Source: Echinostoma caproni (lineage: Eukaryota > Platyhelminthes > Trematoda > Plagiorchiida > Echinostomatidae). Taken from it: 64,000 nt of DNA. The notes beneath the pieces were generated by a model that worked only from the letters and a program-made list of their open reading frames with translations, did no database searches and had not been told where the DNA came from. The position numbers were made by a program, and so were the translations under genes. The DNA lies in assembly GCA_900618425.1 (NCBI GenBank), contig UZAN01039875.1, forward strand, positions 23,329 to 87,328. Reading direction: 5' to 3'. Of the stretch, positions 1 through 64,000 are shown one piece after another (position 1 is the first letter of the stretch; every line of letters begins with the position of its first letter).

Positions 1-3000
1 CCTGTGGTGAGTTAATCCCCCCCCCCCAGGGGTAACGTCAGTTTCTTGACATCGAGCAAGCAAAGATCACACAGTTCCAACAGAGGTCGTGTGACTCGGA
101 GAACAAGAACCGCGAATTAATGTTCGTTTAATGCTCGTTCAACCAATGATACTTTTATTTACATATTAAATAACCAGAATGATTTCTTTGACCAAAGGAA
201 CCTCTAATTCTATGGCCTTCATCCTGCATTGCAGTGACGAGAGATTTGACTTTAGAAGTTTCAATGTGATTCCGTATTTTATCTCTGACTTCTATTCATA
301 ATTCCTGTCTATTCCGAATCATACATCACCCTAACCTGTTCTGTTTCTTACAACAACATGTCTCGTGAGTCCTCTGTCATCCTCATCCAAGATCGACGAC
401 TTTCTCGTGATTCCGATCTGATCGACATCACTGCTTGAGGTACTTAAAATTGCGTTGTTCTCAAACCTTCCGAAATCTCTTGTATGTCTACATGCTACAA
501 AGGTAATCCCTACGATCCTAATCTAGAACGAGACTCTTATTCACTCGGATCCCCATCTTTAAAAATTCTATTTGACCGCTAACTATTCTCTCCTATATCG
601 GGATCGGTTCATATTCCCGAATTTGCTTCGCATAAGTCCCGGAAGATTTCCTACCTTTTCCGGCCAAAACGCCTTTTTAACCCTATGCAATTCGTCGTTC
701 CTCACGGTAACCGAATTCTTCCTACTGTGGAATATCTTTGTCCTTTTCACTGTGTCATTGTTTTACCGTTATTATCCCAGATTCTGCTCTCCTTAACTTT
801 CCTATGTAATCCCACCTCCGGTTTGTATCTGCCTACGAGACCTAGCCAAAAGTTGTTGTGTTGAGCCACCCCTAGGGAGTGACAACAAAAAGTTGGTCAA
901 ACGCCAGGCTTCAACATATCTTCCGACAACAGTCGTGACATTGTCGAACTCATATACACTTTTTTTCTTTTCTTTCTCCCTTATACATAGTAACTGGCAC
1001 AATCAAAAGGCTGTATTGTTGGACGAATTTCCCCTCATCTCTACTGTATACCAATTTCTTTGATGCGACGGTTCATTCCTTGACTAAGCGTCCTGATTCT
1101 CAGACAAATTAAAAATAAATCCCCAATTCTACCCAGCGAGTGCCAGTTTGGATCTCACGTCACAAATCATGGAATCTCCAAGTTCGAGGATTCTCCTAGG
1201 GGACTTGGCTGTTCTGAGCACTAGCTTCTGAACACAACTGCCAAATCAGTGCTTCATGCATCCGACGAAAAACTCGAACCCCCTCCCCAGAACATTTTTT
1301 ATTGTTGTTCTGAGTTCAAAGGGTTTGTGCTGAATTCCGAACAGCAGGAAGGCACAACAACAATGGCGAATTCCCATCGAACCATCTGATATTCTTGATT
1401 ACTACAAATAGCTAACCGTGCTTATGCGTATTTTGTCTCACCCCCTTCTCTCCATGTATCACGTTTGACTGATGAAATATGCTGTGGGTTTCCTGCAAAC
1501 ATTTTTTAATTTGGCACGTAGTCCGACTGGAGCTGTACGTAAAAGCTTTGGGGACGAAGGTCGTCACGTTGATCTAAACGGTAAGCACAAGAGAGTAGTG
1601 TTTACTACTCCACTGGCAAGTTTTGTTACACGTCACAAGGATTTGTGAATACTACTATTAAAAGTCACACTTAATGTGAAACTAATAAAATTAGAGATGA
1701 ATAACAGCCAAAAACACATTCATCGTCAAAATTCCAGGGATACATCTTTTCCAGCACAGTTGTTCTCAAGAAAAATAAAATTGCAATTATTTCCACTGCA
1801 AATGATGTTGTTGCTCGTGTACAGAGCAAGAGCACCACTAACAGCTAGGTGGGAAGACAATATACAGTCGTTACAATTATTGTGCTATACCGTCATAAGT
1901 GCATACCGACCGATTCACCAACTCTCATCTTTGTCCAGTTTTGCACTTAACTCGATCCGGCGTCTTTCCAAAATACCAACGAAAGGTTGCGGTTTACACT
2001 CTGGTATTAGCAATGATGGTATTGGTCGTTTAAGTCATGTTTTCTAGGGCTCTATATGCTCACCTCGACCTTATAACCCCACTTCCAGCATTAGGAAATT
2101 CCTCATCGTCCGGCCCACTATCACACTGTGGCTTTGTTTGTCGGTCTTCTAAACCCCCACAGCACATACTAGTAGCCGCGGTGTTCACCCTATCTGCTAG
2201 TCGTTGCACTGATCAGAGTAGTGCAAAAATAGTGATTGTCCACGTTTGCGGGAGAACTGTAAAGTAATCTAAGTGTTTTATGACAAATCAATAGAAATGT
2301 ATCCTGTTGGCATCAGCTTATCAAATTTAACTTACCCTAGTAATGATGTATTGTTTATTTTGATTTGTGTTTTTGGGGATTCCTGAAATGGTTGAAGGGA
2401 CGCAGTAGGTGTAATAGAACCATTATTGGGAAGGCCGAAAAGAAGTGTTTATGATTTTTGTGTCCTGGATTCGGGTAAGTCGTTGAAATGTTTAACCCTG
2501 TGCACATTCGGAATTCAGGATCTGAACACGGATTTTTATTTGCACAAGTTAGTTTTCACATTAAAATGATAACCATATTATGAACAACACCGAACCTCAG
2601 AATTTCTGTATTCTCTGTTAGGTCAACACTTATATTATCGATTTTGTCTTACAGCTGGGTCACGCGACCGATGATCGTAATTTTTCATCGGTTTCAAGGT
2701 CCCGTTTGAATGAAGGGATTCCATTGAAGGATTGCTCATCGTTCTGAAACTGAACTGGGACATAAGCAGTTGTGTAGTATTCACGCCACGTACTTTTCTT
2801 CATTGCGTACATATTTTTGGGTCCGGGGATCAAAGTGCGACCCTTCAATTTCTCCGTAAGTGTGATACGTGCTTTGATGTGTTTAAGGTGATTACTTTCT
2901 AAGGTGGATGCAATTTACCTCCTTCGAGTCCGAGTGCTTTTTTCTATACCAATTACCAATGGTATTTTTCAGGGTGCTTTTCTATCCACTTCCTTTTTCG

Positions 3001-3579
3001 TTGTATGCACTAAAGACTTGCCGGTCCCCTGTGATTGATGGTAATCATGCTGATGTCATTGGTGATGGGGTGTTCTTGCAATAATGTTCCCTCCTTTCAC
3101 AATCTTCATACCTGTTTGATAGGCACTGCGAATTTGTCCAGACGTCACTCACTCAAACTAATTTCCTCTTATTGTTAAATGTAGCGCTCGTTGCAACATC
3201 TTTCGCAATGATCTACCATCCTCTACCCCTTACAATTTTGCCCAACCATCTGCTGTCCCATCCTATTAGTTTTCTAAGTTAACGTTTGTGACTTAGCTTC
3301 TTATACATTCAGGCTACAAAAAATTGATATTACCCCCCTAATTGCTACATCGAGGTGTTGCTGTTTGCTTATCCGATTGGCAGTACTGCTTCCCAATTGT
3401 ATCCTGACCATAAAGCCAGCGTCGTTAAGGATTATCTGCTCGCAACAGCATTATAAGCTTTTCTCTCGAACACCCATTTGACGGGATAACACTATTTCAA
3501 ACCTTGTGTGTATTCCCCCAGCTTTGAGGCACTAAAACAGCGCGTATCATAATAACTTAAAATCCTCTGTCGCCACTTT
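1..3579. other. No confident gene
   Basis: This stretch holds short scattered open frames with stops in every frame and no protein family that I recognise. A C-homopolymer run lies near positions 17-28. Parts of 360-800 might be remnants of a LINE endonuclease on the + strand, but no catalytic motif could be read, so none is called. Confidence 0.4.
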
Positions 3580-4078
3580 CATGCGCGCCTCTTAAGCCGC
3601 TGTGCCAAAAGTTCTCACCACCAATTCATTGTGCAATTTATCCACCAAATTGCTCATTGAACGTGCTTTAACCGTATATACAAGCGAATTCGTGTTGAAA
3701 ATTAGGTAAGTTGTGATGAAAAAACATATTGTACTGTTCGGACTGCAGTTCACTAGTCAACCGCACAAATAATTCAAACGCAGAAAGCGTATTCTTTCCA
3801 GTTGGCAAACCACTGCTCCCGGCCAGATGACTGTACATACCATTGTGAGTCACAATGCCAGTTCTTTTTTCATGAAACTTCCTACCTGCTCCAGCTTCTC
3901 TTGCGTTTTGGGTATCTAGGAGTCATGGCTCAACGATGAGGTGGAAAATTCTGTGATCTAAAGAGATAATTTTGTCTGCTTCAGGCAGGATCGACAACTG
4001 TGTAGGAAGGGGCTGGGAGGGATTGTGATTACCTATATCAACTGCAAGAGATGTGGTAATTCCGAAATACATTTCAAG

Positions 4079-4562
4079 TGTTGGTGTTGGTGAGTTCTTC
4101 GAGCTGGAAGTGTTGTTCGCAGAAATTTCATTTGAGGGTTTCGATTGGCTGTTTGGGTCCTCGTAATCCTAATTATCAGTAGCAATCGTTTGCTGCGATT
4201 TGATTGGCTGTTTCGCTGTCATGGTGACCATCCTTTTTCATTGATCGACTAGCTCTCCTACACCAATCGCCAACCATTTTTTAAACCGGTTCCAAACTGG
4301 TTAGAACTGGTTTCAGACCATTTCTATGAAAAAGGATGATCACCATGACAACGAAACAGCCAATCAAATCACAGCAAACAATCGCTACTGACCAATAGGA
4401 TTTAGGGAATCCAGCAACCAATGGAAACCCTCAAACAGGACTATGTAAGCCAAATTCCACTGAGGGCTGCGCTTCCCCGAGATCATACTGATGATTTTAC
4501 CCAGCTTTGCAACGAAACTTCGTAAACAATACTTCCATTCCGAAAACTCACCAACACCAACA
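4079..4562. mobile_element. Foldback/MITE-like element nested in the LINE
   Basis: Both ends carry TGTTGGTGTTGGTGAG in inverted orientation. The left arm (4079 to about 4242) matches the reverse complement of the right arm (about 4326 to 4562) over most of its length. This includes a well-conserved inner block containing GATTTGATTGGCTGTTTCG. The right arm has roughly 70 extra bases (about 4440-4508) that are missing on the left. The central part (about 4243-4325) contains a smaller palindrome built on AAACCGGTT and AACTGGTTT. Endonuclease sequence of the surrounding LINE is readable on both sides, so this is a later insertion. No clear target-site duplication was seen. It is non-autonomous; the superfamily is unknown. 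Confidence 0.75.
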
Positions 4563-6720
4563 TCCCCATCCCGAGCTACAAACAGTCCACACCATTTGCA
4601 ATGCTCTTCAAGTATTCGCAAATGACATTGATTGCTTGACTATCGTCTGTCACCCCAAAATTTCCCAGTTTCCTTTTATCGATATAGCCAATTTCTACAT
4701 TGCACCCATTGTAGGTTACCAGACATTAACACATTTTATGGTTATTTCCTACCGGTTATTGCACCATCTCTTGCTGATAGCTTGCACCTAATAGTTGGTG
4801 ACTTTAATCACGCCCCTCTGCACATTTTATTCTATCTGAACGTCAGTGACTTTATTATTGAACCTTACTAGAGGAAGCTCTCATCTATACCTTTTGCAAG
4901 TCAAGTTGTCCCAATATCATATCAAGATGTCTTCGGATTATTTCAAGCTGTCGCGTTGACCTCACGTAACCACAAATCACGCTGAGACATTTTTTACCAA
5001 AAATGTCTCCCTCTTAGGACCAGTGATCATAACGTGATCCTGGCCAGACCATTCCACACTCAAGACATTTTTGTTTTACTCGACCTAAACACAACAAGGT
5101 CCGTCGGCAAGATGTTTCCCCAGACAATATTGTTCTGCTAGGTAGTCTCTCAACGTAGTTACTGACTGTTTTCCTTTAAAAACAACCTAGTTGTCCAAAA
5201 TGAACTTTCTAATAGGTGTGCTAACCCGTGTTTTTGACATATGCTCTCTTGTGATAACTTGGTTTCCTAGACTTGGCAGAATATCAAAACCTTTTGTTGA
5301 ATGCCTTCGTCATGGAAGGGAACATGCATTTTAATCTGGCAGGAAGGCTGAAATTCAACGACTATTTTTTCTAACCCAGAGTGAAATAAGAGACAGTTGG
5401 ATTCCATTTGTGCAAGTTAGTGTTTTGGGACGAGGAAATGTGAATATATATGGCGTTGAATCAAACTACTCTGCAGAAGAAGAAAATGATCACTTCATTG
5501 ATGAAGCCGTCAATTCTGCATTGCCTTCAGTTATCTCTCACCCATCCACCAGTTGAAATTTATCAGTTTGCATACAAACAAAACCGCGCTACAATGGATG
5601 CTGTTTCTTCTCTGGTTTGCCTCATCTGCAAGTCCCCAAAGGAAGAAATCAAATTTGTGCACTGTGCATTTCGTGATTATTCTTTCGCTTTTGACTCCGT
5701 GCCCCCAGTTCTCTTTTACTTAACAAGCTCCAATCATTTGGTTGTCCCACTTCGCTTCTTAAATAGCTTGGCGATTACTTGTCGCAAATATCCCACTGTG
5801 GTAAATTGGGAAGAAGACAGTCAACAGCATCACTCAGTAGATCCGGCGTACTTCAAGATGCTATCTTATCTTTTTACCACTAATATCAGTGACTTACCCA
5901 TTACTTCTCCAATACGGCATTTTAATTATGCTGATTGTATTGCCATCTTTGTTTCCGTATCTAACCAATCAGCACTGGCCGCGTATAATATGAACTTATT
6001 TCACCTGGTTACTTATTCCACTTTATTTTCTTTTAATTTTAATCCCCCAAGTGCATTGAATATATTTTTACTATAAACGCTTCCCCATCTCCTTCCGATA
6101 ATGTACAGATTCAGGGAAAGTCGATGATCAGGGTCAGCCATGTGAAGTGCCCAGAAGTCCCAGTTGAAAGCAACGTTCGCTAGCGAGCTGAAAGTTTTCT
6201 CCGTTCAGATAATAAGATTGTGTCACTTCTGTTCTAATTTGTGGTGATAAGAGCGTTTGTTCAACAATGTGTTCCCCCTATCTTCCTTTACTAATCCCTT
6301 GTGATTTTCTGTCACTTGCTGGAGACCGATTTCAAGCTGCAGACGCGTAGCCTCTCAGTACTCGGCCGTATTTTCCAAGTTCCTTTATCTGTTATGATTG
6401 ACAATATCTGTGATGCTCGTATCGATGCGCACTTGAATCTTGCTGCCAGTATTCAATCTGATTGCATCCATTCTTTACACATTGATCTTTGTGCATGCAA
6501 GCCCCAACCGTCCACCCGTTCCAAACCCAAACTCATCCTAACTAGGATATCGACCTGGATACTGGCCGACAAGGAGTGTTCGTTTTGAGCTTTCTAATAA
6601 ATTTAGTGGTTAATTCATTTTTTGCACACTTGATCTAAAACTTCTTCCTCATTTTGTCAGTATTGTGACTATGGCCTCTTTTTGGGCTGAAAGCTTGTAT
6701 AAAGTTCACTAAAGCTTCAG

Positions 6721-6746
6721 TAGAATAGAATACAATATAATACAAC
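6721..6746 (+). repeat. AATAC-like tandem tail of the LINE
   Basis: Imperfect tandem units of the form AGAAT/ACAAT end the LINE. Short tandem tails of this type are usual at CR1/Jockey 3' ends. Confidence 0.6.
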
Positions 6747-7179
6747 ACCTGGGTTCTACCTGGGTATTCTTTTCCACTTCATTCTATGAATCGTGCTGAA
6801 AATTCACCCTCGTTCTACCCTCCAGATTTGCTTCAACTATAGACTTGACTCGAGACGTCAAAATTGCACACTAACTGTTAACTTAACGTGGTTGAACGCC
6901 ACGAATTGAATTTCTGGGTGAAACACGGACAAGCTTAGACGAAATTGGTTTCAATGACCCCCGTAGCCTCAACTGTCGTACCATTCGTCCAGTTCATGGT
7001 TTACATGATATAAAATAGGGGGTGAAAATGTGATAATGGGATACACACTTTTGGGGGGCGATCTGGACACAGACAACCATTCATTAAATGAACTAAATTT
7101 TTTGCCCCGTTGATCTAATTTGAATCGCACACTTCAAAGAAATCGCGGGCTCGCAATCTCAGGTTCTATCATCATGTAT

Positions 7180-7672
7180 CATGTATCAAAGCTATCTCCC
7201 GGATACAGTTCAAGAGAGCGGTGCGTGTTGCGAACACAAAAATGCCTGTCTACCTGTATGCAGGCATGTGTGCACGCGTACGATCGCGCACCTTGTGCGA
7301 CCGCCAGCTGTGACATGGCATTGTGGAACGTGGAACACGCACAAGTATAGATATTGCCCAGGAGAGAGTGCAAGCGGATAAAGTCAGGCCGGAAGCTAAC
7401 CTGCCAGGGTGTGTCAGGTTGTCCACGCATTCGTGCGGTATGTGTGAATCCATGCAACCATGCGCGCGCATGCGTGAGTGCGTGGGTGCGTCCATCCCAA
7501 AACGCACGGAGCGAATGGACACCAGATCGCCTAACACAGTGTTCAAGGGCGGTCGACACGGTGAGAATGCTGACGCCTGGTGGAAGCGGGCATAAATTGA
7601 CTGTGCGTTGAACCGATCCACGTGCGCGTGTGTGCAAATCGTCAGTCAAGCAGATCACGAACACATCAACAG
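7180..7672 (+). promoter_or_regulatory. Putative promoter and non-coding first exon
   Basis: A GC- and CpG-rich block (about 7200-7660) stands out from AT-rich surroundings. It contains a 14-bp perfect palindrome CATGCGCGCGCATG (7459-7472). Near its end lies a TATA-like CATAAATTGA (7591-7600). About 70 bases later comes a near-consensus donor, CAACAG followed by GTAAGT, with the intron starting at 7673. The stretch between the TATA-like box and the donor has no ATG, as expected of a 5' untranslated exon. The frames open across this block (up to 199 aa on the minus strand) look like GC-rich chance frames. The gene it would serve is unknown. The next confident + coding exon begins at 30939, which is far but not impossible. 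Confidence 0.4.
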
Positions 7673-9464
7673 GTAAGTCTATTATTGCAATTTTTTGAAT
7701 AATGGGAGCTAACTGTGATGAGTTTGGGGATTGAGTTTTGTGCCACTTCCATGCTCGGGTGTTAATTGATGTTTGCATTTCTAAGGCTATTTCACAGACC
7801 TTAAATCAACAGTTCATGTTATCTTCTCGGTGTGCTGCACAGTAGACAGAGGTATAGAAAACCAATGGTGCAAGAGACAGGATCTCTGTTAAATGAGGAT
7901 CAAAATATGAACCACAACGAGTTTTAAGTTTCAGTTTTTATTGCCATCATGGAGCCAGAATAATTTGTAGCAATGCGTCCCATAAGCCCTTGCTGATCTT
8001 ACATCAGTAAACTTTTGGTGATTATGACAAGAATCACCGCCTCATTTAGTGACTTCCACTTTGTACATTTCCAAGGTCACCATTGAAGATATGCGTAGAA
8101 TGAAGCCAGACCCGTAAGGATGGACAAGTCACAAGGTGATTTTTTCTAATAATGGATACTGTCTGTTTTGTCCATTTTCATATGGCATATTATTGTTTGT
8201 ATTATTCAGTTGATGAGCTGGATGTAGTGCCATCTGCTCACTGTGTAACTTTACCGTTAACCAGGGCGAAAATGTGTATTTTATCGGTTCGTTAGAATTA
8301 GGCTAATCGATTGATCGGCGCATCGAACTCTACCCGCTTTTTTGAAGAGTAAAATTTAGCTACACACTAAAATAATAAATATCTACAAAACGAATTTGAC
8401 TGATCTGTTTGTTTAAAACTATATGAACCTAACTGTTCGTACCCGGTGAAATTATTGCAGTATTCTATTTGACCAAATAAAGGAAGTACTAACATCACAC
8501 ATCTTCTCATATCCAGGAGTTAACTGGAGTGTAACACATTGTCTGGACATTCCATTAAAAATAGTTCCATACAACTTCAAAGTGTGGACATTACATAATG
8601 TCATCGAATGGCAAATGTATAGTAGTCCATGCACACACAAAATACATCTCCTATACCGTAAAATTTGTATTCTTGTTATTGATTAGATTCGTCATCATAG
8701 TTTGGGGGAAGTGAATTGTGCTAAAACCTGGTTGTGCTACTACACAATCCAAGTGTGTAAGTGTGAGAGAATGATTGGTAGGACTAGAGAATTTATAGAT
8801 GATGGTTCCAGCGGATTGTCTAAGGGGGATGTCAATAGGTGACCAGTTTGGAGTAGAATCCAGGGACTGGGAAGATGAATCATGCTGCGAACTCAGTGCA
8901 CGTGTAGTTAACTTTTTGGTAGTAGATCAATATAGATAGATCTATTATTAGACTATACTTCGAAAATGGCTGGATTTTTCCATGGTCTGGCTTAATTTTC
9001 TCAGTGAAATGATGCAGTATGCTCTCATAAAAATATGTACGTGTAGGGACTCATGTTTTGATACATTGTGGTGATATACGCTGGCTGTTCAGTTATGGAC
9101 AAAATCGGGGGATACCGAAGCATATTACCGATACATTTTTGAAGTAACGTTAGAATACCAGCGATAATAACGCATCAGTGTTTGAAAATTGAAGCGATAC
9201 TTGCAGCGGAGGTATTAGAGGTCTAGCGTTGATGCTTGGTTTGTTTCGAGTTCAACTGTCTGTCTTAGTGGCTATATGACTGGGGCCCCTTGGGACGGGG
9301 GGAGAGTCGTTCTCATTGCCTAATATTCAACAAAACAATATGTAAATGATAGGATAATTTAAGTAAATTTTAATTTAACTCGACTTTATGAAAAATCTTC
9401 GGATTGGATGCATTTAATCGGGGTTGAAAAATTGAGACTGCTTTGGCCAGTTTTGAAATATTGC
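7673..9464. other. Probable intron or intergenic DNA
   Basis: AT-rich, with stops in all frames and no recognisable protein. It would be the start of the first intron if the first exon ending at 7672 is real. Confidence 0.4.
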
Positions 9465-9600
9465 ATGTATTGCATTGTATTGTATTGTATTGTTATACAC
9501 AAGCTTTCCTTGGTAGTTTAAACGGAAAGTGGATGATCAAAACGGTCAGACATGTAGTATCCGATAATTAATGCCATCCATAGGAAATGAGTAAGAAACA
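9465..9600 (-). mobile_element. Possible truncated LINE 3' end
   Basis: On the minus strand the sequence GGAAAGCTTGTGTATAACAA runs into repeated ACAAT units (9472-9500). This resembles the tail of the LINE ending at 6746, which has GAAAGCTTGTATAAAG before its ACAAT repeats. It is probably a short 5'-truncated copy; the upstream limit is a guess. Confidence 0.35.
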
Positions 9601-9640
9601 GAGAGCTATTATCTCTGTATTTATGTGGAAATGTGCGTTA

Positions 9641-9674
9641 TCTGTCTGTCTGTCTAGTTGTTTGTCTGTCTATC
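9641..9674. repeat. TCTG tetranucleotide microsatellite
   Basis: Runs of TCTG/GTCT units, interrupted once by AGTTGTT. Confidence 0.85.
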
Positions 9675-10164
9675 TCTAACTGGTCAAGGGTTGTTAGTGG
9701 AAGCATCACGACCGATGGGTATGAAGGTCGCCAGTCTTTTTCCAGAAAATCTAGATATCTGAGTACTGCTCACGTCTGAGAACTAAAGTGCGCCTTCAAA
9801 AATGATTCACAATGGATTTGTTATCGATTACATTTCGATCACTGGTCAAAATACGATGCCTAAAAGAAGAACAGCAAAGCCGCATAAACGAAATGCATTG
9901 TTTCAACCCAGGGCTGAAATCCATATGCGCAACACCTCAAATTTTTTTGTGTATGCTTTCAGTTCATGGGTTAGGTGTTTTGACCACAACACCGAATCGC
10001 ATAAAGATCACCGTATTGGTAGATACGAAATCGAAATGCCGAATAAGTTTCTAAACTGGTGAAAATCAGTCGAATCAAAAAAATAATGGAAAGTAAGTCA
10101 TCATTTTCAGCATTTAATCTTTTGCCTTGAGAGCATCAGTGGAAGATTCGATTGAGTTATATAA

Positions 10165-10440
10165 TGAGCTGAGTGCGATGATCGGAACAATCTGGCGAAG
10201 ATGAGTTGGGGGTTATGGCGTATGGGCCAAATAGAGAAATCAGTCTGATTAGCTCTCCCCCTCACCTCCCACACACTGGCGTTCTATTCGAGAGCTTTCT
10301 GGTTTGATCCCCGTTTGGGTCGATGGCTTCGCATCACTGGTGAAGTTTGAAGAGGACGAAACAACTGCACAGTGCTTTCTAGCTTTTTTGTTCACGCTTC
10401 ATTCGACAAACGTATTTCATCTCGTGACACTCCTAGAAAA
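10165..10440 (+). mobile_element. Hammerhead-SINE, degenerate copy
   Basis: It aligns by eye with the complete copies near 14.8 and 41.9 kb. A worn unit start is followed by a B-box-like GGTTTGATCCCC, then GTTTGGGTCGATGGCTTCGC. A mutated ribozyme follows at 10330-10375 (CTGGTGA for CTGATGA; GACGAAACA kept). The conserved downstream stretch AGTGCTTTCTAGC and CACGCTTCATTCGAC is present. The A box is not recognisable. It should be inactive. Confidence 0.65.
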
Positions 10441-11202
10441 TGCGCTCTATTCACCTAGACGAGGAAGCACTGAAGACAAGCTTGAGTTACAACCTTTGTT
10501 TTCAGGTTATTTCATTGGGGATTGCTTTCGCAAAGGGTAAATTAATCTATCCAATGATTAGGTATAAAACACTGTCTAACTACCCCGAGGAGAACCTTAC
10601 TTCACCCAATTCGCGTTTAACAAGACCTAGTAGATTCAACGTTGAGTGATAGATGGATAATTTGTTTATAGGAAATGACGTTCAAACGCAATATACCGTC
10701 ATGTGCCGTGTGTATTCTCATTTTTTTCGCAAACCGTGGAGGTCGGCCGACCCTCACTGCACATTTCAAAGGTAGCTCCGTCTACATCTGGGTCACTCAT
10801 TCTGTTTGTGTTATGGCTTCATTCACTCTCCTGGTGTTTCTCATTCATGCCCAGTCCGCATTTTGGCGTTCAGCCATTTTATGCTTTCTCATTTAGGCCG
10901 TCGGATGGAACATGAAAAAATCGACACATTTATCGTCGAGTTCTATATGCCGGTGGATTGAGATGAAGCATTATTTATCGAAACTATCACCAGCCCGTTC
11001 GCGATGAGCCTTTGCCGGCACACCGGAAAATTTTCAGTCGATTCAGTGTTCGTGTCGGTTTTTACCGTGCACTAATGATAACAAAGGAGAGATCCAGTAA
11101 TTCATGATATCAAGATCGAATAATGTAAACACACAGGTGTCTGCTTGTAATAGAAGAGTTGAATTCGAATGGGAATCGATAGTTGCTTTCATGTAGCTAA
11201 AC

Positions 11203-12123
11203 NNNNNNNNNNNNNNNNNNNNNNNNNNNNNNNNNNNNNNNNNNNNNNNNNNNNNNNNNNNNNNNNNNNNNNNNNNNNNNNNNNNNNNNNNNNNNNNNNN
11301 NNNNNNNNNNNNNNNNNNNNNNNNNNNNNNNNNNNNNNNNNNNNNNNNNNNNNNNNNNNNNNNNNNNNNNNNNNNNNNNNNNNNNNNNNNNNNNNNNNNN
11401 NNNNNNNNNNNNNNNNNNNNNNNNNNNNNNNNNNNNNNNNNNNNNNNNNNNNNNNNNNNNNNNNNNNNNNNNNNNNNNNNNNNNNNNNNNNNNNNNNNNN
11501 NNNNNNNNNNNNNNNNNNNNNNNNNNNNNNNNNNNNNNNNNNNNNNNNNNNNNNNNNNNNNNNNNNNNNNNNNNNNNNNNNNNNNNNNNNNNNNNNNNNN
11601 NNNNNNNNNNNNNNNNNNNNNNNNNNNNNNNNNNNNNNNNNNNNNNNNNNNNNNNNNNNNNNNNNNNNNNNNNNNNNNNNNNNNNNNNNNNNNNNNNNNN
11701 NNNNNNNNNNNNNNNNNNNNNNNNNNNNNNNNNNNNNNNNNNNNNNNNNNNNNNNNNNNNNNNNNNNNNNNNNNNNNNNNNNNNNNNNNNNNNNNNNNNN
11801 NNNNNNNNNNNNNNNNNNNNNNNNNNNNNNNNNNNNNNNNNNNNNNNNNNNNNNNNNNNNNNNNNNNNNNNNNNNNNNNNNNNNNNNNNNNNNNNNNNNN
11901 NNNNNNNNNNNNNNNNNNNNNNNNNNNNNNNNNNNNNNNNNNNNNNNNNNNNNNNNNNNNNNNNNNNNNNNNNNNNNNNNNNNNNNNNNNNNNNNNNNNN
12001 NNNNNNNNNNNNNNNNNNNNNNNNNNNNNNNNNNNNNNNNNNNNNNNNNNNNNNNNNNNNNNNNNNNNNNNNNNNNNNNNNNNNNNNNNNNNNNNNNNNN
12101 NNNNNNNNNNNNNNNNNNNNNNN
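11203..12123. other. Assembly gap (921 N)
   Basis: A continuous run of N. The open frames that cross it (335-377 aa) are artefacts. Confidence 1.
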
Positions 12124-12769
12124 GGGGGCATTACAATAGAAATGGACCAACCAACCGGAAACTAGTCGTCTTCTGTGACAGAGGGCGATGGAAATTAGTA
12201 GCAATTAAACATCGACTGAATACCCACTGGAATTTTGAATTTTATCATTTGATTAGCATACTGTATTCACAGAATGATAAGTTAGATAAGTGGAAAAGTT
12301 AGCTATGGGAGAATAAATGCACGAATCTGTTACTATTGCATAAAAAAATTCTGCTTGTAGCTCGCTTCTTTTGACCACATAGTTATGAATTCTGTGCATG
12401 TTGCCATTTGGGTCAGTAAACGAGGGGCATATGACTAATAATTTGTACGTAAGATTTAAAAAAACATTCACAGGGAAACTTTGCTACACGACCGAGATAT
12501 AACTCACTTCCTAATGTTCTCATTATTTTCCATCATTATCTCTGTGTTGGAATTATCATAAAGACGTGCTAACCCATGAAATGAAATATTCAGACGCATA
12601 TGAAAACTGAATAAATGTTTATATATCAAGACACCACAGGGTAAATCAGAACAGGACATTGAACTTGTATCGGGGAGGTTAAGAACTGCATCATCCCAAG
12701 AGAGGTTTGACAAATGGCTGCTCGTCTGAACAGTGATACCATCGTGCCCTGTACTAAGCAAACGAAGGG

Positions 12770-12895
12770 CGAACTGAAAAGTTTGTAAACACTTCACAGT
12801 GGTTTCGACCTGATTGGTGAGTAATGGGCAATAGACTTGCATTCTATCTGTGACATCCCGGATCTGATCCTCAGTTGGGTCGATTGAGTCGCACT
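12770..12895 (-). mobile_element. Hammerhead-SINE fragment with internal inversion
   Basis: On the minus strand, 12770-12821 carries the downstream ribozyme half and the following segment (AATCAGGTCGAAACCACTG, then CTTTTCAGTTCGCCC). Immediately after it, 12822-12890 reads on the plus strand as the worn tRNA-like head (GACTTGCATTC, then CAGTTGGGTCGATTGAGTCG). The 5' part is therefore inverted relative to the 3' part, with the break at the ribozyme. Confidence 0.6.
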
Positions 12896-14539
12896 GTAGA
12901 TCGACAGATCGACACAAATGTATAATGACTTTCAGGTTTTTAGTTCATTCTACGTTTGCTCTTTACATGATTAGATGAATTCGAATCCTCCAATTTTCTC
13001 ATAACGCAAATAAAGCCGTTTAACCCTGAGAGTTGGAAAAGTTTGAAAATACCCTACGGTAATGATACAGTTACGTATCTGAGCCATTTTCCATCGCTGG
13101 TATTGAATATATATTAGGAAATATTACAATGATCTGTTAAGTTGGTATTATGTAAGCCATTTTACAAACAAAATTTGAAAAAGTGTTGCTGGGCCTAATC
13201 AAATGATTTCATGCAACCAGGAGAAGTGAGAAGACTAGGTGAAGTTGATGGTTTTCGAACACAGTACCTCCGAATAACATTGAGTTAAGGTTAGATGCAA
13301 CGGATTCTAAGTTTTTAAGAATTCTGGCCAAATAATAAACAACAGAACGCTTCTAAGTCTCGGTGCGTGCTTCGGTGTTTTTAAAGCGAACAGGGGGAGT
13401 ACGAAGAAGAAAAGATGTTGTTCAACCTCACTTATGTTACTCCCACCCCTACCTACACAGGTACCATCTCACCGAAAGTGCCATTTATCAAGACTCGGAT
13501 TGGTTATCCCAGTAATCTTAGGTTTTAAAACCAACTTAAGAAACATTCCGTGAGGTCACTCTCGATCAAGATTGATTCAAAATATCCTAACAGCGAAGAA
13601 GTGTTACTAGGGCCCTGTGAAAGTTCTATTCGTGTCACATGAAAGATCTGTCCCAGCTCCTGTAAACCCAAACGAGGACAATGAAACTTCCCCCGATGGT
13701 TTCAAATGTAACTCTATAGGATTCCAGTATGATGGAGACAATAAACAAGTAGGACCCACTAGGGTACCAGTGAAAAAAAATAATCGGAATGAATGCTCCA
13801 TTAGCGAACACATAAGTGCGTTCTACAATTAGCGTTCACTTTTTGATTTACTCCCACCCGATTACTTTGAATACGATTTCTTTTTTGAAAATCCTCAGAA
13901 ATGCTAATCCGAATTCCCAAACTGAGTATTGGTACTATTGAAAGCTAAAAAAGAAAATCAGTTCAGAAGCAGTTCTGCGTTGAAATCCACAAGAATGAGG
14001 AGATGAGATTTTGCAGTTAACCAAGTCGAATGCATCTTCTGTTTTCTCTCTATAGTTGAAACAACCCGATGTAACTTATCTCATGTTTTCCCTACTCACA
14101 TCCCATCAAAATAAGTGAGCGTCTTTGCCAGAAAAAGGACCCTCTTCTCTTTACTATCTTTGTATAAATGAAATAAACTCACATACTACTTGGTGAGGTA
14201 TAATAACTTGAAATCATTAACATTATAAATTCCTTTGAAATTTATGCCCATGGATACTGAGCTATGTGATAACGTACACATTGTTGACCATGACGTTTTG
14301 GGTAAACAGATGAATCTTTGACACCAGTTATGAGCCACAGTAAAGTCAAAATTGTGATCTGTTTTGAAAATACAACTAAAATATGAGCTATGGGAACCAG
14401 AAAAGTCATCACATTAGGGGGTGTGTGAGGGGGGAGTAGGAACCGGAACAAAGAAATAATACATTTGTTGTTCAAGACAAACCAGGGGCTGAAAACGACA
14501 GTAAGTCCCTTCGGTGAACCATTTAGTATCATTTCGTCA

Positions 14540-14656
14540 AAATAAGTAACATGATATTTGAAAGGTGAAATTCCTAGTATATATGGCAAATGAAGCGTGA
14601 ACTAAAAACGTAGGGAGCACTGGACAGCTATTTGGACCTGGGTGGGTCTCCTCATC
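14540..14656 (-). mobile_element. Hammerhead-SINE fragment (ribozyme plus tail)
   Basis: Minus-strand copy that begins inside the CTGATGA core (GATGAGGAGACC) at 14656. It reads through CAGGTCCAAATAGCTGTC, CAGTGC and the tail CACGCTTCATTTGCCATATA. GAAA has become CAAA, so cleavage activity is unlikely. It abuts the plus-strand copy that starts at 14657, head against tail. Confidence 0.7.
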
Positions 14657-14845
14657 TTTGAAATTGAATAAAGTCCTCCATTACTCACTCAAAATAAGTA
14701 GTCAGGTTTTGTTTGTTTCTAACCGAGTCATAAACCCGGAAGCTGGTAATGAGATGAGTGAGGTCTGTCGCCTGCAACAAGCTCGCAGAGATGGGTTGTG
14801 CTATATCGTGTAAATGCGAAATGAAAACCGGTCTGATCAGCTGCC

Positions 14846-14918
14846 CGGTGGCTGAGTGTTAGCACGCTTGCGTTCTGTCCATGAGGTCCCGGTTCGATCC
14901 CCAGTTGGATCGATAGAT
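14846..14918 (+). promoter_or_regulatory. tRNA-like pol III promoter of the SINE
   Basis: A box TGGCTGAGTG and B box GGTTCGATCCC sit at tRNA-like spacing. There is no proper anticodon arm, so this is a promoter head and not a tRNA gene. Confidence 0.65.
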
Positions 14919-14920
14919 TC

Positions 14921-14965
14921 GCACTGCTGATGGAACCCAACCAGGTCGAAACAGCTGTCCAATGC
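14921..14965 (+). ncRNA. Hammerhead ribozyme (degenerate)
   Basis: Stem I GCACTG/CAATGC flanks the core. Stem II is ACC/GGT with loop CAACCA, followed by GAAA and the loopless stem III ACAG/CTGT with cleavage expected after GTC. The A to G change at the end of CTGATGA should abolish activity. Confidence 0.65.
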
Positions 14966-15055
14966 TTTCTAGCTTTTCATATCACGCTTCATTTGCCACA
15001 TACAAAACGAATTTCCCCTTTGAAATTGAATCAAATCCTCAATTACTCAAATAAC

Positions 15056-18000
15056 TTGATATTATAGAGTTGGGTGCTCTTTCTCTTGGATAATATGTAA
15101 AAAGTCTCATCTGGACTTGAACAGAGTGGTGCCGATGGAATGAGTTCCAATGAGACTTAATCAAAAGTGTCGACCGTCTGTCTGTGCTGAAGGGGAAATG
15201 CGTAGGTATGTAAAATGCAAAACTTGGATCATTCACAGTGCTGCTTCACTGTCGAAATGGCGAACGATGCGGTTGATTGCTGCGAATTTAGGAAGCCCGT
15301 TTGTTGGTTGTAAGAGCACATATCACTCACACACACAATAGCATCAGCACTCCTTGTAATACACCCGACCGTAACCAAAACGGGGATCTAACCTTCCCGC
15401 TTAAAATCGGTATAGCGAACGAATGTAAGTCACTGTTTTATTGTGAAGAAGTATGAAGTTAACAGTAAACAGATCCATAGCATTATCCTAAAGTAACATG
15501 AAATAATGGAGCCAAAACAAAACTCGTCTGTAGCAGTCAGTCATAAATGTTCAGCAGCTGTGTTATTCTATCAATCGTTGACGTAATCTGGTACTGGTCT
15601 TAGCTGGCAGAAATAAAATGCTTTTCTATTTGTGGTCTTATTACCTAGGAAAACGTGATGCAAAGCTCAGGCGAATTGCACCTAGGTGGTTGATCGTTGT
15701 AGCGTTTCGAAGTCCGTTAAAACATATACCGCAATCAAATGAGTAGAGAGAGTTTCAGCAGTTGGAGATAACGCAGGTTCTCAAAGTTGAAATTAACGCA
15801 CCTTGGACACATGACCGATCATTGCGGAAAACTACCGAATGAATAAATCTATCGAACAATAAAATCCTGAAGACCTTAAACTATAAATTGAACCTAGTTA
15901 AAAGCACTGCCTAACGTAACGTTCTCAATTAAATGAAACCGGGGAGTGGCGAAATCTGCGAGGTTTAACGAGGGTCAGTATTAATAGAGGATGAGATAAG
16001 TTTGGTAAAATCTTCGAGGAAACGTTTCGTGGTCTTTACAGCATTGAGCAAGCTACGGTGCTTAAAGCTGCATACTGAAAACATTCAGGGATGCATGGAA
16101 GTTTTGCGTTAAAGAAAACCACGGAAAATAGTAGAGGATCCGTAAAGCCCACGAAACAAAGTAAACAAGCCGAAACAAAGATTTAATATTGAGCCTAATT
16201 TATCCTCTGGCGGTGCTTATCATTAGGATCTAGATACGGTCAGTTTACGCCTGGTATGTATTGCGAATTCCCATAATACACCAACCCTGTAACTTGAATG
16301 TTATCCGTTTATCACCGACTTCCAGGTTCAATCTAATTCAATATTTACAGTTTTCAATAACCGTTCGAAGTTGGATTTAAAAAAATAGTTGAAAATATCC
16401 CTAAAAGCAACATTGACGACTGAGTTGTATTTCGATATCGTTTTCGTGACAAATTTAGAGGAACTGGCTCGACAATTTGTAATATACTGGGGACTGAGAG
16501 TAACGAACGAATGTGAGTTAAGGCTTTGCGCGGGCCGGCACTGTTGATGAGCTGGGGGTTCTCCGTAGAGAAGGTTAAATGATACTTTACGAGAATGAAA
16601 GAATGAAAACACCATGAACTCACAGTCCCAGTGAGACATAATGTGCACTCACTTCCAAACTGAATGGCAAGTTGCCAAGGGCCCCGAAAAATTGAAATAC
16701 ACCTTCCAAGTATTTTAGTGAACCATGTTATCTGTTCATTACCTCTATATTGAAGGGAGATGAATTTCGCCAGTTTTTGCCGGTTTGCTCAGAATTCTCA
16801 AATGCTATCATGGAACACACTGGATTAAGCGCACTGTCACAATCTAGTTATATTTTTCTGATTTGGGTACTGATACAATCAGAATATCAGTAATAAAGTA
16901 CCGTCCACTTCATGAAATCTGTTTCACAAAGAAGTCGCACAAACACACCGTCGAGTGGAACGCTAATCCCCGGGGTGGGGTTGTGGAGCAGGGAGAGAAA
17001 CAACTATTGTACCCAGTTCGATCACGTCAATTCCCAAAATGAAGACCGTTTTTTCTGCAGCTGGTTAGATTTTCGCAAACCATTGGTGGCGGTGCTAGTA
17101 GTACTGGATTCAATTGAACAGTTACGTGAAAATAATGACGCGGTCTTAACGTGCTAGTAATGGGTTTTACCCAGGAGCTCACTTTTGCACCCGGTCTCTT
17201 TGATCGGATATCGGGATGAAGAAAAACATTTTCGGTTTTATGCATCGGGAAGCTTGAATATTCTAGTGTTTAGGGTCGACTGAGTGGAACACAGGCGGTA
17301 ACTTTGATGGTGATCCCGCACCTTGAACATTTTCATTTGTGGGCTTTAATGTCTTCATCATCAAACTTGCTCCGCATTCAATTGCTTGCAATAAGCAATT
17401 CGAAAAGTCGTGTAAATGAATCCTAAAACCCTTTCGGTAATAGCAGTCGGCAATTAAGAAGCAAATTGCTTGGTGTATACAAGATTCTTTTAATTATAAT
17501 ACTGATAGAAGACCATCATGTATTCTAGGACAATCATGACTGATAAAGCATTATTTTCCTTTAACCATATACTCCATTGTTGCAAATTAACTAATCAATA
17601 AGAATCGCGTCAAATGTTTGGAAGAGATTTCCTTTGGGTTTTTGTGCTGTTTAACTACCGGATGATTCACCCAGTAAAATTTATGCAGAATCTAAGAGCT
17701 TTTAAATCCAGCACAATTTACATTAAATCATTGATTATTCATCGAAAAATTCGGCCAGGTTTGGAACATCCAATCGTATAATACTCTGAACTTCAATTCG
17801 GAATGACAAATTACCGCATTTTGTCAAATCATGACGCCAGACGTAGACAAACATGGGTTTCCCGAGACATCATATCCATTTCTTACCAGTTACATCCTTT
17901 CGGGACTCATGAAGTTGCAAAAAAAGCCGAAGGGCAAATGATTTCAATCAGACATCTGTAGAGCGGGAGTGAAAGACGGAAAAATCCACATCTTTCGCGT

Positions 18001-20929
18001 TACACCGTGACCACGGTATGTCGTTAAGTAGACTGATGTAATGAACTGGATCACGTATGCGGAGTTCACCTTGCAAAAAGTTTAACAGGTACCCATGAAA
18101 GAAGGTCTGTTGTGAATGCAGGTTAGATTTTAGGCTTTCTTGTTGATCCCGAACCACCGATCCCAGATATAAGATGTGGTTATTCATACCTATCACCGGC
18201 TAAGACTATATTCAGAATGAAAAATTTATGGACAAAATTGGCGTATCCATAACTCTAGCAGCATGTCCATATTTGGTGATTGCGAAAAACATTCGCGGAT
18301 TATCGAACATCAAGTGCTTGAGCTATCACTTATCTGTTCTCGATGACAATGTGCTTAAAAATTAAGGAAGTATAATACCGTCAAAAATTATTGATTGATT
18401 TTGCGTTAACAGTCTGATATATCAGGAACAGAGTTCGTGACTGAATTATGACAATGGTTAGTCATTTATCTATAAGCAAATGAATGACATACCACGGTGA
18501 CAATGTTTACGATGAGGATTTATCAGTCGTGATGGACTGGTTTAAATATGACAACCTGATAGTGAGAATCGATTCACTAATCAACATTGTCACGTGTATT
18601 GGTTTATAAATGCAGATGGCACATTCAAATGGCTGGTTGAATATTCAAACAGTTAGTATTGGCTATATTGTTCTTGTCTTATAAATACATTCATGTCACA
18701 TTCAATGTGAGGAGTGGCTGGTTTTCTCTAAGTGAATGTGAAATTGAAGCGCTTTACGCATTTATCTCTTGCGAACAAATGTTCAGTCATCCGTGTGACA
18801 ATTTCTGTATAACTATTTTAAAGCAGGGAATATGTTTCGTTTGTGGCAAAGCTTGAGTTTCCTCAATGAGGACCGTACCATAGGATATTTGAGGGTAAAC
18901 ATTTTGACAATGTGCATTGCTCACCCCACCTCCAATAGCAATCCCTGATAAACATCTTTTCTGGATGAGTGAACTTCCAGAATTCTCCAACATATAACGT
19001 GCTGGATAGAGAATCAAAGATTTGCAAATAATAGTTTATCGCATTTCGGTGATATGGAATCTAAATAAAGTAGGAGTGTGCTCCAATATGGTTTGCACTA
19101 AATCTGCTCCTTCTTCGCTGCTGGCTGAGTAGTTGAATACTATTTTTACCCCACTTCGATCCATTTCTGACGTTTCATTCAGCAATTTCGCATTCTTGAT
19201 CTTCGGACAAAAAAGCTTTTTAGTCTGGGCCAGCACCATCCAATTGAATTTGGAGCAATTTCTAGGAGTTCAACCTGTTTTTCTATGGCTGAACGGGTTG
19301 TTTACTGAACTCATTGATCAGATCTTTTTGTGTTCATCAGAAGCACTACTCATCTGTTCCAAACTGGTTCTTCTAGAATGTTCTACTCGCACCGTCTTTT
19401 CTACTTTCACTGTCTAGCGTATGATTCTGATGAAAAGCGGTTCAATTTTACTGGGAAATTTTCCTTTTGTTTTTAGTGAAAAATTAATCTTTTCACTTTA
19501 GTTTTTACTCCGCCCAAAAATTACAATATTTATTTGTCCCAATTTCCTTCACATACGTAGATAAACCGACCAATGTGCTTCTTATTGGACATGATAGCAT
19601 GTATTCTAAAGGGCATTTTGCAGTCGGTTTAACGTTTTCATTCATTCTCTAAACAGTTTGATCTCGAAGTACAAAAAGTCAGATCAGACCAATGGATTGT
19701 GTACGCAAAAGTTAAATCAATCAACAAACTTTTTTGATTAATTCGATTGTAACATTGAAGGTACGGTAGGTATCCAACTGTTTTTGAAAAGTATTAACCA
19801 AGCCTGCATCGCTTATCTGTGATATCGAACCCTCTCACATGTGAACTTCACGACACTCATTGGAAATACAATCGTTCCCATTCAACTGCGAACCCGTTTT
19901 TTGCCCTCAAGCAATAAATGTCAGACAAATAAAAGGAACCATATCTAACGAATTTTCTGTGGAGAAAAAGCAAAACATGGCTATGTTACAAACGGAAAGC
20001 GCAATATGACATTGAGACCAGAACAATGAAACAAAACACTTTCCTAAATGTCATGATCACAAGAAATCAATATTGGCCATCAAGTTCGCGTGCTCTCAGT
20101 CAGATTTGAAGCCACGTTTTTATCATCGTGTCAGACAATGAAATATACAAACAAGGTGTTGGGCAAGTTTTTTCGCGTAAGTTTGGTTTGGTTGAGGTCA
20201 AGTGAGATGACAAAATTTGACATTGAAGTGAACTGGCTCAAACAATTTGGTGCATGTGGTAGTGAGAGGGGGTGAGGAAGGTGATGTCACACGCTATGGT
20301 AGGGCGGCATCAGGCGTGAAATCATTACTACCACGCAAAAAGCATTTGCGTCAAAAATGTTCTTTTTTTAAACAGTTTCGAATCCAGCGTCGAAAAATTA
20401 TCGGTTCCGAAAGTCCCAAATTCCATGATCTTCTAGGACTTGTAATGTCTGGAAACGCTTTTGGTGTATGTACATGGTGATGCGATATTGTGGCATCACA
20501 CTGGATGGTAGCTATCCTCCGCAAAGACCAAGGAGGAGACAAGAAAACAACCAAAACCAAATCAAGCAGCTCAATTTTGTACCGCCTTGTTCAAATCACG
20601 TAGCTAAATTTCTATGTTGTTTTATCCGACATGATCATATAAACATATGCTTACAGATACATGAAAGCATGTGAAATTGATGATCAATATTGATTCAGCC
20701 CCACATGCTCTTATATGTTGGTAAAACGGATATAGAGAAATGGATGTTTTAAACCTTTTCTGAATTATTTTTCCAGTGAGGAGGCTATCCGTAGCCAACT
20801 GTTGCGTATTTCACACACGTCTGAAGACAGACTGTGTGCAAACAAATTACGATACAATAATCTTTATAAAAAGAAAAGCACTCCATGATTTGCTTTTGGG
20901 CGGGATAGTGCCATATTCCCCAAGCCAAG
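15056..20929. other. No confident gene
   Basis: AT-rich DNA with short frames only. The minus-strand frame 19036-19239 (67 aa, ending TLFRFHITEMR) has coding-like composition and follows a possible acceptor (GGCCCAG), but it matches nothing that I know and is not called as a gene. Confidence 0.4.
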
Positions 20930-21440
20930 GTAGGTGAATTCTCTCGTGGAATTCACAATCAGAGCCTTCGGCTAGCCAAAGCCTGACCCGCAAGGCAGTG
21001 GGGCGATGTGTCCAGTGGTCCAGTAGGGTCCAGTTCGTCAGATCGTACGCCCTTTGGATGAGGTCAAAAGTTCAAGATGCCCAAAACACCTCGATACCCA
21101 ACGGAGTCAGTGATCACTGCCACAATGAGGAAGGTCTGAGAGTGTGTGGTTGGTACGTCTCTGCTTTCTTGGTTTGGAATGAGGGTTTTGGCTGACACTC
21201 CTACTAGAACTGCCTGTGGTTCGCCAACCCGGTTATAGCCCCGGATGTTGGCTTTGCGTCCTCCCACTTTGGTGAGAAAACACCTCCGCCACGAGAAACC
21301 GGTGAGTAGGGCTTCCTCAGCAGAGGCTGCTTAAAAAGCTTGATAGTATAGGAGCATTTCGTGAGATGCGAGGGAAGGGTGACCAGCCAAAACCCAAGAC
21401 ACCAACTCCGACCATAATGATACTTCCGCAAACTAACCTA
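20930..21440 (-). mobile_element. Probable RTE 5'-region fragment
   Basis: GAGCCTTCGGCTAGCCAAAG followed by CCTGACCCGCAAGGCAG resembles the 5' leader of the RTE at 50.5-54.3 kb, which in the same orientation has GGAGCCTTCGACTCAAAAG and CCTACAAGGCG near 53711. Local GC is higher than the surroundings. No endonuclease or reverse transcriptase is attached, so it is a leader fragment or a related non-autonomous repeat. Confidence 0.4.
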
Positions 21441-21649
21441 ACGTACATAAATGTCAGTAGATTGATAGAGCAACTCTCCCGAATATATGCAGCTGCCTTA
21501 CATCATGTGTTCATAGATTTATTCACCAAAATTCCTCTGGAATCCATACATAAAACCACGCATCCTGAGTGAGGTCGACTCCATGTGAGCTTACGTTATT
21601 GACTATGTAGATTATCTCAATTGCAGGAAATCGCAACTCGCAAACGTGT

Positions 21650-21815
21650 TATTCAGATTTAGGGCGGTATTGGCCAATTGGTTAGGTCACCAACTAATGA
21701 TTGGTGACTCCCGGGTTCGAAACGCTCCCTTCTTCCCAGGCAGCCTTTGTATGGCCGCGGCCCTCCTTCCTGAATGTTGTTTGTACAGTTGTATATTCAA
21801 AAAAGAAAGTAAAAG
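21650..21815 (+). mobile_element. tRNA-derived SINE, second family (copy 1)
   Basis: The tRNA-like head has A box TGGCCAATTGG (near 21669) and B box GGGTTCGAAACGC (near 21712). It is followed by a body with CCCAGGCAGCCTTTGTATGG and CCGCGGCCCTCCTTCCTGAA, and a tail TGTATATTCAAAAAAG. The same order recurs on the minus strand at 32808-32995. No hammerhead motif is present. Confidence 0.75.
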
Positions 21816-21830
21816 GACACAGGCAGACAT

Positions 21831-23150
21831 AGCGTCTGTGTTCAAACACCAGCAATCAGAACAGTTGCTTGAAGGCTTTGTCGTTTCTGTAAACCATATC
21901 ATAGATACCGCTGCAAAAAACAATCGGCGATCCGCTCTCATCAGTATATCGCCTGCCTCGCACATTTGTGTCTCAGTCCTGTTCACATTATTCACTGGTT
22001 CAATCGTAAATGTCCGTCAGTTTCCATGATCAAAATCCCCCATTTCTTACCCTATATTTCTAGGGAATATGACAGGAGACATTCCTCTCACGGTAATCAA
22101 CAAGGTTAGTTAGTTCTAAACCTCACTGTTACACTAGAACAGTTATTTTTGATCGAATTTGAAAATAATCATTTCTTCAAAGATGTTTTCCTTTCATTTC
22201 CTACAGAAAATAAAGAAATTCCGTAATCTCGAGGACTTACGGCTCGCTCGTCTTCAGATTAGAAAACATTCCCAAACCCTGAGCCTTGAAGAGGCTACCT
22301 ACATGGGCCTCTAATAAAGTAGATGAGGTCTTAAGTGGATGACAGCGAAGCTGTCTGGCAGCAGATCTCGATGGCGGTGGCAAGATTGAAACCTCGGAAT
22401 TTAGGGTTCCAAGCATACCAATGAGAACGCAACATAGCGCTTGACCAGGTGTCTAAACCCAATGATCAATGGGTAAACCGATGAACAATCTACCTTCAAG
22501 TGTTTCGGAATGTGTACATGCGCAGATCTTTAGGTGTTCCATAAACCGCTCTTAAACGCATCAATGCCTCGTGGATACCCGTACATAAAAATTCAATCTG
22601 AGTTGGATTCTCTGATCTGCTTTTTCTTATGAAAGAGGTTTCACAAACACCATTGTAAAAAAGTGATTCACGAAATCATTTTGAAGTGTGCAGCATAACT
22701 CATCAGGCTCCATCTTCGAGACGGTGTATTGCACTATCACATAAAAGAAGTTGGTAGTGGGGTTCTGTAGGAAACGACCCGAAACACGCTAAAGCAATGT
22801 AATCAAGGCGATACCTGGGGCTGGGTAAATAAAGTCAGATGAAACCCAAAATTATTCGGGGTAATAATCCACTGAAAAAGTAGATCCACACTGAATGTTT
22901 GCTGTTGTTGCTTGATCACTGTTTTTAGTTCCACAGAAGTGCAAAATAAGTCTACAGTTGTATTTCTTCTCTACGTAAACGGTGGGCAGTAGTACACTGT
23001 ATCTCCCCCAGGAAGGCATTAACCTTATCTACTCCCGTGTAAAATGAAAATAAAATGAAATTTAAATGCGGTGTAAATGTTTGTGGTAATCGACAAAGAG
23101 CACTATATAACTGATTCGTCCTGTTTGGGACTTGTCAGCAGTGCATAATT
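21831..23150. other. No confident gene
   Basis: Short frames only. Some stretches (22230-22450) have the look of old repeat sequence, but no family can be named. Confidence 0.35.
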
Positions 23151-23159
23151 TTTTGTGTC

Positions 23160-23232
23160 CCTGTCAGGATCCGAACCGCGAACCTTCGGCTCGGGACGTT
23201 CAACCCTTACCGCCGAGATACACGGTCGATGG
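23160..23232 (-). mobile_element. tRNA-like SINE head or tRNA pseudogene
   Basis: The minus strand reads CGGCGGTAAGGGTTGAACG, then GAAGGTTCGCGGTTCGGATC and CTGACAGG, with a B-box-like GGTTCGGATCC. The 3' part resembles 45722-45795. No foldable complete tRNA with an anticodon arm is evident. Confidence 0.4.
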
Positions 23233-25361
23233 TCATTATCTTGTGCGAATGGCTCAATCAATTTAGATGGTACCTGTTTGTGCTTGGTGCCTTTAAAACC
23301 CGAATGGGCTAATCAAAACATTCACTGTCTAAACTGAAATTTATTCAGAAATGATTTTGAGGAGAAATGATTTTCTTATTGACATATCGGTGCGCAATTT
23401 CGCAGAGTAGCAGATTCATAGATAAACAAGGCGGTTAGGACTTTTGACTCGGAGTTTTCGAAAGCGGCATACGAGTAACATCTTATTTAAATTTGTCATT
23501 TGTCAATCATTGTGTGTTGAGGCAATTTTCAAGGAGTTTACTTTATCAGGGAGTGGGGTTGTTGCTCACAATTTGGGGTTGAAGTTCTTCTCACCCTTAG
23601 AATAAACTATAAAACGACTCTTCCCATCATCTCATTTTTTCTCTCAAACACTTGGGTAGGTCGGCCTTACATTCCGGTCTATTCAATTCCCAAAATGTCT
23701 TTGCCTCCACTCATTTATTATTACTACCCAATGTCTGGTTTACCTTCAATTTATCCTGTAAATAGCATTTGGGCTTTGCAGATCCACTCCCATATCAGTT
23801 ATATGTGAAAGTCCAAAAATTAATTTGTCATATATTTACCTTTTGCACAATGGTATCTAAAGTTTAATTTGGTGAGATAGTTCCTCACTTCCGTCACCAA
23901 AATTTCAACCCCATGAGTTTCCTGAGATTTGTTAGGAACAGTAAACAATGAGAAGTTACAAGTTTCTTTAATTGCCCAACCTAGAGTGTTTGGGGAATGG
24001 TAAGGGGGACATATCGTACCAAGCTAACCTTTCTGAGCTCACAGGCGTGGTTGCAATCTGGATTATTACCGTAACATTGAAATGGTAACAATCTGAAATC
24101 ATCGGATGACCTCGACTAATGCAGAGTAAATGAGAGGTGACCGAGAACAGTATCACATGACTGTACGCATGCTTGTTGACTAGCTGTACAGCTGAGGCGC
24201 ACATGTTCCCTTGCTCAAATCTCACAACGCCTGTCTGCGCTTGAACTGTGTGCCTCATCACATGTTGCACATATATGAAGGAACAGGTAACATAATGTTT
24301 TGAGATAAAAGATTCTGGCACTCTCTTTGTCTTAGTTTACAAGAATGGGTCTCGTGTGTGTGGACAGACAGATACGATTTAAAGTGACCCTTGACATGAT
24401 ATCATCCGTATCGTGATATACATCACCAATACGGGTTTCTGTTCACTGTGGAGCAGGTTAACATGAAAATATGGACATGATCGGGAAATTCAAGTTCAGA
24501 CTTATCCGAATAAACTAAAACTCGGCCGCGCGTGTGTTAGCAGGTTCAGTGACACGACTGGCAAAGAGAAGGAGCGAACAGTGCGCGGCGCGAATGAAGT
24601 TCGAAAATTAAATCACGGAAAATCGCAGTACAACGCGTCATTTCAAAAAAGGAAAAAGATGTCAGTAATCATTTGGCGAACACTCCTCGAGATCTTGGGA
24701 CGCGTGACACATGCATAAGTTTAGAAGATATGAGAAATCCCCCGGAGTAACTTCGGTAACAGTATTTGATCTTATTTAACGTTCCAGAACTGTGTTCCGA
24801 TAGCTCTGGTTGTAAGGGATCAATTGATACCATCACAATGCAATCCCCATAATAATTCCTTCTCCTTAGGCATGAACAAATTCGCCAGTAGTGAGCTCAA
24901 CTGACTCCCCAGCCCCGCGCGTCAAGTTGTGTTCAACATTGGTGAAGCATATCTTGTTGTTTTGAGTACACAGCAGTAGTAATCACGTTATCTATGAGAT
25001 TGGTGGAAGTATGTGCCTATGGTGTACTAGCATGTGATCAAAACTAAATTTCACGGGTTCTATCTGAGAATCGTTATTGGCTGGCGATCAGGCGTTGTCT
25101 GACTGAATACATGAATATTTGTCCACAGTGTCCACGTTGGAGTACTGACTGAAGTTAACTAATACATGAGTCGGAGATACTATAACAGATAAGGACCCGT
25201 CTGACATGTTTCGGTCAGTTATCAAGCCAGTTAACAAATTTGTGTTGCAGAACGTTGTACACCGCTAAAGTGGACCAAACGGAGATCCATTGCTCCCGAG
25301 ATTTTGGCAAATCGTACATAATAAACTCACTGTTTGACTTTATTGTATGATATATGCTCAC
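23233..25361. other. No confident gene; local CpG-rich patch
   Basis: Mostly AT-rich with no recognisable protein. A short CpG-rich patch at about 24520-24720 (CTCGGCCGCGCGTGTG; GTGCGCGGCGCGAATG) could mark a promoter, but no TATA-like box or donor supports it. Confidence 0.35.
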
Positions 25362-25636
25362 CGAACTAGAGTGATTTTGTTGTCAAGCAATGCGACGACA
25401 TCTGATTGATTGTGGGGGTCAAGTTTTATCCCGCCACCCGTGTTTCGTTCAAACTGTTCAAAACACACCATTTTATCATGGACCATGAACTTACAAAAGA
25501 TGATCAGACCTGGTGATAGCAACCTTGCAAGCAAGGTCGTTGATATGCCCATTGATAGATCTACGTGTCGCCCTCGAAGATGTACAGCAAGTGAGACATG
25601 GCTTCCCAATTTTCGGATTTCACCAACTCCCGCCAA
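25362..25636 (-). CDS. Possible internal coding exon, unidentified
   Basis: The minus strand stays open for about 90 codons, ending in residues NTGGGIKLDPHNQSDVVALL and then DNKITLVR. The frame runs into a good splice donor (TTCG followed by GTGAGC, intron from 25361). Possible acceptors lie inside the frame (GCAAG near 25530, CACCAG near 25516), so the true 5' edge is not settled. I recognise no domain. The opposite strand is also open, which weakens the case. It could be chance or an old repeat. Confidence 0.25.
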
Positions 25637-25806
25637 CAGGTGAAGACAGATCTAGACCCAACCAATGGAACGATCAGGATTTCAAATTGCGTCATGACAA
25701 GCTTTCTTAGTTTGCTTTTCTTTGTCATATTCGAGTAATCTAATAATAAGAACAAACCTCCGATTTATGTTTTCATGAAACCAAGCGAAATATTACGTGT
25801 AATGTC

Positions 25807-25827
25807 TATATATATATATATATATAT
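25807..25827. repeat. TA dinucleotide microsatellite
   Basis: An uninterrupted TA run of about 21 bases. Confidence 0.9.
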
Positions 25828-27964
25828 GTCAATTAGTATCACAGAGCAGATTATTACAGATCGAACATCATTAATTACCACGGATGCAATTAGTTTCTTC
25901 TGTAAAGCTGATTGCGCGGGCCACTTAGCTAAAAACACCTAAATTTTTACATCAAGCATGATGACTGAAAGGGGGAATGGGATGGGGTGGCTAAAATCAG
26001 ATTGTGTTAACGTACATCTATTAAATTTGAATCGAAAGGCATCCAAATGATCTAGGCGAAAACGGTAGGCTTTTTTGCCTCGTGTCTCAAATTTGGCTTT
26101 CCCCTGGAATTTTGTTGCAGTTGACGAGCGATGATACATGCGCGGCCTGAATAAACCGATTCGAAAATCATACAATTGCTACGTTACAGCATATTCACAC
26201 GAGTTCGTTCAAAGAAAGAAATCTCCCATCCAGTGGCTTGAACAAGAATATCACATGTTCAATCTTTGATATTAGGTGCTTCGTGGTTACATAGTTGCTC
26301 GCATTCCACTGATGGCCTAGAGTTTAGTCACGAAGTTTAACTTACCTCAGTATTATTTTGCACAATGTACTGTTCATGTAAATAGAGCAAATATATTTCG
26401 TAGTTTGAAAATTTGTATCATACTCGTATCCCAAACGTGTTATGATAATCACGAACCTTGTTCTGGTTTTGAGAAAAAATCTGTTTTCAATATGTTTCCG
26501 TATTTCTTTTCTTGTGTTGATGGTTAATTTTTGGGTCACGTGATGAGATCATCAAAATTACTGCCGATTCTGTCGTCCACGTGTATACAAATTTAGTTTT
26601 ATACAAACTGGTTTATTCTGCTCTTTCTGCACCCCTATCCAATTCGTGTGAACGGATTAGGTACAATCAAGAGGAAGGTTGACTTAAGTAAATGATATTC
26701 ACGTGATCATTTCCTGTGCAGCTGCAACAAAGCGACTTTAGCCGACCATGAATTGCAAGAGGGGTCCACGCCCCCAGTATTCACGTTATTGGGTGCAGAT
26801 TAAGTGCCGGTTCAGAAATCGGGGTGCACTCCAGTGTTGCACTGCCTCCACCCCCTGATGTGAGAAACTGACCTGTAATCATGTCGTAATTTTTGCTCTG
26901 GAAACGCTTAGTGGTTATATTTGACACCACCGGAAAGCCGATCTCGATTACGACCCGGCGGTGGCTAAATATTACTTTTCTTCAACCCATCGAGAAAAAC
27001 AGTTTTCCTTGATTGTTCGTACGCTATGCGTACAACCACAAAATTGCATCAAAATATGGAATATAAGCACACGTACTACTCTGCATAATCAAGTATAACC
27101 CGATTAGTATTAAACCCACCTGCTTTGGTGTTTTCAAAATACAATGCTATTAACGAGTTCTATCGATAGGTTTTAGAATTTTAAATGTGCGCTTTATTCA
27201 ATAATTATCTGTTGGGACCGGCCATTCAATTGTAGCCAGTATACGCTTTTGAACGCGTTGGATGTATTCGTGTTGTGTTGGGTTTTGCCGCTCACAACGG
27301 GAACCACCAAACAAATATTAAACATGCCAGTTTTGTTTTACAACATGGCGTTGTTTTCTACCACCACCAAGAGAGATTGTTTAGCACCGATTCACAAAAC
27401 TTCAATGGACTCCATTTTAAACGAATACAGACAATGAGAGAAGTTTGCTGAGTCAAAAAGAATAGCATTTGTCTTACGTCTTCTTGCAATTGGATTGCGC
27501 ATACAAAGCAGTCGACAAAAGTACCAAAATATCATTTGTATTTTTAAGCAATAAAAGACAGTTTCTTATTCGAAAACATTGTCCTAATATTGGAATACAC
27601 ACTCTAGTAACACCTACTGCTACAGGTGATGAGTAGGTTTTCTCAATGTCTTCCTTGCCTCTCCATACAGCCCAGCATAATTTCGGCAATAATGTAACAT
27701 GTTTTAGTGTACTTCGACGATTACTATTCAGATTGATGAAGATAATAATATTTAGAATATTCGTTGCATTTCCTGCCATACGAACTGTTTTGCACCTTCC
27801 TCCACACCTTCTTCACCAAATTAGAATATTTCGGCCATTTTGAGTGATCAAGTTGTTGCGTTTAGCGGCTTATCTGAAGACGCGTTTCCTGACGAACGTC
27901 TCAGGCTCCACTAACGAATAGGATGTTTGTTTTTGCTATAAAATCGAGTACATTGGCCATCAAA
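25828..27964. other. No confident gene
   Basis: An ATG-started frame of 101 codons on the minus strand (27474-27779, starting MAGNATNILN) is the longest. It has no recognisable domain, signal peptide or splice context and is left uncalled. Confidence 0.35.
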
Positions 27965-28117
27965 GAGCATCAGATATTCCACGTGGGTAATGGAGGATTT
28001 GATTTAAAGAGAAAATTTGTCGTGTATATGTCAAATGAAGCGCGAACTGAAAAGTTACGAAGCACTGGACAGCTGTTTTGACCTGGTTGGGTCTCATGGA
28101 TTCGCACTGCTGATGAG
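27965..28117 (-). mobile_element. Hammerhead-SINE fragment with inverted 5' piece
   Basis: Minus-strand copy from ATGAGACCCAACCAGGTC at 28097, through CAGCTGTC, CAGTGC and CGCGCTTCATTTGACATATA, to a tail ending TCCTCCATTACCCACGTGG. GAAA has become AAAA, which should inactivate the ribozyme. At 28098-28117 the plus strand reads GGATTCGCACTGCTGATGAG, the upstream half of the ribozyme in opposite orientation. Confidence 0.7.
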
Positions 28118-28424
28118 AGAACCAATTAACAATGGCCCTACTGGAATCACAGAAGTGAATCTTCTGGTGATAAGCTAAAATTCTTTTTTGAGCTACTCGG
28201 TGAAGGCCGATACCAGTAGGGCCTAGGTGCATAGATCCTTTGATTTGTAGATCCCCAAATAATTCATAATTTTCTCTATCAATAAAATAATATAAATAAT
28301 AACAAACTGGGAAAATATAAAATTCATCATATGTGCTCTGGAATGAATGGAAACTTGTAAATAATAGAATTCACGCGAACAGTTATACGAGCTGTCAGTG
28401 TATAAGTGTATAACTGGTGAGAGT

Positions 28425-28560
28425 TTTACCACCTAACCCGAAGGCCCGTGGTTCAAGTGTCAGGCACAGAAACAGTACGCACTGCTAAAGAGGCTGTAAC
28501 AGAACGAAATAGCCGTCCAGCGTTCTTGGTCGGTCATAACATATTCTACTTCTGTTGCAA
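28425..28560 (+). mobile_element. Hammerhead-SINE, divergent subfamily
   Basis: A B-box-like GTGGTTCAAGTGTCAGG is followed by CAGAAACAGTACGCACTGCT. A worn ribozyme core spans 28475-28523, with AACGAAATAGCCGTCCAGCG kept. CGCACTG before the core still partly pairs with CAGCG after the expected cleavage site. CTGATGA is lost (CTGCTAA), so it is inactive. The leader resembles the copy at 54.6 kb more than the other copies. Confidence 0.55.
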
Positions 28561-30330
28561 CTAAAATCAATTTCACGAGTGGGGAGGAAATGACCTAACA
28601 CGAAGTGAAGCTCACAACTTCATCAGATTGGGATCGGAAAAGGTGCCACTTGCCTGTGGAAATCTATCAGCTTATATAAGCATAGTCAAAAAATTTATTC
28701 CTCCCGATAATTACGTCATCCTAGCAACTCTAGAGGTAGAGCAATTAAAAAGGAAATTTATTACACTAGGTAGTGGAGGAGATGTATTACTGAAGATGTT
28801 TCCGATTGTTGTGGTGCATTTCCGTCGAAATGTACTTAATTCAACCAACATTGATGTTTCGTCAGGCCCTAATCAACATACTTCAGATCCGACTCAGTTA
28901 AGTTATTTCGTGGTGAGAGGTCTCCGAGTGACTAAGCGCACCATTACGTATACTAGACTACATGTCATTTTCATATATTGCAGTCACAAGCCCCGTTTAT
29001 GATGTCATATGACAGTCCTGGACAATTCTGCGAATTGTAGTGATCTTTTTCTTGAGAAAGAAGCAACAATGTCAAATAGATGTAGATGTACTTTGAGATT
29101 TTGAGTGCATTCCATTGGTACATTCCAGTAATTCTGACCTTGACGATTTTATCGATTGTCTCATACAGGTTTTCATATCCCCGATTCAAGACACTGTAGC
29201 TCTCTCCCACATCAATCAGTATACTGAATTTGATAGAACAACGGTTCTCCCAAACAGTCGATTTCGTGTAACAGTAGCACTTTCATCAAACAGTGATTCA
29301 GTAAGCCAGCTCGCATTCTTATGCTTGAGTTGTGAAAAGTTCAATGGTGTCGATGGGATTCGAACTTACACATGGACGCTGCCTACGCTTTTGTGTAGCG
29401 CACGCTCTACCAGCTGAGCTACGAGACCACACGGATAGTATTGATTTTTTCACTTTCGAATCACCTATCCAACTTTTAGAGACATGTGGTTCGAATCTCA
29501 CCGTGGTTACTGAACTATTCATGATTTCAATATAATACTTCACTCTGCTAAACAACCGTTTCACCAACCAGAATTCTGTTGTGTATTATCACTAACTCGA
29601 TTGGTGAGATTTTCACCGAAAGCAATAAATTGTTAGACTAAAAGTCACCAGAAAAATCTTTTACTATTCAACCGATTACAGGGAATTGTTTTTGGTCACT
29701 TCTGCTGATTTATCTTGGAAACATTTGGGGCATCTAACTATGTTGTGTCAGGACGAGCCCATTGGATTTCACCGGCACGAAGAGAAACACATGGCCCGTA
29801 TAAATTCGCACATGTATTTGCACTTTTTAGAGCTACACCCCGCTAAATGTATTTAACATCTGATGAAGTTTTCATGGGAAGGTCAACTAAAAGAACAGTA
29901 AACAGTTGTTGCTTTATTTTTGCTACTGGAACTGTCCGGTTGAGAATAAAAGGCATTCGCAAGAAGCTTATCACATTGATAGGACTTAATCTGACTGTGC
30001 ATGCATTGAAAGGTTTAGCCCATTTTAAGTCGACGGTACCTTGCTCTTCACTTGGTATCGATAACCGGTCTTGGTACATTGGCTAACTTATTCTCGTTAA
30101 GATATCAATAGTTGTGCTAATGCTCAAATCTTTGAATTAAAGTAATAGAGTAACTTGCAGTCTATTAAATTTACCAAAAAATACAATCGAGGTGTGCTTA
30201 ACTGATCTTCGGACTTATTTCGAGTGCAATTTTAGATAACGTCATTTTAGGCTATTCACGTTTATTAAAGTAACGTTAGCAATGCTAATAAGCAGATGAA
30301 TGTTGGTGATTTGATTTTTCCCTCAAATTG
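28561..30330. other. No confident gene apart from the tRNA-like locus
   Basis: A 124-codon plus frame at 28628-29002 has no recognisable domain and no splice context. A second B-box-like GTGGTTCGAATCTCACC lies near 29488 without a clear A box. Confidence 0.35.
29346..29430 (-). mobile_element. tRNA-derived SINE head / tRNA pseudogene
   Basis: The minus strand shows GTAGCTCAGCTGGTAGAGCG (D arm and A box) and AAGTTCGAATCCCATCGACA (T loop and B box). The acceptor stem GGTCTCG/CGACACC has one mismatch. The anticodon loop has C where U33 is required, the T stem has two mismatches and the variable region is long. It is therefore not a functional tRNA gene. It could be a free-standing pseudogene or the head of a SINE. 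Confidence 0.6.
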
Positions 30331-30700
30331 AAACTTAGTTGTTGTTGTTGTGGTTCACGATTGACTGATACTTTTGTCGTGCATGCCTGTGGCCGGATTG
30401 ATTGGTTGAGTGATCGATTCAATGACAGATGTTGCCTGCTACCACACGCGCACTCACGCCACGCGGTCAGACTCTATTGTAATGTTGATCGGCTCCAGCC
30501 AGTCAGGTGTTAGTATTGAATTGTCCACGTTGTTGGATTTATTGACTGTTTGAATACCGGATTGACGACATTCGGATGTGGTGTGACGCTTGAGCCAGTT
30601 GTCGGCCTGCCTGCCTACGTGATCACGTGATTTCCGCTTGCGCTTGCTCACCAGCCTACGAACCGTCTACACGTGTGCCTACCACGGTAAATGTGCTGTC
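30330..30700 (+). promoter_or_regulatory. Probable upstream region of the CX3C gene
   Basis: The base composition shifts to GC/CpG-richer sequence just upstream of the coding exon at 30939. It includes a perfect 12-bp palindrome ACGTGATCACGT (30617-30628) containing E-box-like CACGTG. This is consistent with a promoter, but no TATA box or start site can be fixed. Confidence 0.3.
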
Positions 30701-30827
30701 TAATTCTCTGCTTGTTTATTTACCTAATTAACCGGGACACAGCAGTTACCAAAGAATATAACATTTCGCAGTCTCCCGTACAAATTGTTCGGTCACGGAA
30801 ACCAGAACTAACGACAGAAACTATTCG

Positions 30828-30921
30828 GTAGGAGAAAATAAATTATTCAATATTTTGAAGTTCATTGCTGCATTTGATCACTCTGTCTCACCCACTCTCC
30901 GTGTAACTTTCTATTTTCTAG
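30828..30921 (+). other. Putative 5'UTR intron or trans-splice acceptor
   Basis: A pyrimidine-rich tract, TTTCTATTTTCTAG, ends at 30921, 17 bases before the ATG. A possible donor GTAGGA lies at 30828, giving a 94-base intron. The acceptor could equally take a spliced leader, which flatworms use. The sequence alone cannot separate cis from trans splicing. Confidence 0.45.
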
Positions 30922-30938
30922 GTTAAAAAATATCGACA

Positions 30939-31235
30939 ATGCAAATGCAAGCATCAGTTTTTTTCACTGCTCTGCTCTCGTTTGTGCTGTGCCCACCCAC
31001 ACCACCGGGCGTGCAGCGCTCAAAACTTCTTGAGTTGAATAATTGTGCTCAAATCTGTCGTTACCCGGCCATGGAATGCGAATACACATGTCAAGGTGAT
31101 GGAAGATGCGAGGCAGAGTGTGAACGAGAGCTCGCTTTGTGTGTGCGCAAATGTTATACAGATTTGCTCACAGAAATCGAACAACTCATTCTGATCGACC
31201 CGGACTGGCAGTATCCGTATGATACTGTTGATTGA
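30939..31235 (+). CDS. Small secreted cysteine-rich protein with four CX3C motifs
   Basis: A complete ATG-to-TGA frame of 98 residues. Residues 1 to about 24 are a typical signal peptide (ASVFFTALLSFVLC followed by a Pro-rich stretch), so the product should enter the secretory pathway. The mature part has eight cysteines at 36, 40, 47, 51, 57, 61, 68 and 72, arranged as four CX3C motifs separated by 6, 5 and 6 residues. CX3C spacing suits disulfide-stapled helices, so a two-hairpin helical bundle is plausible. The tail is acidic (LIDPDWQYPYDTVD). The start is supported by a pyrimidine-rich splice acceptor 17 bases upstream and a CpG-rich region further up. The small Tims also use CX3C pairs, but they lack signal peptides and have wider spacing. 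I do not recognise the family. A secreted worm protein is the most likely reading; the function is unknown. Confidence 0.7.
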   Translation: MQMQASVFFTALLSFVLCPPTPPGVQRSKLLELNNCAQICRYPAMECEYTCQGDGRCEAECERELALCVRKCYTDLLTEIEQLILIDPDWQYPYDTVD

Positions 31236-32807
31236 TCGATTTATTGATCTATGTAATTAAAACTGTTGAGAATTTGGTTCAATCCCAACCGGAAATCCCT
31301 GTGCATTATAATCCCCGTGGCCAACAGATGGTGTGCAACCCTACTGTTTCGTTCTTATTCCCTGTTCAAGTGACCATAATCGGGACTATTCATTCAATCG
31401 GCGAGAACTGTTTGCAACTGATGCAATTTCGGTAGCTGTGCCCTAGCTTTGGTCTTATCATTCATTTTCCGTTCCGCCACCAGATACATGCTGCTTAATC
31501 GTGCGGTGGCTTGATGCCATTTACACAAACCACATTTTCCTTTACGAGTTCATTGTACATTATACTAGGGACAAAATCACTGAGTTCGTTGATACATTCA
31601 ACTGTTGATAACCACAAGAACTGCTGCCGCCATTCTCTCTTCCTTCCCAAACCGTCATTGCCTTCCAGACGTTATTGGTCCTCTTTTCTGCCTCCCAGTT
31701 CTATGAAATAAGGTTTGACCAAATTAACACTTGGTATCATTTTGTTGGTAGAAACGATCGATTATACATATGAAAAGTAAACTAAGAGGAGTTTTTCAGT
31801 TGTAACTCGACAGCATTGTTTATTTAATTGCTGCTTTCGTTGTTTTCCTTTATACAAATCCTGGAGTCCAAATCAAGATAATCCTATACTCCATTCTAGT
31901 GTCTTTGTATGAATATGGTTGCCGCACATTTTAGCTTTAATGAATGGATTGCATCGGTGCTCGGGCAAACAATTCGTGTCTTCGAAATCTTCGAGAATAA
32001 GCAAGCAAACTTACAGTATTTATTACATTAATTTGAATCAATAATGTTAAGCTTGTGTTCATTTGATTTGACAGCACTATATAGTCAGCTGACTGTTTCA
32101 CCAATTCAAAATCTAGACGGATGTGAATCTGTCACGTGACTGACGAGGAAGCAGGTCGTGTAAATGGATCCCATAATTTGTGTTGATGGCTTCAGAAACC
32201 GAATCTGGGGGGAGGGGGGAGAGGAGGGATATTTGGTGGCCCACAGACTTTGACAGTGAACAGAGGAGGGAATAAGTGGACAGATCTCTACTGCTGACTC
32301 TGTCGTCAAATGACGGTGTTTAAATAAGAATATTTATCAATCCTAAGGAGAGACACGGCAGCGTTGCAAAACATCACATATAACAAAGACCGATGGTTAA
32401 CCTATCAAGTCATGCTCACAGATGTGGGTTTTCTGGGGGCAGATTTAACTGACAAATGTGGAAAAGTATAAAGTTTACAAAACGCAGACGAGTAATCGGT
32501 TTACCTCGACCGGTTAAATTATGTGAATTCAAGAATAGCAAGTCGAATTTCAATTGATTGCACATTTCTAAATGAATAAGCTAATCGAAAAGTGAGACTG
32601 CTTATAAAAACGTAAAACTCGCACTCTACATCCACTACAGCACAACCTTTCACTCTCTATGAATAAAATAATTCACTTCATTTTTTTTCCACCTCACAAG
32701 GACAAACTTCACGATGATATTTTTGGGCTGCATCTAAATGCTCACACGTTATACACACGTAACTTAAATAAATAAATAATAATAATAAATGATAAATAAA
32801 TGCTTTT
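31236..32807. other. 3' flank of the CX3C gene, then unassigned
   Basis: A variant poly(A) signal ATTAAA lies about 20 bases after the stop (near 31256). No canonical AATAAA is close. The overlapping plus frames 31232-31435 and 31511-31711 look like untranslated sequence. An AAT/AAAT-rich microsatellite is at 32766-32801. Confidence 0.4.
32766..32801. repeat. AAT/AAAT microsatellite
   Basis: TAAA and AAT units in tandem, next to the A-rich tail of the SINE at 32808. Confidence 0.8.
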
Positions 32808-32995
32808 TTACTTCCTTTTTTCATTTATTGAAGATACAAATGCACAGTCCACATTCAGGAAGGGGGGGGGGCCGCGGCCATACAAAGGCTGCCTGGAAAG
32901 ATGGGCAACGATGGAGCGGTTCAAACCCTTTACCCACAGATCACAAGTTGTTGACCTAATCACTTGGCCATCACCGTATCCCTTTCACTCTGACC
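32808..32995 (-). mobile_element. tRNA-derived SINE, second family (copy 2)
   Basis: Minus-strand copy of the element at 21650. The head has TGATGGCCAAGTGATTAGG (A box) and GGGTTTGAACCGCTCC (B box). The body has CCAGGCAGCCTTTGTATGGC and CGCGGCCCC, with a long C run, and the tail is TGTATCTTCAATAAATG. Order and spacing match copy 1. Confidence 0.75.
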
Positions 32996-32999
32996 AACC

Positions 33000-35900
33000 A
33001 AGATGGAACTTTGAGTTAACCCCAATCGATTACTCTCTTCCGATAGCCAGCATCTCTAGCCTCAGAACAAGGAGCGATGAAACACACAAGATGCCCGTAG
33101 TGCAAGGGGACACTGAAGCGGACAAGAACGAAACTATTTACTATTTCAGTTGAGTTTTGGTGTCAGGGATAAAGTCGCGTGCCTCAAAGCTCAGAACAAG
33201 TCAGAGAGTGCTGTTTACCAGAAATTAACTATATTATGCATTATCGAATAATAATATCCCAATAACAAGAACGCACTTCCACACGTTTTGAAGGAAGACA
33301 TAGCGTTCCATTCATTGAATAGAACGTGGGCTTATATATGGACAAAATAGAAGGCATAAAAATATATTTGTACGATTACTGGTTGATTGGATTGGCATCA
33401 ACTGCCTTGCTTGAATCCAGGTTCTAGCCTATCAGCTGCGTTAGGTTTTCATTCATTTGTATGGTTGTCCCCGAACAATACTCCTTTCGGGGTGTACAGC
33501 GACTTTCTCAATAATGTGTCTAAAACTACCTCACCGCCAAGACCCCTGTTTATTAACCACAAACAACAACCACAAACCACAACAAAGTTAGCAAGCATTG
33601 CCATGTTGTGAACGGAGCGACATGTTTCGACTGCCAAGAGAGCCATATATTGTGTCACAAACATTGTTTCTTGAGTTATACGAGCCTATAGCATTTAATT
33701 CAGGATTAGGCCACCACTCCGTTTCACACACACTCTGACTAAATTTGGATAGATACAAGCGGAAACACTTCTTGTCTGGCGAATATAATTCACAATAACA
33801 ATAAGTAGTGTCAGTTACAGTGGATTTTCAACCATCTTATGGAAAAATCCAAATCGACTGTGGTGTCTTTTTTATGTACAAATATAGTGGTTTAATTTGA
33901 TGCCCAAAACGGCTATATTGACTAGCAATCGTGCAATTGAAGCTCCAAAGTCGTTCTAACAGATGTTTTTTCTGTCCTGTTTCGAAAAAATCCAAAGTTG
34001 ACTACTTGTTTCAAGGAAGTAGTAGAGGATTCGATTCCACTTCAGGATGAAATTCATCCTATCCAAGGCAAAAGAACCGCAACCCGGAAAGCGCCGGTTG
34101 AAAATATGTCTTGCATAACCTCTTGTTATAAGGAGTATTCGCGGCTCAAACTTAGTCGATGAAGTCACACGGTTCATGAAACCCACCAAGGCCGAGACAT
34201 TTGTTTATTATTTCCTAGCTTTTAGTTCCACATCGTTTATAGTCTGTATGCACCACAACACATTCATCGTATGACGAAACTAACTGTTTCCGAGTGTAAA
34301 AATATAGAAGAAATAACTGGAACTATACCTTTATGAGATCCATTCTCAATGAAGGTGAATTGACCGTTAGAAAAGTATCGACTGCCTTTGGATTGCAACA
34401 TTCAAAGCTTCGAAAAGGAATATGCAAGCACAATTTCGTCATTTAAAACAAGATTCTCATCATTGCCATAAATAAAAGAAGTCTCGTATCAACGGTCGGT
34501 AGACACCCTGCGATGTTCGCTGGACGAGAGCATAAAGCTACAAAGAGAACAAAATCGATAATCCCCTTCGGTGGTGAGAAGTGTTTTATATAGATACGTG
34601 ACTCGGGCTCACAGAATGGCGTGACCGAACGGAGGCATATTGTGTATTCATTTATTTTTCTTAAGATGCCGTAGGTGAATACATCGATCCGATGGAAAAT
34701 AAACTGCCGGTCACATACACATTTACCGGTGATTGACTGGTTCGACCGATAAATCTACTGTGATCGTTCACAATTTTAGGGGAAGCTTTAATAACAGATG
34801 TTTTTTCAAATGTCTAGTTAAACATTTTGATCCCCGAAGAATATCAGATGGTATACGAAGCGTTACTTGTAATCGTTTGTTTTGCGTTGTTTTTCTCAAT
34901 CGTATCGAGAGAAAAATAGAAGGGATGATGAACAGCCATTCAGTGCTCTCACTAAACGTTTAGTGCTGAAATCTGATTAGGTTTTCAAGACGAATCGATG
35001 AAATTAAGTTAAAACAATGTGTCGTGTAATTAATTGACATCATTCTAATCATTACTATGGACTTTTTATCTATTAGTCCACCGATATCAAACGGGCAAGG
35101 TACGGAAAGTATATGTAGATGACAAAGATATAAAAAATCTGGTAACCAGTGTTTTGTTCCATCGCTTAAGCGAAAGTAAGAGGCTGGCTTGAATGGCCTT
35201 TTTGCACAGACCCAACCGATTAGTTTGACCCACAAGGAGGGGAGGCGGTGCTTCGTGCAAAATGATCCTTAACGAGAGGCTGTTTTCTGTTCTTGAAATC
35301 TTACTCCTTTGAACAAAGCCCCAATGTCCAGTATGCCAAATATACCTCAGTACGTAGTTGACAGGGTGACGGTCTATTCACAAATCCTGGTACATTTGAT
35401 GCTTCTCATCCTGGATAGTATGAAATCTAAGTTTGACGTGTTCCTCCTATAATCTAGCTGTTTAGGGCTCTTCCACTCGATCGTAGTCGCAGTTGTTGGT
35501 TTCTCGTCCACTTCAGTAAAATCATCCACGCCAGAGAAACAGAAATTGTAAAATGTCGTCAGAAGATATTTGGCGAGATGAGGATGATACATTCCGTTCG
35601 CGAAATCTATACTCTAGCGTCTAGAAAGTGAAGATATCAATGAATTTATGAAAGCTATGTGGGATGATTGAAGCAGGCTCTTAGGTTTGGAGTTTCAAAC
35701 GGGTCACTTCAGACAACACAATCTTTATGCATGTGCATATTTTCTCGCAAATGGATGCTTGTGGCATGCAAATGAATAGCTTTGGCTTATATCGCAGTCA
35801 AGCCTACCACAACATATACATTTGACATAAATCAGGTGATGCGCTTAATGAATTGAATTACTTAACTTGAATTATTTACTAGTCAAGAATCAATTCGACT

Positions 35901-37984
35901 TTCGTTCGACTGAATATACCCGTGTCTTGAATTGCAACAGAACATGCTACCTACGAACCCTATTGTATCAATAAATTTCGGTCAAGCATGAGATACATCC
36001 ACGTGGTTTGTGTGTAACATATCTTGGCTGTTATGTTCTTGGATACACTATGTCAACTACAAAATGCAGAAAAATTCCTCAAAATTATTTTGTTTGTAAG
36101 AGAGAGGTCACAATTGGCTTTGACAAGATTTGCAATAACTAACTTTTATGTTAATAAAGTCGTAATTTTAGGTGCTTTTTGGGGCAAAAGCCATTACCTA
36201 CCACACTATTCCACTCAAAATATAAATCTCTGAGTCCCTACTAAATAAAGGTATCTCTTCCATGGTCCTCACTGTTATAAAAACGAAAAACATTATTACT
36301 GAATTGGAAATTTACGTAGAAGCCTTAAGTAGTTATGCGTGGAAGGAACAATATCCGTTGTGCTTCTGCAGTCAGTTAATTTTTAACTAACAAGATCATC
36401 AAAAATGATCCAACAAAGCACATAAATCACTGAGTGTGATTGGAACCACTTACAGTGAGTAGGTTTTAGCTGGGAATAATCAAAGTTGCATTTCTACCGA
36501 TCCCGCGAACGAATAAGTTTGGGGTAATGCGATTCTCATACCTTCACCAATGACCTTCAACCTTTGGTGTCATGTCAACACTTAGTGAACTAGCATTAAT
36601 CCGTCTCTTTTATCAAACGGTGACCATCGTTGTTTATTATATGATCGAATGACTCTTCTATGTACATGGGCATCGTCTAACTGCCATTGAGCAAGTCTAC
36701 CGAGCAATGTACTGAGCTCTTGTTACTTGAATTGGTTAAGTAGTTCGAAATTTAGTTACTGTCTTTGTCGTCAGCATACACATTGTACAAGTCGTACAAA
36801 GAGTCGAAAACGTAGAAGGCACTTCTCAGTTTTTTCATCCGTATTTGGAATTATCGGCAGCATCTACTAAGTCCGGGAAGGATATCAAGCGTGAGATCAC
36901 CATCGGAGTATCGATACTCAATGTTCAACTACAGATGATGCTCTATGAAGTGGTTTTGATTTGCAGCATACAAATGAGGATATCCAGAGGAGTGAGGTGG
37001 CTAATCGATAAACTCACAATTCTAGATTGGTGGTTTTGGTCAACGAAAATTCGATGGACAGTATTAATATTTCCATCATTGTTGTTGCACTTCACGTTTG
37101 CCGGAGTGCCAAGATAGCCACGGTGAGGACGTTGGTGTTGGAGCATTCTCCGAGCAGCAAACAAGGTTTGCAACTGTTTCGTAGGCGTGCCAAGCAACAA
37201 CTTCAGTGCACCTTCAAGGATGCTGCACTTTGTCAACTAGGGCTCACTCAAAAGTGGTTATCTGAAACATTTGATGCATTTCTCAGGGTTCTTGAGAAGA
37301 ATGACTCGCCTCAACCAAAGACACCCAATTCCGAAAATAATGAGGCATTCTAAGACGTAATGAAAATTTTCAGTAAGGTTAAAACAGTTGTACCGATCTT
37401 TTGGGGCTTTATGGGGTCTGTACCAGGTTCAAGTTGAATGGTGATCACTCTTTCGAGATACATTTATCAAGCCTTGGCAACCTAGTGAAAAGTTGTGTGC
37501 TTTTCAAAGTTGAAATGAATGCAGTTATCTTGATCCTGTATCCATGCCTGACAAATGCCTAATGAATTGTAGCAGTGGACAACCATATACCACTGAACAT
37601 GTCTGTACTGTACAAAAAGAAAACTTAAAAATATAGTTGTACTGAAGAAGCTCGGAGCTGCTGCAATCAAATATTCTTATTTTAACTCCGGTTTTCGTTG
37701 TGTCTATCACACTAATGTACAAAATACTTTTACCGTAAAAATATCGGACATTTTGATAAAAATGACAATTCCATTTGTAGTCGTTTTGGTTTGAAGAAAG
37801 TCGTGTAATGTTCAGCTACTTAGCCCTAATAGATAGTGGACCTGAACGAGAGACAGTGGAGAAGCTATGTGATGCAATGGAGCCCAGCTGCTATGGCATT
37901 TCGGTCTGGGCGTTGTGATCTGAATCCCAAGAGGTGTTGATAGGTGATAGTATAAACTGACAACCTATGACTATTCATATCAAA
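33000..37984. other. No confident gene
   Basis: AT-rich DNA with many short frames. The longest with coding-like composition are 37027-37353 (+, ending KTPNSENNEAF) and 35374-35592 (-, ending RSIKCTRICE). Neither has a recognisable domain or a poly(A) signal close by. They are left uncalled. Confidence 0.35.
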
Positions 37985-38213
37985 AATGTATCCCTCTTTG
38001 CGAGCTTGTTGCAGGCCACAAACCTCGCTTATCTCAGCACTAACCTCCGGGGTTATGACTCGGTTGGAAACATTCACTGATTATTTCATGTGAGTAATGG
38101 AGGATTTGGTTCAATTTCAAAGGGGAAATTCGTCGTGTATATGTAAAATGAAGTGTTAACTGAAAAGCTAGAATACACTGGATAGCTGTTTCGACCTGGT
38201 TGGGTCTCATCAG
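37985..38213 (-). mobile_element. Hammerhead-SINE running into the start of the next unit
   Basis: Reading the minus strand from 38213: the ribozyme, tail TTAACACTTCATTTTACATA, then GAAATTGAACCAAATCC and CTCCATTACTCACATG. It continues without a break through CAACCGAGTCATAAC into GCCTGCAACAAGCTCGCAAA, which is the start of a unit in the copy at 14.7 kb. The copy therefore spans the junction of two tandem units and starts exactly at the ribozyme core. Confidence 0.75.
38176..38213 (-). ncRNA. Hammerhead ribozyme with intact catalytic core
   Basis: Minus strand: CTGATGA, stem II GACC/GGTC with loop CAACCA, GAAA, a short stem III (ACAG/CTAT), then the ATC cleavage triplet followed by CAGTGT. All invariant core bases (CTGATGA and GAAA) are present. 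Stem I is lost because the copy begins at the core, so this copy alone cannot fold completely. Confidence 0.7.
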
Positions 38214-39289
38214 TAACATTAATCACCTTTGATTGTCAATCACATCAGAACTGATCGCAAAGCGGTACAATCTAGCAAGCCTCTGATCTCCCTCAGGGAG
38301 CCGAAGTCTCACTAGAGAAACCCAATTTTTTCGGCCTAAACTGGTTAATATATCTGTTTGCATGTAATCGAACATATTACTGCAAATCAATAAAAGTAAT
38401 CCGGTGGCATGCATTTATTTTGGATGTTCTCTGAAGTGTCCACAAGAAAAACCAGTTCCTCCGAGAAATTTAAGCACTTATTTTGCTTTCGCCTAACGCG
38501 ATAAGCTTAATACAGGACAACCATTCTCGCTGACTGCTTGTAACACACCACCTAAATTTTGGAAACTAGCAAGCAATTAAATTATTTTAAAATACCTACA
38601 ATGAGAGTCACTTGGTGATTCTGTGTACGGACGGTTAATACCGTTTTCGCGATTCTCGACGCACATTGGGCATGCGAAATCATTTTTCCTCCGTCAATTA
38701 GCAAGAATAACTGACAAAAAATCAGTTGACTTTACGTATGATCACGGAATCAGTGTCATGAGCTGCCCTCCATAACGCATATTAAGGTATTTAGACGTAA
38801 GTAACATGTTCGCAGCTCTATTCTCTGACAAGTTCTCGCTAAAACAAAATTCTACACCACTATTCCCTCTGAACTCTACAAAGGGGTGTCAAAAGTCGTA
38901 CATCTTATCCAAAACCTTTAGTAGAACTGGTGTTTGAATCAATCGTTTGCTGCAATGTGCTATAAAAATATTATTCAACGATTTGGTAATCATTTTTTAC
39001 TTCTGAAAAATTGAAATGCTCGTGCACGGTCAACGTGTTTGTCCGTAGGCAACAGTGTACACCTAGTTAGGTCATCCGGCTTGGTGGGAAGAATGACAGT
39101 GCATGTCCCACCACTCCCTCACCGCCGCACACCTCGTTCAACCCCGGGCAGAAATCCAGCGTTTATGGGTTATTATTCTGACGATCTGATACCTGGGGCT
39201 GGAACTGAGCTTCATATTACAAATACATAATATAACCATCATCTATTATTCTGTTCAGTGATGCGGTATACGTGTGAATTTGGAAAGCA
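38214..39289. other. No confident gene
   Basis: Only short frames. A B-box-like CGTTCAACCCC near 39132 has no well-spaced A box. Confidence 0.35.
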
Positions 39290-41106
39290 GTGGAGATTAA
39301 TAATGTTGCATGGAGAACTCCTCGGGTACAATTGAAGTATTCCATACTGTTCACTTGTTCACAAATAACAATTGTTGGTCTCGGAAACGGTGAAACCGTT
39401 CTTGCGAAAAAACTAAACTGTAACAGCCCTAAATCACAAAGTGGAATAGAGAAAGTTGTAAAATTCTTTCGCCTGAGCGTAATCAACGGACGAGCAAGAA
39501 TAACGAAACAACATATCAATCCAGACCGGATCCTGGACGCTGCGGCTTTATGGATTATCGAAGGAGCATAAACCAGACCTTCCGATACGACCTATAGTTG
39601 ATATGTAAAGTTAGCTATACCACGCTATCGCCCAACGGATCGCAGAACTTCTCGAACCAGTACACCGTAAGATTGCCAAACATAGCCTGAAGGGTAGGTT
39701 TAGCTTTTTAGGGAAGATATAAAACCGCAATGTTCTCAACAAAACTATGATGTCATTCGCTGTGGAATCCTTGTTTACAAACGTACCGTTGATCGAGACA
39801 GATGATCGCATATGTGGATTCTTAGTTTCCAGCAGAAGTCACGTCGAAATTACGCCAAATAAGTTGAAAGAGCTGATTTCCAGATGTACATTTCACATAG
39901 AGTTTTTTTATAATGACCAGATCTACAGACAAATCGACCGGGTTAGTCATGGGGTCTCCACTAGGTCCCATAATGGCAGATATTTGCTTACCAAACTGGA
40001 GAACGAAAATTTGAAAGAGACAACAGGACAGTTTGACTTATTTTGCAGATACTTGAATGATAACTTTATCGTTTGTGATTCTCACATCAGCCACACACGT
40101 CTTCTCGACGAATTCAACAATCGTCATCCGGCTATTCGTTTCACCTCTGAGTTAGAGAAGAGCGAACAACTACCCTTTTTAGATGTGTTATTAGCAAGGT
40201 GAGACAACTGTACCATCCAAAGAAGCGTTTTTCGCAAAACAACGTGGGTTGGACAGTATACGCATTTTTGTAGCTTTATCCCTCTGAAATACAAATGCAA
40301 CCTGGTGTTTATCATACCGAGCACGTGCAATTTGCAGTGTTGAAATATTTCACTCCGAGATACTTTTTATTCGTAGCGTACTTCGGTCAGGTGGTTATTC
40401 AGAAACGTTTATTGATAAAAATATACGATTGAAGACCAATACAAGCAAAAGCTCGACCGCTCCTCGAAAGAACGTTTTCCTTACCGTACCGTTTAAGGGC
40501 AATGATGCCCTGGAGCTTCTCAAAGGACTTTTGTCCAAAGTGATCTCTAAAACGTTTCCTGCAGCTTAACCGTATATCCTCACAACTACTCGGGCCTTGA
40601 TGTCCCCGCGAACAAAAGATAAGATGCCTCATCTGCTTAAGTCCTTCGTGCACTTGTAGTGTGCGATACATTGGACTAGGCGATTATCAAAGCGTATTGC
40701 TGAGCACTGTCCTGCTGGCCTTGAAAAAGGAACGATTAGGTGCATTCGCAGCTCGGTTCTCGGTCATTTCGTTAATACCTGGTATGTTGTGAATAAACTG
40801 GATGCATTCAAAAATATTCAAACTATACCCCGGAGATATTCTAAGGGAATAGGAAGGCCGTTTTTAACCACGGCCGAGGCGATTGCTATTCGTATTTTCA
40901 ATCCAGATCTATGTAAGCAAAAAAGCTGGTTCAGACACGGTTGCTGCCCTGATCTGGACAGCGGATTCTTCGTGTATAAAACAGAGCATCAACTCTCTTT
41001 CCCAATTGCTCCCCTCATCCAGTATCATCAACCACAATCTGAACAACTAGTTATTTTATTTGTGCCTCCATTGTCCCTTCCCGATTCCATCACTTGCTAT
41101 GCATGA
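39290..41106 (+). mobile_element. Penelope-like element with GIY-YIG endonuclease remnant
   Basis: Retroelement remnant, 5' truncated. Penelope-type reverse transcriptase motifs appear in order: LYGLSKEHKPDLPIRPIVD (39546-39605), SFAVESLFTNVPL (about 39752), VMGSPLGPIMADI (frame-shifted, about 39950), RYLNDNF near 40050 where YVDD is expected, and HPAIRFTSELEKSEQLPFLD near 40125. Beyond a worn linker, CSVRYIG (about 40656) and RLSKRIAEHCPAGLEKG (from 40681) mark the GIY-YIG nuclease. The C-terminal end carries AEAIAIRIFNPDLCKQK. Several frameshifts and stops, plus the D to N change in the catalytic motif, make it inactive. No hammerhead motif was seen in its immediate flanks, although Penelope-like elements can carry them. 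Confidence 0.85.
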
Positions 41107-41820
41107 CATATAGTTTCTAGGGTAATTTACACAACTTCGTCCCGCTCGCTCGTTTTAGCTCACAACCTTCAGTTAAATTTGCCCTTCTCTCTACAATTTT
41201 CCCTTTGACCTTTGTCCTCTCACCCCTCCATGGCATTGACTAGCATGGTCATATTCGCTTGTTCTGTTTGTTCCCCCCTGCCATCATTATAAACTGAGCA
41301 TTCATCGCCCAATCAGGTATTTGTACTATCATCGACGTATGTATGTAGCCGCCTGGTGCGATTTATCGAAAACAATTTTCTTCGCAAACATCGTATTCTA
41401 TATTGTCTATGAGATGATTTTACGACATCAACCAATTACTAATCCAGACATTTACATGCTGGTAAAATGAAGATGAGATTTTCACAGTAATTTTTGCAAA
41501 AAGACCGGACCAAGCAGAACACAACAGACTCCCGTTACATTCCCAGCGCCCATTCGCGATGACCTAAATGCTGGCAACGTACATGCCGCTTGTTTGTTGA
41601 CCTCACATCCCGTGTGTGTGCGTGCTTCTGTACTTGTCCTCCACTGCACACCGAGGATCACACCACTAGTGAACCATTCCGGTCTTTTGGTGAAAGTGGT
41701 CCGATCAATCTGTTTGCCTTGACCGATGATCATGCGTTTTGAGTTCAACAGCGAAAAGTGCCACACTGTGTGGAAACAGTAAACGTACTGTGAACAACTG
41801 GAAACTCGATAGAATACCAA
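41107..41820. other. Possible Penelope 3' flank, then unassigned
   Basis: Pyrimidine-rich sequence to about 41300, probably the element's 3' untranslated part. No gene is visible after it. Confidence 0.4.
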
Positions 41821-41890
41821 GCTCATGTTTAATTTCAAAGGTGAATTCGTCGTGCATTTAGCGAATGAAGCGTGATCTGAAAAGCTGGAG

Positions 41891-41920
41891 GGCTGTTTCG
41901 ACCTAGTTGGGCCTCATCAG
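41891..41920 (-). ncRNA. Hammerhead ribozyme core (cleavage site deleted)
   Basis: Minus strand: CTGATGA, stem II GGCC/GGTC (one G-U pair) with loop CAACTA, GAAA, CAGC. The downstream GTC and stem I strand are missing, so self-cleavage in cis is not expected. Confidence 0.7.
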
Positions 41921-41939
41921 CTGTTCGGGTCCATCGACC

Positions 41940-42008
41940 CAACTGGGGATCGAACCCAGGACCTCACAGGCAGAACGCAAGCATGCTACCCACTCGGTCA
42001 CCGGGCAG
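41940..42008 (-). promoter_or_regulatory. tRNA-like pol III promoter of the SINE
   Basis: A box TGACCGAGTGG (rc of 41990-42000) and B box GGGTTCGATCCCC (rc of about 41945-41957) are both near consensus. The insert between them does not fold as an anticodon arm. Confidence 0.7.
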
Positions 42009-42110
42009 CTGATCAGACCGCTTTTCATTTTTCGTTTACACGACACGGCATAACCCATCTTTAGGAGCTTGTTGCGGGCTACAGACCTCGATCATCTCAG
42101 CACAATATGT

Positions 42111-45100
42111 TAAAATGTTCACTGTATTCTTTAATCTGTGAACGATTTTTATTTAACCAATAATTATCATAGATGTGAAGAGGATCTTTACCAACATTGT
42201 AAAACTATCAATTTGGTTTCTATATGCAAATAGATGTTTGCTGGACTCGATTGCATTTTTACCGATCTCCGATGATTTAGTGCCATTATTAGGACCCTAT
42301 TGATATGTGTTAATAGATTACTTTTGGAATGGCTCTACGTTCCTCGGCTGCATTCTCGTAGACGAAATTTGAAAGTGTTTCGCTTCAAAATATTTCTCTC
42401 TTTCTCCGAAATCAATATTGACATTCAAAGCTGATTATATGCTCTAGATTATTTGCCTCGCAAATAGAATGATACTATTCTCCTCGAAAAGACTACTTTC
42501 ATAGTCGCAACTGGTCTGAAAGAATAAAACAGGTACCTATAGCTAGAGCTTAGAAGAAGGCTTTGAACTTCCGCTAAAAGAAGATCCAGCAGCTGAAATG
42601 GTTGCTAGAGTAGGGAATGTGGCAGTTAAAACAACGTTCATTGCTGCCAAGCTTGTCCCGGACATCAACCGTAATCAGCCGTCAGAACTAGGATAAGTTG
42701 CCTATGTTGACCTCATCAATGCTCATCTAACAATTCAAGCGCCCTTTCGGTGCCACTTACGGCAAGGCAAACATCTAAACGCATCAAAGAACATCAACCC
42801 CTCTTGGGTTAGAAACGGAGGAATCGGAGTTGTTTTCAGTTTGACTGTTTCTATACTTGGTCGGAACTGGACATCGGGTTAATGTTAATCGGCTTTCACC
42901 ATCATTTATCGAGGCCCCACAACACAAATACAAGGCTGTTTTAATTAAAACGCTAGCAACAGCCAAGGCAATTATCATCCACGTGTTGAAGCCATAATTG
43001 TGTGCTCAAAATACACCTATTTAAGCTTTAAACCTCCCTGACCGAAGCGGACCACATCACGCATGAGCTTTGTGTTGACCCAACTCAGTTATCAACGCTT
43101 AAGTAACCCACTCTTATCTGAACAAGAGAACTAGAAACAAATGTGTGCCTCCCGCATCTTTTTTCTATAATTATTTGATCTCCGCTGTTTGACATCAACA
43201 CCACACCATCCCGCTATTTTCTTACATTAATGCGGTTGTATTGCATTGAGAAGAAACCCACCGGAAACATGTCTTTTCCTACGATATGTGCTTTGATTAC
43301 GACGATGGCTTATTTGTGATTTGATGTTACTAGTTTTTGCCTGTGTGTCGACGAATTTAAGCAACTTCGAATTTGAACTCCATAGTCGATTTTTAACACA
43401 TCGGGACCAAATGAAGTTAGCAGTGTACCAAAACGTCGGCGAATTATCTACCGACTGTGTTATTAACACTATTAAATTCACTCCATAGTCTATTCGTAGA
43501 GCTAGACTACTCTCGAGTTTTCTTTCGTCCTTGATACCTTCCACATGAGCCTATATTTGGTGATTCACAACTCTAATGATTTCATTCGTCAATAACTTAA
43601 CCGTGGCACCCCGAGCGTAGTCTACTTCTTGGAACGTCTGTGAGTCCGAATTTAAAAGTTTCCTTCGTCAGCGTTTTCGAATATTGCTCAAAAATTCCTA
43701 AAAGCATTCGCAAAATTTGAAAAACTAATTTCATTCATATTCTATCATGTATTTTGGAATTTTAAAACAAAGTAAAATCGAGGTTTGTCAGGCGATTCAT
43801 GCTGTTAGAAGAGGTTTTCTTACCGACATTAGTGCTCATCAAACACCTTATACGTACATGCACTTTATCAGTCTAGTTCCACCTATTTGCAATCTATTCT
43901 AAAGTTATTTCAGGATGAGGTTACAAGTCTATAAATAGAACAGCATTGCGACCGAAATACCAGTTCAAATAAAAATTGCGCTAAAGAACAATAGATGATT
44001 CCGCAGACCAATGCTTTCCTGCAACCGCCAGTCGATCAGGTATTTTACCCGCATCATTAATTTTAGTCACTCTGTTGTACCCCACATCATTCACCAAGTT
44101 AGCATCAATAAACTCACGCACACCCTGTCCCAAATCTCAAACTAATTATTATGACCTGGTCACTTTTGACTTATTTTGCTGTCCATTTTCATACTTTACC
44201 TATTTAGTTTTGATTAGATTGACTATGCAATGGCTGCCAATTCTGCCTATGGGGTTCAGGAGCCATTCTGCATCGGAAAGCCACAGCATGGTAGGGGGTG
44301 GATGTCTCTGGTTGCGACTAGTCATCCTTTCAGTACAGCCCGCATACGGTCAAGCGTTTCAGGTAGCCTCAGGAAACCCTATTCATTGCCCTTACGTGGT
44401 TGAGAGTTTTGTCCACGGGGGTGAACGTAAGACTAACTTCCGCCTTGGTAACCCTCTGGCACTTTGTCTACAGGAATCGGCTGAAAATCTTGATCACAAA
44501 TAAACTAAGCAGATGCTTGCGAACCACACACATGCCTCTTCATGCTTGTAACTAATGGTCACCGACTTGATTGAGCGTCGCGGTTTGATCTCGTCCAAAG
44601 GACGAGTAATTTGATAAACTGACAACCGCCACCCCCAGAAAAAAATGAATTGCGGTTTACATATACCATCCTGCTGTCTTGCGGGTGGGTCCTTAGGTAG
44701 CCGAAGGCTCCAACTGTTAATTTTCCAAGAGAGGTTACCCGTCCGTTGCCCAATGTAACCTATCGGTATTCCACTCAAGTACAAATTATGAACCAATAAA
44801 TTTCGAATGCAGACTGTGGTTGCATAGTAATTTGTTTGGCACTCAGTCGTCTGTGAAATATAATGCATTAATTTATCATTTATTCCACACAATTTGTAAA
44901 CATCAACAACTGAGGAATTTACCCATAGACGACGGTTTGTTTACCAATCTCTTGATTCTCACTTCCAAAATTCAGATTTAGCGGTCACTGGGTGAATTTT
45001 ATTATAGCGACTTCGTTGAAAGTTTTTCCGTTTTTATGGCTTGTTTTAGAATTCATCCGATTTAAATAAGGCATTTGAAATTCGGACCGGGTGTGCGCAT

Positions 45101-45260
45101 GAGGTACCAACCAGGCCTTCTCAACAGATATGGAAACTAGTTTCTGGTAATCTTATAGCAACTAATAGCAGTAATCTCTGTGAAAGGCTTTTATCGGTGA
45201 AACGGCGAAACCATATTCTGGTTGCGGTGAAATATCAGATATTTGAACGATGCAACTTAC
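42111..45260. other. No confident gene; RTE-leader-like stretch
   Basis: A minus-strand frame at 42784-43004 opens just after an AG and encodes a hydrophobic segment (WMIIALAVASVLIKTALYLC). It could be a transmembrane exon but is unsupported. The region 44240-44750 (+) is GC-richer and contains CTTAGGTAGCCGAAGGCTCC, resembling RTE leader sequence seen at 53.7 kb, so it is probably a leader fragment. Confidence 0.35.
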
Positions 45261-45416
45261 GACGACAAATATTAATGCGTTTTCTGGTATGGGGGCCAGT
45301 GAAGCGCGTAAGCCGCTCCACAGTACTTTGACGGAACTCCTGTAAGTCTTTCTCATCTGCTGCCATTCCATGAACCGTGGGAAGCTGCATGCAAATCTTG
45401 GTGGCAGCAAGATATT
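45261..45416 (-). CDS. Probable internal coding exon, unidentified protein
   Basis: On the minus strand a splice acceptor (ATGCTACAG, AG at 45418-45417) is followed by 156 open bases and a strong donor GTAAGT (intron from 45260). The exon is a multiple of three, with phase 1 at both ends. The readable part runs YLAATKICMQLPTVHGMAAD, then a charged stretch EKDLQEFRQSTVERLTRF and TGPHTRKRINICR. The composition (Glu, Gln and Arg rich, no low complexity) looks like real coding sequence, but I cannot name the protein. The same strand is also open in another frame (94 codons), so chance is not excluded. Neighbouring exons were not found. Confidence 0.45.
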
Positions 45417-45721
45417 CTGTAGCATTTCACTCGGTGATACGCACAAACAGAACGTTTTGCTAATGATTAGTGCACTGATTGTTCACTAACTCAGCGGATG
45501 CGTCTATCGCTCATTACCAATCCTGTTCAACTTTCCTCGATATAGACAGATCAAATGTTTGTAAGCAAAGGAGATCCAATTGAGTATCCGTTTGACACAA
45601 TCCATCGTGGTACAACGACTCCGACTATGTATCACTCGATTGAGGAAATCCGTTGCCAAGGTATTTAAGCGGGTAAAATTAAGGCCCCGATGGAATCATT
45701 GAGGTTGTGAGCCAAAGTTTA

Positions 45722-45795
45722 TTGTCGGGCTTCATACCGCGGACCTTAACACTCGAAACCTGTCTTGGGCAGCGAGCTAAACCGTTTGATCACCA
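45722..45795 (-). mobile_element. tRNA-like SINE head or pseudogene
   Basis: The minus strand reads TGGTGATCAAACGGTTTAGC, then GTTAAGGTCCGCGGTATGAA and GCCCGAC. The 3' part resembles the locus at 23160-23232. Boxes A and B are worn. Confidence 0.35.
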
Positions 45796-48700
45796 CCAAA
45801 CACTCCCGTTGGGGACAGAGCAAATCTGTTAACGAAGGGAATCCTTTCGGGTCGCTGACTGAAAACTCAGAACCACTATCCCCAAATTCTGCCGGTTAGG
45901 TCAATAATAGCAAGGGAACAACAGATTGCAGATGCATTCAGGCTAGTATCGAGCAAATTCCTAAAGTATATCATATTTATGTGCAACCTGATTTTACCTG
46001 TGGTGAATACTATTGATTCCCCATATACTAATCAAACTCCATAATGCAATTAATTGGGAGCTCAAGTGAATGTTTTGTCGGAATGCAATGATTTCGTTGG
46101 GCATATAAACTGGATCAATTGATTAATCGATTTAATTCAAAAAATCTGGTCCGACTGGTTCCCCGGGAGAAAAATGGCTGTAAAAATGAATTCCAAAAAT
46201 CAAAATTTAGGTATTCTGTTCACATCTGATTAAACGGATTTGTCAAAAGTTGCCACCTGTTTTTCAGGAATTTACAGCCCTAAGTCCATGAGTAATTGCA
46301 TTGGTAAGATGAACATTATTTATAATAAACATGTAAATGGTCAGTGACAACTGCCAATCATACACACCAACGTCAATTCAAGTCCACCTCCCCCCTCCCT
46401 CGGCAAACACGCTATTTCTATATCTTCAATCATTTCTGTCGAATGCATTGTTAATAAATCCTCCATCCCGACAGACCAAAATGAGGAAACTAGTTTCATA
46501 CCTGTCGTAACTGGATTGGCGAAAAAAGTAATATTTGGTTTTTTTCTGTTGTCTGACCACGAACAACTTGTCAAGGGACGTAGATCCGTGTCAGAGAGCA
46601 GACTGAACATTGAACGCACACAGACTGGGAGTGCGTGAATTCTCATCGGTGAACAATTAGTCCGCATCAAAAGAGAGCCAGAATAATAGAAAATCTTCTT
46701 TCGATCTTCTCCTGTCAGATGTTAAATAGTTGATGCTAAACTAAATTTTAAATACATCCTCTGACTAGCTCGTTTGTGATTGATTAAGTGCCAAAGAAGA
46801 TAATGGTCGGACTTCAAGCAATTAGGCTGCATCTTCCCCTTCTGTATTGTCGTATTCATTTAGATGGAAAAATCGCGGAAAATTGCAAAGAGATGATTGT
46901 GTATGAGGTAGAAGGTACGCAACAGTTGTTATTGATAGGGTATCGTTATCATTGCTATTGTGAACTCACTGATCCCATTGGTAACTGCAAGCCTGGTATC
47001 ATGTGAACTTTACCACACTCAGACGCCAATCAGACTACTGCTCTACGACAGCCCCATGAGACCTAGTTATTATGATAGTTTGGAATAAGTTTCCGATGTC
47101 AGCGTATCGCACACAATCATTAAGCCTACATCTCGAAGGAAAACCATTGTTGCCGAAAATGTGACAGTGAAGAAACCTGAATAATTAAAAAGAAATAACG
47201 GATTGGATGTTACAAGATGGACGCCCAGTAGTGGCCTTGAACAGCCCAGCGTTATCAGCCCTTTAGATAACATGATACACTTTTTCTCGTTTACTGCAGT
47301 TTTGCAACGTCAATAAATACCTAACAATGGCCACAATGAGAGTTTTGTGTTAATACCTATTAGTTCCACATCTCCACATAGAAACGCGCTTAGTAACCCC
47401 TAGGTGAACCCAGGTAGAAATGTGTACCCGACGATTTAATTGCGTAACTGCGTTTCTGTTTTGTCTAAGTAGGTGGCATCATACAACCAAATATCAGATA
47501 AGGTTTGCATTTGGCATACACAGACAGATGCAAATATTACAGTAATCGCCAATTCGATGGGACACAAGCTGTCTTTGTGTGTAGCATCTGCTTTTCTGGA
47601 ACGCGTATAACCTCATCTCGGGTTCGTATCCAACCTTTGAAGCTCTGGAACTAGCAACAATCTGGTCAATTGCCTTGGGGAACAATGAAAGACAGTATGA
47701 GAAAAAGCTGTACTGACCAACTGAAATGGGAAATTTGAACCTTGGCTTTGATTAAATAATACGTTCCATAAAATGAGGAAAACAGTTTTAAGCAATCACC
47801 CTTCCTTTGCGAAGCCCTTTTGTTCAGTAAAAGACGAGTATTAAAGTAAGCCCCAGTTTCTTTTCGATCACCTGAAATCGGTCAAATATGATCGGCATGC
47901 TTAAGGGAACTGTAGTCGATTAGGCAATTTGGTGATTCAAGGTAAAAATGAAGGAAGACCTATATTTGGTATATATTCACGATAAGAGCTTCTAAATATG
48001 TGATAAAATCAAATTCGCTGGATGTTTCTTCACGTTTTGAAAAAATCTAAAGATTTGAGTTGCACAATTTCGAATTCCCTAGAGTTAGTTCATCGTTAGC
48101 ATAGGCTAACACAGCACGTGGTATTAAATGCAACTACTCACTGTGTTCCGTGTATACCTACCAACCTCATATTGAAGTAATCAAAGGTACCACGATGGAA
48201 GGAAAGTGTTTTCTTCATTACTGATTAAACAAAATGCAAAATGCATTGTTCTGATGATCGATGAATCAAGTACCACTGTGATACGCGTTGTCTTCTTGCT
48301 TAGACTGATTAATCTGTGTTTTCTCTGCGAAGTCAACCTCTTGTGATCACGCGTTACTTTAGCAGTTGGCCTTAGATAACTTTTTTACTTCACGGTATCA
48401 CAACACAGCTATGAAAACGCAGTCCGTACACCTGCACTGCACACAGATTCAGGTATTTCATTGAGTAACTATAAATATTGGGGCAGTATTGTTCTGTTTC
48501 TTTTTTCTCGCTCGGCAGTGAATTGCTCCTTCCTAATAAAAAAAAACAACTTGAATCATTATCGAATTTGCAAGTTAACATAAATTGACAATATTTTCTC
48601 ACGCAGAACTTTCAAATTGCTCAGAAAAGCAATGCTTACTCGATTGAATTATGAAACTAGAGAAATTCCAAAACACTCAAACAATCCTCCCACGGTACAT

Positions 48701-49329
48701 TACCTAAATAAATACTCAGAGGTAAAATATGAGATGCATCGACGCTGATCGGCAATTTTGCGTACTCCTAATCAGCTGTCCATCCACACCGAACAGAACG
48801 TTACCCGAGGAATATCTTATATTGACGAACACCCAAAATTCACAGTCCACCGTCCAACGTAACAAAGTAACAGGTCAATAAATCGTTCAAATTCTTCCCG
48901 TATGATCTCAATCCGGCGTTGCTGGTGACCCTGATTACAAGCACATGCATCAAAACAACTGATTCACACCACATCTTTACCCAAACTTTGAAACATCAAC
49001 ATTTGTAGAAAATGATTTTTTTTTCAAAATTCGTTTATCTCAGAATATTCCGGTACTTTTTCATCTGACTCGCCTGCTGTGGCGTGACTAAGGTTTGTAC
49101 GTTGAGGCTATAGAACTTGGCCTTNCTTGGCCTTGGCTAAAGCTTGATGAGAAGAGGTGTAGTTTCCTTCACTGATGTTAACCAAACGTAGATCTCTCTC
49201 ACCTAACTTTTGTATTACAGACCTGTTTGGCGTTGATTTCCGTGCTTAATATAGCATATAAAGTGATATGTTTACGTATGCAATTGAGAAAAGTGATCAT
49301 GTGGCTTCTTTCTACGCTCATATTTTAAG
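45796..49329. other. No confident gene
   Basis: AT-rich, with short frames only. A plus frame open from about 46345 to 46637 and the minus frame opposite it are both uninterrupted, so neither can be preferred. A single N lies at 49125. Confidence 0.35.
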
Positions 49330-49575
49330 TTAGTTCTAATGTAAACCACTTTTAAAATAAAATAAAGCAGATGAGGATTTAGTTGCATTGCACGAGCAGA
49401 TTCATCGAACAAAACGCAAAGGAAACGTATTGGAAGGCTCGGAGGCACTGGGCACGGGTTTCTACCTGATTGTTTCTCGGTAGCATGGGAAATCCAGTGA
49501 TTGAGAGAGGGAAATCTCAGATGCAGTGCAACCATACTACTCACTTGACCACTGGGCACCTGGGAAGGAAGCTTT
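49330..49575 (-). mobile_element. Hammerhead-SINE, old degenerate copy
   Basis: The minus-strand head GGTGCCCAGTGGTCAAGTG (A box) is followed by a worn B-box region and a decayed ribozyme (49441-49478) that keeps AATCAGGTAGAAACCCGTG and CCCAGTGCCTCCGAG. CTGATGA is gone. The tail reads AACTAAATCCTCATCTGC. Confidence 0.55.
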
Positions 49576-50108
49576 ACTTTAATATTGCGCATTGCGAACA
49601 ACTCCTCACAACAGCAGTTTGGTATTCATTGTTAGTGTTCAAACGAAAGATCGGTTGGTCCGTTTTCGTTTCAGATCCGATTTATTATCGTGCCATTCTG
49701 TTGCTCGCCGAGGTTTTCAAACGATCACCTGTGTCACGACCTTAGTTGTTAACCTTTCTGAAAACCCAGTAGCCGATTAGAATGTGCGGAGCATCGCGTG
49801 GCGATTTACGTATCTTAAAAGTGCGCACGGTGAACCCAACCAGGAACGGTAATGCTTCTAACTGTGAACAGGATTGGTCGGGCAGATCTCAGCTCAGTGA
49901 TCATACGAGACCTTGATTACGAGACTGAGCTCAAATTCCTCACTTTTTGATTGATCTTTAGCTTTTCTATTCTCATGCATTAAACTTTTGTCTTATTATG
50001 GAAAAAGAATAAGTTGGAATACATATTCAATTTTTACGACCTTCAAGGTTACACTTCCGTGTACTGGTTTTAGTTACAATCATATTCCCAGAACAAGGCT
50101 TTCAAGCC

Positions 50109-50114
50109 TTTATT
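50109..50114 (-). terminator. Poly(A) signal AATAAA of the gene ending at 50120
   Basis: AATAAA on the minus strand begins six bases after the stop codon, giving a very short 3'UTR. Confidence 0.6.
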
Positions 50115-50119
50115 GTAAT

Positions 50120-50340
50120 TCATGGTCTCCTTCCGACAACTTTGTCTCGAAAAATACTGCATACTAATTTGTCTGGGTCTTGCACCCGATTTAAGGCTTG
50201 ACCGTGATCATCCAAACACTCTACGTCTAACCAGCAGTACTTCTTAGCCGATTGTTCCATCAACTTGTGCAATAGGCTGTACACGCGGTGTTTCCATACA
50301 TATAGTCTGTTAAGGTCCACCTCCGGTAACAGCCATGTCT
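50120..50340 (-). CDS. Terminal coding exon, unidentified gene
   Basis: The minus strand shows an acceptor TTAATGTTTCAG ending at 50341, then 221 open bases: two bases of a split codon plus 72 codons and a TGA stop, with AATAAA six bases later. The residues include TWLLPEVDLNRLYVWKHRVY, SLLHKLMEQSAKKYCWLDVE and CSIFRDKVVGRRP. The mix of helices and charged residues, the clean acceptor and the adjacent poly(A) signal together make this a convincing last exon. I cannot name the family. Upstream exons should lie at higher coordinates on the same strand. The RTE at 50.5-54.3 kb, also on the minus strand, probably sits in the preceding intron. Confidence 0.65.
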
Positions 50341-50487
50341 CTGAAACATTAAGCAAAACTGATCAAACAGCTGCAGTACACATTTGACGAACAGGCGGAT
50401 GTCGCAGCGACTTTAAAAGTGTTTTACAGTAAATGTGGAACGGTAGATTTGCGGATGATTGAGATAATGACAACGATGACCTTGTTG

Positions 50488-53400
50488 ACCAAAACCAAAA
50501 CCAAAAAGGAACTGAAAACAAGTCCATCATTCTTCATTGTATTGCGAGTAGCACTACAGACAGATGGTGAATAGTCATTCCAGACATCAGTACCAGTCGA
50601 ACAACTCTAGTTTCAGTTCAGTTCAGTTTGAACAACAATCAAACATACTCTTTCGTGTGCCGGTTTTGGTTGCTGTCTTTTGATTGTCCATTTGGATGAA
50701 TAGGAGAAGAACAGAAAAGTCGAAGGTGGAGTCGAAGAGAAAATTGAGAACTCCAGTAAACTATGGCTGCCAAAAAATTGAGAAAATGGAAGAACGCCAC
50801 TGTTTACGACACCCAGCCATATCATTCGGTGTCTCTAACCATCGGGTACGATCTTCTCGTGGTCCCCAGCCAGGAAGCCTAACGGGACCTATGTGACCCA
50901 GTACCCTAGTCAGGGTTTTCATACCCTCGTGCCAGGTCCTATCTTGGACACTCTTGACTTTCTTCCACCCACTACTTGCCTCGGCGAACATCGCTTGCCG
51001 TGGCAACCTATTTGGTGACATATGTAACAAATGCCCCAACCAACATAATCTATGGAGGTTCACCATTTGCTCTAGTGGGCGACCGCGGATACCCAAAACT
51101 CTGCACCTAACCTCAGCATTGTTCGTCCGGCTGCTCCACCAGATTCGTGCAATGCTGCGTAGACACCAGTGTTCAAACACCGAAAGTCTGTCTTTGTCCC
51201 GCTTTCTTAATGCCCAAGTTTGTGCACCATATAGCAGAAATGGCCGAACTGCTGCGGCATGCACTCAGCACTTTACAGACAACCGGATGTTGCGATGGTG
51301 CCACAGATGTCTCAAGTTAGCAAATACCAACCGAGCCCTTTGTATGCGAGCAGACACTTCATCCGAGAAACGTCCACCGGGTGAGATGTAACTGCCTAAA
51401 TAACAAAACTTATCCACTTGCTCTATTACTTCTTCAGTTGGAGTGAGGCTGGGTGCTGGACCGACCCAGTCTTGTAGTAACATTTTACACTTTGAGGGTG
51501 CAAAACGCATACCGAACATGGCTACACTGATATTCAAGCTGTCCAAATAAGCTTGCAACTTACCTGCATCTTCACTTAGTAGCACAATGTCGTCTGCATG
51601 TTCCATATCAGACAGTCTGCCGCCTGGAGGTAAATCGATGCCGCTATTCTCGCACGAGGGTAGGGCTGTTTCCACAATCAAATCTATGACAAAGTTGAAT
51701 ANCTTTCTGTAGTGAACTCGAGGGAAAACGTGCCGTAAGCTCGGACTCGACTTCAGCAGAGGTGATGGGTCTACAAAAGGAATGTCGATTCTCCAGAATT
51801 TGACGGAGTGAAGTTGTGGTCAAAACAACCTCGACCAGGTCTGAAACCAGCCTGGTTCTCACGCATGCACTCTCCACGTGCGGCAGACAATCGATGGAAT
51901 ATGATACCGGCGAGAAGTTTAGAGGCAATGTTGATCAAACTAATTCCTCTATGGTTTTCACAGGAGGATTTGCCGCCTTTCTTGTAAATGCGTATGATGA
52001 CCGATTCACACCATTCAGCTGGATCCTCTTCCCTCTCCAAAACCAAGGCTGAACCTCCATCCTTAAAACCGATGGGGACAGCCCGTTGGGGCCGGAAGAC
52101 TTATGCCTTCAGAGGTAACTTATTTCTCGGGTAACCTCCATTTCAGATGGAGGACTGACATCAGCTGGCAGTATTTGCCCAGTCAAAGTGGAGGGTGACA
52201 GATCAGATGTCGATGGGGGCCAGTTGACCTGAGCCTTGAAATGTTCAGCCCATCGATCAAGACGGCGTTGCTGATCGTGTATCAGTGTGCCATCAGACTC
52301 TTTAATTATCTCACTTAAGCCTACTTTCCTGGGGCCTGTATTCAAAATTAGACGGAAAAATTGCAACTATTGCTGATAACCATAGCCTTCTCCATCTTTC
52401 TACATTTCTCTACCCACCACTTCTCTCGGTCATTCCTCAGACTCTTTATGAGCTGGCGTTTTAATGGATTTGCTCGCTGTATCATATGTGGTATCCGGAG
52501 GCGGGGTTCTGCGGGCGTCCAGCAGGGCAGCCGAGGTTGCCGAGATCCATCGTTTGGATTTTGAACCAACGCCAGGATCCGACCTTGTTTTTAATGATAT
52601 CTGCATTGCTTACTTGATTTGCTTCCGATTATCATTAAGTCCTTCGACTGGTGGCTGAACTGACAGGCGATTGGAGAGCTCCGCTTTGAAGACCGATTTG
52701 CAGCCATCACGGATGCTGTATCGTGGGTATTCGTTGTCGGTGACTTTTCTGCCGTTGTTTGCCAGGCGTAGGGAGAATTTGGCTCGTAACAAGGCGTGAT
52801 CTGTATCCACAGCTGTTGACCAGTAAGAGCGGCAGCCGTGAATTGATCCCCTCCAGCGGTAACTGATGGCGATGTGGTCAATCTGGGTCCAGCGTTGTGA
52901 AGAAGTTGGTGGTTTCCATGTAAGACGGTGACGTTTCTTGTGTGAGAAGTTCGTGTTTGACAAGAACAACCATGGTCCGCGCAGAGTTGAATTAGGCGAT
53001 CTCCGTTGTTCGTCCGGNCCCCGGCGACTACTATGATGTCCGTTGATCAAAAACTTTGGAGTAATTGAGAAAAATCCTCGTAGAATTCATCCTTGATTTC
53101 AGGTGCATATACCGATAAGACGAATAAGCATCGACGCTTCATCCTGTAGCTGTTGATTCGTGCTGAACCGTTGAGGCCTACAGCGCACAGTCGGCTACTG
53201 ACCGGAATACAGTCAAGAAGCGAGCGCTCCGCTTCGGCACTTGGCGCAATCCGGATACCAACAACACCGCGAACTACGGACGCCGAATCGTCTAACACAC
53301 GAAGGGTGAAGTGCGAGGTTGGATCAGGAGAACGCAGGGACATAATGGAAGTGGGGTCTTGTATGCGTGTTTCGGAGACACAAAATACATCTAAATTGAA

Positions 53401-54260
53401 AGTTTCAAGGGTTCTAGCTAAGGTACCTTGTTGACTGATCTGATAGTGTGCGAACATTGAATGCGGCTAAGTGAAAAGGGGATTTTGGCTTTGAAAAGCC
53501 TATAACTTTTGATTATCTGGCCTTGCTTGTAAAACACTGATTGATATTCGATGGGTGGTGTAAACAAGAGGCATCTGGGATTATTTGGGATTGATAAGAA
53601 CTAGACATGGGAAAGATGGTTTTCCAAATGGGTTCCTAAACCTTTAGGGCACGACATACTTTGCGGCAGCCCACACCGACGAAGGGGTTTATCTTTGGAA
53701 ACCATAAATGGAGCCTTCGACTCAAAAGTCTGACCTACAAGGCGTAAATCCGACGAGGGAGCGTGAACGAAGCACTCGTGTGGTAGCTTCTAGAGAACTG
53801 TCACGCAAGGCCTTTCGGTTAGGTTTGTTGTTCGCTGATGCGTTGATTGTCGGTCCGCTTTCCGAGATCGGCCCTTAGCCTCATGCACCCAATGAGACAA
53901 GCGGAACGTGGACGGGACAGCACCTTATTGGATGGGGGATGCCCAGCTTGGGCGGGCGGTAGCTGTCCAATGAAGTGCGAAGACTTCTCCCACCGTCGAG
54001 AGAAAGCCCCAAGTACCCCTCTCCTACGTCCATCTAGTGGATTTTTTCGACCGGTAAACTGCCCCTCGCCGTGTTTATTTGCTTGAGTGACCTCTCCAGG
54101 GGCGGATATAGATAAGAGGAAGCCAGGAGGTGCCCAAGCAGCTGGCTTTGTGAGACTGAACTTTGTCTGGCCTCTACCTGTTGACCTTTCNTGGATCTAC
54201 GGCCGTGAAAAGCCATCCTGTGTAGCTCGTAGAGACATGGAGGCACGCAAACCATCACAC
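50488..54260 (-). mobile_element. RTE-type LINE (endonuclease + reverse transcriptase), defective
   Basis: Non-LTR element of the RTE type common in trematodes. Minus-strand order: leader (about 54260-53460), then APE endonuclease with FCVSETRIQDPTS and QIDHIAISYRWRG plus DTDHALLRAKF (53457-52610). After a linker with WWVEKCRKMEKA comes reverse transcriptase with VIIRIYKKGGKSSCENHRG, ENQAGFRPGRGCFDH and motif C as HADD (52046-51265). The C-terminal region has RPFLLYGAQTWALR and HRLCWLGHLL (51264-50761). The 3' end is probably the ACCAAA-type repeat at 50488-50507. Frames are broken several times. Single Ns at 51702, 53018 and 54191 coincide with missing conserved blocks, including reverse transcriptase motif A and the GDFN motif. 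The element cannot be autonomous as written. The exact 5' end is uncertain. Confidence 0.88.
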
Positions 54261-54599
54261 CAGGCCAAGGTGCAGTCTCTTCGTGATAGGAACAACTGTA
54301 TTACCGGGTTAGAGTTGTACCTGGACAATCTGAAAACTAGATGCTTGAGAGCACAGATTAAAAAGCCCGTTAACGCCTTACCAGGTTTCGCATTTAACAA
54401 ACAGCCATTAAAATAGTTTTCCACTGGAGGGAAAATTGTCCAGACTGACCACGTTTATCCGACTTCGATAACGACTATTACAAAATAAAAGCATATTGAA
54501 AACACAAAGGCATCATGTCAACATTCAAGCACCACCTGTATACTTCCCGTGAGCTTATTCATGCCCATCGCGTTTAATACAGACCAGGCTTTTATTTGA

Positions 54600-55005
54600 T
54601 CATGCAATTGATAGGGCGTGAGGACAGATTCGAACAGCTGTTTCATCCTTGTTTGGACTCATCAGCAGTGCGTATTGTGTTTTGGTATCTACTGGGACCT
54701 GAACAGTGAATCTTCCGTTTGTTATATAATACACAGTTGTGTGATAAACAGCGGTGGGGTGGGCCTCATAGTCCAGAAGACCTTACGCTCAGTGATAGAA
54801 CCTGGTAAACTAAGCCCCCAGACTTGGAATTGAGAACCACCTGAGGCCCCACTAGGTTAGACGTGGTATTGAACTGCACGAAAGCGAAGCTACCTAACAC
54901 TAACAATGGGTGGCGGTGGTGGAGCTCAAACCTTGGGTCACAGGATCCGAAGCACTCTAGTGACAGTGAATAAACCACTGCACCACCGCCGACAATGCCA
55001 GATAC
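54600..55005 (-). mobile_element. Hammerhead-SINE, second subfamily
   Basis: The minus-strand tRNA-like head is near 54915-55000 (GCGGTGGTGCAGTGG; AAGGTTTGAGCTCC). It is followed by a body unlike the other copies and a hammerhead at 54631-54671. A candidate tail includes CAATTGCATGATC. The leader before the ribozyme (CAATACGCACTGCTGATG) resembles that at 28475. The link between head and ribozyme is inferred from orientation and distance. Confidence 0.55.
54631..54671 (-). ncRNA. Hammerhead ribozyme with intact core, second subfamily
   Basis: Minus strand: GCACTG, CTGATGA, stem II GTCC/GGAT (one G-U pair) with loop AAACAA, GAAA, stem III ACAG/CTGT, cleavage triplet TTC. All invariant core bases are present. 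Stem I no longer pairs (GAATCTG follows where CAGTGC is expected). Confidence 0.7.
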
Positions 55006-56560
55006 ACAAGCGCGCGGACACATACGCATAATAAAACCTAACCAGATTTCTTATTTCGCTTCACTTCCATACGTTGTTTAATGCTCTACGTATGCAACCG
55101 ACGAGAGTATAACAAAGAAATTCCTCTAGCACTGTTCTTATTCTGACTTGTCTGTTCAAATAGAGGAGAGTTTGAAAATTATTCCATGCGACTATGCAAT
55201 CAAATTGATGAACACCCACCGAGGGCAAGGCTCGCAGCGCGAAGGCTCTCGGTTCTGGTGCTGACACCATCGATAAATCCAAACAAGTCGAGTGCTCTCT
55301 ATCGGTCATCATGATTCTCCCTCGGAAATCAAATAGATTTATATGTAGGCAACTAACAAACACCCAAGGAGTGAGACCCACGCTAGAACAAGAATACGGA
55401 TACCCCGGCGCGTGTGAGTGCGCTTGTATGCCGTAAGAAACTGTAAAACTTTCATTTTATTTTTTTGTTCTGTTCGATTGACAGCTAGCTTTCTCACACA
55501 CTAGGTATTTCGGGACTAACCTTAGCGCAGATTTTGCAGCAATTGTACAACTCAAATGGCTCCACATCTCTACATTTTCTGTGCTTCGGGTATTTTTGGT
55601 TCAAAGCGAAATCAGAGACAACTCGGATAAAACATTTAAGTTTGCATCACATTTCAACGTCAGTTTACGCATAGTTATTGACCGAACTTTCTAGGCAGCT
55701 CACTAATGAAGGTAAGATTTGTTGACTACTCCAGGTAACTTACTCTCCATTTGTTTGAGATGCCGCCCTCTTTTACATAAGCCTGTGCGCTTGCATTTCG
55801 ACATCAAATCAAAATGCAACCTTTAAAACGGAACCTCGGTTTTGGAAAGATTAACAACTCTTAGTTTATCATAAAAGGTTGTAAGTGTCTGACTCACTGT
55901 CAGCGATTCACCATTGATAGTCGTTCGGTGACGTGAATAAACCCAGTAGTGGTCCGAGCACCCTTGGCATCAATCGCAATCAAAAAAGTCATGACCGCAG
56001 GTGGAGCAAGGAAATGAGCGCGGGCAGCGATGCACAAATTATGCGGAGAATTTCTGATTGTTCATTACTTATCGCAAGCTATTTCAGTCACTCAACTTGG
56101 GGTGACTGGACGGGCAAAATTACTCATAAATGTTTCATCCAACATCTCCCCCGCAAAGGGACTTCCGGTTGGACGAAGTAACAACTGATGTCGATGTAAA
56201 AGCAAACACACGAAAAACGTTATTGGAAGGATTTCTATGGTAAAATCAGTCAGAACCGTAACAGTGTGTCAGCACGAAAGGAGGAAGCACCATACGGGAC
56301 TGAGATCTGGAAGGTATTGTATAAAGATAAGCGCTCTTTGTTAATGAAGCGAAAAACTGTTTCTTAAAGAAAATTAAAAACAGTTTATTATTTTTTTAGT
56401 TTTTGATAGCCACACCGTTTCTGTAATCGAAAGACGCCGGAAAAACAGCCCGTGAACGCAAACTAAGAAATCTGGTTCGATGTATTCGGAGAGATAATCC
56501 GGTTTGCACAAATCGAGATATAATGAAACCAACTTTTATTATCATTTAGTAAATCCAAAT
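55006..56560. other. No confident gene
   Basis: The minus frame 55061-55381 (106 codons) has repeat-like flavour but no recognisable domain. A 17-base segment at 55695-55711 lies between TTTCTAG and GTAAGA, the layout of a micro-exon, but is unsupported. Confidence 0.35.
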
Positions 56561-56569
56561 CGCGCTTAA

Positions 56570-56809
56570 AGTAACTCCGGAATATTGCGTCGTTGTTCAA
56601 TATTTTCTGAGCAAAGACAATTATCCGTCAGGTATAAAACTAAAAGGCTTAATAATATTGTGAGAAAATCGTTCCGGTTTATTCGAATTCGTGGAATAAT
56701 ACATGACTACAAAATATGTTTACAAAACACGGAGTTAACCATGAATGTGAACCATGAGGCGGAATCTGATGATTATGATGATACTGACACAGAATTTAGT
56801 TTAGTATAA
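56570..56809 (+). CDS. Possible terminal exon with acidic C-terminus
   Basis: Plus-strand frame ending in MNVNHEAESDDYDDTDTEFS plus LV and a stop. A basic stretch precedes it (RLNNIVRKSFRFIRIRG). Candidate acceptors are GAGCAAAG (near 56617) and CCGTCAG (near 56632), both with weak pyrimidine tracts. A canonical AATAAA follows at 57056-57061. This could be the last exon of a gene converging on the lipase gene. No domain is recognised and the acceptor is unresolved. Confidence 0.3.
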   Translation, partial: SNSGILRRCSIFSEQRQLSVRYKTKRLNNIVRKSFRFIRIRGIIHDYKICLQNTELTMNVNHEAESDDYDDTDTEFSLV

Positions 56810-57055
56810 CTGAATTCATGGTAATATCAAATCACCGGGGTACAAATCAATGGACGGGCTACATAAATTCTTTGAAGGACTTATGAAGTATAAGGGTAGA
56901 CGGTGAGCATGTAAAACGATAAGGGCGAGTGTGAAAGTTGTGTGTGTCTGTGGGGGGGACCCGTCCTCCCACTGCACGCACAGGATACAGTTTTGTTTTG
57001 CACAAGGAGAAGTTGAAAGTAATAGATACGGTGTAACTGAAAGAATGCAATCTCG

Positions 57056-57072
57056 AATAAAGCTGTTTTATT
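57056..57072. terminator. Back-to-back poly(A) signals
   Basis: AATAAA on the plus strand (57056-57061) and AATAAA on the minus strand (57067-57072) are five bases apart. The minus signal lies about 43 bases after the lipase stop. The arrangement suggests convergent transcripts with overlapping 3' ends. Confidence 0.5.
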
Positions 57073-57114
57073 TTGTGAGCAGACTGGCAGCTCATGAAGC
57101 GGAACAAGTATTGA

Positions 57115-57417
57115 TTAATGTTCCAATAAATGCTTAAGTACAGTCGGGTAGACCAGATCTGCAGCATCCATGCCCCATACAAAATCGAGATGATTGTAAC
57201 TAGGTAAAAAATAGTGCTCTATCACATTTTTTTCAATCTGACTCAAGAGTTTTGTTATGTCTGTTACAACCGCCAGCCAATCGTTTCCACCGTTGTACAA
57301 CACTATGGGCATGGTCAATGTGGATAGTTTATACTCAGGTGGCGTACTCTGACCGTATTTTTTCATGTTCTTGGCTTCACCATAGTCGAAGCGCTGAAAA
57401 TTATCGGAGATCATAGC
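57115..57417 (-). CDS. Last exon of an acid/gastric-type lipase (AB-hydrolase)
   Basis: This encodes the final 100 residues of a lipase of the lysosomal acid / gastric lipase family, which hydrolyses triacylglycerols and cholesteryl esters, usually in lysosomes or after secretion. The exon starts after an AG at 57418, in phase 0, with AMISDNFQRFDYGEAKN. It contains QSTPPEY, NGGNDWLA and SYNHLDFVWGMDA, then stops at TAA. Asp46 of the exon (in GGNDWLA) and His76 (in NHLDF) are the acid and base of the catalytic triad; the serine in GXSXG would be in an upstream exon. As far as I recall, vertebrate family members have an intron at the same point, just before the A(V/M) residue. AATAAA lies about 43 bases downstream. 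Upstream exons were not found between 57.5 and 64 kb; they may lie beyond the window behind the RTE-bearing intron. It could be an isolated duplicate, but the frame is intact. Confidence 0.85.
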   Translation of the reverse strand, partial: AMISDNFQRFDYGEAKNMKKYGQSTPPEYKLSTLTMPIVLYNGGNDWLAVVTDITKLLSQIEKNVIEHYFLPSYNHLDFVWGMDAADLVYPTVLKHLLEH

Positions 57418-57955
57418 CTTCGGGGTGAAGAAAAGGGGGAGAAATAACAGAAGGGATGAAGATAATGAATCGTAAGATGATTTTGAATGGAAAATAATAA
57501 CCACACTACTTGTGGTTATTTAAGTAGCTAAAAACCGGAAGTATTTTTTGTAACCGCTGTGGTGACTCGCTCACCACATCGATCCCATCAATATTCTCTC
57601 AGACTAGCAACGGCGGAAGCATGAATAGTATGTTGGAGCTACCGGTAGTTAATGTCTACTCAAACGTGAAGAAATATTAATAGCACCACAAAAACAATCG
57701 ATTTTCGGTTTGACCGTGAGCAATTCAACTTAGATCAAATAAAACATGCCGCTCAACCGTTCGACTTCGGTTCGGTCATTTCAAGCACAAAATATGAAAC
57801 AAGCTAATGTTTTTTCGTAAACACTTTGCCTGTTTCCACCTACGAAAGACGACCAATATTTCCAGACGTATGTTCACCCACACTATAGGTTTTAACAAGT
57901 TGCACTTTCTTAAAAGTGCCTTTCTGTTTTTGCCAATGGTTTAGTTAACTTTCGA
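57418..57955 (-). other. Probable lipase intron sequence
   Basis: Sequence upstream of the lipase exon on the minus strand, with stops in all frames. A small hairpin (GCACTTTC, then AAAAGTGC) is at 57902-57919. Confidence 0.4.
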
Positions 57956-58079
57956 CTGTTCGCCGAGCTTGGCAATTGGTTTTAAAACGTTTTATCAACA
58001 GCCGAGGTGACATTATCAGTGCTTGTGCCTCGGCTGGTAATGAAACGTTTACAAACAAATTGCCAAGCTCGGCGAACAG
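57956..58079. repeat. Long near-perfect inverted repeat (hairpin)
   Basis: The left arm (57956 to about 58010) and the right arm (about 58025-58079) are inverted copies. The outer 22 bases (CTGTTCGCCGAGCTTGGCAA and two more) match exactly, and the full arms of about 53 bases show roughly seven mismatches. The loop is about 15 bases. If transcribed it would form one long hairpin. It lies just upstream of the lipase exon, probably within an intron. Confidence 0.85.
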
Positions 58080-59760
58080 GCAACATGGAATTCAGTGCAC
58101 CCGAGCTACGAGAACCGATTTTCAATAATTTGTCGACAAATGGTTTAGTACAATGCGAATAACGACTGGTGTTTTTCTTATCATACAGTATTGTGTCGCG
58201 GATTTTACCGAGGTTATAAGCCGGACAAACCACTCAAATAACGAGAAGAAACTAACTGCGACGAACTCTTACCCATGATTGGTGTTAATAATGTCTAATT
58301 GCAATTTGTTTTCCACTGGTAACCAACACACTCTATGGAGAACCTTAGAACGAATCACAGAAAAACAATTGTTTTGCCACACTGTTCTAAATGCTGTCAT
58401 GGGCATCTTTCAGAGATGTGCGAATTGCTGAAGATTAGCAGTCTCTGTATTGATATAAGCTTTTTATTTAGTGGTTCATTACATACCCGGTTATGACATC
58501 GAGAAAAAATTGATCTACGGAAATCAAGAGTAGAAAGAAGTAAAAATTATCCAGATACCTCCACCTTTGAAGTTCCATCATTTTCCAGATTTCATTGCGC
58601 CATAAGGATCAATTTTCAGTATAACCACTTCCCGCACAATATATGACATCGACAAACTTAGCTCAGTGCCTCGGATAATGCAGGAGCCTAACAAGTAACT
58701 TCGAACATAACTGTACAAGATGCTGAAATTATATAACAAAGTTTGTAACTTTGAACACCGTTAAAAGTATGAAATTCATGTACTCGTCGTAACATGTTAC
58801 GTCATAATTCTGTTTGGCAAAACCCTTGTCGCCAACTACAAAACAGAGTATTAGGTCAAGGCTAGTGTTGAGTGCCAAATACTTGATGAATCAGACATAG
58901 CTTTATGACCCTTTACATCAAGCCCCCTGTTAAGCGCCATCTATTAAAAATCTAAGTTACTATTATATTTGGTGTCCCGTCCCTATTCGGACTAACCCTT
59001 CCTTTAGCTCTCAAACCCGCAATTTCTCCTAGGTAGTCTGAATGTTATTTGACAACAGAGATCACATGTAAAGACTTCCACTGAGCAGTTCGATTTGGGT
59101 TTAGTTTTCATTCCTTCCAAAAGGTATCAGTATTCAAAACACCGTAACCATCTACTCTACCACACACACACACGCCCTACCCTAAGATCAGTAGTTAAGC
59201 TGTACAGATTGCTGTAACATTGATCCGGTGCTCGAATTCCATAACCGTCACCAAACTTTCCTACTTCCACAAATAGTTCTTTGCTACCCACTTCCTCCTT
59301 CCTAAGAAGTAGTCAAAAGATAGTGGGTATTAGAGGTTATTATTATTCCTGTTATTTTTACTTATTAGCAACATTCTAAAAAGCAGAAACGACAACTTTG
59401 ACATAACCTATTCTCTGACAGGCAATATAATATATGTGTATATATTATGTATATATTATATATTACAAAAGTCGACCAGACACAAGACCACAAACTTCAT
59501 CTTGCTGCATTGAATATTGATATGTTCCGCTGCGGATAGCAGTAGACTGCTATAGTACCTCAACAAACACGATGTCTATACTTTGATTAAGATTACTGAG
59601 CAGCAAATAAATAGGGCAGTAGATCCTAAGGCAAACACACAAGAAAGAGGAACCAAGAAGTAAGGAATGGTTTAAACCAACGGTTTCCATAGAAATGATC
59701 ATAATTGAAGTAACCAACTAAATGAACACACAAAAGGTAAAATAACTTTTATTAAAATAT
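58080..59760. other. No confident gene
   Basis: AT-rich. A CA run is near 59161-59173 and an AT-rich microsatellite at 59424-59465. The minus frame 57982-58233 is largely the hairpin read through. Confidence 0.4.
59424..59465. repeat. AT-rich imperfect microsatellite
   Basis: TATA/ATAT units with TATGTG interruptions. Confidence 0.8.
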
Positions 59761-62700
59761 TTTAAATTTGGTGCATTTTTCAAAACATGCTGAGTTCAGT
59801 TGAGTTCTCATACATATTAGTCCTACTTTTGGGCCCCGGAGTTGGTGGCTATCTTTTAGGCCCTCATTTGGGTAACCACGGAGAAAGCAGTCACCGGACG
59901 AAGTTAAATACTGAGAGGGCCGTACCAATATGAAGATACAGAATAGAATTAAACTAGATCGGCAAAAAAACTGAGTAGCTGTATGCATGCCAATCTTTGC
60001 GTGCATTTACCCACCGATTAGATTGGTCTTGAGGTCCCTAACGAAGAAGCCTAATGTGATTTACTTGGCCGAATTATCTAGTCCTCCAGATTGGGGGTTC
60101 GACTCGAATTAGTGTCTCAGTCGGTAAGATCATTAAAGCAGTAATCCATCTAAGTAGGTGGGCTTCTACTTCGCTTTACCCGTTGCCTTGCGGTCAGGTT
60201 CTTGTTAGAACTAAAGGTTTAGACGAGAACACTAATCGTTCTCCTGCTTAGTAGCTGGACACCCTAGGAGTCTATCAAACTCTAATGCATACACAAACTA
60301 TAATTATTTCCACATTAAATCGGCCGTCGCGCAGGATAATTAGGAGTGTGTTGCTCAGACTTCCCAAACTGTTGAACTCTAAGTCTTCCAGACCCAACCC
60401 TCTCCCGTTACCCCTTATTCATATCCATAATATACCCCTAGCCAGCTTTTTCTTCACTCACCAAAGCTCGTTGGCTAGTAATGCTGTCAGTAGCTTGTCA
60501 CAAAATAGACTGCAGATTCTGAAGCATCGTCAACCTCTCAATCTAGGGGTCTTCAACGTGAGTACACTGATGCAGGTAAATCAACAAGCTTGTCTAGCGC
60601 GTACAATGAACTCTTTGGGAATTGGTGTCTGCTGCGTATCGGAGACACGAACTCAGAAATCTAGTGTTATAAGCTACTTAAGTGCGCTGGATTTACCTCC
60701 GAGGTACTTCCTCCAAACATCAGATGACGACGAAGCTGTTCAGTAGGCTGTGTGGTGTAGGCATTGTATTCAATAATACAGTCGAAACATCACCAATCGA
60801 TTGGTTCCCTGTAAACAATCACTTTTGTGCGATGCAGCTCCAAGGTCGATCAGCGTTTGGAAGGGAAGTAACACCAAGAGGTGTTCGTTCATCATTTCAG
60901 GGTATGCATCGACGAACTGCAGTTTTGACGCACAAAAAGACGAGTTTTATGATAAACTCACCAAACTCAGTCGGTTCAGCCGAAGATCCAACATAGTTGT
61001 CCTATCAAGTGATAACTGAGTGCATCGGAAGCGTGCCTAGCCGGTCACTGTGGTCTGCGCTGCCAACAAACAGATAACGGCGATCGAATTCTTCAGTTAT
61101 GCTCATATCCGCATCTGTTCCTATCCAGTACCAACTTCCGGCACAGCTCTAAACGGATAACAACGCGGCGCTCCAATTCAACTGGCGCGCTAACTCAAAT
61201 CGACCACTTGGCATTAGGCTAACGTTGGTGCGGCTGAGAACAAAACCGTAAACGGTATTGGATCACTTGAGTTGAGTCTGACCACACATTAGTTTTCATG
61301 CAGTTCACCCTCCGACTCACTGGTCGCAGAAAATCCCACCAACTCATCTCTTATCTGACCCAGGCGTTCATGCTCGTTTTGAATCAGAACTCGGCCTTGA
61401 GCTAAACGCGATGCAGCGTGGTAGTGTAGATGAACAGTGGAATTAGATTAGACGAGCAATGCACTGGGCAGTGAGGGTTGCTCGTGCATCCGAAGCGGTA
61501 GCCCGTCCAAGGCATTGGATATCTGGTAAGTCAGTAGCACTGGTGAAGAAACAGCGGATAATCCCGACCACTTGAGGTCAAAGCAGGCTAGGTGGCGTCT
61601 GCAACATCCGTTCACAAAGAACCTCAAGAAAGACCGAGAAAAATGGCGGGCAACAACAGCTAGTGAAATGGAAGTAGCAGCTGCATCAGGGAATAGTAAA
61701 CGACTGTTCCAACTGATACGCAACACAGGAGATCGGTGAACCCCAGTTAGTGAGACAATCTACAACAAAAGAGAACAAGCTATTCACGGTAGGGAATAAC
61801 GGCTGGACCCGTGGCCCAGGCACTTCAGCGAACAGTTCAGCTGACCGGGCGCTAACTAGGCTATCTCATCTGATATAGCTGAGGCACCGCGGGCAATGTC
61901 ATGTGAACCTCCTACTGAAGCAGAAGTACGATGTTGCATCCAAGCCTTAAAGAAAGGAAAAGCTGCAGAACCGGATGGGCTTCTTGCCACTCTTTTCAAG
62001 ATGGAGGCGAAGAACTCGTAGAATTCCATTACTGGTTTAATGCGTATCATCTAAATACACGAGCGCATCCCGTCATTCTGGAGGGAATCACCGGTCGTTC
62101 CAATTTTTAGGAAGCGATCTCGTAAAGACTGCGCGAACTTCCGTGGAATAAGTTTGATCCTAATCGTCACCAAGGCATTAGCCTGTATCATATTTTGACA
62201 TCTGACGCCCTGCAGGGAGACAAACATCCGTGAACAACAAGCAGAATTTTGACCAGGTCGCCGCTGTTTTGACCAAATCTTCAAGTTGCGTCAAATCCTC
62301 GAACCATGCCATACACACCGTCGACCAACGGTTGTCGTGTTCCTTGACCCAAACGGAGCCTTCACTTCAGTTAACCACGAACTCCTTATGGGTTCGCTCC
62401 TTCATAAGGAGTGCCACAGAAATATGTAAATATACTGAGTTCACCCTACTGGCATATTTTTAGTAGCGTAGAGGTCTGTGGCGAGCTGAGTAGGTCGTTC
62501 ATAACTAGCAGCGGTGTTCTTCAAGGGTGCCCTCTTTTGTCATTTCTGTTCCATTTCGCCATAGACGAAATACCGAAGAACGCACTTAGTGGCCTCCAAA
62601 ATGTTGGTATTGAATTTGCAACTGGAGAAAAGCTGTGTGATTTAGGGAATGTTGACGATATCGTTTGTTTGTTTGGATGCATGGAGGATGCAGAAAGCGG

Positions 62701-63667
62701 TCTTGACAGACTTGCCTTTCGGCATGCGCTTTGCATCTGCGAGGTGCAAAGTGATGCTGTGAAACTGGGTGTTGCCGAGTCAAACTCTGAAATTAGACGG
62801 TCAGGAATTAGCTGAGGTTGACTGGTTCTCGTACTTGGGTAGGTGCATGACCAACGACAGTAACGCGTTTAAGGAGATAACCACCCTCATTTCTAAGGCT
62901 CGAACAGCATATGCAGGGCTGAAGCACCCGTGGCGAAGATGTGAAGTTTCAACCAATTTGGAAAATCTCCTTTACTGCGTCTCTGTATGATCAGTTCTGC
63001 TTTAAGGTTGTGAGACCTTGAACCTGCGAGCAGAAGACATCCGTCGCCTGGTGGTTTTCGACAATCAATACTCATTTAATCTGTCCCAAGTGGGATGGAG
63101 TGAACAGGTTAGTGATCTGGACGTAATTCGTCGAGAATTCATCGAATACAAATTTGCTAACGCGTCGAATTCAGCTCAATAAGCTCCGTTGGTTAGGACA
63201 CGTTTTGCGTATGTCTAACGGTCGTGTACAAAATGTGCTTTATTTGTATTCGCCGCTTCAGACTGGAGAAAACCACGTGGAGACCAGCAGATGAAGTGGG
63301 GACGAGGTATGAAGAAATGCACATGGTGATTAGGTACAGTAGGTGTCTCTTATCTTCCGGTTTGGAACGCAAAAGACTCCGGACCGTTTATTTGGAGACA
63401 CTGAAAGTTATCACAATAAACCGACAGCAGTAGCGATTTTTCTGTCACTTCTTATCATACCGGATTGCTTGAAATTGTTTGTACAGACAGTTGGACCGTT
63501 TACTCTGTGATGACCACAGAAGTTCCATTTCTTTCTGCTTCCCTAAAAATAGGCCCAACTCGTATGCTCTTCATACATTCTTATTTACTTTGTATAAATC
63601 ATGAGTTTGGCAGCGAGCAGTGAAGTTCGCTTCACCGTACTCCACTATACCATGATGATGATGATGA
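59761..63667 (+). mobile_element. Second RTE-type LINE, heavily decayed
   Basis: Plus strand. A leader of about 0.7 kb contains GTTGCCTTGCGGTCAGG, resembling other RTE leaders here. The endonuclease start LGVFNVSTLMQVNQQACLAR is near 60545, then CCVSETRTQKSS, and CGVGIVFNN in another frame. The endonuclease end (LRLTGRRKS) is near 61325. Reverse transcriptase includes RKDCANFRGISLI (about 62110), PTVVVFLDPNGAFTSV near 62330 with the motif A aspartate kept, SGVLQGCPLLSFLFHFAIDE near 62510 and motif C as NVDD near 62650. The C-terminal part has LRWLGHVLRMSNG (about 63188). The element probably ends in the ATG repeat at 63652-63667. Many stops and frameshifts show that it is older than the copy at 50.5-54.3 kb. 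Confidence 0.85.
63652..63667 (+). repeat. ATG trinucleotide tail of the RTE
   Basis: Five ATG units, as expected of the short tandem tails that end RTE elements. Confidence 0.6.
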
Positions 63668-64000
63668 ATTATCTGGTCAAGGACGTCCATGAATATAAGC
63701 GGAGACAAAGTTCCGCGAAGCTTCAGCAACTTCCTTTTTCGTTGTAATATTAAAAGCGTCCGTGGAACATAATCATATTCTTGAATGGCGATCCGCCTTG
63801 TGATATACTGCAATTATTGTGAGACTAAAATTGATCGTGCAATGTCGAAAAGGGTGGGGGAAAATAGTTCAAGCAAGCTTGTTAAAAGTGGACGTGGACA
63901 AAAGTTACTAAATGTAATTTAAGACGCGCCCTTCCCAGGTCAGCAGCTGTGTATGATACGTACCTGACAATAATGCACAATATTTCGAACGGATGTACCC
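63668..64000. other. No confident gene
   Basis: Unique-looking AT-rich sequence. The minus frame starting here runs into the RTE tail and is not treated as an exon. Confidence 0.4.

Follow-up and report, generated by a model that had tools for sequence, protein, structure and literature searches.

The DNA analysed here (the window, 64 kb) contains 11 loci with 14 hammerhead remnants, which belong to two related families of repeats. Family I is present at eight loci and has a consensus unit of 364 bp with 47.8% GC, in which an upstream head comes first, followed by the A and B boxes, then a type I hammerhead and finally a tail; the head upstream of the tRNA-like part is about 94 bp long. Family II is found at 23.1 and 28.45 kb and tentatively at 54.6 kb. 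Its head differs from that of family I, i.e., the two families have the hammerhead module in common under different heads. The initial annotation had proposed a single family of about ten copies. The copies are indeed related, but they form two families, with the 28.45 kb and tentatively the 54.6 kb copy in the second. All copies on its list are real, but the loci at 23.1 and 34.0-34.2 kb had been missed, and several of the supposedly separate copies belong together as the two arms of an inverted pair (14.5 with 14.7 kb, and two arms each at 12.8, 28.0-28.1 and 34.0-34.2 kb).

All ten places listed earlier bear a copy or a remnant according to nhmmer, both with the doubled consensus unit and, separately, with queries from three copies, and hammerhead remains are also detected independently with the Rfam model RF00163. 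With the doubled consensus, 11 of the 18 rows have E <=1.2e-6, the first row being copy A, itself the seed of the consensus; the best E in the control, 10 dinucleotide shuffles of the window with Ns removed, is 0.2. Another model, R1, gives no independent evidence, as 12 of the copies recovered with it were in its training set. Its next two matches lie on arm L (12787-12831, E 0.02) and arm E' (28102-28134, E 0.087). No further arms are evident in the 300-bp flanks of the 11 loci, where none of the three rows listed is above the maximum of its 100 shuffles. Used as DNA patterns, the family I tRNA-like region, the full hammerhead and the family I and II cores have no match in viral contigs, and the full hammerhead and the family II core have none in prokaryote genome contigs; both collections are little informative.

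Copy A (14656-15049, plus strand) is the sole copy spanning the whole family I unit, with 394 bp compared to the 364 bp of the unit (unit 1-396; nhmmer E=3.4e-106, as consensus seed). It runs from a tail (14656-14687) through linker, head, tRNA-like region and hammerhead to a second tail, and the spacing of the tail repeat is 362. Its hammerhead (14921-14965, plus strand), with a predicted cleavage position after 14959, has the core CUGAUGG and has lost A9. Thus, of the complete copies described in the initial annotation, this one does span the unit, but no other does, and its core is mutated. Directly upstream lies arm F (14559-14660, minus strand), which covers the hammerhead core to the tail and is head-to-head with copy A (nhmmer 14660-14555, E=2.1e-17; RF00163 22.6 bits, below gathering). 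Arms L (12747-12817, minus strand; E=7e-07, or 0.02 with R1) and G (12808-12996, plus strand; E=3.6e-17) are also head-to-head, and G contains tRNA-like region, hammerhead remains and tail. The third pair consists of arm E (27975-28102, minus strand), from the hammerhead at ATGAGA to the tail (unit 277-406; nhmmer 28111-27975, E=1.8e-22), and E' (28097-28117, plus strand), an inverted piece of 21 nt that is identical to consensus 261-281 and occurs once in the window. In the fourth, arm I (33969-34093, minus strand; E=5.6e-11) carries the post-hammerhead part, tail and linker (unit 318-444) without a hammerhead, and arm J (34151-34231, plus strand; E=1.2e-06), with hammerhead remains, is head-to-head with it at a distance of 57 bp.

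The remaining family I loci are single. Copy B (41826-42105, minus strand; E=2.1e-57) has head, tRNA-like region, hammerhead and tail; its hammerhead core is kept and the 3' strand of stem I is damaged. Copy C (37990-38217, minus strand; E=2e-48) covers unit 274-504, starting at the hammerhead core (RF00163 31.8 bits, under the gathering score of 34) and, beyond tail and linker, reaching into the head of the following unit. Copy D (10162-10411, plus strand; E=8.4e-30) has the head, a decayed tRNA-like region and hammerhead remains with CUGGUGA, and copy H (49353-49613, minus strand; E=5.8e-17) is heavily decayed, with 69% identity to the consensus (160/233). In family II, copy M (23057-23217, minus strand; E=1.4e-10 with copy N as query; RF00163 24.8 bits, below gathering) has a distinct tRNA-like head and the hammerhead stem II GUCC/GGAC, and stem II is broken in copy N (28413-28567, plus strand; E=2.3e-10 with copy M as query). 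Copy K (54625-54719, minus strand; E=2.3e-05 with copy M as query) has an intact core (CUGAUGA, GAAA, GUU), stem II GUCC/GGAU and 3 of 6 stem I pairs. It is placed in family II tentatively, since with K as query copy M (2.5e-06) scores little better than copy A of family I (1.9e-05).

The tRNA-like pol III head with A and B boxes that had been claimed for these repeats is found in the consensus, with the A box at 196 and the B box at 238, at a distance of 42 nt. Compared with the A box motif TRGYNNARNNG and the B box motif GGTTCRANNCY, the consensus A box TGGCTGAGTGG has no mismatches, copy A has an A box with one mismatch (TGGCTGAGTGT, 14849-14859, plus strand, located by eye) and a B box with none (GGTTCGATCCC, 14891-14901, plus strand). 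The B box is also perfect in copy B, has one mismatch in D and is decayed in G and H. The A box motif is of low information, with equally good matches elsewhere in the copies, and the best match in A, B, D and G sits elsewhere in the copy. An internal pol III promoter is predicted at the consensus level, for which the A box is weak evidence. The Rfam tRNA model matches copy B at 41935-41999 with 16.5 bits, below its gathering score of 29, and gives no row for copy A. The match points to no particular tRNA isotype for the head; that of the Sm-alpha head in S. mansoni is Gln. A TTTT at consensus 321 starts 15 nt downstream of the cleavage site, and pol III could stop there, ahead of the tail.

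The consensus hammerhead consists of stem I GCACTG/CAGTGC (6 bp), CUGAUGA, stem II GACC/GGUC, GAAA and GUC, and stem III is the loopless palindrome ACAGCUGU; pairing in stems I and II is thus present, as the initial annotation had it. The covariance-model check that it proposed agrees as well. All seven RF00163 (type I hammerhead) rows with E <=5 fall on these copies (14.9, 38.2, 23.1, 54.6, 14.6, 28.1 and 41.9 kb), once at or above the gathering score (14921-14965 in copy A, 35.5 bits versus 34) and six times under it. The pattern ACAGCTGT with at most one mismatch is enriched in the window (42 found versus 23.5 expected) and is not diagnostic.

None of the 12 aligned copies combines an intact core (CUGANGA, GAA, A15.1, NUH) with stems I-III; the consensus alone does. 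All core residues are kept in three (B, C and K), but stem I is damaged in each of these and stem III also in B and C, and a fully active hammerhead is predicted for none of the 12. Stem pairs are kept in 70.6% of cases, compared to 21-34% when the partners are slid by 1-3 columns. However, re-dealing the letters among the copies gives 70.5%, i.e., there is no covariation in the stems of these copies and the pairing is inherited from the consensus. Conservation of the hammerhead (0.80 without copy A) is no higher than that of other parts (0.78-0.88). We infer that the copies here have lost their activity, or almost so, and are drifting neutrally.

Cleavage as a dimer had been proposed from the very short stem III. 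In folding predictions for the consensus monomer a non-hammerhead fold (-15.2 kcal/mol) is favoured over the hammerhead (-9.2 to -10.2 kcal/mol), while the two-molecule minimum is a double hammerhead (-34.3 kcal/mol). This part of the proposal is supported less strongly than the rest, as the controls show the dimer preference to be largely generic. When the palindrome was varied, 47 of 64 formed the double hammerhead, and a monomer penalty of at least 5.0 kcal/mol was seen in three of the 64, among them the observed palindrome. For the Rfam consensus the monomer hammerhead is likewise disfavoured (-12.8 versus -8.8 kcal/mol, a penalty of 4.0 compared to 5.0 here), although its dimer minimum (-34.9 kcal/mol) is not its double hammerhead (-33.7 kcal/mol). 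Given this penalty of the Rfam consensus, the idea of a self-blocked monomer as a special trait was dropped. Folded as a circle, the consensus unit does not exceed 60 shuffles in stability (z -0.26), which sets it apart from the rod-like retrozymes.

Two copies go past or across the 364-bp unit: A, with an excess of about 30 nt, and C. The linker between tail and head is common to A and C, and the step from tail to linker recurs in I, so the junction is ancestral. One copy exceeding the unit and one crossing its boundary suggest multimeric or circular templates. Inverted pairs are found at four of the eight family I loci (F/A, L/G, E/E' and I/J). Among the 12 arms all four pairs are head-to-head, none is tail-to-tail and none tandem, nor is there any tandem array in the window; random placement never reached four head-to-head pairs in 200000 trials, with a distance limit that was chosen after the pairs were seen. 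The inner junction differs at each pair (unit 275|1, 284|191, 277|261 and 319|256). The F/A composite is flanked by a likely target-site duplication of 15 bp with 13/15 matching (AAGTAACATGATATT, 14544-14558; AAATAACTTGATATT, 15049-15063), with p 0.002, uncorrected, against 2932 random flank pairs and with ends that were fixed after the repeat was spotted by eye. It is the one convincing target duplication among the 15 intervals tested. Head-to-head pairs, one of them with a 15-bp target duplication, suggest twin priming. As the arms of F/A and of L/G overlap in unit coordinates, a single twin-priming event fits them only if the RNA was longer than one unit (or if there were two RNAs); E/E' and I/J fit an RNA of at most one unit.

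The ends of the copies carry further information. Of the 12 arm 5' ends, the one nearest to the cleavage site is at +12 and none is within 10 nt, so there is no sign of linear self-cleaved monomers among the templates. Four of the 5' ends cluster at the hammerhead core (274, 275, 277 and 284), which at P 0.046 in a post hoc scan test is no more than a hint. Six of 11 arms end at unit 374-407, and the starts of copies B and D are close together, at unit 90-93. By eye B and D seemed to extend upstream into a tail, but shuffled flanks scored as high in 95/200 and 30/200 cases, and this was rejected.

Sm-alpha and Sj-alpha are SINE-like elements of Schistosoma, reportedly described by Ferbeyre (1998) and Laha (2000). 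The RF00163 consensus, which we take to be schistosome-like, has a loopless self-complementary stem III (GAAACGCGCGUC) in a layout like that of family I, and stem II plus loop of copy M is one base off this consensus. In the excerpts available, Sm-alpha and Sj-alpha have pol III A and B boxes and a downstream type I hammerhead and are dispersed at high density (PMC2770079, PMC2576457). Family I resembles them in the boxes, the downstream hammerhead and the dispersed copies; it differs in the stem III palindrome and the head of about 94 bp before the tRNA-like part, the comparison outside the hammerhead being by description. Sm-alpha is characterised by thousands of dispersed copies, and the 11 loci are a count for 64 kb. 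The SMalpha-like element W36.2_W001 is given as 335 bp, compared to 364 bp for family I (PMC8490949). In the same source, W25.2 and W36.2 of S. mansoni have type I hammerheads, some with a very short stem III, and copies with core mutations are inactive in vitro. Like the repeats here these are type I hammerhead repeats of a trematode, but they are satellite-like while ours are dispersed and inverted. A parallel to Sm-alpha in another trematode, as initially proposed, is supported by a tRNA-like pol III head combined with a type I hammerhead, by the dispersed copies, which look retrotransposed, and by the best named relatives of a nearby reverse transcriptase, which are from Echinostoma caproni and then Schistosoma. 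The host is probably a trematode and most likely other than a schistosome. The literature found, as far as its excerpts go, describes the schistosome elements and mentions platyhelminth retrozymes in general terms only; among the matches listed, none reports a hammerhead SINE in other trematodes.

The other close comparison is with metazoan non-LTR retrozymes, for which a source that names platyhelminths among the hosts gives small units (150-450 bp) that carry a type I hammerhead and have less than 50% GC, and long target duplications (PMC7229834). Such retrozymes are further expected to have tandem or multimeric copies in the genome and to yield linear and circular RNAs as long as the unit. 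The family I unit lies within these limits of size and GC, the 15 bp at F/A exceed the 4 bp expected of target duplications when present, and there are hints of multimeric or circular templates. However, family I, known here from DNA alone, has no tandem array in the window, folds as a circle like its shuffles and carries pol III-type boxes.

Taken together, the unit-crossing copies, the inverted pairs and the target duplication common to F and A suggest that multimeric RNA was copied by target priming, and they offer a test of the open question of how animal hammerhead repeats are mobilised. We suggest that both families are probably old non-autonomous retrotransposons, related to each other and of the Sm-alpha/metazoan-retrozyme kind, copied from multi-unit RNAs and twin-primed. 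Transcription of source units, either from the internal pol III promoter or as read-through, would yield RNAs of at least two units. In a monomer the hammerhead would be weak, as stem III is loopless and the CUG of the core can pair with the CAG of stem III; it would become active once two units share the 8-bp stem III. It could then trim multimers to units, and these may be circularised by a host ligase. A reverse transcriptase of the LINE or Penelope type would copy such RNAs at a nicked target, and twin priming, with both target strands as primers, would give the head-to-head pairs.

An ordinary SINE with a tRNA head, about 315 bp long (unit 90-406) and with the hammerhead as a passenger, is a possible but less probable account. 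A and C would then be side-by-side insertions or read-through, and the pairs nested insertions. The common start of B and D without upstream extension above shuffles, the arms ending at 374-407 and the unremarkable conservation of the hammerhead all fit it, but the ancestral junction in A, C and I does not, four head-to-head pairs are unexpected from random insertion, and F and A share a single target duplication. We are similarly doubtful about a strict non-LTR retrozyme, in which a ligated one-unit circular RNA is reverse-transcribed more than once around. That would explain the excess in A, the junction in C and the 5' ends scattered round the unit, with size and GC inside the published range (PMC7229834). 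However, the window holds no tandem array, the circular fold is unremarkable, and a circle does not predict that six of 11 arms end in the tail.

Two further accounts appear very improbable. The hammerheads could belong to a Penelope-like element rather than a SINE. At 1.6 kb from copy B there is a reverse transcriptase-like fragment (39723-40202) that we regard as Penelope-like; it has no Pfam family match itself, while PF00078 (RVT_1) is found in six and PF26215 in four of its eight listed relatives. According to the excerpts available, Penelope-associated minimal type I hammerheads, reportedly described by Lunse (2017), also have a short stem III and act as dimers, but they sit in pseudo-LTRs of coding elements (PMC7761336). 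Copies A and B are not in terminal repeats of such an element; both have a tRNA-like head in which the B box is perfect, and copy B, which has a head and a tail of its own, is on the opposite strand to the fragment. Just as improbable is a foldback DNA element with the hammerhead-to-tail part as terminal inverted repeats. F/A has inverted arms of about 100 bp and one target duplication, but the inner junction is different at every pair and four loci are single-armed.

It can also be speculated that this is a hammerhead SINE in which the ribozyme needs the meeting of two units to work, with a multimeric or circular RNA template and twin priming as routine, seen at half of the family I loci. We regard this as unlikely, and somewhat more so given that the energy model used here disfavours the monomer of the Rfam consensus too. 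If true, the ribozyme would act as a unit-number sensor, and the genomic head-to-head pairs would be fossils of template multimerisation, so that retrozyme-type replication could be read from DNA alone. The repeats described here probably carry the schistosome type of hammerhead SINE into another trematode lineage.

Searching the window with the doubled unit of its best copy gives 15 rows, and the 364-bp majority consensus of family I, refined on its own matches, gives 18, of which 11 have E <= 1.2e-6; the best E in ten dinucleotide shuffles of the window is 0.2. The Rfam type I hammerhead model RF00163, whose evidence is independent of the consensus search, passes its gathering score at 14921-14965, and all seven of its rows with E up to 5 lie on copies, which bears out the hammerhead that the initial annotation had proposed to check with a covariance model. 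The ten places where it had seen the element are all recovered by copy-derived and consensus queries, and its figure of about ten copies holds for places, while the tally is now 14 hammerhead remnants at 11 loci, those at 23.1 kb and 34.0-34.2 kb being additions. A model (R1) built from 12 of the copies finds these again and next matches 12787-12831 (E 0.02) on arm L and 28102-28134 (E 0.087) on arm E'; arm L is also known from the consensus search, and E' from an exact 21-nt match found by eye. An assembly gap (N run) at 11203 to about 12130 separates the 10.2 kb copy from the one at 12.8 kb and could conceal additional copies.

The family I unit consists of a tail (unit positions 1-32), a linker (33-92), a head (93-186), a tRNA-like region (about 187-262) with an A box at 196 and a B box at 238, the hammerhead (268-312), with cleavage predicted after 306, and a post-hammerhead part (313-364). 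The previously claimed tRNA-like pol III head is upheld by the B box, which has no mismatch in copies A and B and one in D. The A box is weaker evidence, a very short motif with equal or better matches in other parts of four of five copies. The Rfam tRNA model scores 16.5 bits on the copy B region (cut-off 29) and reports no row for copy A: "tRNA-like" is a fair label and derivation from a tRNA is unproven. TTTT occurs in the consensus at 53 and 321, and the second, beginning 15 nt beyond the cleavage site, could terminate pol III transcripts early. Since most copies reach past it, their templates must have been made by read-through or by another polymerase.

A second family is represented by copies M (23.1 kb) and N (28.45 kb), which find each other at E 2.3e-10 and 1.4e-10 and match family I far more weakly (1.5e-4 and 9.9e-4). 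Copy K (54.6 kb) is assigned to it tentatively, because K finds family I copy A (1.9e-05) nearly as well as M (2.5e-06) and N matches A better than K. The family I consensus has GACC/GGUC as stem II; M has GUCC/GGAC, K has GUCC/GGAU, and in N the stem is broken. Across the 12 aligned copies, the second stem II pair is AU five times and UA twice. When M, N, K, A and B are aligned, the B-box region and the hammerhead are common and the remainder aligns poorly.

All core residues and the NUH triplet are kept in only three of the 12 aligned copies, B, C and K, with 3, 5 and 3 of six stem I pairs and 1, 1 and 2 of two stem III pairs, respectively; as C begins at the core, its stem I pairing involves flanking DNA. 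Copy A, which exceeds the Rfam cut-off, should be dead, since its core, CUGAUGG, violates the core rule for activity as applied to hammerhead copies in PMC8490949. Over the 12 copies, 70.6% of stem pairs are retained, compared with 70.5% when letters are redealt among copies and 21-34% with slid partners, and the hammerhead is no better conserved (0.80) than the rest of the unit (0.78-0.88, copy A left out). The copies drift neutrally.

Family I occurs as four head-to-head pairs, F/A (14.5 and 14.7 kb), L/G (12.8 kb), E/E' (28.0-28.1 kb) and I/J (34.0-34.2 kb), while B, C, D and H lie singly; its arms form no tail-to-tail or tandem pairs in the window. None of 200000 random placements gave four head-to-head pairs, with a distance limit of 60 bp chosen after the pairs were seen. 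The F/A pair is flanked by AAGTAACATGATATT and AAATAACTTGATATT, matching at 13 of 15 positions, which is reached by 0.2% of 2932 random flank pairs, or about 3% with 15 intervals tested, the ends of the repeat having been set after it was seen; no target duplication was found in the other 14 intervals. In F/A the tails of the two arms point away from each other, the arrangement that priming from both target strands gives. Twin priming is a process known from L1. A single inverted master could also be the source of the pairs; it is disfavoured because the inner junctions, given as the unit positions of the two arms, differ: 275|1 in F/A, 284|191 in L/G, 277|261 in E/E' and 319|256 in I/J. For E/E' and I/J, twin priming on an RNA of at most one unit would suffice, while F/A and L/G would require a single RNA exceeding one unit, or two RNAs. 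Copy A (394 bp) has a tail at both ends, spaced 362, and copy C runs from hammerhead through tail and linker to head (unit 274-504). Both share the linker, the first part of which recurs in I, and this shows tail-to-head joining to be ancestral. Together, pair geometry, these two copies and the ancestral junction favour linear or circular templates that held more than a single unit.

It had also been suggested that the ribozyme cleaves as a dimer or in tandem transcripts. The consensus monomer prefers a fold of -15.2 kcal/mol in which the core CUG pairs with the palindrome CAG, the hammerhead fold being 5 to 6 kcal/mol costlier, and for two molecules the minimum is a double hammerhead (-34.3), in an energy model without tertiary contacts. 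This is tempered by controls: the monomer of the Rfam consensus likewise favours another fold (-12.8 vs -8.8 for the hammerhead), although its dimer minimum is not a double hammerhead, and 47 of the 64 possible palindromes yield one. Only three of the 64, among them the present one, have a monomer penalty as high as 5.0 or above (median 2.5). According to the review PMC7761336, hammerheads with a weak helix III can need dimers, and most invertebrate hammerheads are reported to cleave as monomers. We suggest that a dimer-active hammerhead SINE was probably copied from multi-unit RNA with twin priming. That the ribozyme works only when two units meet, with multimeric or circular RNA templates and routine twin priming, is unlikely; the Rfam control weakens the dimer step and makes both readings somewhat less probable.

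Broken reading frames lie at 50761-53466 (-), one with RVT_1 at E 3.4e-4, below cut-off. Among 69 proteins listed, the best two relatives of the reverse transcriptase piece at 51268-51819 are from Echinostoma caproni (73 and 77% identity), followed by Schistosoma at about 60%, and one from Fasciola hepatica is 67% identical across 45% of the query; E. caproni is classed in Echinostomata. The host is thereby most likely a trematode and probably lies outside the schistosomes. The frames at 60255-62815 (+) are similar by eye, and both sets are possible partner enzymes. The fragment at 39723-41106 (+) is a putative Penelope-like reverse transcriptase with no Pfam match of its own; of the eight relatives listed for its first frame, six have PF00078 and four PF26215. 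Penelope-type enzymes are proposed as movers of retrozymes in PMC7229834.

The window also holds a hairpin at 57956-58079 (52-nt arms, 88% complementary, 20 nt between) that looks like a MITE-type foldback element, with a weak Rfam MIR6140 match on both strands far under cut-off. The inverted repeat at 4131-4435 is perhaps another; its arms measure 91 nt (85%) and 30 nt (80%), and the inner arms are 78 nt apart. Two inverted copies of a further repeat, by eye unrelated to the hammerhead families, lie at 21727-21804 and 32824-32905 (89% over 45 nt, 82% over 44 nt). The single tRNA-like gene, 29344-29429 (-), scores 34.1 bits with the Rfam tRNA model, has a disturbed middle part, is called Cys, anticodon aca, by ARAGORN, and may be a pseudogene or belong to a different SINE as its head. 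A probable lipase exon at 57115-57519 (-) has 14 relatives, of which 13 are unnamed proteins (one at 73%) and the single named one is a spider lipase (42%).

The elements, which fall into two families, are real and decayed and make up a hammerhead SINE or retrozyme of the Sm-alpha-like type, in line with the Sm-alpha parallel drawn initially. Sm-alpha and Sj-alpha are described as SINE-like with hammerheads in PMC2770079, which counts more than 38,000 hammerhead candidates in S. mansoni and more than 5,000 in S. japonicum. The schistosome repeat is shown as a putative metazoan retrozyme in PMC4918200, and non-LTR retrozymes are defined in PMC7229834, which names platyhelminths in general terms. 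Among the papers listed, none describes a SINE of this kind from another trematode, a weak absence as these cover few subscription papers. The uncommon features of the present elements are the proportion of head-to-head pairs and the copies that cross unit boundaries.
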